Assembly (NCBI GenBank): GCA_028753945.1
Contig: JAPNXP010000015.1
Coordinates: 1,736,001-1,800,000 of the forward strand
DNA length: 64,000 bases
Source of the DNA: Hexactinellida sp. DTS-2022
Taxonomy: Eukaryota > Porifera > Hexactinellida
Direction of reading: 5' to 3'
Under the pieces are notes generated by a model. That model searched no databases and had not been told where the DNA came from. It saw nothing but the letters and a program-made list of their open reading frames with translations. Position numbers and translations under genes: made by a program. How positions within the stretch are numbered: position 1 is the first letter of the stretch; each line of letters opens with the position of its first letter. Of this stretch, positions 1 to 64,000 are shown piece after piece.

Positions 1-2
1 TG

Positions 3-263
3 GAGTCTTCTATAAACCGAAAACTAATTCCAACTAAATGTAAGTCCTGTGGATCAAGTGATGCAATCTGTGAGAGGTTATCTGGGCATTTTCAAACCAT
101 TCCTATACTGCTAACAATTGAAATTGGACACATTCTAACACAAAGCAAACAAGTATTAATATCTGACATCGACCAACAATTTACCATCAGTCATCAACAA
201 CAGACATTACATTATAAACTAGCTGGCTTTTCCATCTTCGTTAACAACCACTTTTACTCTATC
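3..263 (+). pseudogene. USP-like protein tail, first part (open at the window edge)
   Basis: An open frame enters from outside the window. It begins with a CxxC pair (KCKSCGS) followed by a spaced C and H, then a strand-rich stretch, LHYKLAGFSIFVNNHFYSI. The order 'YKLAG...HFYS' followed by 'YDGM' (see 2213-2345) resembles the catalytic-His end of ubiquitin-specific protease (C19-type) domains, as found in many transposon-linked proteins of marine invertebrates. The frame is cut by the P-type element starting at 264. Across the 7-bp duplication CTCTATC it continues in the same frame on the other side. Function as a peptidase is inferred only; the upstream catalytic Cys is outside the window. 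Confidence 0.5.
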
Positions 264-2212
264 CATGAACTACTATAGATAAGGACTGGAAACGACAATA
301 AAAAATTGGACCATGGACGAACTAGAAGTGCATTCGATATTTTTGCCTATTACAATAGGTTATGAACTTTACACATGAATTATGTTGTTTTACCTGGATT
401 CGACACTAAAAATGGACTGGAAATGCGTTTTAAGTGTCTAGATTTAAGGTATTATTAATGACCCATAAACATTGAAACTATATTTGAGTATATATATTTG
501 TTTTTGTATTATGTGTATGAATGTATATTTTGTACGGGATTTTGTAAGCGATAATTGTTACCCAATTCTTTTATGCATTTACTACTTATTTCTTTACTTT
601 TTTTATATTAACTAGTTTATATGAGTCAAACGCGTTGTTGTGCTTAGCACACGTTCTGTATTGGAAGACAAATTGCAGAGGTTACCTTAGTACCACTGTT
701 TTCAGATTGCCTAAGTTTCACGTGATATCAAAGCCAAATGGAGTAGAGCTCTCCATGACTGATATCTTCAAGAATACAAGATATTATTTGTATCCACAAC
801 CTTAGAGCGGAAGAATACATTACTTCCTCAAGTTCCACACCCAACTTGTCCAGAGAGAGCTCTATATATTGTTTCATTGGACACAATAAAGTTGATATGA
901 AACAATTGGCTAAACTTGGACATTGAATCATTGGTGTTACGTTACTCTATCCTTCACTCATTTGACTACTAAACTGAATGAAGCTAAGTTTAATGATATT
1001 CGATTATTGTACAAAGAAGAACGACTTTCTACTATAAAGTAAGCTCACTACCTCAGTAATGTATGTTGGTCCACAAGTTTAGTTCTGAAATTTATCTAGC
1101 ACTTGGCGTATTCAACGATAAATACCCCTCTTAAACATGTGCGATTGAATGAAGAGTATTCTATACATCATAGCGTTTGGGTTTCTTGAATTAGTTTGTA
1201 AATTGCTTGAGGGATGGAGTTCAACAATTGGAAAGGATGATAAACTTAGCTCACAAAATTTCAAAAGTTATAGTTTTTCCCAATCTTGTATTGCTCTGCC
1301 ATTAACCATTTCACAGCTCACTCTAATTGTGGTTATGAGAATGTTCTTAACTATAACTCCAGAATACCCAACATGGGCGCCGAAACTCTCCAACGCTAGG
1401 GGGTGACACCCTCCCTGACCCCCCCCCCTTTCGGCGTCTATGATACCCAATAGAGCACCTATTTGGGATTTATATTGAATGATGAGCGATGCTTAATATC
1501 ACATGACCTAATCTATAGTATTAAAGAGTCAACTTGGCCTAAACCCAGTTATGGATTTGACAAATCCATCTACTCCACAGTTCTGCTTAAACCTATAATT
1601 TTTCTTAATCAATTTATCCACACTTTTTTTTCAACAACAGATGGAAATAATTCATTTTCTTGTGACCAGGATATTGAAGTTATTCATGATCTAAGCTAGA
1701 TCGACCTTAACATTAATGTTCTCCAATCTGTTGTGGTTGCTCTTATTATCTTGAAACCACTAACTGCCATCATTGTATTCAACGATCAACTACTTATACT
1801 GAAACAAGGATATTGAGATTACAGAGGCTACGAAATATGACCTTGTAAGATATGTATATATTGATCGTGGTTCTATTTAAATGGCCTTCAGATATTGAAA
1901 CTGAATCAATTGTGGTATTGTGGGAGATATCAATCAAGTTGATTAAAATCAAGCTTTAAAAAACAATAATATCCCCCGCCTTCTAGAAAAGTGTTAATTC
2001 GACTAGCTAAAAACGTATTCGTTGATAAATCTTGCTTAGAGGATATGACAATATTACATACTTAGTTTACAGAGTTAAATCCAGGTAAAAACAACATAAT
2101 TCATGTGAAAGTTCATAACCAATTGTAATAGGAAACATATCCAATGCACTTCTAGTTCATCCATGGTCCATTTTTTATTGTCGTTTCCAGTCCTTATCTA
2201 TAGTAGTTCATG
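264..2212 (+). mobile_element. Decayed P-type DNA transposon inserted in the USP-like gene
   Basis: The ends are inverted repeats of about 135 bp that start CATGAACTACTATAG (264-~398 and ~2075-2212). They are flanked on both sides by the 7-bp duplication CTCTATC (257-263, 2213-2219). The interior on the + strand keeps recognisable but degraded P-transposase coding. Around 1165-1320 it matches the stretch read in the better copy at 30.4-31.4 kb as 'RLAFWLDAWEAL...KQTFTSVKHACNALPEITNHL'. Around 1455-1690 it matches 'GLYRMMSGSNYHIS' and the acidic stretch after it. Stops and frame changes are many, so it cannot make a transposase. No THAP domain was found in it. A ~70-bp GC-rich miniature element (about 1372-1442) is nested inside. 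Confidence 0.75.
1372..1442. mobile_element. GC-rich miniature element, GGCGCCGAAA type
   Basis: Short inverted ends, GGGCGCCGAAA and TTTCGGCGTCTAT, enclose a C/G-rich core in otherwise AT-rich DNA. The ends resemble those of the larger GC-rich element at 15119-15222 (ATAGGCGTCGGA) and the half copy near 8896. No clear target duplication was found. Confidence 0.45.
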
Positions 2213-2345
2213 CTCTATCCTATGTGACAACGGACAATTTTATAAATATGACGGCATGAGAAACCCGACTGTCGAACTATGGGACTGTAACCAATTCATC
2301 GGATCACTCAATACTGTATTCTACCTCTTGCACTCTTCTGACTAA
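2213..2345 (+). pseudogene. USP-like protein tail, last part
   Basis: This continues the frame broken at 263. The first codons repeat the duplicated target (TCT ATC) and then read LCDNGQFYKYDGMRNPTV and ELWDCNQFIGSLNTVFYLL, followed by HSSD and a stop at 2343-2345. The 'YDGM' motif after a His-containing strand is typical of the end of USP-like domains. The reading frame agrees on both sides of the P-type insertion, which supports one ancestral exon. What the whole protein did is unknown. Confidence 0.5.
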
Positions 2346-2700
2346 TTCTTCTTCTTATTATTCAGTCGAAAGCGCTCAAAGGCAAGGTACATCGACCTTG
2401 TGGGGACCTCTGCTAGAGGCTAGTCAGGCAACGCAATCCCTATTATGGTGAGCCCAGATAATGGTAACGCGACCTGCAACGGTATGTCCCCACTGGCGAC
2501 TGACAGCGTAACACTTCCAACACTCAACCAACCCAAGTGTATTGCGTGAAAGGCAACGCAACTGACGAGTCCGGGCCGGGACGAAACACAAAATTGGAAC
2601 CAGAAGTAAGTGACTTTCTAGACTTATTTATTGACTATAACATTAAAGTATATTCTATAACTGACTAGTATAACGGCCACTTAGAATAGGTCCCCACATG
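2346..2700 (+). other. GC-richer block carrying the hammerhead ribozyme
   Basis: This block is clearly richer in G+C than its surroundings and has no long frame. The string GGCAACGCAA occurs at about 2427 and again inside the ribozyme (2552-2561), hinting at an internal partial repeat. The setting would fit a retrozyme-like, Penelope-like or SINE-like element with an embedded hammerhead, but neither ends nor a target duplication could be identified. Confidence 0.4.
2537..2589 (+). ncRNA. Hammerhead self-cleaving ribozyme
   Basis: All core bases are present: CTGACGA (2562-2568), GAAA (2583-2586) and the cleavage triplet GTA (2539-2541), with scission predicted after A2541. Helix I is 6 bp, TTGCGT (2542-2547) with ACGCAA (2556-2561), closed by an 8-nt loop. 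Helix II is 4 bp, GTCC (2569-2572) with GGAC (2579-2582), including the usual G10.1-C11.1 pair and a 6-nt loop. Helix III is open and short: GTG with CAC (2587-2589) plus the U-A pair. Helices I and II are closed by loops, so the topology is type III. The very short helix III resembles hammerheads of repeated elements that work best as dimers. Activity is inferred. Confidence 0.85.
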
Positions 2701-2809
2701 ACTTCCCATATTATTATTATCCTGTATATACTGTCATCTGTCATATGTCATAATGGCCATTTTTGAACATTCCCTAGGGTAGCCGTTATTAACAGGTTCT
2801 AATGATTAG

Positions 2810-2968
2810 TATAACAGTACGGTCTGTTAATATAGCAGTGCGGTCTGTTAGTATACTAGTGCGGTCTGTTAGTATACTAGTGCGGTCTGTTAATATACTA
2901 GTGCGGTCTGTTAATATACTACTGCGGTCTGTTAATATACTAGTGCGGTCTGTTAATATAGCAGTACT
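2810..2968. repeat. 21-bp minisatellite, about seven copies
   Basis: The unit is near GCGGTCTGTTAATATACTAG plus T, with A/G and AGT/GCA variants between copies. Because 21 is a multiple of three, the array stays open in one frame and would read as a repeated RSVNILV-type peptide. I regard that as a by-product of the repeat and not as a gene. Confidence 0.85.
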
Positions 2969-2979
2969 TTCTTATAATA

Positions 2980-3167
2980 CAGTAGAACTCGGTTAGTACG
3001 TACCCCCTCGGAGAAGAGAATTTAGTACGTATTATCGGAGTGTACGTACGAACAGATTTGACACTACATAGAGATACATATAAATTGACAAACTTTGTTC
3101 ATACAAGTTAGTACGTATTAAGCCGAAGTACGTACTAAACCAGGTACGAACTAACCGAGTTCTACTG
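2980..3167. mobile_element. Pogo/Tigger-like MITE (188 bp)
   Basis: The ends are CAGTAGAACTCGGTTAGTAC and its inverse, flanked by TA on both sides (2978-2979, 3168-3169). The opening CAGTAGAACTCGGTTA is typical of the pogo/Tigger branch of Tc1-mariner. The interior repeats the TAGTACGTA motif several times. There is no coding capacity. Confidence 0.85.
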
Positions 3168-3809
3168 TATATAAAATTATAAATGGAGAGGATTGGATTG
3201 TGGCTGTAGGGGAGGAGGAGGCCACACATCACTAGTTTTCTTTCTAGATTATATGTCTTTCACATGGAGTTATTGGTAAATAGTGTAGAAGATATACCTC
3301 ACAAATTCATTAATTGCTCAATTAGAGAGTTGGATGTACGTATGAATATAGATTGTGGTTACAGAAACCTAAGGGACAAGCTTCTACTTTTACATCCTAT
3401 TCAACACAGTTTAATAATTACTCCAACTTATATTTTCTTTATTCTTAATAAAGTAATGTATTTATTACTATTTTCTTTGTCAATTAATTTTGTATTATTA
3501 TTTATTAATTAAACTTAATTTGAATCTGATTAACAATGCGAATAGAATCACTACTTTTGCTAAAGGTATTCCGTACAAAGAGAGTGGATGGATCTAAAAT
3601 TAGAAATATCTTAGTAACATTGGTTCACATAACCAAGTTGGATAATTATCGACTTCAGTAGTTTACAAATTATCCAAGTTAGACAAGCAAAAAATATCGT
3701 AAAATAAGCTAAGTCTAAAGCAATTCAATAATCATAGCTATGCAATAATGTTATTGTGAAAACCTAGATAGGCTCGATTATACAATCATAATTGATATAA
3801 TATAATCAA
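3168..3809 (+). other. Possible decayed terminal exon and A/T-rich tail
   Basis: A frame at 3264-3512 follows a pyrimidine tract ending TTTCTTTCTAG at about 3246, which could be an acceptor site. It reads MELLVNSVEDIPHKFINCSI and onward, then runs into an A/T-rich hydrophobic stretch that looks like untranslated tail with AATAAA-like strings. No family was recognised. The rest of the stretch holds nothing identifiable. Confidence 0.2.
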
Positions 3810-3909
3810 TGCGGGTCAAAATCCTACGCTCTTGACTACCGTAGGATTTTGACCCGCACCATGGATTTGCTATTACAATTTTGTATTGCGGGTCAGAATC
3901 CTATGCAAC
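3810..3909. repeat. Inverted repeat TGCGGGTCAAAATCCTACG plus a third partial copy
   Basis: TGCGGGTCAAAATCCTACG at 3810-3828 is repeated inverted at 3840-3858 with an 11-bp spacer. A third, direct, diverged copy lies at about 3886. The motif borders the DIRS fossil and may be a piece of an element end, but this is not established. Confidence 0.5.
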
Positions 3910-4500
3910 AGACCTGCGGTAAGCTCATGGTCATTGTCTTCGAGTTTATCGTAATTCCTAGGAATTCGATAGTTTGACTCGGCGTTAGTATTGAATTCTC
4001 CTGATTTATGCGAAAACCCAGTTGGATTAGCAGGGAAGTAGTTAGGTGTGTATCCCGAGATAAAATTTTCGGGTTGGGAACTGCTATTAGGATATCGTCT
4101 ATATAAACTATGAGACGAATGCGGAATGCCCCATGAGCGTAAAACTACGATTGGTCGTTTGAGGGTCTTCGTAAAGATGAAGGGAGCTATGCTTAAGCCA
4201 AAGGCATGGTTTTGTATTGATAAATAGTGGCTTTCCATTCGAATTGTAGGTACTGCCTGAAATTGGGATGAATAGAAATCGTGTTGTAGGCTTCCTTCAG
4301 GTCTACTTTGCTCATGTACGCGCCAGGAGTCACTACATACTGCACGACTTGTAGGCCCTCCATCTTGAAGTGACATGGCGGTAGATACATGTTCAGCTTT
4401 TTTAGGTTGAGTATGAGCCGCCACTGTCCGGAAGATTGGGCTGGTGAAGTGGGGTGATTGAGATACCTCAATTGCTCCAATGTTAGAGGCGGCGTGTTAT
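3873..4500 (-). mobile_element. DIRS-type retrotransposon fossil (reverse transcriptase part)
   Basis: The minus strand encodes part of a reverse transcriptase with the marks of DIRS-like elements: GQWRLILNLKKLN, then HFKMEGLQ, then SKVDLKEAYNTISIHP, then KTLKRP. Two overlapping frames share the homology, so the copy is broken. Only the reverse transcriptase is recognised; the tyrosine recombinase and terminal repeats were not seen. It is an old relic, lying next to the decayed THAP gene at 4880-5175. Confidence 0.7.
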
Positions 4501-4879
4501 TTCCTCCTTGATTGGTTGATGTACCTCTAGTAAAACTGACAGAGGTTTGATATGTAGGATGTAAATAAAGATAAATTGCGCTAGAAGATGAGTAGAGACA
4601 TGCATTAGGGTCTATATAGGCTACTAGGCTACTTGTGTGGGCTAGTAGCACCTCTACTTGTTTTACAACTACACCCTTGTAAACAATGGATGTTTCAAAA
4701 ATTGCTGTATATGGAGAACTATCTAGCGATTCAAGCTATGTTATTGTCTGGTGGAGCCATGAAGTAGAATTGTATTCGTGCAAAGAATGGATATAATTTA
4801 CCACAGCTGTGAGATTTTGACAAGTAAATTTACAATTGAAAGTTTGCAATTGATCAGGTTGAAATATGCGGATTTTGGA

Positions 4880-5175
4880 AGTTTTCGATAAGGATTCGGC
4901 ACTACAGCTTGACTTTTGGGAATAGAAACAGGCTGAATAGCTGGTATTGGGTTGAGTGAGTAGATTAGTCTTGGTTTTAGGGTGTTCTTTTATGTATTCC
5001 CGATCAAAATGATCAATGCAAATACGAGATGAGTTAGTTACAATAAAGATTTGCGATTAATAAATTCAATCCACTTTAGACGAAGACTGGTGTTGCGAGG
5101 AAACTGGAATACTGGTCTAACTGATCCATTACGATATCCGGTGTGAGTCCGTGTGACAACCAACGACAGAACATT
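4880..5175 (-). pseudogene. Decayed THAP-domain gene or THAP transposon N-terminus
   Basis: On the minus strand a THAP zinc finger can be read in pieces: KCSVVGCHTDS with the first Cys pair, then VFQFPRNTSLRLKWIEFI, then SSRICIDHFDREYIKEH with the C-x2-H pair, then a proline-containing tail. The pieces lie in different frames, so the gene is dead. Residues around C-x4-C, FP, KWI and CxxHF match the THAP signature of C2CH DNA-binding domains. Its start lies beside the left terminal repeat of the element at 5183, which may have inserted just upstream. It could be a host gene or a P/THAP9-type transposase. Confidence 0.6.
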
Positions 5176-5182
5176 TGTTTAC

Positions 5183-6984
5183 CAAAAAAATACTGTTTGT
5201 TCAAAACCTATCAGGTGTGATAGAGTAGCATCTATACATTAAGAATATGCATTAATTAAAATTATTTGTACGCAAAACAAATTTTTATCCCAATTTGATT
5301 TTTTCACTTTATTTCCAACACTTACTTTATTGTGGTATTTGTTCTTTTATTACAAAACATGCCAATTAGTAGTGTTAAATAAATACTTTGATAGTAAGAA
5401 TAGTCTCCTGTATTTGTAATGCCTTCACACCTGTAATAATTTCCATTAATATCAATCCTATTGTACTGCTTATGTTATAAATATCAATATTTTAATCCCA
5501 AACAATTATTTGAAAATCTTCTGGTACAATTTTCAGTGACAAACATATGAGAGCGCGACAGATGCTATGTCGTAATTGTTGTGTTAAAGTGGGGAATAAT
5601 GGGGTGAATTTGACTCAAAGGTTACTAAATATATACAAAGAGTTCTTATCAGACTACGATGAGCAACTAAGCTGCATGTTACCGACAGTCATCTGTAAGA
5701 CTTGCGCAATTTGGCTCGAAAAAAAGAATAAGAGTTTGAGTTCTGGGAATATTCCGGTCCCCTTTACTTGGACCATACCAATCAAGATTTCAATGTTAGC
5801 CTGACGATAGATATAAAAGCTGCACAAATAGCTTTTGGTATCATGCCTGGAAGGCATCCCTGTCCCTAGTGTACCTGGGATGAAAGGGATAATCTTGACG
5901 ATATTGGGAAATGGGAGCTAAGAGGGGCTACAAGGCATGCTCTAAATATGAAGAATTTTGAAGTGATTATGGGGGATTGAAAGAAAAATCAAAATTATGC
6001 AAAGGAGTCGAAAACCCCACGGTATTTCAGGATATTGGAATTAGATCCCGGAAAAACATGGCTATTCTCAATCTCCCAGAGCTACATTTGATGCTAGGAA
6101 TAGGACATAGACTCTATGATGTGATTTTAGATTCCATGTCCGAAGACGAAATTAGGATCCATCATGATAGTTTGAAAATATACAACATTAAAAAGAGTAA
6201 CTACCATGGTGGTAGTTTCGAAGGGAATTCTATGCGATTACTACTTAAACATCATGGAGATTTGTTTCTAAATAGTAAATGTAAGGCCTTCATAGCATTA
6301 AGAAGATTTGATTCTGTGGTATCTTCGTGTTTTTGGACAGCCAGATCTACTCCAGATTTAGGGAAAAGATCTTTGAATTCGAAGATGCCTACAAAATATG
6401 TGGGATTTCTTGTACAACAAAAGTACATATCGTATGCCGCCATTTGGTTCCATTTCTGCTAAAGTATTTACCTACAGTTAGTGGATTGGCTGTAGTGTCA
6501 GAACAGGCATTGGAATCAAGTCACCATCATTTTAGCAATGTATGGAAAAGATTCAAAAGCGGTGAGGATACAAAAGGCTATTGTGAGGGATTGTTCAACG
6601 CAGTATGCGAGTTCAATTATATATCTCTTGCTACTGATAATGCTACAGCTATTTGGGAGGAATTACAAGATGAAAACGATAGTAATTAATTAAATAAATG
6701 AGAAGTACAATTAAATATATCATGTGAATTAATATGTTCAACCAATATTTATTGTTTATATGTTAAGATTATCTAAATGGATATGCATTAAACACTACTA
6801 ATTGGCATGTATTGAATTAAAAGAACAAATACCACAATAAAGTAAGTGTTAGAAATAAAGTGAAAAAATCAAATTGGGATAAAAATTTGTTTTGCGTACA
6901 AATAATTTTAATTAATGCATATTCTTAATGTAGAGATGCTACTCTATCACACCTGATAGGTTTTGAACAAACTGTATTTTTTTG
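5183..6984 (+). mobile_element. Unclassified DNA transposon with ~195-bp terminal inverted repeats
   Basis: Left repeat 5183-5377 and right repeat 6789-6984 are inverse copies with few differences. The outer ends begin CAAAAAAATAC. The 1.8-kb interior holds one broken transposase-like gene on the + strand (5547-6689). No convincing target duplication was found, so the superfamily is open. Long inverted repeats with a single gene argue for a cut-and-paste DNA element. Confidence 0.7.
5547..6689 (+). pseudogene. Broken transposase-like gene of the 5183-6984 element
   Basis: Starting at ATG 5547, the protein opens with a C4 zinc-finger-like block (LCRNCCVKV ... VICKTCAIWL) around NLTQRLLNIYKEF. 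After stops, a second block reads MPGRHPCP near 5840. From 5977 a longer frame reads LPELHLMLGIGHRLYDVI and YHGGSFEGNSMRLLLKHHGD. A frameshift near 6330 passes to FEDAYKICGISCTTKVHIV and VVSEQALESSHHHFSNVW, then a stop at 6687-6689. The ELH, YHG, KVH and EQ..E..HH positions recur, as I recall, in a family of uncharacterised invertebrate repeat proteins. At least three breaks are visible. No function is claimed beyond a probable transposase. Confidence 0.55.
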
Positions 6985-7359
6985 ATCGATATCTGTATGT
7001 GAGCCACCTGTGCACATGCATAGTCAAACATGAAGTATATCGTTTCAGAGTTGTAATGACTAAATATTTAAATAATATTATAAAAATAGATATTTTTGAA
7101 GTATGATATGGAAATGCAGAATTAATAGGTTATGGATAAAGCAAAGCTTGCAGTGTTTAAATTCCAACAGGATAAAAGGAAATCATAGTATGAGTTTGAA
7201 AAAGATGTCCAAAATATTGACACTAGATACCATGTATCTGAAATCACGAAATTGATAATATGTTGATATTAAAAGTGGCATTCTATTTTTATACAAATGT
7301 CGGTACTTTCCCATCTATGAATTAAGTAGTCTATGGTGTGGGGTAGGCATCCATTAAAT
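6985..7359. other. AT-rich stretch, nothing recognised
   Basis: No frame, repeat end or RNA structure could be supported here. It may contain upstream sequence of the THAP gene displaced by the 5183-6984 element. Confidence 0.4.
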
Positions 7360-8622
7360 CTTTTTCAGTTGTCTAGGTGAACCCATTTGTCTCTATAGGC
7401 AGCTTGAGTTTCACGTTTGCCTCCCTCCGCTCTAGAATTTGGTAAGGGCTGTCGAACCTCGGTGACAACGAGTCTATCCGAGCTTGCCTCTTAAGAAAAA
7501 ACAAAGTCTCCGGTGGTCACCCGTGACCCACCCTATCTTTGTTATATTTCTTCCTAGCGAATCGGAGGTTTCTGTCTACGTAATCTTTCGCTATCATTGC
7601 GAGGTCTGCTTGCTTCAGCTTCAGCTGTTCCACGTTATCCGCATGCGAATTTAACTCTCCTTCTTTCAGCATCTTGCACCAGGCCTCGACGGGGCAATAG
7701 GGCTCCCTACCATATGTCAGTAAATGCGGTGACATTCGCATTGAGCCATTGCGCATGCTATTGCAGTGGAACGTCACTTCTTTGAGAAGTGAAGGCCACG
7801 CGCCTTTACTAAATGTGTCTTTTTGGAGGCAGCGAAGTACCTGTTTGACCACCCAACGTTCCTTTCCGAGGTCCCGCCGGCCTGGAGTCTGTACGGTTAA
7901 GTGCTCTTCTTGTTCACGCCTAGAATTCGACAGAATTATCGGAATGTCTCCCAAGTCCACAATTTTCCTTGATCACTCACAATGGACTGAGGGACACCGT
8001 GTTCCCGATATATCCACCATTGCTCGAATGCATCTACTAGTGTATTGGCGTTTTGGTCCTTCAGTGGATGGATTTATGTGTCGGGTGAATAGGTCAACCA
8101 TTAGTGGGAACCATTAGTACCCGTCTTCGGACCATGGAAGGGTACCTATGTCTATTCCCACTGCATATCCGGGTATCCCTTGGTTTCCTAACATTTGTTC
8201 AATCGGCTCCCTACCTCGATTGGTAGGTTTGGCCCCGTGGCACACCAGAAAGTTTCGACAGAACGCTTCTACGTCTCGGCTCATCTTAATCCAGAAGAAA
8301 CTCCTTCTTAACGATTTACGGTGTCCACTATCCCAAAATTGTATTGTGCAAGTACTTTCTCCATAACCTCTTCTCTCCACCTTAGGTACCACCACCCTGT
8401 CCATGAATAGGAGTATACCGTCGACCACCTTCAGTCGCTCCCCCACTTTCTTGAGTCTCCCTGTGATTACTCTACTTTCCTTTTCGATTTGCTAATAGTG
8501 TCCTATATCACTACATCATTTAATTGCTCGTCCAATATCTTCTCGGGTAACCCCCTATCCCATTCTGTTAGGAAGATTCTGTCCTCGAAAGTCTCTTCTG
8601 AGTTCACCTCTCCTAAAAATCC
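7360..8622 (-). mobile_element. Ty3/gypsy fossil, integrase region
   Basis: The minus strand carries parts of a gypsy integrase: the zinc-binding N-terminal part (8114-8446, with 'FWIKMSRDVEAFCRNFLVCH') and the end of the catalytic core with its C-terminal part (7517-7960, with 'KEVTFHCNSM' and 'YGREPYCP'). The homology extends a little beyond both frames. No LTRs were recognised. The element is broken in several places and looks old. It differs from the gypsy elements at 36.3-41.2 kb and 51.1-55.5 kb. Confidence 0.75.
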
Positions 8623-8868
8623 TTTTATACTAATTGAATGCTAGCTACTAATCCATACTGGAAAACCTCGAATTTAATTGGCTAAGTTTTTACACATTTA
8701 GGGAGGGAGGATGTGAATAATTTTATTATATATTAGAACTTGTTTCTAGATACACTATTCCCCATCTCCCTGCCAAATTTCAAGTCTGTAGCTCTTACCA
8801 GTTCCTCAATCAATTCTGAACAAACAAACAAACAAAAAATCATTGTGATTGAATATATCACAATTTTG
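8623..8868 (-). mobile_element. Helitron 5'-end relic
   Basis: This closely resembles 62995-63258 and, more distantly, 10965-11243 and 28100-28345. All share AATCCATACT, CCTCGAATTTAATT and a run of GTTT/AAAC repeats next to a TATATATTAAA-like terminus. On the minus strand it reads as the leader of a Helitron whose remainder is missing. Confidence 0.5.
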
Positions 8869-9240
8869 TTTTATTAGTAAAGATACAGACAATCATAGGC
8901 GCCGAATCCGGGGGGCAGGGGGACTCTTGAGGGCGCCTGGGTGCTGATTCCTCTCTGAGAATTCTTATTGTCTAATCAAACTACGTTGAATATACTTATG
9001 GTTTGCATAATTCTGTCCAACAATGCAATTCTCATATCCCTACCCACTATCTATTTCTGGCTGCAGACCTGGAGCTGGGTAACCAGATGTCCTATTATTA
9101 GATGGACAGTCGTTTTCGGGTTATATAATTATGATTAAATAATTATTAATTTACTAACTACCTTCTTACCCTGGGTCCCTCTTTATCTTTCTAAACCTGT
9201 ATAAAAAATTGTTCACCATACTCATAAATTATGAGAATGC
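8869..9240. other. Intergenic stretch with half of a GC-rich miniature element
   Basis: At 8896-8940 ATAGGCGCCGAATCC and GGGCGCCTGGGT form a short imperfect inverted pair around a G-rich core, similar to the miniature elements at 1372 and 15119. The rest shows nothing. Confidence 0.35.
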
Positions 9241-9402
9241 TTATATAGAGCCTGGCTCTAGTAGAGTTCAGATTTTTCCCATACTAAAATCCCAGGCTAC
9301 TTTCTAGAGGTCAATTTCAAACCCTGGGAAAAACTGACCTTTCTCAGTGCCTGAATACACATACTGAAAAACTGAACTCTACTAGAGCTGAGCTCTGTAT
9401 AA
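9241..9402. mobile_element. Hairpin-type MITE (~162 bp)
   Basis: TATATAGAGC...CTCTAGTAGAGTTCAG on the left is matched by CTGAACTCTACTAGAG...GCTCTGTATA on the right. No coding is present and the superfamily is undetermined. The flanking target site could not be fixed. Confidence 0.55.
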
Positions 9403-9697
9403 GTTGTTTGAAATTATATAGTCTACGTCCTTATAAAATGTACTGTTTTTCTAATACTGGGTTTCTCACCCTACGGCCTTTTATATTTGAAACGTGTCCT
9501 TCATTTTTGAAGTAGAACTAGATACCAGGTCACCCTGCTGGAGTGGCACCTAACTTTGACAATTAATTAATTAATTAACCCAAAACTCCCTGGAAAATTT
9601 TAAGGAATTTTAATAAACAAAGTGACAAATTAGTGAAATTACCCATTTTGTGAACTTTTTAAATCAAAACTTGTGTATGCTGATTCGTTAATATGTA

Positions 9698-11243
9698 TTA
9701 GCCAGTTACCCGTCGCTTTGCTGACGTAATATGGAAATATTTTCATGATACATTTCATATGGATATTATATAGCGGGTATATACACTAAGAGGTGTCTAA
9801 ATACAGATTACTGATAATTTATATATATCAGTCATTATAGCAAGCCCACATACAAAACTTCTTTGTATAATACATTTCGGGTGTATTTTTACATTAGATT
9901 TCCTTGGATGTCGTTTTCGCTCTGCTGTATCCTTATATTTGTTTTGTTCAATTACAAATCGAATGTTGTCCGGATCCCCTTCTCTTGAGGCTGCAACATA
10001 AAGCTGTCCATGGGTGAATACAGAAGACGGTAAATACACTCCTGCTCTTGTCAAACTTTGGCATTTATTAATTGTCATGCAGAACGCTGGCCTTATGGGA
10101 AATTGTCTCCGTTTCAGAATGAATGGAAATTCATTATCTGACGGATACATCATAATTCTGGGAATCATCAGTGTATTGCCTTTATATTTGCCTGTTAGTA
10201 TCTCAGCTTCAATGATGTTACTTCTGTACATTCGTCTTACTAAATATCGTGTTCCGTTACAATGTCCATTCTCTGTATCGATGTTACGTAGAAGCATTAC
10301 TCCACACTCTCTGCACTTTGTGTTCATTCCACCGCAACTATGTGGTTCAACTAATGTATCAACTGATTCTAGATCGTCGATATTACAGTGATTCGCCTTT
10401 TCGAATAGTTTTTTTTCTTTCGCATGCGCATATGTTGCTCCCTATCTGAGACATTTTATCTGAGACAGCGTCTCCTTTTCTGAGTTCAACAATGCATATT
10501 AGGAAATAAATATTAGTGGTTGAATTGGGCCAATCAAAATGCGATCAGCAGTATCAAAAATGAATGTAAACAATGCATATTAGAGAGGTAAATATTAGTG
10601 GTTGAATTGGGCCAATCAAAATTTGAGATCGGTTGCGGACACACAGACACTGCTCTATTAATAGTACGAGCCCTTCGGTCTCGGTCGCTTCGCGACGGAT
10701 CACTCTCTCACAAAAGTCGCTTCGCGACTTTTGTTCGTTCGTGTTAGGCACTACGCAATACAATTAACGGCCGCTTCGCGGCCTTTCCCTCCCCAAAAGC
10801 AATCACATTAATAATGAGTTTTAAAAGCTCAATAAATTTCAGTTACACGATAAGAAAGCTCGAATCAAAATAATACTAAAAGAAAAACAGGCAATAGAAT
10901 AGACTAATGATTGATTGGTTAAATGAATTTATTTTCAATCAATCAAATTGCAGCCTCAGAAAATATTTCTATTATGCACAATCTATTTATACTAATTGAT
11001 GAAATCTGCTAATCCATACTAACAAACCCTCGAATTTAATTGGCTAACATATTTTCTCACCTTCAAATGTGAATATTTCTCTTCAGAAACCAATAGATCG
11101 TTGTCGCAGTACAAAATTACCCCTGTATACAAATTTTCAGCTTTCTGGGACTCGTAGTCTTTCCAATTAATTCTGGACAAACACACAAACAAACAAACAA
11201 ACAAACAAACACACAAACAACAATTCCTCTTTTTATATATAGA
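9698..11243 (-). mobile_element. Helitron remnant with 3' end and 5' end
   Basis: Read on the minus strand, the 3' terminus is a GC hairpin (CGTCAGCAAAGCGACGGGTA) followed a few bases later by CTAA at 9701-9698 and then T, as expected for Helitrons (CTRR, insertion between A and T). The 5' terminus near 11243 reads TCTATATATAAAAAGAGG and merges with a GATA microsatellite, so its exact base is uncertain. The interior holds the tail of the Pif1-type helicase (9797-10327) and several short palindromes of the type TCGCGAAGCGA (10680-10790) that also occur in the Helitron at 43369-44785. An ~84-bp duplication lies at 10490-10650. Most of the RepHel gene is gone. Confidence 0.65.
9797..10327 (-). 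pseudogene. Helitron Pif1-like helicase, C-terminal part
   Basis: The 176-residue frame contains the last helicase motifs of Pif1/RecD-like enzymes in Helitron RepHel proteins: LLRNIDTENGHCNGTRYLV, then FPIRPAFCMTINKCQSLTRA, then HGQLYVAASR. The upstream ATPase motifs (Walker A and B) are absent, so this is a fragment. It ends close to the Helitron 3' terminus, the normal place for the helicase. In the intact element the protein would unwind DNA during rolling-circle-like transposition. Confidence 0.85.
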
Positions 11244-11900
11244 TAGATAGATAGATAGATATCATTTATTATTTTATGAATATTTCAGCATTTATATCTC
11301 ACTGTATTTATCATTTATAGCTGTATCCTATGAATGATCAATACCCTCGAAAAATCAATGATGTTCCCGGTGATTATTTGAAGAAAAATACACTACATAA
11401 TTTTATTCTTACCATCGATTATACATTGTTGAGGTCAAAACTTCTGTAAAGTTAGATTAAAAGTTTCGAGCCCCCCCCTCAGTTTAGGACTTTTTTAAAT
11501 TTCGGCACCCTTGCAGACAATTTGTGTTTCATTAGTTTTTTTAATTGTATAAAAAAGATGTTATGTATACTAAATATGTAGAACAAATTAGCAATCATAT
11601 AGTACATATAACAAACAAAGTTCAATGCATTATAGTAAACTTACTTCTATGAGATTTTTTCTATACCTCTCTTTGGGCCTCTAGCTTTCTTAGCTTTAAG
11701 CGTCTATTCTCATACTTAATCTAGATAAGAAGAAAAATGACACCTAATTTTCATTAGAATTTCAGGTTATGTCGCTTCGCTACAGATTATTCAAACACTA
11801 CGTGGTATATATGTGTATAATATTTCCATGATAACAACAATAAATATTCAGGTTCAAAATGTATATTTGCTCAACTCGGATGCAGCATGCAGGACCCAAA
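11244..11900. other. AT-rich stretch with GATA microsatellite
   Basis: A short (GATA)n tract lies at 11241-11262. No gene or element ends could be supported in the rest. A CCCCCCC run at about 11472 and the string GTCGCTTCGCTACAG at about 11770, which recalls Helitron 3' hairpins, are the only notable points. Confidence 0.4.
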
Positions 11901-12348
11901 TGCCTGTGGTAACCGTTGGAAGCTACTCTCAAAGTCCATTATGAATTTACTTTAATTTCTTTACACAATAACAACAAAAATAAATATTCATCAATATATG
12001 AAAAGAGTAATTGCTGTTTGTCTGTTTGTGTGTTTGTTTGTTTGTTTGTTTGTTTGTTTGTTTGTTTGTTTGTTTGTCCCATAGACTCCTTTAAATAAGG
12101 ACTGTAGGCGCTCATTCTCGGGTCGTGGAACTTGGGTCCATTAGGTATTTCGTAATCGGTTAAAGTTAGACACATAAAATGTATTATTGTCGAATAGGAA
12201 GTCATAGTTAAGGAGTCTATTGGTCATATTTTTTCCTTAAGTTATAACTATTTTTGGAAAGTGAGTTAAGCGATTTTCACATCTTTTTTCAGTATTTTAA
12301 CATTAATCCTAGCTATACGTATGAAGTGTATTATCGTTGAATAAGAAT
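11901..12348 (-). mobile_element. Helitron leader-like segment with (GTTT)n tract
   Basis: A (GTTT)n run at about 12015-12077 ends in GTCC, as in Helitron leaders elsewhere in the window. The following sequence, from CATAGACTCCTTTAAATAAG, is repeated in inverse orientation at about 27760-28096. The frame that reads as repeated CLFVCLFV comes from the microsatellite and is not a gene. The segment adjoins the RepHel pseudogene. Confidence 0.5.
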
Positions 12349-14571
12349 TCATATATAGGGAGTCGGTGGGTAATATTGGTTAACCACAAATATCTGTAGT
12401 GTGATTTTCACATTTCCATATTTGGTAATATTAATAAAATCACGACAACAGATAAAGTTAGGCACATGTACCATGCAGGGCGAGTTCCTGTTTAGAGTGC
12501 CACATGGACCGTGAATCATATGTGAGAGGACCAGTTTGTGGAGCGTCAAGTCATTGGTCTTGTCGGGGATTTCTGCAGAGATGACCAGGTCAATTTCTTC
12601 AGGCCTGCATAGAAATTGCATATAAAATTGTGCAACTTTTAAGTTTAAAATGATTTATTTAATGAATACAGTATACCTCATCTTTTCCTCCGAGTCCAGC
12701 CAGGTGAGGATGTAAGCATGAGGGAGACCACGTTTCTGGTACTTGATTGAGTACAGCCATTCCCGGAGTTTGCCGAATGCGTTTTTCTTAATCAAGTTCA
12801 TCATTTTTTAAGTTTCTGACGAAAGATCCTAGCAACTAAGTCCGGCCTGTCCTGGGGCTTCTGGCTTGGCAACAGGTTATCCACAATTTCAGGCCACTTG
12901 GGATTGCATGTCATTGTGATGAATAAGTCAGGCCTCCCCATGCGTCGGACGTAGGCCATGGCATCGCACTGTTTCTCGTGCATGTACCTCGACCAACCTG
13001 TGTATGTAGCTGGGAGAACCACCCTATGGCCGACTTGGCGAGGATCTCCATCTGCTGCCAGCAGGCTGTCTCGCAGGCTCGTGTAGTTTTCCGACCTGAG
13101 GGTCTGCTGCTCGCGTCGCAGGAACTGGAGGCGCTCGGTATCGATCTTGCAGTAGGCATCGACCAAGTACTGCTGGAAGAGGCGAGCACCATGTAGTAGG
13201 TAGTTGCCGTCCCTGACCATCATGTGGAAGCAGTAATACTGCTGCTGTGTTACCTTACGCCCGTTTCTCCCCTGCATGAGATGTGGTAGCCATCAGTGCC
13301 ATATGGGAACAGCACCGGGTATTGCAGCGGGTCGTATCCTGGGTGCAGCTCGGAGATACGTTTGAGGTGGCCATCCTTGAGGCGAATGACGATGTCTCTG
13401 TTCTCTGTTGGCTCATTAGCCATTAGGATTGCCACTTCTGCAGCCTTCTGGGTATTGTAGCGTCGCTCGTGTTCACCCTAGCGTAAGTTCTCTCGGATCA
13501 CGATCTTTCGCTCTTTGATGTTACCCTCCTCGATAATTTCCTTTGCTGTCTTGAGCTCACGAACATAGTGGTTGTTGTGGTGGAAACAATCGGTGAGGTT
13601 TCTGATGATCTCTTGACTGAGGCCTCGTCCGCCCCTAACTGAAGCCTGCTCTGCGAAGGTGTCCAAAAAGTAGACCTGCAGAAACTTGGTTGAGCTTCCT
13701 CAGGTGGATGAAGGCTTCCAATAAGGTGAAACACCTCCAAAATAATAGTGATTATGATCACGATCGTCATTGTAAATATAATGTTTACTCACCTGGCCTT
13801 GAATCCTGAAGCTGGGGTTCCAGCCCTGTACGGAAGCATCCTGGTGTCCGAAGCTAGTCATAGAGAAGCAGTCGTTGTACTCTATGATCTTTGCTACGAA
13901 CTGCTTGCTTATTAGACTCTCTCCAGAGAGCAGCTCTTGGAGCAGTGGGGGTGGTGCAGGAAATGGTTCCGAGCTCACTTTACCTCCAGAACAGCAGATG
14001 CCTAGAGTCTCATCCTCGAATCTTTTTGCCATGCAAAAGGTGCAAACTTTCATCATTGAATTGATTCGCAGAGATGGATGGTCATAGTTACCAGTACTGG
14101 CCTGATAGTTGAAGGCAATTCGAGTGAGGTCATCCCACTTCTTTGATCTAGAGGCTGCAGTAGTTGTCCTTTTTCTATCGAGTCGCAGCACTCTCTCCTC
14201 CTCGGTTTCGTTGCTACGAATTGTTGCAGCAAAAATCCTTTTTCTATCGAGTCGCAGCACTCTCTCTCCTCCTTTGTTTCGTTGCTACGGATTGTTGCAA
14301 TAGATATCCGTATTATTTCGACGCGCAGCACTCTTTCCTCCTCTGTTTCGTTACTACGAACTGTTGCAGTAGATATACTTTTTCTATCGAGGCGCAGCAC
14401 TCTCTCCTCCTCTGTTTCGTTGCTACGAACTGTTGCAGTAGATATCCTTTTTCTATAGAGGCGAAGTGCTCTCTCCTCCTCGGTTTCGTTCTCTATCTTA
14501 GTTCGCTTTCTTGCTGAATTGCACCTTTGTTTGCAATCGTTGGACACATGCGAACGTTCTTTAAGTGGCAT
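12349..14571 (-). pseudogene. Helitron RepHel gene, N-terminal half with Rep domain and two introns
   Basis: ATG at 14571 opens a protein with six or so copies of a ~23-residue repeat built on 'NETEEERVLRLDRKR'. It is followed by the Helitron block CTFCMAKRFEDE...CCSGGKV and NDCFSMTSFG. Intron 1 is 13735-13792 (GTGAGT...TTGGAG) and intron 2 is 12605-12676 (GTATAC...ATGCAG); both restore homology on joining. The Rep domain follows (FPYGTDGYH, GRPDLFITMTCNPKWPEI, YSIKYQKRGLPHAYIL), then PEEIDLVISAEIPDK and HMIHGPCG. The HUH pair is H-A-Y at 12712-12720 instead of H-x-H. Single-base frameshifts lie near 13675, near 13270 and in the A run near 12800, and others break the repeat region. The helicase half is missing. 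It cannot be active. Confidence 0.85.
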
Positions 14572-15061
14572 TTAGGAAATGATGTGTATTATGACGAATG
14601 TGTAATTTGGCAGATGCTAAAATTAATGTGATCAGTTGAATTTATATCACCTGGGGACCGATTACGAGACTATTGACAACTCAATGGAAGCTGAAATTTT
14701 ATTGGTTTAAATTATTACTGCTCCAGGGACATTTAATTGTTGTCTTCTTTGATACACAATTGACTCATTTAATTAGACCAATAGAATCGTAGTGTGAAAA
14801 TATGCATATGTTAAGTTGCAAAATATGTATTCTATTGACTTAAAAATATCATATTCGGATTCCTCATATACCAAAACTCCAGATTAAGAATTTGAATTGA
14901 TTTTCTAGCAGCACTGTAATCTTCCCATTGAAATGTATGAGAAGATGGCAAAAAATCGTATATTTTGAGTTAACTCCGCGAGAAATGTAGGTATCGCTTA
15001 AAAACTCCTTATTCAGGGTGGTTGGGTCACCCCTAAGTGACATACAAAATTTGGTTCAGAT
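14572..15061. other. Upstream of the RepHel pseudogene; nothing recognised
   Basis: This is ordinary AT-rich sequence. The Helitron 5' end expected upstream of 14571 on the minus strand could not be fixed. Confidence 0.4.
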
Positions 15062-15415
15062 CTATAGAGAACTCTCAGAGGAGATGTGAGGACACACACA
15101 CAAACAACTTATATACTCATAGGCGTCGGACCCAACCGGCCACCCGGCCGTGAATGTAGCGGCCCCGGGGTCGATTGGGTCGGGCGGCCCAAAGGCCCGG
15201 CGGGCCCATTTCCGACGCCTATGTATATACTGTATATAGATTAGAACGTAATCATAAATTAAGTACATTTTGACACCGCATACCTCCACTTTCCCAGGAC
15301 CAGCAAGTAAGCGGTACACACCTTGTTTTAGTGGACAGTTGTCACAGATAAAGGATATTGGCTGGATATCCATTTTTCTCAATCCTTGAATTGTTTCAAT
15401 CAAAATATCTCGAGC
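15062..15415 (-). pseudogene. Old P/THAP9-type transposase, part downstream of the nested P element
   Basis: On the minus strand, from 15415 downward, the frame reads DILIETIQGLRKMDIQPISF, ICDNCPLKQGVYRLLAGP and GKVEV. This matches the RNase H-like core of P-type transposases; the D in 'CDN' corresponds to the second catalytic Asp, 'ATDN' in the copy at 31.9 kb. The sequence upstream in the gene lies at 23981-24272, beyond the nested P-type element 15416-23973. A GC-rich miniature element (15119-15222) interrupts it again. It is degraded and dead. Confidence 0.7.
15119..15222. mobile_element. GC-rich miniature element, ATAGGCGTCGGA ends
   Basis: The ends ATAGGCGTCGGA and TCCGACGCCTAT enclose a 104-bp, very GC-rich unit in the old P gene. 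The contrast with the AT-rich host is strong. A target duplication is not certain. Confidence 0.6.
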
Positions 15416-15456
15416 CATAGCCTACTCTATATATGGCCTGACAGTAGATGTACCAG

Positions 15457-16364
15457 GGGCCTTATTCACTAAACTACTTAAACTTAAACTTAACTTAAAC
15501 TAAGTAAAAACTAAGTAATCGCCAGAAAACTAAGTAAACTAAGTAAACACTAAGCATTTTTCTTACTACTTAGCAAAAACTAAGTAGGTATTCACAAAGC
15601 AAAACTAAGTAAATACTTAGTTTAAACTTAGTTTTGAGCAAATTACTTAGTTTTACTTAGTTTTACTTAGTTTTCTGGCAATTACTTAGTTTTTACTTAG
15701 TTTTCATACAATTTTCTAAGTATAGTTAAGAGCAGGCTTTCATCCAGGCAAAATTTCCCGCGCGCCTAGATTATGTTAGAGCTCGCTCACACGCGCCTAA
15801 AATGCTCAATTTGTATTACGTCTATGGGAGCATCTTTCAATTTTCGCGCGCCTAGAAAAGTTTCCTTTTGAAATTACGCGCCTGCAGGCGCGTCGCATAC
15901 GCCTGGATGAAACCCTGGTTAAGAGGTACCTTAAGTTGATAAATGAATAGAAATTTTGAAGTTTATAATCCAAATTCCAAAATAATTCCTAAATACTGAT
16001 ACTAATTGATGGATTAGACTCTGAGTTGTTTCAGGTTCAATGAATAAAAGAAATAGTGCCACTCAATAATAATAGTTAAGTTGTAATTGATCGAAATAAA
16101 AGTTTTTATAAATAAATATTGTATTTCAACACTATTAAATCTTAAATACTGTCGATGTTGATTCTGCATAATGAATTTTAAATAAATGACAATTTAGTGT
16201 AAGTTACTATAAACTAAGTAAATACTTAGTTTGGGATAAAAACTAAGTAAACACTAAGTTGTGTTTAAGTAGAATAAGCTTGAGAATACTTTATGAAAAC
16301 TAAGTATACACTAAGTAAATACTTAGTTTAAGTTTAAGTTTAAGTAGTTTAGTGAATAAGGCCC
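15457..16364. mobile_element. PIF/Harbinger-like MITE (908 bp) inside the P terminal repeat
   Basis: The ends GGGCCTTATTCACTAAAC and GTTTAGTGAATAAGGCCC are flanked by CAG on both sides (15454-15456, 16365-16367). A 3-bp duplication and GG-type ends fit PIF/Harbinger. Both subterminal regions hold dense repeats of ACTAAGTAAA and related strings that face each other across the element. No coding was seen. The P terminal repeat resumes exactly at CAGGGATG. Confidence 0.8.
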
Positions 16365-16672
16365 CAGGGATGCACAAGAAGATGGCAATTTTTATTTTTT
16401 AAATGTTCATTATATTGAACTACGCAGTTATTTATGCGTCTCTAGGTCGTAAACATAACTCAGCCCTGCTAGCCCGTGATTAGTATTAGCTGAAATGAGA
16501 ACGGTGATTGGATTTTCAAAATTTAATAGTAATAATAAACACAAACAGTACAATTTCTAATATTAAAACTACAGTAAATAATATACAAATATTTGCTTTA
16601 TTTCCTCTCTCCTCTTTAACTCTCTAGCTCTAGCAGTGACACACGACACACTTAACTACATAATAAAAAAAA
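16365..16672. other. Remainder of P-element left flank; no gene
   Basis: This holds the continuation of the P terminal repeat and unassigned AT-rich sequence up to the first hairpin. Confidence 0.4.
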
Positions 16673-16787
16673 TCCAAAATTGCAGCCTGTGCCGACGCAT
16701 GTTCCTTTGGTGGCACTATATTTTGTTGGTGGTTTATTGATAGTGCCTCCAATGGACCATACTGTCGGACAGGCTGCAATTTTGGAT
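16673..16787 (+). repeat. Hairpin cassette copy 1
   Basis: This is a 115-bp imperfect palindrome with arms starting TCCAAAATTGCAGCCTGTGC and a ~20-nt loop. The right arm is somewhat diverged (CAATGGACCATACTGTCGG) compared with copies 2 and 3. Confidence 0.8.
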
Positions 16788-17880
16788 TTTTTTTCACCAT
16801 GTCATCATCATCACTATGAAGGTGTTAGATTATTTCAGAAAGGTGTTTCAGAAGGATACGACCCTTAGAGTGGTGGAAGTTACCATTTAGCTCACTTCAT
16901 TTGAGAGATATTCAAGTTTCAGTAGAATATAATAGTTGATGACTCAGCATTTTTTATGTGCGTGTTGGGTGATCACCCAACACCAACAAACCCATTCGAA
17001 ATATAGAATTCACAAAAATTGTAAAAACACATTTTTTTTACGATGTCATCATCACCTCAAGGTGTCAATACCCATTTGTAGAGGTGTTACGTGACATAAG
17101 GATCAATTGATAAATTGGAAGTTTGTCTTTTTTGAATTCTGAGATTTATGATATTTAATTAATTTGTATAAATAATTATAAATATTATTTATAATATAAC
17201 ACCAATTTCAATTTCAACTTACAATTATTAAGATAAATTATTTTGTCATAAATAATTAATTAATTAATTTGGTTATCAAATTTCAATTCCGCACACTCGA
17301 TAACCCCTAATACACAAATTGGAAGCATCTATATAAGTCATATACTGACTGAATTAATTATAATTAATTACGTCAGTCTATTAACAGTGCAAGAATATTC
17401 TCGCAGAAATAAATATAATCACTTAATCTGTCGTTGTTGTGGAATGTAAAATCTTAGGTTTCAATTAGAAAATAGAAGCCTACTTGATCTCACAAGTTCA
17501 ATCAATATAATTATTACAAGTTGAAACAATGGAATTAGATTTCACAGTTTTACTGAAATTGAAGTGTGAGTAAACAAAGAAATTACAACCCCCATTTATG
17601 GCAGAAATAAAACTCTTTATTAAAAGTTTTCTTCTCCCATCAGACGCAGAATTTTATGGTGAATCCAAATGTGAAATAAAATTTGGGGGTTTAGTAAAAT
17701 ATCTTTTGAGTTATGGACCAGACAAATTTTGAAAGGTGTTAAAGATGTGTCAAAAATTTGTTAATCAAAAATCGTAACCCCAGGTGCAAATTAGACGGTC
17801 CCATCGCACCTACATGCCAAGTTTCAGCCCATCAACTATAAAGCTCAGGCCAGGGCACCGTCTACGGAGAAAAAAAAAAA

Positions 17881-17995
17881 TCCAAAATTGCAGCCTGTGC
17901 CGACGCATGTTCCTTTGGTGGCACTATATTTTGTTGGTGGTTTATTGATAGTGCCTCCAAAGGAACATGCTGTCGGCGCAGGCTGCAATTTTGGA
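17881..17995 (+). repeat. Hairpin cassette copy 2
   Basis: 115 bp, near-perfect. The left arm contains GCCGACGCATGTTCC and the right arm GGAACATGCTGTCGGC, so one unpaired base (A in the right-arm complement) interrupts the stem. The loop is rich in GGTGGTTTATT. Confidence 0.85.
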
Positions 17996-18740
17996 TTTTT
18001 TTCCCCAAGTCATCAACGCCCAAGGTGTGAAGAACCATTTGTTAATTGGTCGGAGTCACAAGGAACGGTAGATAAATTTGAAGTTAGTTTATATCATAAA
18101 CCATCTTGAGTTTAATGCCACTCATTCATTTTGTATTGATAATAAGTTATATTATTAGTTATTTATTTTAGCAATGTTATCCATGGTGATTTGAGTAAAG
18201 TCAATAAATTCCTTGTATTATTATATTTTATTTAATCCATTGTATAGTAATACTATAATTAAATAGAAGCCAGCTGGAATTTATAAGTTGGATCTATTTA
18301 ATTATCGCAAGTTGAAACAATAGTGAAAGATTTAACAAGTTAAATCAATATAATTATTACAATTTGAAACAATGGAATTAGATTTCATAGTTTTATTGAA
18401 ATTGAAGTGTTGAGTAAACAAAGGAATTTCAACTCCCATTTATGGCAGAAATTAAACCAATTTTAACAAATTTTCTTCTCCCATCAGACGCAGAATTTTA
18501 AGATGAATCTAAATATGAAATAAAATTTAGGGGTTTATTAAAACATATTTTGAGTTATGGACCAGACAAATTTAGAAAGGTGTTAAAGATTGACAAAAAT
18601 TTCTTAATAAAAATTCGTAACCCCAGGTGCAAATTAGACGGTCCCTCCGCAACTACATGCCAAGTTTCAGCCGTCAATGTATACAGGTGTGGCCAAGGGA
18701 CCTGCTACGGATAAATAAAAATAAAAATAATAATAAAAAA

Positions 18741-18855
18741 TCCAAAATTGCAGCCTGTGCCGACGCATGTTCCTTTGGTGGCACTATATTTTGGTGGTGG
18801 TTTATTGATAGTGCCTCCAAAGGAACATGCTGTCGGCACAGGCTGCAATTTTGGA
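18741..18855 (+). repeat. Hairpin cassette copy 3
   Basis: 115 bp, nearly the same as copy 2, with the same one-base asymmetry in the stem. It is preceded by a (AAT)n-like tract. Confidence 0.85.
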
Positions 18856-19546
18856 TTTTTTTTGCCAAGTCATCAACGCCCAAGGTGTGAAGAAGCATTT
18901 GTTATTTGGTCCGAGTCACAAGGAACGGTAGATAAATTTGAAGTTAGTTTATATCATAAACCATCTTGAGTTTAATGCCACTCATTCATTATGTATTGAT
19001 AATAAGTTATATTATTATTTATTTATTTTAGCAATGTTATCCATGGTGATTTGAGTAAAGTCAATAAATTCCTTATATTATTAGATTTTATTTAATCCAT
19101 TGTATAGTAATGCTACAATTAAATAGAAGCCAGCTGGAATTTATAAGTGAAATCAATATAATTATTACAAGTTGAAACAATGGAATTAGATTTCACAGTT
19201 TACTGAAATTGAAGTGTGAGTAAACAAACAAATTTCAACCCCCATTTATGGCAGAAATAAAACTATTTATTGAAAGTTTTCTTCTCCCATCAGACGCAGA
19301 ATTTTATGGTGAATCAAAATATGAAATAAAATTTGGGGGTTTAGCAAAACATTTCTCTAGTTATGGACCAGACAAATTTTGAAAGGTGTTAAAGATGTGT
19401 CCAAAATTTGTTAATCAAAAATCGTAACCCCAGGTGCAAATTAGACGGTCCCATCGCACCTACATGCCAAGTTTCAGCCCATCAACTATAAAGCTCTGGC
19501 CAGGGCACCGTCTACGGAGAAAAATAATAATAATAATAATAAAAAA

Positions 19547-19659
19547 TCCAAAATTGTAGCTGTGCCGACGCATGTTCCTTTTGTGGCACTATATTTTGGT
19601 GGTGGTTTATTTATAGTGCCTCCAAAGGATCATGCTGTCGTCACAGCTGCAATTTTGGA
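19547..19659 (+). repeat. Hairpin cassette copy 4
   Basis: 113 bp with a shorter arm start (GCTGTGCCGAC instead of GCCTGTGCCGAC). The change is matched on the opposite arm (GTCACAGCTGC), so pairing is kept. Confidence 0.8.
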
Positions 19660-19940
19660 TTTTTTCGCCATCTTATGAACGCCTCATAGTGTTTAGACTC
19701 ATTTAACAAGTTGTATGGTACAAAGGAACGATTGTTGATTTTAAATTATTTCTATCTTGAACCACCTTGAGTTTAATGCCATTCATTCATTATGTATAGA
19801 TAATAATTTATATAAATAGTTAATTATTTGAGCAATGTTATCCACTGTGATTTGAGTTAAGTAAACAAATTCCCAATATAATTTACTTTGCTTTAATCCA
19901 TTGAATATTAATATACTGTTAAAAATTGGAAATAAGCATA

Positions 19941-20200
19941 CCGTATTTATTCGAATAGTAGCCTCTATTCGAATAATCGCCTACCTCCAATAATCGCCCC
20001 CCTAAAGTAGCAAATAAAAATTTATTACTGCTATCCGGAGTAAACATCTATATCTAATATAACTCACAATACGATTATCAACCGATTATCATAAATAAAT
20101 TGTAATAAAATGTGATATTCTAGAAAATTGCTTAAAATTATTGGTCCAAAAATGGAGTAAAAAACAATAATCGCCTAGGCTACTATTCGAGTAAATACGG
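19941..20200. mobile_element. Mariner-type MITE (260 bp)
   Basis: The ends CCGTATTTATTCGAATAGTA and the inverse TACTATTCGAGTAAATACGG are flanked by TA (19939-19940, 20201-20202). It is non-coding. Confidence 0.8.
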
Positions 20201-20214
20201 TACTTGTTTACTTA

Positions 20215-20830
20215 GAATGACAAAAGGATTAAGTTTATATTTCCATTATAAATGCGTTATAATTATCCCCCCCCTATCACTCTAATACAATTCGGACACC
20301 AAACACGCACACAGACGAATAGTCATTTAATAGATATTCCATTTAATTAATCCATTGTTTGTATATCTGTCATCGTTTTAAAATTGAAATCAGCATACTC
20401 GCTTACTTTGAATGATATATGGGGATTAAGTTTATATTTCCATTATAAATGCGTTATAAACCCCCCTTACACTCTAATACATTTCGGGCACCAAGCATAC
20501 ACATAGACAAATATTTATACAAATAGATATTCCATCTCATTAATCCATTGTTTGAATATCAGAATCGTTCTGAAATTGAATAACTGTTGAGTTAAATTGA
20601 ATTTTCTTATAGGAGAAAACTTTAATACAACTATTGTATTAGAAATCGATTTATATAGTAGCAGCTATTGAATCAAATTGAATTATTCATATACACTAGA
20701 ATACTTTATTGTAACTATGATATCAGAAATTGATTTGTATAGTAATAGCTATTGAATGTAAATTAACTATTCATATATTCTAGAATTCTTTATTGTAATT
20801 ATGATATCAACAATAACTTGAATCGAAATA
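20215..20830. repeat. Low-copy tandem duplications
   Basis: A unit of about 197 bp containing AAGTTTATATTTCCATTATA occurs twice (about 20215-20410 and 20411-20600). It is followed by a ~85-bp unit with AATCGATTTATATAGTAGCAG-like sequence repeated two to three times. The copies are clearly diverged. Confidence 0.6.
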
Positions 20831-21109
20831 ACACTGAATCTAATTGAATTATTCATAAATATAGTTATTCATTGAAACCACGAAATAATTGCATAATTGA
20901 ATATTAATGAATTTATGATTTTAGAAAGTTAAGGGTGAATTGTGGCAACTTTGAGCCTAATTATTGGGAAAATGAGGACAGATTAAAAAAATCGTGAAAA
21001 GCTATCAGTTGCAAAATACTTTTCTGATACTAATGATTCTAAATTTTTTCTTGTTATTGCATTTATTTTCTTATGGGACAAAAAAAGCTAAAAGTCCCGT
21101 TAAAAATTT

Positions 21110-21240
21110 TCCCAAGTCGAAATTAATAAATCGTGACCCCAGGTGCACATCTGTGACCCATGAGACACATATTCTGAAAATTTTGGCTCTTAGTTAATAA
21201 AACTCTGGTCAGTAGAGAGGCTACGGACCAATAATAACCA
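21110..21240 (+). repeat. Partial B block of the hairpin-repeat family
   Basis: GTGACCCCAGGTGCACATCT and GAGGCTACGGACC match the end of the B block found before the hairpins. Here it is followed by a different palindromic cassette (21241-21490) instead of the hairpin. Confidence 0.6.
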
Positions 21241-21505
21241 AAGCACTAAGACCAATACTGGGCCACTATACTATAGTATAGTCGGCACAGTAATAATGGC
21301 AGTGATTCTAATACTGGGCCACTATACTATAGTATAGTCGGCACAGTAATAATAATAATAAAAATAATAATAATAAAGGCAGTGATTCTAATACTGGGCC
21401 ACTATACTATAGTATAGTCGGCACAGTAATAATATACCAAAGCACTAAGACCAATACTGGGCCACTATACTATAGTATAGTCGGCACAGTAATAATAATA
21501 AACAG
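21241..21505 (+). repeat. Four palindromic cassettes with (TAA)n spacers
   Basis: The core CTGGGCCACTATACTATAG continues into TATAGTCGGCACAGTAATAA and occurs four times. Two versions of leader alternate (CCAAAGCACTAAGACCAATA and GGCAGTGATTCTAATA). Each core contains the palindrome ACTATACTATAGTATAGT. A fifth copy is at about 24272-24330 (inverted) and a variant is at about 36076. Confidence 0.8.
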
Positions 21506-21547
21506 AGTAATACAAATCATGGTAAATACAAATAAGTTGACACATAA

Positions 21548-22908
21548 TTAAGTAAGAGAATTTCTTGAATTCACGCTTTCTATTCTTTTTGAAAGAACCA
21601 GCGAGTTATAATTCTTAACTTTGTTTGCAAGAAAGCAATTCGCTGCGGTAAAGACTAGCTTCGATAAGGTGTTCCAACTAAACACACCACAGTTAATACA
21701 AGTAGACTTCCAAATACTTGGATCACGATTATCACTATCTTCCAAAAACAGCAACGCGAGTTCAAATATTATTTTTCTAGAAGGTCCACTTACAAGCTTC
21801 GGCAACAGCTCTTTATTGTTTTCGATGGCACTAAAGGTCTTCCATAAAACAAGAATGGATTTCAAAACTGGCTCAGATGGATATTTAAGTCCTCCACGCC
21901 AAGGTCCGTTAGCTGCAGAAGTTTATACTGAGAGTCCAAGTTTAAATCAAGCAGAAATTCTTTATCAACTGTTAACATATGCAGACAGACATGACACGGT
22001 TTTGTTTGTTTCAGGTACTGTGGACAGAATAACCTGCAATAAAGGCTAATGATTGAAGCAACTGTGAACCACAATCAATTGTTGATAGATCATTAATCTC
22101 ATCAAGAAATGGCTCCAAATTGAATTCACCATCAGTAGTGGAATACGGAGAAGAAAATGAATTGACAAATGACTGAAAAGATTGAAAGGAAGTGTCTTGT
22201 TGGTGAGTAAATATGTTTAATATGCTAGAAAGTTCAAGTCGACGCTCGGTTTCAAGGATTTGAAGATAGATGTGATAATTGGAACCCGACATCATACGGT
22301 ATAGACCGAAATGGTGTTCCAAGGGATCCGTCTGGAAAGGAGGACAACACATATGTAAACCACAAGATGGATTCAAATGGTTGGTAATTTGTAGTAAGGC
22401 AATACAAACATGTCTAAAACTGGTGTATGTTTGTTTACTCAGTTTGCCAATTTTTTCTGATGAAGTTTAGGTAAAGAAATCAAGGATAACTTATCTTTCA
22501 AGTCCTGTAGAGAGTTGACCACAAACTTCTCTTTCTCTTGACTCTCGGATCTCAAGCTGAGTTTTAGTGTTTGGTTCATCAAGTCTTCCTCTTTTGCATC
22601 GTATGACAAGCGATTCCGTTTGGTAGGTTTGGATGAATAATACGCTGGGCAGTAAACTTGGTACAATGCCTTCCTTCAGCTTTGGCTTCGCTTGAGGTAC
22701 TTCAGTAAAAGTACCATCTCCTTTTGGGACTTTGAATGTGTAGTCTGTCGTCTTTCTGAAAATGGTTGATACATACATAGACCACGTTCAAGTCACCAAT
22801 ATCCTCGCGACGAAGAGCGCATGTCCAGGAGTGGTTCAGGGTTGTTGGACTTTGAAGCATCTTGAAAACAGGAACATGGTCATCCGGGACAGAACACGAG
22901 TTAGGCAT
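21548..22908 (-). pseudogene. P-type transposase gene with central part missing
   Basis: On the minus strand the N-terminus reads MPNSCSVPDDHVPVFKM and YVCINHF, a THAP zinc finger that has lost part of its first Cys pair. VPKGDGTFTEVP and the Leu-rich DLKDKLSLISLPK follow. Coding then jumps to KQTYTSFRHVC-like sequence and TDPLEHHFGLYRMMSGSNYH (22376-22011), which contains the last acidic catalytic residue, and to the C-terminus (21865-21548). Compared with the copy at 30.4-33.7 kb, about half of the protein, including the first two catalytic Asp residues, is absent. Several frame changes are present. The copy is dead. Confidence 0.8.
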
Positions 22909-23009
22909 GAATATAAGCTAATATGAATAAAATAACAGATCGAAATTAACAAGGATGAGATAGTATGTCAATAGAAGAGTTTGGAATAAAATCTGATCAA
23001 TAGTTGTAT

Positions 23010-23806
23010 CATGGCATACTACATAATACGGCTAGATAAGTCAAGTATTTGCCATTTTATTTCCAGGCCAGTGTTTACTTTCTAATTGCTCGTAAAATAA
23101 ATCACCTATTGTCATGGAATAAACTAAACTTAGATTTTCAAATACGCTGGAAACATCTAAAATACTATTGAGAATGATTTCTCATCAGATTTAACCACAA
23201 TGACGTAATCAAATATACATACCCATATAGGGTAATGATGTTAAATAAATGTTAATTTTTTGATAATTTGAGAATCTAACTTTGCCGTTTTTATCCTAAT
23301 GCATTTTTCTTGAAAAAAAACTAACTACAGTAACAAATTATGTCATTCCTTTCACTCAAATTCTTTTCAACGTCAATGTAAGTAAATAATTATGCTATTG
23401 TTATTAAACCATATGTTTTGTATTTTTTTGAAATGTATAGTTAGATTTTAATCTAAGTCTTAAAAGTGCTGTTTGACGACGTACATGTTGCCCAGTCAGT
23501 TTACTGACCGTTCTTGGGACTTATTTAGCTAATGTTCACAAAATCTCTACTTCAAATCTCTACTTCATAATTAGTATTAATTACCATATATGGGTATGTA
23601 TATTTGATTACGTCATTGTGGTTAAATCCGATGAGAAATCATTCTCAAAAGTATTTTAGATGTTTCCAGGGTATTTGAAAACCCAAGTTTAATTTATTCC
23701 ATGACAATATGTAATTTATTTTACGAGCAATTAGAAAGTAAACACTGGCCTGGAAATAAAATGGCAAATACTTGACTTATCTAGCCGTATAATATAGTAG
23801 GCCATG
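23010..23806. mobile_element. P-type MITE with ~220-bp inverted arms
   Basis: The ends CATGGCATACTACATAATAC and the inverse GTATAATATAGTAGGCCATG resemble the P-type terminus CATAGCCTACTC. The arms extend to about 23235 and from about 23575. The 7-bp duplication GTTGTAT flanks it (23003-23009, 23807-23813). There is no coding. Confidence 0.75.
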
Positions 23807-23980
23807 GTTGTATATATTTCAAGAATATTTCTAATTAATGTGGTTGATTATTATTATTATTTTTAAAATTAAATATTGTGGTTGGATAAATATTACCATC
23901 TTCTCCTTCATCCTTGTTCCATATTTTCTAGGTTAATGTCAGCATTGTCAGGCCATATATAGAGTAGTCTATGATCGAGC

Positions 23981-24272
23981 CTTCTCTGCATTTATTTTAG
24001 AAACTGGCTGAACCCAATTACTAAGCGTGGTCCTCCGTGATGGCAAACTATTTCTATACAAAGGCAGATGTAGCAACTGCCTCTGTGTCATTAGTAGCAT
24101 AACCAATGACGTGGCCGCCTGTTAAGCGCGTGGTCTTCAATAACTTACCTCATCAATTACAATGTTAACAATACGTTGCTCAGGTTTCAGTACTTTGAAT
24201 ATGAACGGCAGATTGGTGTTTGCGAAACTACGAGACATTAAATTTCGAACAAGTTGTTCCCTAGGGAGCTTT
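23981..24272 (-). pseudogene. Old P/THAP9-type transposase, part upstream of the nested P element
   Basis: Read from 24272 downward on the minus strand: QLVRNLMSRSFANTN, then EQRIVNIVIDEVS, with the Asp expected for the first catalytic position. After several stops, GPRLVIG-like and INAEKAR sequence reaches the insertion point of the P-type element. It joins in frame with 15415 downward. At its other end it stops abruptly at the palindromic cassette (24272). Confidence 0.65.
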
Positions 24273-25427
24273 ATTACTGTGCCGACTGTACAATAGTATA
24301 GTGGCCCAGTATTGGTCTTAGTGCTTTGGTATATTATTATTATTATTATTATTATTATCCTTCCGTATCCTCTCCAGCAGCAGAGTATTATTAACTAAGA
24401 GCCCAAATTTTCAGGATATGTGTCTCATGGGTTACAGATGTGCACCTGGGGTCACGTGTTTTATCACATTTTTTTGGCCACATTTTTGCACCTGTTTAAT
24501 GCTAGAAAAAGAACAATAAATAGTCCGCGAATAACTAATTTATATGCATTCGATAGATAATTAAATTCTACACCTTTTCACAGTGCACGAATTTATAAAT
24601 TGGGTTTCGTTAGTGCCAGAATAGAGTTGCAAATTTCCTTTGTTTACTAACACTTCAGTTCAATAGAAAGTGTTAAAGCTAATTCTATTGTTTCAACTTG
24701 TGATTATTGTATTCATTCAACTTGTGAGATCGAGTAGGCTTCTATTTTCTAATTGAAAACTAAGATTTTACATTCCATAACAACGACAGATAATGTGATT
24801 ATATTTACTTCTCCGTGAATATTCTTGCACAATGGATACGTAACATATTTAATTCTAATTAATTCGCTCTGTGTTTAACTTATAGAGACGGTTCCAATTA
24901 GATTATTGGGGTTATCGAGTGCGCTGAATTCAAATATTATAATTAAATTAAATTAAAATTAATAATAATTGCAAATAATTGAACTTCATTTATTTTGCTA
25001 TACATAATAATGGTGTTAAATTATTAATAAATTAATAATTATTTATAGTGATTTGATAAATAGCATTAATCTCAGAGATTATACAAGATAGAGACAAACT
25101 TCCAATGTATCAATTGATCCTTATGCCACGTAGTACCTCTGCAAATATGTCTTGACACCTTGAGGTGTTAATGACATCTTCAAAAAAATGAGTTTTGACA
25201 ATTTTGTGAATTCTATATTTCGAATGGGTTGGTTGCCGTTGGGTAATCACCCAACACGCACATAAAAAATGCTGACTCATCACTTATTATATTCTACTGA
25301 AACTTGAATATCTTTGAAATGAAGTGAGCTAAATCGAAACTTCCAACTCACTAAGGGTAGTTGCCTTTTGAAACACCTTTTTGAAATAATTTACACCTTC
25401 ATAGTGATGATGACATGGCGAAAAAAA
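24273..25427 (-). repeat. Inverted hairpin-repeat unit (cassette, B block, long A block)
   Basis: Read on the minus strand the order is: hairpin 5 (25428-25538), long A block, B-type block (GTGACCCCAGGTGCACATCT near 24460), (TAA)n, then the CTGGGCCACTATACTA cassette. The same order with sequence similarity is present from 16673 to 17876 on the + strand and at 42481-43368 on the minus strand. At 25284 the string ACTTATTATATTCTACTG is the uninterrupted form of the Helitron target at 43361-44796. Confidence 0.7.
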
Positions 25428-25538
25428 TCCAAAATTGCAGCCTGTGCCGACAGCATGTTCCTTTGGAGGCACTATCAATAAACCACCAACAAAATATAGT
25501 GCCACCAAAGGAACATGCGTCGGCACAGGCTGCAATTT
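25428..25538 (-). repeat. Hairpin cassette copy 5
   Basis: Inverse orientation: the arm with GACAGCATG comes first. The outermost TTTTGGA of the distal arm is replaced by a T/TTA run. Confidence 0.8.
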
Positions 25539-26249
25539 TTTATTATTATTATCGGATTATCGATAATTATTGGTCCGTATCCTCTCCACAGAACAGTGTT
25601 TAATTAACTAAGAACCCAAATTTGTAGGACAGGTGTATCATGGGTTACAGATGTGCACCTGGGGTTACGATTTTTGATTAAAAAATTTTGGACACATTTT
25701 TAACACCTTTCAATATTTGTCTGGTCCATAACTCAATAATATTATACTGAACCCTAAGCTTTTATTTCATCATTGGATTCATCATAAAATTCTGCGTCTG
25801 ATGGGAGAGGAAATCTTTTAATAATGGGTTAAATTTCTGCCATAAATGGGGGTTGAAATTTCTTTGTTTACTCACACTTCAATTTCCGTAAAACTGTTAA
25901 ATCTAATTCTATTGTTTCAACTTGCGATAATTATATTGATTTATTAACTTGTGAATTCGAGCTGGCTTCTATCTAATTGTAGTATTATTATTTCATGGAT
26001 TAAAGCAAATTAAATTAAATAAGGAATTTGTGAGCTTAAATCAACTAACCGTGGATAACATTGCTAAAATAAATAACTAATAAATTAATAATATAATTTA
26101 TTATTAATACATAATGAATGAATGGCATTAAACTCAAGATGGTTTATGATAGAAACATACTTCAAATTTATCTACCGTTCCTTGTGGCTCGGACCAATTA
26201 ACAAATGGTTCTTCACACCATGAGGCGTTGATGACTTGGCGAAAAAAAA
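25539..26249 (-). repeat. Inverted B and A blocks between hairpins 5 and 6
   Basis: TCTGCGTCTGATGGGAG near 25795, CCATAAATGGGGGTTGAAAT near 25840 and TGTTTCAACTTG near 25915 are inverse matches to the B block of the 17-19 kb array. The A block matches at 26030-26240. Confidence 0.7.
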
Positions 26250-26362
26250 TCCAAAATTGCAGCCTGCGCCGACAGCATGTTCCTTTGGAGGCACTATCAA
26301 TAAACCACCAACAAAATATAGTGCCACCAAGGAACATGCGTCGGCACAGAAGCAATTTTGGA
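26250..26362 (-). repeat. Hairpin cassette copy 6
   Basis: Inverse orientation, with minor changes (CTGCGCC; CACAGAAGCAATT). The stem pairing is mostly kept. Confidence 0.8.
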
Positions 26363-26699
26363 TTTTATTCTATAATTTCTTATCATCCTGTATGCAGCTA
26401 TAGATATACAAAGAAGTTCCCCAGCAAAAATCAGTAGGTGTTTTGTATACCGGATATTATGATCTGAAATCAAAGAGAAATTCTAGCTGGGTCTCTAGGA
26501 ACTGAAAATGTGTTGATTCTTGTACATCTATTGTCATTTGTTTCAACTCTTCCATGGTCTTTAACAAATGATCATTGTTAGAAGTTTCATAATTATTAAC
26601 AATCGAGAGGATTTCTTCCATCTGAGACCATCTATGAAGGAACTATTCTTCTGAGAATGAAAATTATCTTTGGGATCTCATAACCACTCTTTTCTACCT

Positions 26700-27224
26700 T
26701 AGACATATGAAGAAACCCAAAGCATGACTACTTAAAGCAGAAATACTGAACCACTTTACTCCCTAATTCATCCACCATGAAAACTGTCAATTTTACTCCG
26801 GGATTTCTAACACTGAATGATGTGAATCGTCTTTCAAATTCTTCTGCAAAAGTGGTGAAATCTAAGATCTTATCACACTTGTCAATAACTCTCTCTGCAA
26901 TTTATCCCTCACAGCAGATTTAGTATTTCTTGTTGGCCTTGGATGTGTAATAGACTGCTTCTGACAAGACTTGGCCACACCTTTAAAATATTTAGGAGGT
27001 CCAATTGGTCGCTTTCCTCCCCGTATAGTTACCCATATGCATTCAAAGTGTGATGAACAGACAAATATCTCTTTTCGATCTTTAAGACTCCCAGGTTCAT
27101 TAGACATGGCCTCAATCCATCTTGTCCTTTCAACCCTACCTGTGAGGAAACTGACAACTAGACTATATGGTTCCCCATCATAGCTACCACGACAGTTGAA
27201 TGCTGCACAGCGTTTTGGCATCAT
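26700..27224 (-). pseudogene. THAP-domain gene, probably broken
   Basis: ATG at 27224 (or 27221) opens MPKRCAAFNCRGSYDGEPYS, with C-x4-C, then VERTRWIEAM, then IFVCSSHFECIW with C-x2-H, then KRPIGPPKYF. This is a full-size THAP DNA-binding domain (about 85 residues). The frame closes at 26862, but an adjacent frame goes on with CDKILDFTTFAEEFERRF and MVDELGSKVVQYFCF, so a frameshift near 26875 is likely. Later sequence to about 26440 is degraded. No P-type transposase core follows, so this may be a host THAP gene copy or a different transposon. It is unlike the THAP domains at 33.7 and 22.9 kb. Confidence 0.6.
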
Positions 27225-27750
27225 GATTGTGCATGTTCTATTAAATTTTCAGATTTCTATCTCTTGGATTGCGCGAATTATGTGCGATTAAGTGACTTTT
27301 CAGGGTTCTCGAAATTTGACGATGACGTCATAACTTGTCGAGGTGTGAGAAATTTTGAGTGAAAACCTCAAATTGTTGACGGGTGCCAAAATTTACCCCT
27401 ATATGCCAAAAATCACATTTGGAAACCGGAAACCTAATGCTTTTTCAATTTTTATAATTGGAGCCTCTCAGATTCAAGTTAAAAACCCCGAGATCGTGAC
27501 GTTCCAGTCCTTATCTAAAGGAGTCTATGAGTTAACGTCATCTAAATTCACGCTGTAATACACTGTAATAGTTCTATCCACTACCAAATGTCTCTATTTG
27601 GTGTAAATGGGTTTGTTCCATGTTGGCACCCCCATGACCAACCTCGAAGTCTACGCCCCTGATAGCTTCACCATATTAGACTACCAATCCGCCAATAATA
27701 TAGTTAAATATGCCTAACTATAACTGTTGTCGTGGTTTTATTTATATTAC
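27225..27750 (+). mobile_element. Helitron-derived segment
   Basis: ATTAAATTTTCAGATTTCTATC to ATTTGGAAACCG-type sequence (27240-27430) is the inverse of 44345-44560 in the delimited Helitron. The small frame at 27355-27558 lies in this repeat and is not considered a gene. The rest up to 27750 holds nothing else recognisable. Confidence 0.5.
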
Positions 27751-28345
27751 CATATATGGAAATGTGAAAATCAACTACAGATAGTTGTGGTGAACCAATA
27801 TTTCCCACCGACTCCCTATATATGAATTCCTATTCAACGATAATACACTTCATACGTATAGCTAGGATTAATGGCGAGATTTTAACTATATTAAAATACT
27901 TAAAAAGGTGTGAAAATCGAATAACTCACATTCCACATATAGTTAAGGAAAAAATATGGCCAATAGACTCCTTAATATGACTTCCTATTCGACAATAATA
28001 CATTTTATGTGTCTATCTTTAACCGATTACGAAATACCTAATGGACCCAAGTTCCAGGACCCGAGAATGAGCGCCTAAAGTCCTTATTTAAAGGAGTATA
28101 TGGTTTGTCCTGAATTTATTGGAAGAAAATTACTACAAGTCTCAGAAAGCTGAAAATTTGTATACAGGGGTAATTTTGTACTGCGACAACAATCTATTGG
28201 TTTTTGAAGAGAAATATTCAAAAGTGACAAAAAGGTTACAAAATATGTTAGCCAAATAAATTCGAGGGTTTGTTTAGTATGGATTAGCTAACTTATTCAA
28301 TTAGTATATATAGAATGTGCATAATAGAAAGCATTTCTGAGACTG
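27751..28345 (+). mobile_element. Helitron leader copy, inverse of 10965-12450 pieces
   Basis: 27760-28096 is the inverse of about 12071-12411, and 28100-28345 is the inverse of about 10965-11180 (GTATACAGGGGTAATTTTGT and CAATTGATATT-like strings). The order of the two pieces differs from that at 10.9-12.4 kb, so rearrangement or nested insertion has occurred. Confidence 0.55.
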
Positions 28346-28640
28346 CAATTTGATTGAGTGAAAATAAATTTATCCAACCCATTATTTGTTCGCGGTACAT
28401 AACTGTATTACATGGCGTAACAGTACCAATTGAAAATGAATCCATATTATCTAGAAAGCTTGGTCCGTCCGTCCGCCCCTGTAACTCTTTGCTACATTAA
28501 CCCGATCCTGAAGATGTAAATATCAATCGAAAGCAATCGAAAGGAGACCTCGTGGAATATACGGGGTTGCACAAAAAGGTCTTAGTTCCAGAATTATACA
28601 GCATTTTATGTTTACGTACTAATATGCATATATAAGCCTA
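28346..28640. other. Unassigned stretch
   Basis: A TCCGTCCGTCCG tract occurs near 28467. Nothing else could be supported. Confidence 0.4.
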
Positions 28641-28835
28641 TTGTTAAAGGTCTAATCCTATTGGCTATTGTTAACTGGGATACTAATCCATACTAATCCT
28701 ATTGGCAACTGCTAACTGGGATACTAATCGTAGTGGCAACTGCTAACTGGGAATCTAATCGTATTAGCTACTGTTAACTGGGGATACTAATAATATTGGC
28801 TACTGCAAACTGGGATACTAATCCTATTGGTTATT
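28641..28835. repeat. Minisatellite built on AACTGGGATACTAATCCTAT
   Basis: Five to six copies, of about 36-40 bp, of the string TGCTAACTGGGATACTAATC with TATTGGC linkers. Confidence 0.75.
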
Positions 28836-28870
28836 GACAGATGGATTGTCATTGATCCTATTGGTTACTT

Positions 28871-29817
28871 TAGTCCAGCGGCATAGACATAAAATTTCAA
28901 CAGATTGTTCATTTTTTTGATAAAAGCACCAAAATTTGTACACATGTACTTTGATGTGCGAACATTTTTGGATGTTGAGGCAATTGAATAAGTGTCTATA
29001 TCGGCCATGACAGCTCGTCAACGTTAACACGTCCGATAGTGTTCGCCGGACTTGTTTCCCATAAAAACTTGTTCAAATTAAGTTATATCGTATTTTTTTG
29101 TTGAATTCGGTTTCCAAGTAAATTTCCGATAATTTGATATATCACATGACCATATTTGGAAGAATTTTTCCATAGCAACCCTGGAATGTACCAAGAATGT
29201 GTCAAAAATTCCATTCTCCAATTGTGTCCTTAACCAATCGAGTGACCAGTCTTTCGACTCCACTCAACTAAATGAGTATAATTATACACATACCGACCCT
29301 GTAAAACATGATTTGATAAAATTATTCGATATTTATGGTAAATCACCGTGAATCTCGAATAATTTTATCAAATCACGTTTTATAGGGTCGGTATGTGTAT
29401 AATTATACTCAGGTAGTTGAGTGGAGTCGAAAGAGGGGTCACTCGATTGGGTAAGGACACAATTGGAGAATGGAATTTTTGACACATTCTTGGTACATTC
29501 CAGCGTTGCTATGGAAAAATTCTTCCAAATATGGTCATGTGATATATCAAATTATCGGAAACTTTACTTGGAAACCGAATTCAAAAATAAAAATAAGAGA
29601 TAACTTAATTTGAACAAGTTTTATGTGAAACAAGTCCGGTGAACACTATCGGACGTGTTAACGTTGACGAGCTGTCATGGGCGATGTAGACACTCTTTCA
29701 ATTGCCTCAATATCCAAAAATGTTCTCATTACATCAAAGTACATGTGTACAAATTTTGGTGCTTTTATCAAAAAAATGAACAATCTGTTGAAATTTTATT
29801 TCTATGCCGCTGGACTA
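28871..29817. mobile_element. Foldback element, ~947 bp
   Basis: Two inverted arms of about 460 bp meet near 29335-29345. The outer ends are TAGTCCAGCGGCATAGACAT and its inverse. The arms match over nearly their full length with scattered differences. No gene is present. No target duplication was found, so the superfamily is unknown. It ends 10 bp before the mariner-type MITE. Confidence 0.75.
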
Positions 29818-30454
29818 AGTATCACTACACTCCCCTACCAAAAGTATTCATACTCCATAAGCATTCCCATAGAAAATAGTAATATAGTGTGTCAATAATA
29901 ATGTTTAATGTACACTAAATACATGGAATATTGCAATTTAGATTTCATATTCGTAATCTACGCATTCGAAATATACATTTAAAGAAGCTTTGAACTCTAT
30001 TAGCTACTGATTAGGTTGAAAATTATAATCCTATGCCACCATGTGCCACTTATTCCCATCTTGTACCATGGGGACAAATGGAAGAAGTGGCACATGGTTA
30101 CACCGGATGATAATTTTCAAACTAATAAATATGTAATTGAGTTGAAATCTGCTATAATGGTCAATTCGGTGGCGTAGAATACGATTCTGAAACCAAAGTG
30201 GCGACATCTCATAGAATTTGTACACATTGGCGATAAATATTAGAGCATAGCCTACTCTATAAAAGGCCAGACAGTAAAAGTACCAGGGATGAAGTAGTAA
30301 GTGGACTTTTTCTATATTACAATATAACAATATTGTATTTAAAGTTATGTTTCCCGATAGACATAACTGATATTATTTACCCCTTATTGAGAAACTATGA
30401 GAAACTATATCCGCGTATTTTAATCATAGTATAATACAAACACAAAATCAACAA

Positions 30455-31373
30455 TTACAAATTAGAACGACACACACGATCATCTACAGTTGTCCAATGT
30501 AAATCTAACATACTCCCATCTTCTCTCTCTGACATTTGGACTTGATTGTCACCAATTTCTCCTATGAAGATTAATGTGAGTTGTACAAGAATCTCTCTAG
30601 ATGAACCTTCTACAAGTTTAGTCAAGAGGTTGTCATCACTTTCAATTAGAACGAATATTTTCCACAGAATAATTACAACAGAAAGAAGCGGTTCAGATGG
30701 ATACTTCAGTCGACCACGATCTGTTAAATGGAGGAGCTTAAACTCCGAAGGAAAGTCAAGATCGAATAGAAACTCTTTATCAAACGTCAAGGTATCAAGG
30801 CAGACATGACAAGGTTGGTGATGTTTCAAGTATTTGTGAACTGCATAACCTGCGATAAAGGCTAAAGATTGAAGAATTTGTGGATTACATTCGATGGATG
30901 ATAAATCGCCTATATCTTCAAGGAACGGATCTAAAATTATAAAGTCATCATGATCAGGATTAATAAAATCTGGGGTAGAAAAGGATTTGACGAATGTCTG
31001 AATGGATAAGGAAGAGTCCGATTGCTGAGAAAAAATATTCAAGACAGTGGATAGCTTGAGACGACGTTCGGTTTCTAGAATTTGTAGATAAGATATATGG
31101 TAATTCGACCCCGACATCATACGATATAGTCCAAAATGATGTTCAAGCGGATCTGTTTGCAAAAAGGAAGATAGAACGTATGAAAACCCACAATTTTGAA
31201 TTAAATGGTTAGTGATTTCGGGTAGTGCATTGCATGCGTGCTTAACACTAGTAAATGTTTGTTTGCTCAATTTTCCTAGTTTCCCAGGTAACGCTTCCCA
31301 AGCATCTAACCAAAATGCTAAACGAGTCAAGTATAAGAATCTTTTATCATTAAGGATCAAAGGGTTCGAGAGG
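30455..31373 (-). CDS. P transposase, C-terminal segment
   Basis: The frame reads LILNDKRFLYLTRLAFWLDA, then KQTFTSVKHACNALPEITN, then LQTDPLEHHFGLYRMMSGSN with the acidic pair (D..E) that completes the catalytic centre of P-type transposases. A 'LQSLAFIAGYAVHKYLKHHQ' region and a Cys-containing tail follow (CHVCLDTL), with the stop at 30455. All catalytic acids of the family are thus present in the three segments. A conventional ATG lies at 31360, but it is more likely an internal residue of the full protein. Confidence 0.85.
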
Positions 31374-32273
31374 CTATCGTTTAAACGGTGTATTAATGTT
31401 GAATATTTTCCATAATGAAAGAAGGATACATATGAAGTCAGAAGTATTCTTACGATATTCAGGTAACCGAGATTCGTCTCGAATTCTTAGAGCAGCTAGT
31501 GTTAATTCGTTAACGACCTTCAGAACCAATTTGACATTTTGTCGTTCTATAGCAGAAGGAAAACAAGCTTTCATGGTAAGATGGGGGGCTAGTTTAGCTA
31601 AACTTTGACTTTCCGAGTTATAAAGAAGACGTATATCTTGGAAGCAAGCTGAATGGACTTTAAGAGGATATTGGCAATAATCAACTGCAAAATTTTCGAG
31701 ATTTGGATATTGAAATGTTTTCTCAAAATCTTTCTGATTTAGCCAATTGTTGCGAATACTCTTCAATATATGAACAAAGTCAAACGTAAGGAATAGAATT
31801 CTGTGATTGTCAACAGGGTGAGGCACTTTAATCTCCAGCTTATTATTGAGAGAAAACAATTTAAAGAGATTAACGTTCAACGGGTAGTTATCAGTTGCTA
31901 TAACTTGAACGCTCAAACCACAATGCTCAATATCGATAATGCAAGATTTTATGATAGGAAATATTTTTTCGGCAGAGATAGATGCGCATGGTAGCAAACG
32001 AGAAATACAAGACCTCTTTTTATGAAGACTGGATACCATAACTGCGAAAACTGTTCTCGTTGGATCTTCAGGATTTAAGTTTGGGCCATATACCTTTCCA
32101 CCTTTGTAAGATATTTCCGATTTGACATGTATCTCATCCATTTGAATAATTACATTCCGTTCCTGAGGAGTAAAGGACGAAGTAGCCTGTCTAAGATATG
32201 CACAAAAATCATTCTCGAGACCAAAAGAAGAATATAGCTTCTCCAATGTATGAACGTGTGGTAGAGATAGACA
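31374..32273 (-). CDS. P transposase, middle segment with RNase H-like core
   Basis: After the nested MITE the frame resumes CLSLPHVHTLEKLYSSFG. It shows IIQMDEIHVKSEISYKGG with the first catalytic Asp and a few lines later VIATDNYPLNVNLFKLF with the second. FVHILKSIRNNW and SLAKLAPHLTMKACFP follow, matching the GTP-binding insertion region of P-type transposases in position. The frame ends at 31374 with NINTPFKR. A one-base shift near 31378 would connect to DSLSNPLILNDKR in the next segment, so this copy has at least one frameshift besides the MITE. Confidence 0.85.
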   Translation of the reverse strand, partial: CLSLPHVHTLEKLYSSFGLENDFCAYLRQATSSFTPQERNVIIQMDEIHVKSEISYKGGKVYGPNLNPEDPTRTVFAVMVSSLHKKRSCISRLLPCASISAEKIFPIIKSCIIDIEHCGLSVQVIATDNYPLNVNLFKLFSLNNKLEIKVPHPVDNHRILFLTFDFVHILKSIRNNWLNQKDFEKTFQYPNLENFAVDYCQYPLKVHSACFQDIRLLYNSESQSLAKLAPHLTMKACFPSAIERQNVKLVLKVVNELTLAALRIRDESRLPEYRKNTSDFICILLSLWKIFNINTPFKR

Positions 32274-32281
32274 GTCTAAAC

Positions 32282-32760
32282 CAGGGTTGTATCAACTCAT
32301 TTTGAGTTGGCAGAATCAACTCATTTTCTTGAATGAGTTGAATGAGTTGGTGACAGCAAAATGAATGAGTTGAATGAGTTGGTAACAGAAAAATGAATGA
32401 GTTGAATGAGTTGGTAGACAAAAAATGAGTTGATACAACCCTACTTCCGACCATGGCCAGACAACTTTCACTTTGTCGTAACATTAATGCGTAGGGAGAT
32501 CCAAATTTGGCCGGATCACTTTTGAGAGCCGACCGACGCTGCTATAAATGTATTATTAAACTGAAGATTTAAGATATACGTTAGTACAATTAGTTTAATA
32601 AAAAATGAGTTGGCAGAATCAACTCATTTTCTTGAATGAGTTGAATGAGTTGGTAACAGCAAAATGAATGAGTTGAATGAGTTGGTGAAGGAAATTTGAA
32701 TGAGTTGGTAGACAAAAAATGAGTTGTTTTGCCAACTCAAAATGAGTTGATACAACCCTG
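32282..32760. mobile_element. hAT MITE inside the P transposase gene
   Basis: The ends CAGGGTTGTATCAACTCATT and the inverse are flanked by the 8-bp duplication GTCTAAAC (32274-32281, 32761-32768), the hAT signature. The interior is rich in the repeat AATGAGTTGAATGAGTTGG. A second inner terminus (GAGTTGATACAACCCT near 32440) suggests that the element contains a smaller version of itself plus added sequence. Confidence 0.9.
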
Positions 32761-33717
32761 GTCTAAACCTTGAAGATATCTATAGCTAGCAGGAGATATG
32801 AGATGAGTTTTAATAGCCATTATTTGTGTAATTACATTATACCTTCGTCTGTTTTTTGGGATAAGTGTATTTTCTAACTGACAAATGATAAATTGAAGCT
32901 TTTCTAAATCGGAAGAATGTATTTCAACCCCGTCATTTTGTTTTATATCAGAAATTGCCTCAATAATGTGTTCTTTGGCTCGATGTATATGATATTCATG
33001 ACAGTTGTTAATATACTTAGAGGTGTATTTCGAGGATATTTCGCAAAGAATTGATTCAATTTCTCGGATATCAGTTATTGAGTTGGCAGTAATAGAAATA
33101 TTTTGTCCATTCGCAAAAGCATTTGCGGATAGAAAACAATTAATTTCAAGATAGAGGTCGACTGATATATTCCGTTCTATCAGACTGGGGAGAATAAATG
33201 TGGCAAGATTATCACGGTACCATACTAACCAATTATTAGGTAAAGAAACGAGAGTCAACTTATCTTTTAGATCCTGTAGAGTATTGATCTTGTACTTATA
33301 TGTTTCCTCTGTCTCAGTAATCAAACTCATCTGTATGGTTTTATTCAGCAATTCCTCTTCCTTTGAGTCGTATGACAAGCGAGTCCGCTTCGTTTTCGAT
33401 GTTGTTGAATAATAAGATGGACATCCAGGCAGCAAACATGGAACAGCGCCTTCTCTCAACTTAGGCCTGTCACGAGGTACTTCTGTGAACGTTCCGTCTC
33501 CTTTGGGTACTTTATGCGTAGCTTCTATGTCTTCTTCCCTGAAATGTTTAATACACACTCGCACTACCTTCATGTCAGCAATATCATCACGACGTAGAGC
33601 CCGGATCCAAGCTTGTTTCAGTTCAGGTGGATTTGTTGGCATTTTGAAAACGGTAACTCGGTCGTCTGACTCGTAGTAGTTACTCTGGCAGCCCGGAGCT
33701 GAACAACTGTTCGGCAT
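32737..33717 (-). CDS. P transposase, N-terminal segment with THAP domain
   Basis: From ATG 33717: THAP zinc finger MPNSCSAPGCQSNY (Cys5 and Cys10) to VVRVCIKHFREEDI (C-x2-H), about residues 1-65. It is followed by KVPKGDGTFTEVPRDRPKLR and an acidic, Leu-rich stretch (about residues 115-175, DLKDKLTLVSLP) that could form the coiled-coil dimerisation part. The rest to YRYLQGLD is a helical region. The frame is native only to about 32769; the last residues, QGCINSF, come from the nested hAT MITE. THAP domains bind the transposon ends. The codons at the MITE boundary continue in frame at 32273 downward. Confidence 0.85.
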   Translation of the reverse strand: MPNSCSAPGCQSNYYESDDRVTVFKMPTNPPELKQAWIRALRRDDIADMKVVRVCIKHFREEDIEATHKVPKGDGTFTEVPRDRPKLREGAVPCLLPGCPSYYSTTSKTKRTRLSYDSKEEELLNKTIQMSLITETEETYKYKINTLQDLKDKLTLVSLPNNWLVWYRDNLATFILPSLIERNISVDLYLEINCFLSANAFANGQNISITANSITDIREIESILCEISSKYTSKYINNCHEYHIHRAKEHIIEAISDIKQNDGVEIHSSDLEKLQFIICQLENTLIPKNRRRYNVITQIMAIKTHLISPASYRYLQGLDQGCINSF

Positions 33718-33814
33718 CTTGAACGTAAGAATTAGTATCTAATAGTTAGGAACCCAAAAGACTAATAATAGTAAGGAACAAGATAAAAATATGTATTATG
33801 CGCGTATATAATAG

Positions 33815-34219
33815 TAGGGCTGAAACGAATATACCGAATATTCGTTCGAAATGATTGAACGAATATTCGTTCGTTTGCAAACGAATATTCGTTACGAAAC
33901 GAATATTCGTTTGGACGAATATTAGATTGAAACGGATATTCGTTGACTAGTTTGGGACAACAAAAAGACTTTTGTATAGCTTAGAGATATAGTAATTATA
34001 AATTCACACTTAAACTAGCTGATTATTAGTTAACTTGTATATAATACACTTCGTAACTGTTATTATACCATTGTAACATGATCAAAAACCTATTTTCCAA
34101 TGTATTTTGTCTCTAGAAATTGATTTAATGCTTAGTCATCCAAACGAACGAATATTCGAATATTCGTTCGTTTAGAAAAAGGTTCGTTCGTTACATTTCG
34201 AATATTCGTTTCAGCCCTA
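33815..34219. mobile_element. hAT MITE rich in CGAATATTCG
   Basis: The ends TAGGGCTGAAACGAATAT and the inverse ATATTCGTTTCAGCCCTA are flanked by the 8-bp duplication TATAATAG (33807-33814, 34220-34227). Both subterminal parts are filled with the palindrome CGAATATTCG and CGTTCGTT strings. It lies in the 5' part of the P transposon, upstream of the THAP start codon. Confidence 0.9.
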
Positions 34220-34443
34220 TATAATAGTATAATTATAAAGATAGGCATGTGAACAATTAATGAAACAAAGATTGCTAAAAATTATGGTTGGTTATAAATG
34301 CCCACTTACTACTGCATCCCTGGTACTATATTTCAACTTTACTGTCTGGCCTTTTATAGAGTAGGCTATGATTAGAGTTATATTATAGTATTATTTCCAT
34401 AGGAAATTTTTGGGTGTACGAATACTTTTGGTAGGGGAGGGTA

Positions 34444-35119
34444 TATCTATACAAACTCTAATTGAAATTAGTTCGTATATTGTGTAATAAAGACCCTGTA
34501 CTGGTAAAATCGTTTCAAAGCTATAAAGGTAGATAAATACCCTACAAACTGCGTACAAGACACATTATACAATATTTCACTTATGGAAAGCTATCAATAA
34601 ATGTCAATTCATACTATATAGTTACTGAATTATTTTGTATTAACTCCTAGGTATATTAACTTTGTTCTTGTTTCCATAAAAAATGTTAAGTTAAGATAAA
34701 GAATCTATTGCATTGTCATACATAGGGCGTAGCCTCGAGTTAAAGATTGGTATTATGGATTATGAGTCATCCTAGGTAGGGCCTTTTGGGACTATTTTGA
34801 TTGTGTTTAATAGAAAATACTGATTCTGTGTAAATTATTGGTAGAGCCATGGCTCTACCAAACCTACCGAAGCCTACTCACATGATACTGATCTATTTAC
34901 TGATTAGCATAAAATATACAGTGATAAATATTTGATTATTATTGACCCATATAAAAAATATTCAAAATAGATAAATGATGATGTCATTTTCACATATTTC
35001 TAGTTGAGTTAGAAAAAAATTATAAAATTTTTGGATTCTTCGGATCGATTTCCTACCTGTATTAATGCAACTTTTATGAGTATCATTAACATAAATACCT
35101 ATTACCCCATAATCGCTAT
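34444..35119. other. AT-rich stretch, nothing recognised
   Basis: Only a short palindrome, GGTAGAGCCATGGCTCTACC (34841-34860), stands out. No gene or element ends could be supported. Confidence 0.4.
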
Positions 35120-35695
35120 TTTTCCACACTGTGTTGAGGCTATGACCGCTATCCTGCTGCTTTACGCCTCGCCGTGCATGTCCCTGGAGGTCAGTTGGTA
35201 CACTTCCAGGAAAGTGAAGCTTTGCAGACTACGCAAGCAGGGGAGCCTCACACTTAACTAATGGCATTCTTTGATGCAAACACCGATGCACACCCTGATC
35301 ACGTAATTTCCCGACATCCACTTTTTCCAGGACTTCCCAGATATGAACCACTTCGGAAATAAATTTAAAATGTGGAGTCTGAGGCGTGAGGGACGTGGGA
35401 ATCCGGCGGAACGATTGGTTGCATGTACAACGTGCATCCGAGCAAAGGAGAGCGCTTCTACTTGCGTATACTTCTCACGCACGTGCGTGGCGCAAAAAGT
35501 TTCATCGAGCCTCGGACTGTTGATGGTCATGCCCCATGTGAGACCTTCAAGGAATCCTGTCGTCTCCGCGGGCTGCTTTATGAAGACAGCGAGTGGGACA
35601 AGTGCCTTCAAGAAGCTGCTACTCACATCATTATAAGACAGTTGTTCGCATCAATACTCCTATTCTGCAAGCCAACTGATGTACCGATGTAGCAG
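35120..35695 (+). pseudogene. Helitron RepHel fragment, region before the helicase
   Basis: In shifting + strand frames the Helitron block reads RLAVHVPGGQLVHFQE (about 35165-35220). It then reads KFKMWSLRREGRGNPA and, after a frameshift, GCMYNVHPSKGERFYLRILL, THVRGAKSFIEPRTVDG, SEWDKCLQEA and LFASILLFCKPTDVPM. This is the linker between Rep and Pif1 domains. Several frameshifts are visible. The matching helicase piece lies 6 kb further right (41717-42480) on the same strand, so one Helitron was probably split by the intervening sequence. Confidence 0.75.
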
Positions 35696-36339
35696 CCCAG
35701 ATTAACCCCCCACCAGTATATTCCCGGGTATGCTCTTGCCTAGGACAGAATATACCCCACGGTATATTCTGTCTTAGCCTAAAACATACCTGAGTATGAA
35801 GTGGTCTAGCCCAAACTACGCCCCTCTACCCCAGAATATATCCCTATCGTATTGGGTATGGCTAATTTTCGGGGCGGGACAGTAACGGTGGCATAGTAGG
35901 TTACCAATTATGTAGTACATATTTCGAATGTCGATTGATCAAAAAACCACCACAAGTTTATAATATGTGGTTTCAATTTTGATAACTAAATACGTACTAA
36001 TTTATTGAAAAAATGGCAATAATTGTGAATAGATTATAAATTATTTAAATTAATTAGTATGTATTACGCAGTGAGCTAAGAACTGGGCCTCTATACTATA
36101 CTATACTATAGTCTGCACAGTGAAAATGGCAAATAATTGTGAATAGATTATAAATTATTATTTTTGACTAATAATCCATTATAGAATGTTAAAACTATCA
36201 AGAGAACTAATATTTGAACAAATTCAATTTGCCAAAAAGTTAATAGTTCATGAATAATAAGTCATATTCTAGAATTATTCAACTTAGAGATGGGACATAC
36301 GTTATTTGTTTATACACAAGGAAAATTATATACTAGTAG
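35696..36339. other. Segment between Helitron fragment and gypsy LTR
   Basis: 35700-35880 has several inverted or direct copies of a motif near GTATATTCTGTCTTAGCC and AGCCCAGATTA; related motifs occur at 41600-41716. A variant palindromic cassette (CTGGGCCTCTATACTATAC) lies at about 36076, and a short duplicated string, AATTGTGAATAGATTATAAA, at 36018 and 36131. No gene is present. Confidence 0.5.
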
Positions 36340-36539
36340 TGTGACGTAGAAGAGAATATTAATAGTATAGTTAGCTAGTACACAATTACAATAAATAACG
36401 TGAAATACATAAATAAGAAATGCCTATTGGTATAAATAATAACTAGAGATAGATAACCTATTGGTTGGTAAGTATACCTCCCACGTAGACTAACACGATA
36501 CACCTATTGCTAAGCTAGTTACTACTACGCTATATCACA
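36340..36539 (-). repeat. 3' LTR of the 36.3-41.2 kb gypsy element
   Basis: 200 bp, TG...CA in both orientations (TGTGACG... to ...ATCACA). It looks the same as the right LTR at 41037-41236. Confidence 0.95.
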
Positions 36540-36593
36540 TCACTCCCCCCTAAATAAACTACAACTTAATTCGTTTATCCCACTAAACGAAGC

Positions 36594-39500
36594 CTAATCC
36601 CATTCTCCAAACCAGTCCGGCTTCCTCGTTGATCGAGTAGATCTTCTGACACCTCCACTCTGGTCTGTCAGATCGCTACGACTTGGTGTGTTTTCCTCCT
36701 CCGTATTTTGAATGTGGACGATTACTTCTTCGGGGGAGGGTTCTTCTGATATTAGCGTTTCTCCATTTCCCCCTTGACTATTAAAAGAGCTTTCCGCTTC
36801 AAAAGCATCTCTGTTTCTGCTTCCCTGGGGGGTACTGTACGACAACCTCCCATTCCAATTAGACGGACAAACTTGTGAAGCCTTCTTACACCGATTTAAA
36901 TGTACTATGTGCGTATCATTCCCTTCCGGACCTGTTAACTCAAGGTTAACTCCCCGCCTCTCAGCGACCAACCACGGGCCTCGAAACATGGGTGAGAGGC
37001 TATGTGGACGCGCCTCATTTCTGAGCCATACCCAATCTCCCGGCTCAATATCACTAGACTTTGTCCCACGATTATAGTTTCTTTCCATAGTTTGTCGAGA
37101 GTCCTGGAGATTGTTGTAAACTCTCCGCGCCACCTCACGCCTAGCCTCTTCGGCATGCTTGCAGAAACTCGAAATATTGGGAAAATCTCTCGGTCTACTG
37201 AGTGGAAAAATGACATCGGCTTTCGACCTTAAAGGGGCGCCATACATTACCTCATGGGGAGAACACCCTGTGCTTGCGTTGACGTATGAATTGCATGTAA
37301 AAGTGACTTCTTGTACTAGTGTTGGCCACTCAGTTTCGTTAAATTGTCTCTCTTCTAGTAAACATCGCATAGCTTGCTTAAACGTTTCCACACTTCTTTC
37401 TGCTTGGCCGTCCCCCTGGGGGTGATAGGGGGAAGAACGGAGTTTCTCGATTCCAAGTCTCTCACATAGGCCTTTAACCAGTGCTCCATCCACATTCCGA
37501 CCCTGATCGGATAGCAAAGCGAGGGGATATCCGTGGCGCAGAAACCATCCTTGTTCGAGGGCCCTTACTACTGAATTAGCCTCTTGGTTCTTCATAGGGA
37601 CAGCCTCAATAAACTTTGCAAATAGATCCGTGATTATGAGTACGTAACGGAATCCTCCAGATGACCAGGGAAGCGTTGCTATATCATAGGATACCACTGT
37701 CCTAGGGAAATTATACGGGAGCTTAATAGGAACCAATGGCTGTCTACGCGTACTTGATCTCTTGCTCTTTTGACAAACTTCGCAGGTAGAACAGAATCTT
37801 TCGACATCACCAAATAGGCCCCTCCAGTAAAATCTTCGCTTGAGCTCCTCAAACGTCCTCTGAACACCCCAGTGTGAATTATTGTGGACTATCCCAATTA
37901 CCTTCTCAGTCATTGAAGCTGGAATTATCATGCGGCGACTTCGAAGAAGGATTCCATTTTCAATTTTCATTCCTCCGAATTTTCTAAAACGTCCCCGACT
38001 AATTTTTCCTCGTTCTCGAATTTGACTGCAGGCATCCGCTATGAGTAGGTCGGATAATTGTTCCTTCCTGAGTTCATTCAGAATCGATGAGCATTCCAGT
38101 TCGATCATATTACCTTCACCACTCTCATTTTCCGTTACCACGCAGACCTTCTTACTGTCTCTTTTTGAAGTCCGTACCGAGTAAATGTGTCGCTCCAAAT
38201 TTTCAGTCTCGTCATTTACCTCAGTATCGTAACTAGTTGCGCTACGGCTAAGATAATCTGCTGCTAAATTCTCACTCCCTTTTCGATACCTTACCATATA
38301 GTTTAGTCCTTCGAGTTCGAGGAGCCACCGAGCGAATTTACCGCGAGGATCCCTTTTCTGTCTCAACCATATCAAAGGGTTGTGATCAGATGATATAATC
38401 ACTCGCTCCGCCGCTTGTAGATACTTGGAAAATTTTCGAGAGGCTGCTACTATTGCCCAGGCTTCTTTTTCCCCGACACTATACTTTTTCTGAGCCCCGT
38501 CCAAAGTAGACGAAAAAAATGAAATGGGTTGAAGCTTCCCTTTGTGGTCCTCCTGTGCGAGCACACCGCCAATTGCACTGTCGGAGGCATCCACTTCTAA
38601 GTGGAACGGCTTTGCCCAGTCCGGATACGCGAGGGTAACGGGATTCTTCGTTAGAGCAAGGCACAGCTGTTGATAACTGCATTCACACTCTTCGTTCCAA
38701 TTCCATGCGACCCCTTTCCTGGTTAAGTAATACAGTGGAGCAGCGAATCGAGACAGCTCCGGCTGAAAATCCCTATAATAGTTCACTAGTCCAAGAAAAG
38801 ACCTCAACTGCTTTACATTTGTAGGCCGTGATTGCTGTTGAATGCGTAAAACGTTGGATGAGAGCGGTTTGTAACCGTCTTTCGTCAGAACATGACCTAG
38901 GAACTCTACTTCTGTATATCCAAAACGACACTTGTCCCTGCGTAGTTGAAGATTTGAGTCTCTGTAACAAGTAAGTACCGTTCTAAGATCGGCCAAATGA
39001 TGATTGAATGTATCCGAGAAAGTCAGAGTATCGTCGATATAAGGTAAACTATGTGGCGCATCTCTTAAAGCGAGATCTATAATCCTCTGGTATGTTGACG
39101 GTGCATTACACAAGCCAAATGGCATAACGCAGAATTCGAATTGTCCCCTAGGCGAGACAAATGCGGTCTTCTCCTTGTCTTTCTCCACAATCGGCACACT
39201 CCAATAGGCGCTAGCACCATCCAGTGTAGAGAAATATTCACTTCCTTGAAGCTTGTCTAGAATATCCTTCATCTCCGGTATGGGATATGAGTCCTTCTTC
39301 GTTAGATCATTTAACGCGCGATAGTCCACCGCAAAACGTATAGTGCCATCCTTTTTCTTGACGAGGATTACTCTACTTGCCCACGGCGAATTAGATGGAC
39401 GAATCACACTGTTTTCTAGCATTTGTTTAATCTGACCATTTATCTCCTGTTCAGCCCACGGTGACACTCTGGTGTATCTCGCTTTCGCGGGGAGTGCATC

Positions 39501-41018
39501 CCCAGTCTCTATACCGTGTTTCATGAGAGAAGTTGTGTTTGGTTTTTTGGGATTCGCGGCGAAAACATCGGGAAAATCGTCTAGTACGCTTTCAGTCGCT
39601 TCCTTCTGTATTATACTGAGTTCAGGATTGATATCCCACCTATCTCTTTGTATATGCCCCCCAGATTCCTCCAGAACACTTCTTACAGCTCCGGCTCTGG
39701 ATAACGCCTGACCTCCCCATAACGAAACTTCCGTAGATATCCAACATCCCCCCAACCGAACACGACTATTTTCCCAATCAAATTCCGTAGTTCTGAACCG
39801 CTTTAGAAAGTCTCTGCCCAAAATAATCGTCTGTTCCGAACTGTCCAGTACTATGAATCTGTGTTTCAGACGGCAGGCTCCCCCAACATCTACATCTAAG
39901 TTGACGAGCCCCCTGGTTTTGATTGGCGTGGCACATACACCGTGCACCCGGCTGGGGTTTATCTGATAATTGACGTTTAAACTGTGCAATGACTGTGTAT
40001 CAATTATAGAAGGTTGTGCGCCAGAATCTAGCATTACATTTGTTGCCTGTCCATTCAGCTTTACAGGGATCATGACTCCAGCTTCGCCAAGATAGTTGTT
40101 CCTGGTGCCCTCTCGGGTATCAACAGAAAATACCTGTTTCTTTGAGAAACAGTCGCGACGGTCATGCCCTTTCTTGCCGCATGTTTGACAATATTGAAGG
40201 GGGCAGGTTCTCTGGAGATGTTCCGTACTCTCACACACAAAACATCTTAGGGGGTAATTACGTGGTCGGCTATCCCATCTGGTGCTCCTAGGCCCGCCCC
40301 GGAAGCTTGAGCGTCCGCGTTTCTCCCACCTTTTCACAACTTTAACGCTTTCGTTCTCATTCTCGGGCAAGGGTGCCTGGATTATAGTGGCACCTTGGTT
40401 AGGCTGGAAGGTTTTCTCAGTAATATTGCTGTCACCAGACTCCTCGGCGCGAATTTCACATACTTGCCCAAAATCACGGTGGCCTTTATCAAGTGGGATA
40501 TTCTTCTCCGCCAGTACTTTGCGGACTTTACCGATAAACACACGAGACAGAGCCGCAGTCATCTCTTCTTTGTCTGCTAACCAGTCGTTAATGGGCCCCT
40601 GGACGGATGGAGGCAATTGAGTGATGAGTACTACACATGCTATGCGTAGAGGTGCTTTCGCCCATACAGTTGCAGTCTTAAGTTCATAAAAATAGTCATC
40701 TATGAAGACTCCTGGTTCCCAGTCCTTATTCCGAATAGTTTGCATAGCTTTGATAGGATCAATTGGTGCATCCAAGTTGTCTCGTAAGGTCTCGAATGCT
40801 TCTGTAAGATTTGCGGTTTCGTTCACAACTTCTCTGACGAGTTCCCGTTCCGCAACACGTCGACACACGTACGCTGGTAGCAAGCTAATGGCCAAGCGTT
40901 CTCCTCCTTCTTGTAGAAGTAGTGGGGCCACAGATGCACGGAATAGTCTCTCCCAATTTTCTATGCGCTCACCGCTCTGAAGAGGTGGTATGTTCAGGCC
41001 ACCCAAATGCGTTGCCAT
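36594..41018 (-). CDS. Gypsy Gag-Pol polyprotein (single frame, 1474 residues)
   Basis: Parts in order: a Gag-like N-terminal region (about residues 1-250), two CCHC zinc knuckles (CFVCESTEHLQRTC and CQTCGKKGHDRRDC), an aspartic protease (MLDSGAQPSIID), a reverse transcriptase with the YIDD motif, RNase H, and an integrase with an HHCC zinc finger and a catalytic core. The C-terminal tail resembles non-chromodomain gypsy integrases. Gag and Pol lie in one uninterrupted frame, so no frameshift signal would be needed between them. It is a family protein of mobile origin, not a host gene. Confidence 0.95.
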   Translation of the reverse strand: MATHLGGLNIPPLQSGERIENWERLFRASVAPLLLQEGGERLAISLLPAYVCRRVAERELVREVVNETANLTEAFETLRDNLDAPIDPIKAMQTIRNKDWEPGVFIDDYFYELKTATVWAKAPLRIACVVLITQLPPSVQGPINDWLADKEEMTAALSRVFIGKVRKVLAEKNIPLDKGHRDFGQVCEIRAEESGDSNITEKTFQPNQGATIIQAPLPENENESVKVVKRWEKRGRSSFRGGPRSTRWDSRPRNYPLRCFVCESTEHLQRTCPLQYCQTCGKKGHDRRDCFSKKQVFSVDTREGTRNNYLGEAGVMIPVKLNGQATNVMLDSGAQPSIIDTQSLHSLNVNYQINPSRVHGVCATPIKTRGLVNLDVDVGGACRLKHRFIVLDSSEQTIILGRDFLKRFRTTEFDWENSRVRLGGCWISTEVSLWGGQALSRAGAVRSVLEESGGHIQRDRWDINPELSIIQKEATESVLDDFPDVFAANPKKPNTTSLMKHGIETGDALPAKARYTRVSPWAEQEINGQIKQMLENSVIRPSNSPWASRVILVKKKDGTIRFAVDYRALNDLTKKDSYPIPEMKDILDKLQGSEYFSTLDGASAYWSVPIVEKDKEKTAFVSPRGQFEFCVMPFGLCNAPSTYQRIIDLALRDAPHSLPYIDDTLTFSDTFNHHLADLRTVLTCYRDSNLQLRRDKCRFGYTEVEFLGHVLTKDGYKPLSSNVLRIQQQSRPTNVKQLRSFLGLVNYYRDFQPELSRFAAPLYYLTRKGVAWNWNEECECSYQQLCLALTKNPVTLAYPDWAKPFHLEVDASDSAIGGVLAQEDHKGKLQPISFFSSTLDGAQKKYSVGEKEAWAIVAASRKFSKYLQAAERVIISSDHNPLIWLRQKRDPRGKFARWLLELEGLNYMVRYRKGSENLAADYLSRSATSYDTEVNDETENLERHIYSVRTSKRDSKKVCVVTENESGEGNMIELECSSILNELRKEQLSDLLIADACSQIRERGKISRGRFRKFGGMKIENGILLRSRRMIIPASMTEKVIGIVHNNSHWGVQRTFEELKRRFYWRGLFGDVERFCSTCEVCQKSKRSSTRRQPLVPIKLPYNFPRTVVSYDIATLPWSSGGFRYVLIITDLFAKFIEAVPMKNQEANSVVRALEQGWFLRHGYPLALLSDQGRNVDGALVKGLCERLGIEKLRSSPYHPQGDGQAERSVETFKQAMRCLLEERQFNETEWPTLVQEVTFTCNSYVNASTGCSPHEVMYGAPLRSKADVIFPLSRPRDFPNISSFCKHAEEARREVARRVYNNLQDSRQTMERNYNRGTKSSDIEPGDWVWLRNEARPHSLSPMFRGPWLVAERRGVNLELTGPEGNDTHIVHLNRCKKASQVCPSNWNGRLSYSTPQGSRNRDAFEAESSFNSQGGNGETLISEEPSPEEVIVHIQNTEEENTPSRSDLTDQSGGVRRSTRSTRKPDWFGEWD

Positions 41019-41036
41019 AATATGTATTGTAATTTA

Positions 41037-41236
41037 TGTGACGTAGAAGAGAATATTAATAGTATAGTTAGCTAGTACACAATTACAATAAATAACGTGA
41101 AATACATAAATAAGAAATGCCTATTGGTATAAATAATAACTAGAGATAGATAACCTATTGGTTGGTAAGTATACCTCCCACGTAGACTAACACGATACAC
41201 CTATTGCTAAGCTAGTTACTACTACGCTATATCACA
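41037..41236 (-). repeat. 5' LTR of the 36.3-41.2 kb gypsy element
   Basis: 200 bp, same sequence as the left LTR as far as can be seen. It is the promoter-side LTR because the coding frame runs leftward from 41018. Confidence 0.95.
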
Positions 41237-41453
41237 GTAGAACAAAGTTGCATGTAAATTTGGAATGTTGCATACAAATTTGTTTTTGCGATATTTGATG
41301 CAAATTGTTCAGAGTTCGACATCATGCAAAAATGTTGCACCTTGTATGTTACAATGTTGCATGCAACAAAGTTGCATTGTGTATGATGGGATTTGTGTAT
41401 ACATATTACATACGCCACATTTTGCACATAATACAACATACGGTAGGCAGGGA
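41237..41453. repeat. Clustered GTTGCAT / ATGCAAC motifs
   Basis: TTGCAT or ATGCAA occurs about eight times in roughly 130 bp (41246-41380) in both orientations, including the palindrome GTTGCATGCAAC. No known element ends were identified. Confidence 0.5.
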
Positions 41454-41599
41454 GCAGTGGCGGCGCTAGCCGGCCGCCACTGGTGGGGCACAAATGCGTC
41501 ACATGCAATTAAACTGGGGCACACTTACGTTAATTAGGTGAGGCACTCTAAATTATGGGGGGCACAGACCCCACCTGGCCCCACCCTAGTGCCGCCCCT
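41454..41599. mobile_element. hAT-like MITE, GC-rich
   Basis: The ends CAGTGGCGGCGCTAG and CTAGTGCCGCCCCTCG are imperfect inverted repeats. CAGTGGCGGC is a common hAT start. A target duplication is unclear. The boundary with flanking repeats is approximate. Confidence 0.55.
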
Positions 41600-41716
41600 C
41601 GCAAGGAGTATAATCTGTCCTAGCACAGAATATCCCGAGTATAATCTAGGCTAGTACACATTAACTCCGGATATAATTTGGGCTAGCCCAGATTATACCC
41701 CCAAAGGGGTATATTC

Positions 41717-42480
41717 ATGACCAATTCACAGAAGAAGTCCTGGAGGCTGGAGCGCCTACGTGAGGAGGTAACCGCCAGGGAAGAGTCCATTACGCCCGAC
41801 CTGCGTGTTGCATACGATATATTGAACGGCAAGAACGAACGGAACGAAGGCGGTATTATGTTTATTGACGCCCCCGGTGGCACCGGCAAGACGTGTCTGC
41901 TCAACCTGTTAATCATTAACTCCACGCTCAAAGGAAATTTTACACTGGCCACTACGAGCTCTGGGATTGCAGCCACTCTATTGAAAAGTGGCATTACAGC
42001 TCACACTGCTTTCAAGCTTCCGATTCCCGAAAATTGAATCTCAGTGTGCGGCTTTAAGCGGATTGATGCAGCCGGGAGGCATCTATCTTGGTGTGGGATG
42101 AATCTCCCATGCAGTACCGCTGGAATTTGGAGGTCTTAGACCGCTCTGTGAGCGATGCAATGAAGGAGTCGGGTCAACCCATGCTCATGCAGCCGTCCGG
42201 TGGGAGGCTGCTCATTCTTAGCGGTGACTTCCGTAAGCTTCTGTCTGTTGTGAAGCGTGGAGTGCGAGCCCAGATCTTCAACGCTTGCCTCACGAAGTCT
42301 GAGCGACTGTGGTCACAGACGCAGATTCTTCACTTGAAGACTAACATGAGGTGCGAACGTCTGCTGCTCGGCCAAGACGTGATCCTTCTAAATGCAGACT
42401 GTGCGGCTGAAACAGAACAACAGATGGCAATCCCCACAGAATTCCTCAACACTCCCACTCCATCCGGAATACCACCTCAC
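41717..42480 (+). pseudogene. Helitron Pif1-like helicase, N-terminal part
   Basis: The first frame (41717-42037) carries the Walker A motif IDAPGGTGKTCLLNLL and the next motif TTSSGIAATLL. The second (42088-42552) carries Walker B VWDESPM, then ILSGDFRKLL, then ILHLKTNMR. The two are separated by a frameshift and stop near 42040. Homology ends at about 42480, where the sequence changes abruptly to half of a hairpin cassette (CTGCAATTTTGGA), so the last helicase motifs are not here. It would belong with the fragment at 35120-35695. Confidence 0.85.
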
Positions 42481-43368
42481 TGTCTGCACAGCTGCAATTT
42501 TGGATTTTTATTGGCCCGTATCCTCTCGAAAGAACAGAGTTATATTTACTAAGAACTTAAGTCTTCAGGACAGGTGTCTCATGGGTTACAGATGTGCACC
42601 TGGGGTCACGATTTTTGATTGTTTTTTTTTTTGAGAAAAATTAATACTACACCTTTTCACAGTGCACGAATTTTAAAATTGGGTTTAGTTTGTGCCACAA
42701 TTGAGTTGCAAATTCCCTTTGTTTACTAACACTTCAGTTCGATTGAAAATGTTAAATCTAATTCAATTGTTTCAACTTGTGATAATTATATTGATTCCAC
42801 TTGTGAGATCGAGTAGGCTTCGATTTTCCAATTGAAAACTAAGATTTTACATTCCATAACAACGACAGATTATGTAATTATATTCACTTCTGCGAGAATA
42901 TTCTTGCACAATGGATACACTGACATATTTATTTCTAATTAATTCGCTCTGTTTTTAAATTTTCGAGACGGTTCCAATTAGATTATTGGGGTTATCGAGT
43001 GCGCTGAATTCAAATATTATAGTGAAATTCAATTTAGATTAATAATCATTGCAAATAATTGTATTGAATTTATTTTGCTGTACTTAATATTGGTGTTAAA
43101 ATATCAATGAATTAATTAATTATTTATACTAATTAGCTAAATTTCATTAATCTCAGAAACGATATCAGATAGAAACAAACTTTAAATTGATCAATTGATC
43201 CTTATGCCACGTAACACCTCTACAAATGGGTCTTGACACCTGGAGGTGATGGTGACATCGTCAAGAAATGTGTTTTACAATTTTGTGAATTCTATATTTC
43301 GAATGGGTTGGTTGGTGTTGGGTATTCACCCAACACGCAGATATAAAATGCTGACTCATCACTTATTA
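42481..43368 (-). repeat. Inverted hairpin-repeat unit with half a hairpin
   Basis: 42480-42503 is one arm end of the hairpin. The B block follows (GTGCACCTGGGGTCACGATT at 42595) and then the A block to 43368, all in the same order as 24380-25290. The A block is interrupted at 43368 by a Helitron and resumes at 44786. Confidence 0.75.
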
Positions 43369-44785
43369 TCTATACTATTAAAACAAAAGGCTGGGTGTAT
43401 ATGTGTATATGTATATCTATATTATTAAATCTCGATTGTTGTTTGTTTGTTTGTGTGTGTGTGTGTTTGTCCGGATTATATTAAATTGATGGGGGAATAG
43501 AAACCGCAATTAATATTGGGATATAAACTAACTTTCAAATGTTATAATAGGTAAACAATTCTTATAATAGGTAAACAAGTATGCTGAACACGAATTTCGC
43601 GTTTATAAATTTCTCATATGAATATTTGTTGTTGTTGTTTACACAAAATAGGTAAACAAATTAATGAAAATTCAAAATCAACCAAGAAGTTAGCTTCCAA
43701 CGGATATTATAGGTAAACAAGTATGCTGAAGACGATTTTCGCGGTTATATTTTTCTAATATGAATATTTGTTGTTGTTGTTTACACAAAATAGGTAAACA
43801 AATTAATGAAAATTCAAAATCAACCTAGAAGTTAGCTTTCAACGGGTATTGTAGGTAAACAAGTATGCTGAACACGAATTTCGCGTCTATAAATTTATAA
43901 TATGAATATTTATTGTTGTTGTTTACACAAAATAGGTAAACAAATTAATGAAATTCGAAATCAACCTAGAAGTTTGCTTTCAAAGGGTATTATAGGTAAA
44001 CAAGTGTGCTGAACACGAATTTCGCATTTTTAATTTCTAATATGAATATTTGTTGTTGTTATGTTGTTTACCAAAAATATGTAAACAAATTAACGAAAAA
44101 TTCAAAATCATTCTTGAAGTTTGCTTCCGACGGGAATTATTCGTAAACAAGTTAAAACTATGGAAATGGTAGAAAGAGTTGTATATAACTTCCTCTAACA
44201 TTTTCCATGGTAGCAACGGTGGGGAGTAAGGCCGCATAGCGGCCGTTAACTTGAGGTACGTAGCACCGATCTGTCGCAAAGCGACCGAGACCGAAGGGCT
44301 CGTATATATATATATGTGTATATATTTGTTTGTATGTTACGAGTTGATTGAAGAAAGTGGACGGTTTCCAAATGTGATTTTTGGCATGTAGGGGTAACTT
44401 TTGGCGACCCGCCAACAAGTTGAGGTTTCCACTCAAAGTTTCTCACACCTCGACAAGTTATGACGTCATTGTCACATTTCGAGAAGAATGAAAATTCACT
44501 TAATCGCACACAATTCGCGCCATCTAAGAGATAAAAATCTGAAAATTTAATAGAACATGTACATTAATGATGCGGACACGTTGGTCACACCAGATCGCCA
44601 CTATGCTAACTCATTATCGCATGATGACGTAATCATTAAAATTTCACATTGTTAAATTTGACTATTTAGGCCTATTTACGCTTTGTAATCAATATTAGGA
44701 GTATATAAACCACACACCAACCGCGAAGCTGTTGGTGTGTGGTTGTGATCTGCCGCGAAGCGACCTAGCAAGCGAAGCGCGCTAG
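43369..44785 (+). mobile_element. Non-autonomous Helitron (1417 bp) with an observable empty site
   Basis: The 5' end is TCTATACTATTAAAACAAAA and the 3' end is a hairpin, GCAAGCGAAGCGCGC, followed by CTAG. The flanks are ...ACTTATTA | TATTCTACTG..., and the related unit at 25284 has ACTTATTATATTCTACTG without the insert. Insertion was therefore between A and T with no duplication, as in Helitrons. The interior holds a (GTTT)n leader, four 142-bp tandem repeats, palindromes such as GTCGCAAAGCGAC and sequence shared with 27.2-27.4 kb. No RepHel gene is present. Confidence 0.9.
43571..44142 (+). repeat. Four tandem 142-bp units inside the Helitron
   Basis: GTAAACAAGT recurs at 43571, 43713, 43855, 43996 and 44143. 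Each unit contains TATGCTGAACACGAATTTCG-like and ATTTGTTGTTGTTGTTTAC-like sequence. Related single units are in the Helitron relics at 45450-45620 and 61140-61240. Confidence 0.9.
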
Positions 44786-44924
44786 TATTCTACTGAAACT
44801 TGAATATCTTTGAAATGAAGTGAGCTAAAACGAAACTTCCAACTTACTAAGGGTCGTTGCCTTTTTAAAAACCTTTCTGAAATATTTTAACACCTTGATA
44901 GTGATGATGACATGGCAAAAAAAA
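44786..44924 (-). repeat. Continuation of the inverted A block
   Basis: TATTCTACTGAAACTTGAAT to the hairpin matches 25290-25427 closely. Confidence 0.75.
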
Positions 44925-45043
44925 TCAAAATTGCAGCTGTTGCGACAGCATTTCCTTTGGAGGCACTATCCATTAACCAGCCAGTAGCCACCAAAATATA
45001 GTGCCTACAAAGGGAATTGCGTCGGCACAGCTGCAATTTTGGA
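44925..45043 (-). repeat. Hairpin cassette copy 7
   Basis: An inverse-oriented, diverged copy with the shorter GCTGT... arm, as in copy 4. The loop carries CCAGCCAGTAGCCACC. Several mismatches weaken the stem. Confidence 0.75.
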
Positions 45044-45711
45044 TTTTTTTGTTTATCCGGATTGTATTAAAGCAGGGGTTCTCAACCGGGGGGGAAATCC
45101 TCCCTAGGGGGGAATTTGGAGGATTTTGGGGGGAAATTTTTTAAAATTTGGTCATACCTTATAATATCTCTACAAAGTAAAATTACTTAAATACTTACAA
45201 AGGTGACCAAAATATACAAGTAACCTATTTACTATACAACACGATAGGTTTACTACTGATTCTTATTCATATTTTCTCTTGTTTGTAATGAATAATATAA
45301 TACAATTTACAGTTAACAATTATGGGGGGGGGGGGAATGTCTAGAAATTTCGAAAGGGGGGTAACATGATTGTTTCGGTTAAGAATCCCTGTATTAAAGT
45401 GATGGGGAAAAGAAACCGCATCCATATTTGAGATAGAGAAGTAACTTCTAAACGTTAAGAAAGGTAAGCAAGTTATGCTGATTTCAAATTTCATATTTAT
45501 AAATTAGTAATATGAATATTTATTGGTGTTGTTTACCAAAAATAGGTAAATAAAATTATACAAAGTTCGAAATGAACCTAGAGGCTGGCTTCCAAAGAGT
45601 AGGTAAACAAGGTCCTAGTCGAGGGTCATCTGTATATATAACTTGCATGTGTCTGAAAATTAAATTAGAAAAGTGTTGGCAAAATGCGCGATAAAGTTAT
45701 TCATTAAAAAA
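45044..45711 (+). mobile_element. Helitron relic split by a hAT MITE
   Basis: GTTTATCCGGATTGTATTAA and, after the MITE, TGATGGGGAAAAGAAACCGC match the leader of the Helitron at 43369. One diverged 142-bp unit (about 45450-45605) follows. The true 5' end is replaced by hairpin copy 7. Confidence 0.65.
45073..45391. mobile_element. hAT MITE (319 bp)
   Basis: The ends CAGGGGTTCTCAACC and GGTTAAGAATCCCTG are flanked by the 8-bp duplication TATTAAAG (45065-45072, 45392-45399). It has G-rich runs near both ends and no coding. Confidence 0.9.
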
Positions 45712-45831
45712 TCCAAAATTGCAGCTGTGCCGACGCATTTCCCTTTGGAGGCACTATCTTTTGGTCGCTACTGGTTGGGTAATTGATATTGACTCCAAGG
45801 AAAATGCTGTCGGCACAGCTTAAATTTTTGA
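45712..45831 (+). repeat. Hairpin cassette copy 8
   Basis: Direct orientation (GCCGACGCATTTCC in the left arm, GGAAAATGCTGTCGGC in the right). The loop, GGTCGCTACTGGTTGG, is related to that of copy 7. Confidence 0.75.
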
Positions 45832-47043
45832 TTTTTCGCCATGTCATCATCACTACCAAGGTGTTAAACCATTTTAGAAAGGTTGTTAAAGTTTGGGAAT
45901 TAATGACTAAGAATAAGATTGAGATTTTAAATTATAAGTAAGTAAGCAAACAAGTATCATATAGTTACGTATATAGATTAATATTGAAGACTTGACAAAA
46001 TGAATACGAGTCCTTTGTAAGTTAATTATATTGCATGGTAAAGTGTAAATTATGCATGATAATGAATTAAGGGGAATAGTTAAGTATTCCCTAGCAAAAG
46101 CGAACGAGATTATAGGCCGTAATAAATATTTATCCTAATCTACTCGCGAATTCAAACCATTTCACTAAAGCCACCAGTTTAATCTTCAATACATATAATT
46201 TTCAATACATTCACCATAAACATAACATAATTAATCTACACATTCTCAAATTAATGTTGAGTTTATTGATAAGCTGGTTGTGTTGTTAGTTGGTTTAATA
46301 ACTGGTTTTTGCTGTTAAATCAGCTTATAAATAGCACTAAGTTGAGAATGTGTAGCGAGTAAATGAGTATTTATGTAGTAAGTGTGTTTAAATGTGCATC
46401 TATAAATTAACAATTACAAAGACGTAGGCTCTGGTATATTTGGTAGGGCCATGGCCATACAAAAAATTGCCAATTGAATCAGCAATGGGCATTGATCTCA
46501 CAATGTCACCGTAATGGACTAACCTATGGGCCCTACTAATCCAATTCTGAGACTACGTCAAACTCCGTATGTGGGAATTCTCCGAATCTAAGATGTTGAC
46601 ATTTTTCAGACTACTTTCTCAATATTGGAAAAGTAGTCTAAAAATAACAATTGTTATAATATGCAACCAGAGATGGGGCCAAATCCCTATGGAATTAGAG
46701 TTTTAAAGATTTTAAGATTAATCCCAGTCCATTCAGAATGGGATTGGGAATTAATAAGAAAATCTCAAACTGAAGGTCAGTGTGTGTGAATTAAGGAACT
46801 TCTAAATGATATTATTTCCAAACTGCTCTGAATTGGTGAATGACAAAAAGGACATGTTAATCCAAGTTCTTTAAATTTAATGCGGCAATCTACACCAATT
46901 TGCATTTCTACAGGGTCTGAAAAGTAATTTCGTTTCTCGTACCTCCAAACAAACATACAAATGTGTATTGTAATTTGTAATCATTTTAATATAATTGATA
47001 TTAATTAATTATTTAGAAGCTTCATTATACTTTCACTAAGTAA
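45832..47043. other. A-block remnant, then unassigned sequence
   Basis: 45832-45890 begins like an A block (CATGTCATCATCACTACCAA). Beyond that nothing could be assigned. A short palindrome, GGTAGGGCCATGGCCATACC-like, lies near 46441. Confidence 0.4.
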
Positions 47044-47211
47044 TATAATATGAATTTACTTATACAGCGATCATCGGCGTTTGTATTAGAAAACCTGGCT
47101 AGTTTCTACCGATGATGTTTTTTATAAACATAAAAAAACAATCGGTAGAAACTAGGCAGGTTATTTAATACAAACGCCGATGATCGCTGTATAAGTAAAT
47201 TCATATAATAT
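47044..47211. mobile_element. Strong hairpin, ~80-bp arms (MITE-like)
   Basis: The left arm begins TATAATATGAATTTACTTAT and contains GCGATCATCGGCGTTTGTAT. The right arm is its inverse, with very few mismatches, around a ~12-nt A/T loop at 47122-47132. It is unrelated to the hairpin cassettes. A target duplication is not clear. Confidence 0.7.
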
Positions 47212-47636
47212 TTGGACAGGTGCGAAGTCAGCCATAACTACACGTATAGTGGGTGTAAAGTGAGTAGGAGTAATATAGCCAGCGACCCTAATGGGGGCTC
47301 AGCAGAAAACCTCTTACACACTAAGAGGCCTTGCTAAATGTTAATTCAGGAGCACTTTCTATAAAAAAGGTGCTATGTAACGACTGAAAAAGAAATAGCA
47401 CAGTAACATATATTGACTGTGAAAGCTAACTAATATGATTACATTATTGACTGAGCTTAGCTGTGGACGTAATTGCATCCATTACGAAAAAGAGCACAAG
47501 CCTTAGTAAATTCATTATCTTTCTTTTGGATACAAAAAACTTGTGACCTTCAGATGTTCTATATTTTGAACAGCGAATTTATTTGTATTGAGCCAAAGTA
47601 AAATCCATGTTAATCTAAATATCAATTACTAAATAG
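47212..47636. other. Unassigned stretch
   Basis: No gene, repeat end or structure could be supported. It borders the P-type element with duplication CATTAAT at 47637. Confidence 0.4.
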
Positions 47637-48257
47637 CATTAATCATAGCCTACGCTATATAAGGCCTACCATCAAATGTACCATGGATGAAGTAGTGTAC
47701 GATGAGATTAATTTTAGAAATTAATCTGTTATAATAAATAATTATAGTAAATTAATAGATTTTCTCTATTGAGTCTTTATTGCTTACTTAACAACAATGA
47801 TAAGAATACATAAATAATAATGTGGGTTCAACCCCCCCCCCCCCCCGCCCCCCCCTAAATGCAGCCCAGTATGGTCTCCTCAATATGTTCTTTTGCTTTA
47901 GAGATATGGGGAGGATGTTTCTTCTGAGGGGAAGAGCTAAGTTTAAGAGTAATCTCTGTAAACAGCGTTTAAATTTGTCGAATATCAGTGATAGAGATAA
48001 GAGAGAGAGAAATGGACTCCTCCCATATATATAATATTATATATCCGTTCACAGATAAAAAGAATTTATTTCAAGAGAAACATCTGCACAAATATTATTA
48101 TTTTCCATCTTAGGCAAAAAATCTCACACAATTATCTGTTTGAATCCAAACTAACCAGTCAGTTGGGATTGTTATCAAAGCTAACTTATCTCGTATTTCT
48201 TGTATACAACCAACACGAAACTTCTCCATTTCTGTATTCTCTGATCTCAAGCTGTGA

Positions 48258-48641
48258 TTAGTTGCTTGGTTCAATAAATCTTCCTCTTTTGGAGTCGTAA
48301 GAGAACCGAGTTCGTTTAATTCTAATTGAAGGGATAGAGGAATAATAAGACGGACAACCAGGAAGGAGAGGGGACAGCGCCCGGATTTTTTTTGGGTCTT
48401 CCTCGCGGGACCTCATATGATGCACCATCTCCTCTGGGTACCTTGTGAAAATATTGAATATCTTCCTTCGGAAAAGGCTTAGTACACACATACACCATTT
48501 TGAGGTAAAAAATATCCTCACGATGAAGAGCACGTATCCAGGCATGTCGTAACTCAGGTAAACCATCTGTAAGTTTAAAAACTGGGACGCCCTCTTCTGG
48601 GGTATAATTACCCCACAACCAGGGGCAGAACAGTTCGGCAT
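48258..48641 (-). pseudogene. Truncated THAP gene of element E1
   Basis: ATG at 48641 reads MPNCSAPGCG and then shifts frame. The other frame continues YTPEEGVPVFKLTDGLPELR, then AWIRALHREDI, then VYVCTKPFPKEDI, KVPRGDGASYEVPRGRP. The first Cys pair and much of the THAP fold are visible; the C-x2-H site reads CTKP, so the His is lost in this copy. The coding ends after about 130 residues and the catalytic core is absent. Confidence 0.75.
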
Positions 48642-48701
48642 TGAGAAAAATTAAATATCTAACTAAAAATTAACAAAAATCAGTAACAAGTTGATCCAAC
48701 T

Positions 48702-49957
48702 AAATTTAAAATATTTCTAACTGTACAGAGATAAATGTAAATAGCTATGGGTCAATAATAATATCGTACACTACTTCATCCTTGGTGCAAAATATTAGCT
48801 TTGATGGTAGGCCTTATATAGAGTAGGCTATGAGTTGGATCAACTTGTTACTGATTTTTGTTAATTTTTAGTAATTAATTAATCCAATTCTCCTTCCACC
48901 GATATTTTAAGCACTTCCTAGTACTATATTTGACTTTGTTTCTTTTAAATAAATAGTTAGATATTTAATTTTTCTCAATGCCGAACTGTTCTGCCCCTGG
49001 TTGTGGGGTAATTATACCCCAGAAGAGGGCGTCCCAGTTTTTAAACTTCCAGATGGTTTACCTGAGTTACGACATGCCTGGATACGTGCTCTCCATCGTG
49101 AGGATATTTCTGACCTCAAAATGGTGTATGTGTGTGCTAAGCATTTTCCGAAGGAAGATATTCAATATTTTCACAAGGTACCCAGAGGAGATGGCGCATC
49201 ATACGAGGTCCAGCGAGGAAGACCCAAAATAAATTCTGGCGCTGTCCCCTCTCCTTCCTGGTTGTCCGTCTTATTATTCCTCTATCCTTTCAATTAGAAT
49301 CAAACGAACTCGGTTCTCTTACTACTCCAAAAGAGGAAGATTTATTGAACCAAGCAACTAATCTCAGCTTGAGATGGAGAAGTTTCGTGTTGGTTGTATA
49401 CAAGAAATACGAGATAAGTTAGCTTTGATAACAATCCCAACTGACTGGTTAGTTTGGATTCAAACAGATAATTGTGTGAGATTTTTTGCCTAAGATGGAA
49501 AATAATAATATTTGTGCAGATGTTTCTCTTGAAATAAATTCTTTTTATCTGTGAACGGATTTATAATATTATATATATGGGAGGAGTCCATTTCTCTCTC
49601 TCTTATCTCTATCACTGATATTCGACAAATTTAAACGCTGTTTACAGAGATTACTCTTAAACTTAGCTCTTCCCCTCAGAAGAAACATCCTCCCCATATC
49701 TCTAAAGCAAAAGAACATATTGAGGAGACCATACTGGGCTGCATTTAGGGGGGGGCGGGGGGGGGGGGGTTGAACCCACATTATTATTTATGTATTCTTA
49801 TCATTGTTGTTAAGTAAGCAATAAAGACTCAATAGAGAAAATCTATTAATTTACTATAATTATTTATTATAACAGATTAATTTCTAAAATTAATCTCATC
49901 GTACACTACTTCATCCATGGTACATTTGATGGTAGGTCTTATATAGAGTAGGCTATG
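48702..49957 (+). mobile_element. P-type element E2 nested in E1, with one end flipped
   Basis: 49957 is a P terminus (GGCTATG) followed by ATCCAAC, and the target string ATCCAACT also stands at 48694-48701, so E2 entered E1 at ATCCAAC in inverse orientation. The second terminus, however, faces inward: it ends at 48832 and is followed by AGTTGGAT. Turning 48694-48840 around restores a normal element flanked by ATCCAAC on both sides. This suggests a 147-bp inversion between the inverted ATCCAACT/AGTTGGAT copies. Apart from ~100 bp near 48870-48960 it mirrors E1. Confidence 0.75.
48978..49297 (+). pseudogene. Truncated THAP gene of element E2
   Basis: The + strand copy of the E1 gene starts MPNCSAPGCG and shifts frame at the same place. 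The other frame reads VPVFKLPDGLPELRHAWIRA and VYVCAKHFPKEDI, keeping the C-x2-H that E1 lost, then KVPRGDGASYEVQRGRP. The shared frameshift means both copies descend from an already broken parent and were moved by a transposase made elsewhere. Confidence 0.75.
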
Positions 49958-50103
49958 ATCCAACTAAATTTAAAATATTTCTAACTGTACAGAGATAAAT
50001 GTAAATAGCTATGGGTCAATAATAATATCGTATACTACTTCATCCTTGGTGCAAAATATTAGCTTTGATGGTAGGCCTTATATAGAGTAGGCTATGCATT
50101 AAT

Positions 50104-50274
50104 ATATTTATTAATACGTATTCTATTATTAGCCAATATATCATTGTTATGTCCCAATTAGGATAACTAGTAGAGAATATACAAGTAGAGGATACTGAAA
50201 TATCAACTTTAAGAGTGAACAATAGGTGAATAAATAAAGACTAAACTAAAAGAGTATATGGTTAATCTTACTTA
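50104..50274. other. Short unassigned stretch
   Basis: Nothing recognised. Confidence 0.3.
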
Positions 50275-50495
50275 GTATAGTTCTGTTGTATGACAGTTTT
50301 ACTACCATGACAGACTTACTACCTCTATTACTAGTACCATGGATGTTCTCTATCCATGACAGATTTACTACCTTACATGACAGAATTACTACCCTTTGAT
50401 CTTGACTTGACTATTACTATGCACTTTTAATGGTTTCTTTCTTTCTTTCTTCTACTTGACTAAATACAAACAGCATGTATTCAATATAGGAAATG
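50275..50495 (+). repeat. Inverted copy of part of the 51.1-kb LTR
   Basis: This segment, starting TTCTGTTGTATGACAGTTTT, is the inverse of 51122-51335, including the (GAAA)n-like tract and the repeated 'TACTACC...ATGACAG' phrases. It may be an LTR piece of another copy in the opposite orientation. Confidence 0.6.
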
Positions 50496-51121
50496 GTAAT
50501 TCATTTATATTATTTATTCTACTCATCGATTTGAGAAAGTACACAAATTATAGTCTTGATTCAAGAAATTACATTACAATAATGAATATCTCTGAATATT
50601 CAAAGCTTGTGAATTTCTTTCCCATGTGATTTTGCCGAGCGATTTATTGAACTCAACAAAATTCGCGAGACGAAATTTTAAAATGCCAGCCTCAGGCTAT
50701 CAACTTAGTGAAGTTATTGACAGGATACATTGTCGTACTACAACTTTTTTTTACACAGACGGCTTCAGCAATGCAATGATCATTGAGTAGAGGCTGTAGA
50801 GCGATACGGTTTTTGTCAGCTAATATATTCTCAGATTCCCAATAGGTTATGTATTGTTAAATCCATTAAAAGGTCGTATCTCCGATGTTAGAATAATTAT
50901 CTATACCGTTCACAATGCTATACATATTAATTAACCTAGTAAATAATGAATATAGGGAAGGCGGATGTGGAAATGTCAATTATATAGATGATTGAGCAAG
51001 TCATTAATTAACCTAGTAAATAATGAATACGGGGAAGGCGAATGTGGAAATGTCAATTATATAGATGATTGAGCAAGTCAAATTCAATAAAATTTTTAAA
51101 AGATACAAGTAAATACTTCCT
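50496..51121. repeat. Spacer with a 77-bp tandem duplication
   Basis: ATTAATTAACCTAGTAAATA starts a 77-bp unit present twice (about 50926-51079) with very few differences. The rest is unassigned. Confidence 0.6.
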
Positions 51122-54100
51122 ATATTGAATACATGCTGTTTGTATTTAGTCAAGTAGAAGAAAGAAAGAAAGAAAGAAACCATTAAAAGTGCATAGTAAT
51201 AGTCAAGTCAAGATCAAAGGGTAGTAATTCTGTCATGTAAGGTAGTAAATCTGTCATGGATAGAGAACATCCATGGTACTAGTAATAGAGGTAGTAAGTC
51301 TGTCATGGTAGTAAAACTGTCATACAACAGTTCTAATGATAGTGCCTATTCGGTAGTAATCGACTAGGGAGGTAATAATCACTTCACAACATCACCCCCT
51401 CCTCTACAAACTCTCGTCGTCAAAACTGTCATCAGAGAGGTCATCTAGCCATTCTGATTCGATCAGTTTCCTGGATGGCTTCCTTATCCTGTTTGATGTG
51501 CGAGGTCCTACGTCTGTTCTTCGAACTCTGGGTTCTGTACCGGGACGGTTGTGTACTCTTCCTCGCTAAGATCGTCTTCTGAACCGTATCCTTCCGGTAG
51601 GTCAATGTCTGCAGGTTTGGTCCTGTAGCAATTAGGGAAGTAGAGTTTTGGAAGGTAAGGTTTGCATCTATTTAGATGTATCCACTTTTCTAGGGACCTT
51701 TCCTTCCCTATTCTTTGTTTGAGCAAAACATTAGGTCCTTTTCTATGTATTACTGCATACGGCCCGTCAAACTTTTGGTCGAGACTACTCTTTCTATTCT
51801 GGTTCTTCAGTAGTACTAAATCTCCAATACCTATCTTGGAATCGACTTTTCCCTTATCGAAGTAATTTTTCATAGTGGCCCTAGATTGGGTAAGATTTTC
51901 TCCCACTTCGTCGTTGATCATATCTTCCATGAGTTCCAATTCCGTTACCCAATCGAGTATAGAATCATATCCCTCTCGAGTACTAGTTTCCAAAAAGGCG
52001 GTCGACAAAGGTTTGGGATCGATTCCATACATAACCCTGTAGGGTGTAAAACCTGTACTCTTATTAGGTATAGAGTTCATTATGTAACTCACTTCGGGGA
52101 GGATGGTCGGCCAACTATCTTTCGCCACCTGTCTCTCCTCAAGCATACACCGCATGATCTGTTTTATTGCCTGAATACCACGTTCGCTTTGGCCGTCCCC
52201 TTCTGGATGGTAAGGCGAAATTCTTTTCTTCTTAATTCCGTGCATTGCTAAGGCGGTCCTTATTTCGCTCCCGTCCACGTTAGGCCCCGAATCACTAAGT
52301 ATGAAGTTTGGAGGACCATGCCTATAAACCCAACCATCGAGTATTCCTCTCACGATAGTGGACGACTCTTGGTCTGCCATGGGATACAATTCTACGAATT
52401 TGGAAAACAGGTCCACCATGAGTAAAAAATAACGGTGGTTGGATGATGCCCACGGTAAAGTGGCCACGTCGAAGGCAATCATCTCTCGAGGCCTCTTGGA
52501 AACATTAATTGAGATAAGCTTTTCTTTCGGGTTGCTGTTGGGTTTATTCTTGTGACATATGAGACACCCCCTGCAATATTCATCAATATCAGAATCCATT
52601 CGCTTCCAGAAGAATCGGGTTCTGACAAGGTGTGTCGTCTTGTCGACACCTGGGTGACCCATACTGTGCACTATCGAGATTGCTTCTTGTCTCATAGCCC
52701 TTGGTATAACGACTTTACTTCCTCTGCACAGTAATCCTTCCCTTAAGGTCATTCCAACTTGGTTCTTGAATTGGCCCTGAGTGACTTGGTTCGTTTCCCG
52801 GAGTTGACTAATCGCCGAAGATACAAGAGCATCTTCCTCTTGACATCTCTTCATTTTGTTGTGCCAATTAGGATCATAGCTAATCTGGTAAATGTGTCTT
52901 TCGAAATGTTCTTCCTCGTCGTTCACTTCCCAATCAATATCAGTACTAATCCTGGAAAGGAAATCAGCCGGCCCATTCTCGACACCCTTTACGTATTTGA
53001 TCTCGTAAGCGAGGATCTCCAGTTCCTGTATCCATCTCGCGAACTTCCCCCGTGGGTCCTTTTGTCGTCGTAGCCACACGAGAGGGTTATGGTCAGAAAG
53101 GAACTGAATGCTAGGAGCTGCTTGTAAATACTTTCTGAATTTTCTACTGGCTGCAATTACCGCCCAGCACTCCAATTCTCCTGCTGAGTACTTTTTTGAG
53201 ATGGGGTAACCGTTAGCCCTGATGAAAAGTATGCGATTGGTTTCAATCGCCCGTCTGTCCCCTCTTGGGATAATACGCCTCCAACGGCTATTGCAGAAGC
53301 GTCTACTTGTAATGTAAACTCAGAGTTCCAATCTGGGAACGCTAGCATTACAGGTGGCTTAATTAGCTTGTTTTTGAGGCTGTTGAAAGCGGTCTCAGCG
53401 GTTTCGTTCCAGATCCATTCTGCTGAATCACGTGTCAATATATATAATGGTTCTGCGATATCGGCGAATCCCTGGACATGCTCTCGGTAATAATTAACTA
53501 ATCCCAGGAAACTTAATAACTCTTTCTTTGACCTTGGTCTCTCGGCTGTCTTGATGTTCTCTACGAGCCTTGGGGTGGGGTGGTGACCATCTGCTGTGAT
53601 CATATGGCCGACGAATTCCCCTTCGGGATACCCGAAAGAGCATTTATCCCGCCTGAGTTGGACGTTCGCCTTACTCAATGCCTCCAAAGTGGATTTAAGG
53701 TCTGCAATGTGAGTGTCAAATTCTGATGAATGCACGCAAATATCGTCAACGTATGGGTCTGGGTGGATTACGGGTCTCAAAGTCTCGTCCATTAATCGCT
53801 GGTAGGTTGAACCACTATTTACTAACCCGAAAGGCATCCTATTAAATTCGTAAAGGCCCTTTGGGGTCGTAAACGCTGTCTTGAATTTATCTTCCTCCGA
53901 TATTTCTATTGCCCAATAGGCCGAAGCTCCGTCCAAAAATGAAAAGTATGTATCACCAAACATCCGATCTAGAATATCTTTCGGATGGGGCATGGGATAA
54001 GAGTCGGTGCGCGTAACCTTGTTTAGTTCACGAAAGTCAACGCAAAACCTTCTGTTACCATCACGCTTGGACACCAATAAGACTCTGTCGCCCAAGGTGA

Positions 54101-55458
54101 GTTTGAAGGTCGACAAATCCCGTTAGATATCATATCCGTAACCTGACTCATAATTTCTTTTTCGACCGCCGGCGCCACTGGATAAATTCTCTGCTTAATA
54201 GGTTGTGCATCCCCTGTGTCAATCTTGTGTTTTACTCCCTTGGCGATACTCGGGCATTTTGGGTTGTCAGCAAATACGCCGGATAACTCTCTAAGCATAG
54301 TTGTCAATTTGTACTTTGTTGGTTAGATAGGCCTGGGTTAATGTTAAAGCCTGGTCCGGTACAATTATTTTCTCCTGCAACTGTACTGCTCGAGCTATTA
54401 CAATCTTGGTAAGTTGGGAGAAACGATTCTGCCAAATAAGCTTTCACTAGTGGTTCAGCCCCTTCTATCGTAATGTGTGAATTCTTCCAAACGTCGCCTA
54501 CGCGTACTTGATGGTTTATCCAGTCAAATTCCAAAGCCCCGAACTTAGAGAGTAAGTCTCTCCCTAAAATGCAAGTGTTTTGGACTCCGTTCAATACTTC
54601 GAAAGAGTGTTCACGGTTTGATCGTTTCCGAGGTCTAATAGAACCTCTAATCTCCCGACAACGTTTATCGGTTCTTGAGCTAAACCGAATATCTTGCTTG
54701 TAATGTTGCGCATGCGTGTTTCAAGTCCCAAATTCCGAACGGTTTGTAAATCTACGACTGAAGGACCGGCGCCGCTATCGAGTAACGCTGATACAGGTTC
54801 GCCATCTAACTTCACGGGTAAGACCACAGCCAGGTAGTCGAGTGACTGGGATTGACCAACACAAATACTTTTCGATTGTCTCCTGAAGGTTTCTTCGTAG
54901 AACAGTCCTTCAAAATGTGACCTTTCTGCCCACAGGAGGGGCACCTCTTTCAGGACAGAATCTCCACGCGTGTCTATCCCCACAAATATAGCATCCGCTG
55001 CCGCTTGCACGCCTCGATCTGCCTGTCTGTTTGGATCTCCAATTATTGGGCTGTCCCTTCAAGTAAGCGACTTGGTTTGCCGGTTCTAGACTATCGTCAT
55101 TCCCTGCATCGTTTTGCTCTATAACTGCTACTTTCGTGATTGATTCAAAGTTGCGGTTTCCTCTATTCAGAGCATAGCCTTTCTCTGTTAGTTCAGCTTT
55201 AACTGACCGGATGAGTTTATGAGCGTCTGCGTGTTCTAGACTGTCGTTTATTCCGACTACCTCCGCTTTAATTCTCGTTTGGACATCTCTTGGTACTTGC
55301 GCGGCCAATAAGGAAGCGACGTGTTTCAACCCTAATTTGGCGTAGGTAGCCTTTCGTTTCAGGAGGAAGAAATATTCCCCTATGTCTTGGCCAGGTTGCC
55401 AATGTAATCGACTGACTTCCTGCATGGCTATGAAGGTGTCCATCGGGGGGTCTAGTAC
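51122..55458 (-). mobile_element. Ty3/gypsy retrotransposon, broken
   Basis: One LTR (to about 51391, TGTTGTGAAGTGATTATTAC on the minus strand) adjoins a purine tract. Upstream of it lie, in order on the minus strand, a Gag-like part with one zinc knuckle (near 55000), a protease-like part (near 54770), reverse transcriptase (53157-54307), RNase H and integrase (51508-53175). The coding is spread over about six frames, so the copy is broken, with roughly five breaks. The far LTR was not recognised; a hAT-like MITE (55459 onward) has inserted in the Gag end. It is a different family from the 36.3-kb element and older, though its coding parts are still well conserved. Confidence 0.85.
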
Positions 55459-55900
55459 CAGGGTTGCCAACCTCTGAAAACAAAAAAGCGGGAGATTTTG
55501 CCAATTTTGGCGGGAGTTTTACCAAAAAGCGGGAGGTCGAAGATGAAAAAGCGGGAGAAAAGCGGGAGACTCAATATATATGCTATTTTTAAAAATCTAT
55601 CATGAATAGAACGATTAATATGATTATTTACTATGTTTTGATATCTACAATTAGGAAAAAACTTGGTACTCGAAAAAAAACTGAAAATTAAAAACTACAA
55701 CTAAAAAAACTTGAAAAAAAACTAAAAAGAAGAAACTTGTTGCTCGTAGGTTGACTAATTTACTTGAATAATTAAAACAAATCCCGTTATTTTACTTAAT
55801 TATCATAAAATCTAAATATATAAACAATTTCCAAAAAGCGGGAGTTTTAAAAGTTTGGCGGGAGGTCGGGAGGATGAGAGAAAAAAAAGGCAAAAAAGCG
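55459..55900. mobile_element. hAT-like MITE with AAGCGGGAG repeats
   Basis: It starts CAGGGTTGCCAACCTCTG, a common hAT-type terminus. AAAAAGCGGGAG and TGGCGGGAG occur repeatedly near both ends. The right terminus is not found; the next element starts at 55901. Confidence 0.6.
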
Positions 55901-56159
55901 GGGTGCAACTTCAGTAATAAACAACTCCAAGATTTCGTGAAGTTAGGCTAAAACACTGTATGCACACGTCTAGAACTCGATAAATGATGAAGATAGACCA
56001 AAAGAAACCCAAAATCGGACAATAATTGACAAAGTTACGGCCAAAATCAGTTATAAGCCAAACCCTATGGAGAAAATTGATTACATCACAGAAGCCTTTT
56101 ATACTGTAAACAATGCTATTACAGTAGTTACTCTGATGCATACAAGCTAAATTAGACTA

Positions 56160-57300
56160 TTACAGAACACATATCTTTATATGTGGCAATTTCAACTCTC
56201 TATTTTTAACTTTACAAATTTCTGAAGATATCAATTTGTTGACAATCATATCCTAATTATTGCCTACAACATTACTAGATATTTGAAATCAATTTTTGAT
56301 TGCACCATCATCAGTTAGACTACCCGTATTTTAATAAGAATATTGATCACTTACCAAAGTAACTTCGACAAATAACTAGTACAATTATTTGATGGGGGTA
56401 CGCTACCTAAACGTAACAATTAAATTAAAAGTTAACTGAGGTCGGCAAGCAAGCTAATCGTCTGTAATTAATAACTGTTGGAGCTGCTAATGGGCGTACT
56501 ATCGTACATATGGATAAAATATACAAATTCCATATATTGGTATGCGCTGTCATATTGTGCTCAACCTCCTTGGAAGCGTTAATTAAGCTATAATTCTACA
56601 TTAAAAATTATATTATAAATGCATTTCTAATGTAATACTTTTGGATGAATCAACTGCATTACATTTAACTCTCTCTAATAGACTAATAGTACACTTTCTA
56701 ATACTCTAGTTCTCTACTGGTCCACTTCTATAATTTCTTACTTTTCTCATCGTGTTTATATGAATTTAGTGATTGTATGTGTATGCGAGATTATATTTGA
56801 ATGTACTAATACTCTGACAATACCGTATATTAGTTATATTACCTTTGATGTTACTTAATTAAGACTAAATTCTTTATTAGTCCATGTTCTCTAATAGTCC
56901 ACCTGTGTCGTTTTCCCACTGGTGGACTATTAGAGAGACAATACAGTACTGAAGTAAATAACTACTCTAGACAGTTGAGAATCTTGAGATATACGCAGTA
57001 TTTCAGATAGCCTTTGCAAATCTGCTCACCTTTGGGTTCGCAAATTAAACTATTTCTTACCTAAACAATACTAAAATCCCTATTTGCCTAGCTGAATGGA
57101 TATGGGAACGATAACAAATTTGTAGTTGATATATAGCGCACCCAGATGAAAGCCTGATAATATGATATAAATATATATATATATTCTATTATGTACTCAC
57201 CCACCCTGTTTGCACTTGAATTGATATATAACTAGACAATTGTTGTAATTAATATTTTATTGATAAATTAACACATAATATATATACATATTTACAAATT
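56160..57300. other. Interior of the 55.9-58.4 kb element without recognised genes
   Basis: A hairpin, TCTCTAATAGTCCACC with GGTGGACTATTAGAGA, lies at 56888-56939. No other structure is supported. Confidence 0.4.
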
Positions 57301-57302
57301 TC

Positions 57303-57643
57303 CAACTGATTTCTTCTCTTGACCTGTATTTTCAAACATCAAACTACCAACACACAATTAACTGGTTACGGGATTATGGCCTTTTAGCTCGTGCTATGCA
57401 ATGCAAATGTGGGAAGGAAATGTATGAGGGTGCCTACGCCAACTCCCAGGATGGTTACAAGTGGAAATGTCGCGCATGCAAGAGTTCCTGTTCAATCCGT
57501 TTTGGTTCCTTCTTTCATCCTTCCAAACTCTCGCTTACTTCGCTTCTCCAATTCATGTATCTCTGGTGTGAGGACATTCAGTCACATCATAAAAGGGATC
57601 CGAAACTTATATCCAGTGTTTTGACTCAGTATCTAAACGATTA
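57303..57643 (+). pseudogene. ISXO2/Merlin-like transposase, N-terminal exon
   Basis: The frame reads INWLRDYGLLARAMQCKCGK, EMYEGAYANSQDGYKWKCRA, CKSSCSIRFGSFFHPSKLSL and LLQFMYLWCEDIQSHH. The pattern (hydrophobic WL..GLL, C-x-C-G..M, GYKW.C..C, SIR.GSFF, S.LSL, YLW) matches the zinc-ribbon start of ISXO2-like transposases of the Merlin/IS1016 group. The catalytic part is absent: after LTQYLNDY the sequence turns into a Helitron-type 5' end (TATATATTATTAAAATTCAA). Whether an ATG or an intron boundary starts this exon is unknown. Confidence 0.65.
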
Positions 57644-57644
57644 T

Positions 57645-57800
57645 ATATATATTATTAAAATTCAAGTGCTGTGAGGTTGCTTGTTTGTTTGTCGGGTTGT
57701 ATTAAAGTGATGAGGGAATTGAAACAGCATTTAAATAGAAACAAACTTATAAACATTACCTTATCTATCGTCTCGTCCTTGTAGTATAATTTCAAGCTAT
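57645..57800 (+). mobile_element. Helitron 5'-end fragment
   Basis: TATATTATTAAAATTCAAG, then GCTTGTTTGTTTGTCGGGTT and TATTAAAGTGATGAGGGAA follow the order of the Helitron leader at 43375-43500. It interrupts the Merlin-like exon. Confidence 0.6.
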
Positions 57801-58439
57801 TTAGAGAATAACAAATTCCTTAAAGAATCTTAAATTATAGGATAAACCATCTAGATTTGATGACCGATTGAAGCAAGTGCAGGAGCAGTTGCTTCACTAT
57901 TTGTAGATACAGTAGTGTCCGCCTAATATTAATGTCTATAAAAAGGAATGTTTCATTATTATCACCATATTTTTTATATAATTATTACTTCCAAACGGTC
58001 ATTTATTGTTATAATATAAGGTATATATGTGAAAATAGCAAGTTTGCAGAGTCAAGCAGTAAAATTGTAGCAAAATAGAATTGATAAATTTGTGATTGCG
58101 TAATGAACAGTGTAATTGGAATTCATCATGAAACTTCAAAATCGTCACTTGTAGACGAATAAAGCTGTGTAGTCATTAGGAATAGCTTGTATGCATAAGA
58201 GTAACTACTGTAATAGCATTGTTTACAGTATAAAAGGCTTCTGTGATGTAATCAATTTTCTCCATAGGGTTTGGCTTATAACTGATTTTGGCCGTAACTT
58301 TGTCAATTATTGTCCGATTTTGGGTTTCTTTTGGTCTATCTTCATCATTTATCGAGTTCTAGACGTGTGCATACAGTGTTTTAGCCTAACTTCACGAAAT
58401 CTTGGAGGTGTTTATTACTGAAGTTGCACCCAAAGTAGT

Positions 58440-58625
58440 CGGAAAATTCTAAACATTTGATATTTGGTATTTTGGACAAATGCCGACATAGGGAGTCGGA
58501 CAAATGCAGGCCCCTAGTTAGTTTTTATCTCAAACAGAGATGCGTTTTTATCTCAGAATTACTTTAATGTAATCCGGATAAACACACACACACTCACAAA
58601 GAACTATTGTGCTTTTAATATATAG
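58440..58625 (-). mobile_element. Helitron 5'-end fragment, inverse
   Basis: On the minus strand it starts CTATATATTAAAAGCACAAT, then a GTGTGTGT leader ending TTTATCCGGATTACATTAAA. It follows directly on the right repeat of the 55.9-58.4 kb element. Confidence 0.6.
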
Positions 58626-59171
58626 ATTATTGTGGTCTGCTTAACCCACTGCCGGATTTGGTAGCCCGCGAGATAGGCGGGCTAACAATAGGCAATCTTA
58701 AGGATTAAGATTATCCACAAGTTGTAATTCTGGTAGTTCAATAATTGTTTTGCCATCGCGTAACGTTTCTTATTCAAGAGGTTTTGATCAAGCAGTCTAT
58801 TAACGGCCACCCCAAACAATATTATGAGGGGCGAAATGATACCTATTTTAATTTGGACATACAGACTAGACTCAATTCACAGGTCTAGACTAAATTCGGT
58901 TCGCCGGGTGACCGCTTAACCGCTGCTATTATTGGTTAACTGTTACAGATTTAATTGAGTAGTTAACCGGTCTGTTAATCTAGTTAAATAATATCAATGT
59001 AATTGCGTATATAAAACACTAATTATATAAATTTTGTTAGAATATGGTAATCTTAAATCTATGCATTTCCATACGTAGTAAATTCCTATTAACCAAGGGT
59101 GGGGTTGTTAACCGTTCTGAGGCTACAAGTATGATTCATTTTGTTTATACTACAGTGTAGGACTCAGTAAT
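58626..59171. other. Unassigned, with AACCG-type repeats
   Basis: GGTTAACTG and GTTAACCGGTCTGTTAA phrases (58930-58980) recall the repeats at 60260-60860. A GTAGCCCGCGAGATAGGCGG palindrome-like stretch is at about 58659. No gene is present. Confidence 0.4.
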
Positions 59172-59642
59172 CAGTGCCGGCTTAACTATGAGCGGGCCTG
59201 GCGCTAGGCGGGATTTTGGCCCCATATATGAGTGCAGGGCCGCCGAGAGGATTACCAGAGGCTTTGCGGGCCCCGGGGCAAAACAATAATGATGGGCCCC
59301 TCTGGAACCTTTCCCAAACCCAAATGTTCATTTTTACACGATTTCCTTATTTTCACGGGCCCCTCAGATCCACGGGCCCCGGGGCAACTGCCCCCCCTAC
59401 CCCCCCCCTCTTGGCGCCCCTGTATGAGTGAAAATAATGAAGGAATAGATAAACATATTTAAATTGCGAGCATGAATTTAAATTATAGATTGTATATTAT
59501 TTTGCCAAATCAATGAAATATAATATACCGCATATCAGAATTGTCGCCTATGTGACAATTTTGATATTTTTTTGTGTGGGCCCCCTAGAATTCATGGGCC
59601 TGGCGCATGTGCGCCAAATGCGCCATGGTTAATCAGCTACTG
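59172..59642. mobile_element. hAT MITE containing another hAT MITE
   Basis: The ends CAGTGCCGGCTTAACTATG and CATGGTTAATCAGCTACTG are imperfect inverses flanked by the 8-bp duplication TCAGTAAT (59164-59171, 59643-59650). The inner element lies at 59235-59422. Confidence 0.8.
59235..59422. mobile_element. Inner hAT MITE (188 bp, GC-rich)
   Basis: The ends CAGGGCCGCCGAGAGG and CCTCTTGGCGCCCCTG are flanked by the 8-bp duplication TATGAGTG (59227-59234, 59423-59430). The core repeats GGGCCCC(GGGGC). It is younger than the outer element. Confidence 0.9.
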
Positions 59643-59751
59643 TCAGTAATATAAAGTATTACTCCATAATATAAGTACGTAGTACATTAACAAATACATT
59701 TCGCAATTTGGGCAAGTTAGAAACAGTGTAGTTACAGAAAATATATAATGT

Positions 59752-59898
59752 GGCAGGCCCGTCGTAGGCCAATTATTATTGGTGCGGCCAAGTGACGTCA
59801 CTTAATTGATTCGCAGTGTATAACCCGAATTATGATGCGGGCACCTAAAATATTGGTGCGGCCTATGCCGCACCTGCCGCCCGTATTCCTACGGCCCT
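59752..59898. mobile_element. hAT-like MITE (~147 bp)
   Basis: The ends CAGGCCCGTCGTAGGCC and CCTACGGCCCTG are imperfect inverse repeats with GGTGCGGCC strings inside. Flanks share TGTGG but not at the same offset, so the duplication is uncertain. Confidence 0.6.
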
Positions 59899-60287
59899 GT
59901 GTGGTCATTGTGGTGATGAGAAATTGATTTATGATCATCACTTCCAACAAAATTCAGATATTTTTAATTATTTATACTGTACTTCCTCGCTAATCCCAAC
60001 AGAGGTGTTCCGATTCAAAGAAATTCTGTTCCGATTAGTGAAGTTATACATTTTCTATTGGCCTCTATTACATGAGATTCCGATAATTTGGATCAAACTT
60101 GTTCATACCTTTTTAAACCAAACTAAACATGTAGTAACTACCTAAATACTTGTCTGAGACTTATTAATTTATAATTCCATTGTAATATACATTGAATCTC
60201 CTGTTCGGACTAGCGAGGATGTACTGTAAGATAATTTCCAAATAATACTGCTGATTATCAACAGACCGGCTAACTGGTTAACGTTAT
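59899..60287. other. AT-rich stretch, nothing recognised
   Basis: A 73-codon frame at 59924-60145 has no family features and an AT-rich hydrophobic composition. I do not consider it a gene. Confidence 0.35.
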
Positions 60288-60463
60288 CTGTAACCGCCAA
60301 CCGATATTTAATAGCAACAGTTAAGCGGTTAGCCAGCCGGTTAACAAATCCAGCCTTGTATAAACAATAGTTAATCTGTAACCGCCAACCGATATTTAAT
60401 AGCAACAGTTAAGCGGTTAGCCAGCCGGTTAACAAATCCAGCCTTGTATAAACAATAGTTAAG
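60288..60463. repeat. 88-bp tandem duplication of a GGTTAACC-type element end
   Basis: CTGTAACCGCCAACCGATAT begins each of two almost identical 88-bp units (60288, 60376). Each ends with GCCGGTTAACAAATCCAGCC, a terminus-like string also seen at about 60695-60715 (AACCGAATCCAGCCTTG). The near identity suggests recent duplication. Confidence 0.7.
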
Positions 60464-61327
60464 GGTGGGATTGGTTAATACGTACAAGTTTATCACTTCA
60501 GGTTACTTCTACACTGTTGTCACCAAAATATATCGTATTACTATGGGTAATAAGATAAACAATTATTATATACTGAACAAAATGCGTGCAAATTCACAAT
60601 TTTATCCAAATATTTGTACTTCGAATTGTAATATTAACATATCGGTTAACTGATCACTAAAATCCGTAACAGTTAACCGGTATTAGCGGCGGTTAACCGA
60701 ATCCAGCCTTGATTTAATATTTTCTGAAGGACGAAATGTAGCAGTAGTAAGGAATAAAAACAAAGCTGAACCTTACTAATTATGTAGTATAAATAATGTT
60801 CTACTGTGTTGATCAGCATGGGCGGTTAACCGGTTAACCGTGGCGAGAAATTGAATTGTAACCGTAGCCCTAGAATTTACAATTGAATAAATATTGGGAA
60901 CAAGAAGATACTCTCCCTCCCCTCCCCCCGACTTGAGGGTGGGGACGACACCTCCCTCCTGACGCTATACAGTAAGTGGCTTAGAAATTAGTATGTATCT
61001 CAAATACAAGTTTCACTAAGTGTCTCTTTAACAACAAACAGCCCTTATTTGCAAGTAGTTAATTCTAAATTCGTGTTTAGCATATGCAATTACTTAAAAT
61101 ACCCGTCTAATCTCTAAGTAAATTCTAATATTGTACAAACTTGTTTACCTATATTGTCAATAACAACAATAAATATTTGTATTAGAAATTTGTGAGTGTG
61201 AAATTCGTATTCAGCATACTTGTTTACCTAGTAATCACATTTAGAAGTGAACAAATAACTGGATTCAACCTGGGATATAATTAATTTTTAACAACCCATA
61301 ATATTTATTTACACATTTTCTATAAGT
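60464..61327. other. Element-end fragments and a Helitron repeat unit
   Basis: 60640-60715 and 60820-60860 carry more GGTTAACCG-type strings. 61140-61240 is one inverse, diverged copy of the 142-bp Helitron unit (CAGCATACTTGTTTACCTA). 60905-60960 is C-rich and recalls the GC-rich miniature elements. No gene is present. Confidence 0.45.
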
Positions 61328-61711
61328 ATGACTCAATCTCGCAAAGATGAAAATGAGACTCAATCTCGCCTAGATGAAAATGAGACTCAATCTCGCCTAG
61401 ATGAAAATGAGACTCAATTTGGACTAGTCCAAAATGAGTCTCAATTTGGACTAGTCCAAAATGAGACTCAATCTCGCCTGGTACTCAATTTCGCCTGCGA
61501 CATATATATCTCTATACAGGGCTCCAATTTCCCCCTGTACAATGGCCATAATCTCTACTCCTGTAGACTAGAGGAATTCCAAGAGGTATTTCCTCTAGTG
61601 TTACCAAGAGGAATTATACTAACCAAAAAGACATTGCATTCATGTGGACAATGTAGAATGCATGGCACATTATACTATCATCTCATTTATATTTATTTAA
61701 GGTTGACATAA
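61328..61711 (+). CDS. Small ORF with nine-residue repeats (uncertain gene)
   Basis: ATG at 61328 opens a 127-residue frame. Residues 1-54 are about six copies of a 9-residue unit, near ENETQSRLD or QNETQFGLV, encoded by a 27-bp minisatellite. The remaining 70 residues, with GSNFPLYNGHNLYSCRLEEF and LHSCGQCRMHG (a Cys-rich spot), show no family resemblance I can name. No signal peptide is obvious. It may be only a repeat that happens to be open. Confidence 0.25.
   Translation: MTQSRKDENETQSRLDENETQSRLDENETQFGLVQNESQFGLVQNETQSRLVLNFACDIYISIQGSNFPLYNGHNLYSCRLEEFQEVFPLVLPRGIILTKKTLHSCGQCRMHGTLYYHLIYIYLRLT
61329..61480 (+). repeat. 27-bp minisatellite, about five to six copies
   Basis: The unit is near GACTCAATCTCGCCTAGATG plus AAAATGA. 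Two copies in the middle have TTTGGACTAGTCCAAAA in place of CTCGCCTAGATGAAAA, so two subtypes alternate in blocks. Confidence 0.8.
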
Positions 61712-62648
61712 ATCAAAATAATCACTGTGGAAAGGAGAAAACATTTAATTATATAGACTGCACTGGGAATCCCTGAACGCTTGAATAGGATCTGTTAATT
61801 GTAATGGAACATTTCTAAGGGATAGACATTTTAGGACATTATTCGACTCACATTCAGTCATTTTGTCCCATCTAAAATCCCTTTACAAATGTAATAATTC
61901 CATGTTATTGTATGGCTGTATAGAGCGTCCGAAATGGTTAAAATCACTGTACTGTAATTACTGTACAGTTGGAAGGTATGTATTACAGTATTAGGGCCGT
62001 TTAACTGTGAATTATTTAATTAACCTACTGAAAATCTCTACATCACGCTTTTTGGCAATTTATAATAAACATAGCCTGACAGATTGGTATTCTTCTCGTT
62101 ACTTAACGTTCGAAGGCTCCACAGACAGTTTGGTTATATTAGGGAAATAATATAGGAAATGTATTAGATTTTAGCTGTCCGCTTATCTGTTTTCAAATGA
62201 CCGTTGTATCGAGTAACTTTAGCAAATTCTACTTTACAGCATACATATAAGTAGCCGAATAATAACATCATTGTTGTAGAGCAGAGAAACTTTTTGATCT
62301 GTGGCCCCCTAAGCCGTCTATTTATATCCTTGGACCCCATCTTTAGGTTTATATTAAGATAAAGTAAATTAATTGGAAATAAAATCTAGTAAACACCGGT
62401 ATAATAATTTGAGCTGACAATTTCTCTATAATAGAGCTAGTCCGTGTGTAATACACCGACTCCAAATATGGGGAATTAGCCATCACTAAGGAATTGTCCA
62501 ACTTCGTGGAACGCTAACATCTACAGTACCACTACTGTATTAATTGGTAATTATTGGATATCAAATTGATACAATGAAATGTTATAAATGTATGGCTAGA
62601 CAGACGGAATATAATAACTGATCGGATGAATGAATTGACTCTCGAGTC
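61712..62648. other. AT-rich stretch, nothing recognised
   Basis: No frame, element end or RNA structure could be supported. Confidence 0.4.
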
Positions 62649-62951
62649 CAGGGTTGATAAAAATCATGATTTTTTCAAAAGAAATCAAAAATATCCGATT
62701 TTTTTGATTTAAATCAGAGTTTTTGATTTTAATTGTTTTTTTGCAATCTATATCACACTGGCGTATATTATTTGGCTAATAGATTAACTACATTGATAAT
62801 GACTCATTATCATTGTAATCTGACTCATTATCAATGTATTTCTTTTCTTTTCGCCCAAAAAACAATAGACATAAAAAATCTGATTAAAATCAAAAAAATC
62901 CGATTTTTTTAATTTAAATCAGACTTTTTTGATTTAAATCAAACAACCCTG
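62649..62951. mobile_element. hAT MITE rich in GATTTAAATCA
   Basis: The ends CAGGGTTGATAAAAATCA and TTTGATTTAAATCAAACAAC plus CCTG are inverse-related. The flanks CTCGAGTC (62641-62648) and CTCTTGAC (62952-62959) are probably a diverged 8-bp duplication. The interior holds many AAATC/GATTT strings. Confidence 0.7.
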
Positions 62952-62994
62952 CTCTTGACCAATTAAATTACAGTCTCAGTAGGCATTTTATAAT

Positions 62995-63258
62995 GCACAC
63001 TTACCAATTGAATGAGACACTAGTCCTTTTATACGAATTGATTGCTAGCTGCTAATCCACACTGGGATAACCCTCGAATTTAATTCTCAAAAGTATTGTC
63101 ACCTTTCGGGAGGGAAAATGTGAATAATTTTCCTAGATATTAGAACTTGTTCTGAATACAGAATTATTTGCTAAATTTAAAATCTGTAGCTCTTGCTAGT
63201 TCCTCTAACAACTCTGAACAAACACACAAACAAAACCATTGCGATTTAATATATAAGA
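62995..63258 (-). mobile_element. Helitron 5'-end relic
   Basis: It closely resembles 8623-8868 in inverse sense: CCTCGAATTTAATTCTCAAA, GGGAGGGAAAATGTGAATAA, CTGTAGCTCTTGCTAGTTCC, a short AAAC repeat and TATATTAAATCGCAATGG at the terminus on the minus strand. Confidence 0.55.
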
Positions 63259-64000
63259 TTACTCTCAAACTCCGAAATTCGGACCTCTCTTGTACTTGCA
63301 CTTCCCTCAATCGGGCGTCCTTATAGATGTAATCCAGCTAATTATGTATGCATGTCGCCAATAATGGAGTTCAATGACAAATTATTATAAAAAACACAAA
63401 CTAAAATTATCCACAACTCGTTAAAAGGTTTATGAATTCTGAATGATTATAGAAAATATTGATTAGTCACTTTGAAATTGCAAATGTAGTAGGCACTAGC
63501 ACTTAGAAGATCCGGGAAAATTCCCAGGCACGGCACCCTCCTTAAGATAGTGCCCGGAAAGTGAGATTTGAGTTTATAGATTGCTATTATTACATGGGCA
63601 CAAATTGTGTGATGATACATGCAGTGTATTATACAGCCAGTTGTAAATACGCTCATAATCCTGGTCTGATCCAATTTTCATTCCACAATAGTATATAAGA
63701 AATGGGATGCACGAATCCAAATGCGATAATAAAGATTACAGTGGTTTGTCATTTTGTACAAATACATTGTTGAGAGTAATCCCTGTACGCCTGGACAAAG
63801 GGCAAAATCTCTGGATTCCCTAGACAGTTTGCCGGTATTTTGAGAATGAATTTCATGATGTGATTAATATTAATATTAACTTCGATTCAGATTAAATGTA
63901 GAAAATCACCATTGATAAGTACTGTTTTGCCGGAAATGGCCCCCCCCTACAGATTTGGCCCGAGGGGTCCAAATCTGTAAATATCATTTTGCTTTACAGA
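63259..64000. other. Right edge, nothing recognised
   Basis: A 75-codon frame on the minus strand (63447-63674) has no family features. A short inverted pair, CAGATTTGG and CCAAATCTG, flanks a GGCCCGAGGGGT core near 63950-63978 and may be the start of another miniature element. Confidence 0.35.

Follow-up and report, generated by a model that had tools for sequence, protein, structure and literature searches.

Hairpins and small palindromes in a hexactinellid sponge genome are the two ends of one non-coding mobile element that piles up in nested arrays

Introduction

Non-autonomous Helentron elements of the HINE type are described as carrying subterminal inverted repeats at both ends, a further repeat beside the 5′ one and complementary to it, a microsatellite near the 5′ module and a palindrome at the 3′ end (PMC4067079, PMC7492417). 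In those parts of the two accounts that deal with ends and targets, the elements enter T-rich sites and vary in the number of T residues at their ends, the 5′ repeat lies 2–4 nt from the 5′ end, and at the 3′ end a short palindrome lies beyond the subterminal inverted repeat, closer to the terminus (PMC4067079, PMC7492417).

Here we compare with these elements a family of palindromes from Hexactinellida sp. DTS-2022, encountered in a 64,000-nt stretch of contig JAPNXP010000015.1 (the window). The original prediction had described interchangeable palindromic cassettes, one of them a hairpin whose fold seemed to be under selection, set between B and A blocks. As an observation this is partly confirmed, and its interpretation is partly supported: units with palindromic ends are borne out, and the hairpin (hp) and the small palindrome (sc) are the opposite ends of a single abundant non-coding mobile element. 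Copies of this element insert into the A/TAA-rich stretch of older copies, piling up as arrays of modular appearance.

Results

The window contains the eight hairpins and the half copy that had been predicted, each hairpin being about 125 bp in size (Table 1). Array 1 has four hp and four sc. No ORFs of at least 120 aa are listed within arrays 1 and 2. Array 2 is flanked on both sides by THAP/P-like transposon sequence, and a search for its empty site found none.

Table 1. Positions in the window of the arrays, palindromes, blocks and end motifs
Feature	Position	Strand	Remarks
Array 1	16665..21489	+	hp-to-sc direction; hp1-body-B, hp2-body-B, hp3-body-B, hp4-body-B′, four sc
hp1	16667-16792	+	5′ end of array 1; unrelated DNA before hp1
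hp2	17874-18002	+	in A tract behind B block
hp3	18735-18861	+	in A/TAA tract behind B block
hp4	19541-19665	+	short-arm type, behind B block
B block of unit 1	17640..17873	+	ends CTACGGAG plus A tract; hp2 landed there
Small inverted-repeat element	about 19939-20202		inside array 1
B′ block	21128..21257	+	ends CTACGGACC plus TAA tract and spacer, into sc; uninterrupted B-to-sc junction
Four 33-bp sc copies	21258..21489	+	starts 21258, 21314, 21394, 21457; TAA tracts and 18-nt spacers between
Array 2	24277..26370	-	hp6-body-B′, hp5-body-B′, one sc
sc copy with changes	24277..24309	-	end of array 2
hp5	25422-25547	-	in TAA tract behind B′ block
hp6	26244-26366	-	array 2 begins here
Diverged sc-like palindrome	36081..36121	+	CTGGGCCTCTATACTATACTATACTATAGTCTGCACAGT; possibly a relic
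Array 3	42480..45051	-	hp7-body-B′-half hp; body split by other DNA, about 43385-44785
Half hairpin	42480-42509	+	one arm, GTCTGCACAGCTGCAATTTTGGATT, joined to Pif1 helicase fragment
hp7	44919-45049	-	older type with longer loop
hp8	45706-45836	+	older type with longer loop
Copy 8	45702..45883	+	older, longer-loop hp type, then only about 50 bp of A block
10-bp motif CTGTGCCGAC	16687..16696	+	terminal-proximal arm of hp1
CTGTGCCGAC, same arm of other hp	17895, 18755, 19560, 45725	+	
CTGTGCCGAC, same arm of other hp	25519, 26340, 45021	-	
Motif inverted at sc end	21281..21290	-	also 21337, 21417, 21480
Motif inverted at sc end	24277	+	array 2

The occurrence of hairpins in both orientations holds for whole arrays but not relative to the A and B blocks, with respect to which all eight window copies point one way; across all sampled stretches, the A-start motif lies downstream in 49 of the 52 hairpins having both inner-arm strings. 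Similarly, the placement of every hairpin between a B and an A block is too general, as a B block precedes only copies 2, 3, 4 and 5; copies 1, 6, 7 and 8 follow unrelated DNA because each starts an array. The one-base asymmetry of the stem is retained as a difference in length in all eight copies, but not in its exact letters (copy 1 ATACTGTC, copy 7 GACGCAAT). The shorter arm does recur in copies 7 and 8, on both sides of each, and is found on one side only of copy 6. Copy 4, said to carry compensated arm changes, has the short arm on both sides but one-sided changes too.

Genome-wide, the two-arm hp pattern has 2,883 exact-armed sites against 0 for a reversed control, so that it cannot be attributed to chance. 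There are 4,938 exact sites of sc; exact sc outnumber exact hp by 1.71 to 1 genome-wide and by 1.62 to 1 in the sample. Throughout the genome hp and sc occur in the order hp-A-body-B-(A/TAA)n-sc, which is fixed on one strand in the annotated arrays. Without later insertions, the element measures about 0.9–1.5 kb, and there are about 3,660 copies or more. In the sampled arrays the order continues as B, tract, sc (0 to 5 copies) and hp. The CTGGGCCACTATACTA cassette, supposed to take the hairpin's place at other B blocks, is sc, which in these arrays follows the tract and is itself followed by hp; it does not replace hp. Nor is interchangeability of the palindromic ends supported: hp and sc differ, and as the two ends of one element they have become joined to one B block by nesting. 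A fixed point of junction between B blocks and cassettes does exist, in the A/TAA tract after CTACGGA.

A hairpin stands behind a B block where the B-to-sc tract has received a younger copy. The sampled loci were chosen for the presence of hp or sc, and most of them lie on a single contig, within its first 3.5 Mb. All 27 usable B-hp junctions are A/TAA-rich, as are 5 sc-hp junctions, with lengths of 7–48 nt; only exact anchor strings within 90 nt were accepted, and one further listed row was spurious. One single unit interrupts an ORF at an A6 tract, and the empty form of this site is present at two other places; another unit lies in an AAATAA tract of an older unit's A2 block. A/TAA tracts of at least 10 bp number 21 and 27 per strand in 84 kb, elements included, and occur outside elements as well.

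Nesting order was examined in 14 arrays, typed by hand and in several cases cut at locus ends, which contain 60 units and 65 sc. Where B and sc are directly adjacent, their types agree in 21 of 23 cases. Pairing units with sc last-in-first-out gives matching types in 45 of 51 pairs, compared with 42 of 51 for first-in-first-out. When types were shuffled over all arrays, the last-in-first-out mean was 27.6 and none of 20,000 shuffles reached 45; shuffling within arrays gave a mean of 41.4 (p = 0.029). The nesting is imperfect, with 6 of 51 pairs mismatched and 14 sc and 9 units lacking a partner. The units include two B fragments that lack hp, and the test set aside window array 3, the C1:2358055 unit with a shortened sc, one disrupted sc, and single hp without B or sc (hp8, C1:1088290, C1:2366458 and two in locus L001).

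Neighbouring units are independent of one another in the sample. Of 38 bodies, 34 have their nearest relative in another array and 4 in the same array, where about 4 would be expected by chance, a value worked out by hand from array sizes; the comparison covered 38 B-type bodies aligning over the whole M-B stretch. For hairpins, the nearest relative is in the same array in 4.0 of 56 cases, against a computed chance value of 4.15.

A subterminal inverted repeat is common to the two ends, the hp having CTGTGCCGAC and the sc GTCGGCACAG. Of 56 hp copies, 53 have this motif intact in the terminal-proximal arm, compared with 21 of 56 for its mirror in the other arm; the corresponding counts in context are 3,664 and 1,720 genome-wide and 46 and 20 in the sample. 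Among 67 copies of sc, gathered by their similarity to sc, the ten positions show a single altered cell. No inverted repeat is formed by the outermost bases, AATCCAAAATTG and CACAGT, and membership of the cut-and-paste MITEs was rejected on this ground. At two sites with known empty sites, the extra A/T letters fit either a 5-bp duplication (AAAAA, AATAA) or none with a variable T-rich end. The two flanks of innermost units are compatible with either reading: all four units whose sc end has AAAAA show A-runs next to hp as well, and AATAA units are mixed.

On the sc-to-hp strand, the 5′ end of the element reads A-CTGTGCCGAC, preceded by a T-rich flank, in both cases where the empty site is known. 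This places the 5′ repeat about 1–2 nt from the end, slightly nearer than in HINEs, at a boundary blurred by the A/T tract. The sc palindrome follows as an imperfect complement, and after it the spacer and the T/TTA tract, as in the HINE plan. Insertion is likewise T-rich, being seen on the other strand as A6, AAATAA and the 27 B-hp and 5 sc-hp junctions. At the opposite end, the repeat lies inside the hp palindrome, with its stem of ~50 bp, about 16 nt from the end. Canonical Helitrons, with 5′ TC, 3′ CTRR and clean insertion between A and T, were considered and dropped: in the hp-to-sc direction the element starts A|TCC but ends CACAG, and a single insertion with a known empty site carries 7 extra A/T letters.

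A search for an autonomous element with these ends found none, and none of the 151 Helitron Rep matches in the genome was linked to them. Helicase genes are abundant too; at position 42480 of the window, a fragment of one is joined to an hp arm. The rare half-hairpin variant was rejected as the mark of a helicase element, since only the window's own copy among 42 sites adjoins a listed helicase match, as judged by eye. The B3-type end was likewise rejected as the mark of an autonomous element; it has 228 sites, and many among the 100 listed fall in regularly spaced groups. Among the same 100, C4:1555946 lies about 1.5 kb from a Helitron Rep fragment. Two others have an RVT_1 match no more than 7 kb away, at 2.7 kb on the opposite strand for C1:16313416 and at 6.2 kb on the same strand for C2:5301384. 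An exact-sequence search of viral contigs gave 0 matches.

Discussion

We consider the unit hp-A-body-B-(A/TAA)n-spacer-sc to be one non-autonomous mobile element, most likely a rolling-circle HINE and the partner of a Helentron, with a probability of about 0.6. We infer the rolling-circle chemistry, the Helentron partner and the absence of target duplication. Read from sc to hp, such an element would have CTGTGCCGAC at its very 5′ end, followed by its partial complement in the sc palindrome, a T/TTA microsatellite and the body; at its far end, the large terminal palindrome, hp, would enclose the motif in inverted form, GTCGGCACAG. New copies would enter T-rich tracts, A-rich on the other strand, in one orientation, and the element's own microsatellite between sc and body would be one such landing tract, giving rise to nested insertions. 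One side of an array would then consist of a row of bodies with their hp ends, and on the opposite side the 5′ ends, sc, would stack last in, first out. Nesting accounts both for the apparent B-hp-A modules and for B blocks that are still followed by sc. That the arrays are last-in-first-out stacks of a rolling-circle element using its own microsatellite as a landing pad in fixed orientation is favoured at slightly better than even odds.

The compensated changes were originally read as a sign that the hairpin fold is under selection in RNA or single-stranded DNA. Such selection, as in a small-RNA precursor or a structure of ribozyme-like function, now appears very improbable. Over 49 stem pairs in 56 copies, six of them of older types, 15 altered cells are compensated, compared with a shuffle mean of 1.7 and with 15 reached in 0 of 500 shuffles; arm-length types are associated (12 short/short, 34 long/long, 10 mixed; p = 2.5e-5), and the eight window stems fold at -59 to -92 kcal/mol. 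Against this, 138 of 189 altered cells are one-sided mismatches, and the two arms keep the motif to the unequal extent given above, so that the covariation check does not support selection on the fold. At C1:1411505, moreover, a left-arm stretch was copied from the right arm with loss of the conserved asymmetry, as seen by comparison with C1:1138023, the two units sharing 98.7% identity over 838 bp. Copying of one arm from the other explains the clearest compensated copy, and template switching is a described source of such changes, as far as the cited account goes (PMC8794818). A described RNA family was dropped as a candidate, an Rfam search of the window at gathering thresholds giving no match.

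The element itself might be a SINE-like retroposon driven by a LINE, in which target-primed RNA copying into A/TAA tracts leaves B and the tract as a tail. This is unlikely, even though insertion is into A-rich tracts with the A-rich strand fixed, 5-bp A/T duplications are possible, the B end may resemble LINE 3′ tails, and there are a short 3′-end-only copy (L039) and two possible truncated copies among the 60 parsed units. The 10-bp inverted motif is conserved at both ends and the spacer and sc lie past the supposed tail, which argues against a retroposon, as do the long bodies of two isolated sc that were looked at further, by which common 5′ truncation is weakened. A LINE partner was dropped from consideration: as judged by eye, no listed hp or sc site comes within 20 kb of any of the four RVT_1 matches listed for C1 below 3.7 Mb, and three LINE-like 3′ regions of this genome end otherwise, with (ATT)n. 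A further candidate is a cut-and-paste transposon from an unknown superfamily whose subterminal ends are palindromic and which duplicates 5 bp of A/T target. It would account for the inverted motif common to both ends and the possible AATAA/AAAAA duplications; it is quite improbable given that the outermost bases form no terminal inverted repeat and that insertion direction follows the A-rich strand, a dependence unusual for cut-and-paste elements. The arrays run head-to-tail, as would a satellite in which one unit had multiplied through tandem duplication, unequal crossing-over or rolling-circle read-through, and tandem rolling-circle Helitron arrays have been described in plants (part of PMC12628747). 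Such an origin is nevertheless contradicted in the sample, where neighbours are no more alike than random units and most sc form stacks at the array ends and do not alternate with units, and it is accordingly very doubtful. The fallback of the original prediction, a foldback MITE hitchhiking in a satellite, fares no better, the sampled arrays being unlike a tandem-duplication satellite.

Overall, a simple insertion grammar replaces the puzzling picture of modular cassettes, and thousands of long palindromes together with satellite-like arrays can come from independent insertions. An array gives a natural time order of insertions. If the nested HINE model is correct, one side of an array lists the bodies by insertion order and the other the 5′ ends in reverse; satellite-like arrays would arise without tandem duplication, each a readable history of transposition. 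The results also carry a warning that compensated changes in a long palindrome may reflect arm-to-arm copying and not necessarily selection on the fold.

The element fits the HINE type. As far as their descriptions go, the mite element HINE-Mo and the Pacific oyster element Cg_HINE have subterminal inverted repeats, a complementary repeat beside the 5′ one, a microsatellite and T-rich targets in common with it. The HINE plan, or that of DINE-1-like elements, is not matched exactly, as the 3′ palindrome here has a ~50-bp stem with the repeat inside it, and its arrays are built by whole elements that nest in the microsatellite with a locked orientation, not by short repeats within an element as in the HINE descriptions. 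Plant Helitron rolling-circle arrays, in the portion of the account we draw on, are head-to-tail with several copies of one end, as here (PMC12628747); however, the sponge units are not mutual nearest relatives, and their two ends are about equal in number, with one of them stacked. The CMITE arrays of corals are also non-coding and array-forming, but CMITEs, in the part of their description used here, have terminal inverted repeats and piggyBac-like ties (PMC2872659), whereas no terminal inverted repeat is seen in the sponge element.

Organisation and copy number of the units

Eight hairpins and one half copy lie in the window, as first described, and the eight are predicted to fold with energies of -59 to -92 kcal/mol. 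The original prediction also placed them in both orientations, a description that requires qualification: relative to their A and B neighbours, all eight share one direction. On one strand, the fetched arrays, mostly from the first 3.5 Mb of contig C1, follow the order hairpin, A1 or A2, body (M), B or B' (or B3), A/TAA tract, 0 to 5 small palindromes and next hairpin. Junctions were listed where exact anchor strings lie no more than 90 nt apart. The 28 B-to-hairpin junctions include 27 that are A/TAA-rich and 7-48 nt long, the remaining row (55 nt, no B end) being spurious; the five palindrome-to-hairpin junctions span 8-24 nt, and the 23 B-to-palindrome junctions consist of the tract and an 18-nt spacer, of which there are three kinds.

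The assembly, in which the window occupies C7:1736001-1800000, comprises 112.4 Mb in 18 contigs. A pattern of two exact 13-bp hairpin arms, itself palindromic, occurs at 2,883 sites and its reversed control at none. The exact 33-bp small palindrome is found at 2,503 + 2,435 sites and the core of one hairpin arm, including the motif discussed below, at 1,896 + 1,768 = 3,664, which puts the number of units at about 3,660 or more. Exact small palindromes and exact-armed hairpins stand at 55 to 34 in our sample, in agreement with the genome's ratio of 1.71, implying about one small palindrome per unit genome-wide.

Proposed nesting of copies

The arrays are best explained by a non-autonomous mobile element that nests into its own A/TAA tract. 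A new copy would land between B and the small palindrome, displacing the older palindrome beyond itself; the number of palindromes should then track that of units, palindromes should be stacked at array ends, and their types should pair with those of B last in, first out. Across the 14 parsed arrays, units number 60 and small palindromes 65, and directly adjacent B and palindrome types match in 21 of 23 cases. Last-in-first-out pairing gives 45 matches in 51, a value reached by none of 20,000 shuffles of palindrome types over all arrays (mean 27.6). With shuffles confined to single arrays the mean rises to 41.4 (p = 0.029), and a first-in-first-out rule matches 42/51, so that the link between types is better supported than the last-in-first-out order itself. 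Counts that speak against nesting are palindrome deficits at C1:653172 (6 units, 4 palindromes), C1:2220001 (8, 6), C1:2352001 (6, 4) and locus L054 (3, 1), and surpluses at locus L055 (1, 4) and at C1:670908 (7, 13), where the array is cut at the locus end.

Tandem duplication does not account for the sampled arrays, since nearest relatives lie within the same array at chance level. The nearest relative is in the same array for 4 of 38 alignable M-B bodies (chance about 4, a hand estimate from array sizes), several bodies having their closest relative in another array at 99.5-100% identity, and for the 56 hairpins the figure is 4.0 against 4.15 expected. A literature search of titles and abstract openings found no description of self-nesting arrays of this type, which is not proof of absence.

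Among the annotated fetched arrays, C1:2358055 is the sole hairpin inside an oppositely directed unit. It occupies an A-rich site in an older A2 block, so insertion direction tracks the A-rich strand there too. In A1-type units (window 16793-17190 and others), poly-T plus A-block start occurs twice, about 240 bp apart, and the second occurrence resembles an old nested copy that has been absorbed into the element.

Element ends and target site

An autonomous partner would be expected to carry the end strings ACTGTGCCGAC ... GTCGGCACAG ... GGATT, in this order. The single unit at C1:927203 splits an ORF, and the empty site, AAAGAACGAATG-A6-TGGGAGCAAGGACA, is present at two other places; in the filled site, A8 stands ahead of TCC and A5 behind CACAGT. 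For unit C1:2358055, which lies in ...GCTAAAATAAATAACTAATAA, other copies provide the empty form in their A2 block. Two readings fit both sites, a target duplication of 5 bp of A/T or a variable T-rich end and no duplication, and the flanks of innermost units are compatible with either reading. For HINEs, an ambiguity of the latter kind is described by Thomas and colleagues (PMC4067079). The split ORF (locus L040 1-2460; C1:927170-929629) looks reverse-transcriptase-like by eye.

Conservation of the hairpin stem

Compensated arm changes had been taken to suggest selection on the fold. Scoring of 49 stem pairs across the 56 copies gave 2,511 cells with the common pair, 138 with a one-sided mismatch, 35 with a G-U pair, 15 with a compensated change and 1 in another state. 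None of 500 shuffles, controls that ignore relatedness, yields as many as 15 compensated cells (mean 1.7), and arm-length types are associated (34 long/long, 12 short/short, 7 and 3 mixed; p = 2.5e-5). GACGCA is kept in 51/56 left arms, with an extra A gained in four and a different change in one. Over 838 bp, unit C1:1411505 shares 98.7% identity with C1:1138023, but a stretch of its left arm is the complement of its right arm, including one substitution and the extra A that abolishes the asymmetry. This suggests that one arm was copied from the other, a known mutation process (PMC8794818).

Conservation is, moreover, unequal between the arms. The motif CTGTGCCGAC of the terminal-proximal arm is intact in 53/56 copies, with three different changes, and its mirror in 21/56, where 14 different changes occur; a single variant, GTCGGCGCAG, accounts for about half of the altered mirrors (17 copies). 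Genome-wide, the motif is found within its arm context at 3,664 sites, against 1,720 for the mirror arm; in the sample, the two arm contexts taken without the motif have similar counts (46 and 44). At the small-palindrome end, the ten motif bases show one altered cell over 67 copies, these having been collected by palindrome similarity. Fold selection is thus not borne out, given 138 one-sided mismatches to 15 compensated changes and a motif far better kept than its mirror; a protein-binding terminal repeat would fit the pattern better.

Other mobile elements

Pfam domains within the window include Helitron Rep, Pif1 and THAP, and Ty3/gypsy-like pol ORFs were read from translations; these mobile elements mark the genome as eukaryotic. 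With its identical long terminal repeats and unbroken ORF, the gypsy element was probably inserted recently. The inverted-repeat pair has the appearance of a young DNA transposon of the Merlin type. Its ORF had no match in our own Pfam search; two of eight database relatives carry PF12762, an ISXO2/IS1595-type transposase domain.

Parsed arrays (contig C1) and other repeats (window positions)
Feature	Position	Composition	Remarks
Array	C1:1129944-1139642	six B units, then six y-type small palindromes, then one z	
Array	C1:2366001-2376000	B B B y y y	
Single unit	C1:927203	B y	
Array	C1:2220001-2230000	B' units only	small palindromes x or z only
Ty3/gypsy-like element	36340-41236	minus-strand ORF, 1,479 aa, uninterrupted	200-bp long terminal repeats, 100% identical
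Helitron-helicase-like sequence	35258-36120 and 41605-42480	flanks gypsy element	left piece by eye, right pieces Pfam
Palindromes	35712-35805 and 41605-41701		beside helicase-like pieces
Inverted-repeat pair	55901-58431	249 bp, 99% identical	encloses ORF
Near-perfect palindrome	28870-29818	about 950 bp, 94% self-complementary	about 5 nt at centre
142-bp tandem repeat	43563-44152	about 4 copies; relatives at about 45437-45611 and 61061-61248	within DNA interrupting array 3

Element class and candidate partner

The Helitron_like_N profile has 151 matches genome-wide, at least 18 of them in open frames of 1,695-1,709 aa, which suggests a recently active Helitron family; the window's helicase fragment has close relatives. 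The fragment, at 42067-42480, is joined in the sense direction to one hairpin arm. This arm variant occurs at 42 sites, and the window's own is the only one adjoining a helicase match among the matches listed, so the join at 42480 may be a chance deletion. A B3-type end and a Helitron Rep fragment share a strand on contig C4 (1555946-1557948), the end lying about 1.5 kb ahead, which may be chance. A Helentron is a putative partner of the element. Judged from its sequence, the element read from small palindrome to hairpin resembles a HINE in plan (PMC4067079, PMC7492417), sharing with it the 5' subterminal repeat, complementary repeat, microsatellite, body, 3' subterminal repeat and T-rich target; its 3' end also has a palindrome, but a large one that encloses the repeat, about 16 nt from the end.
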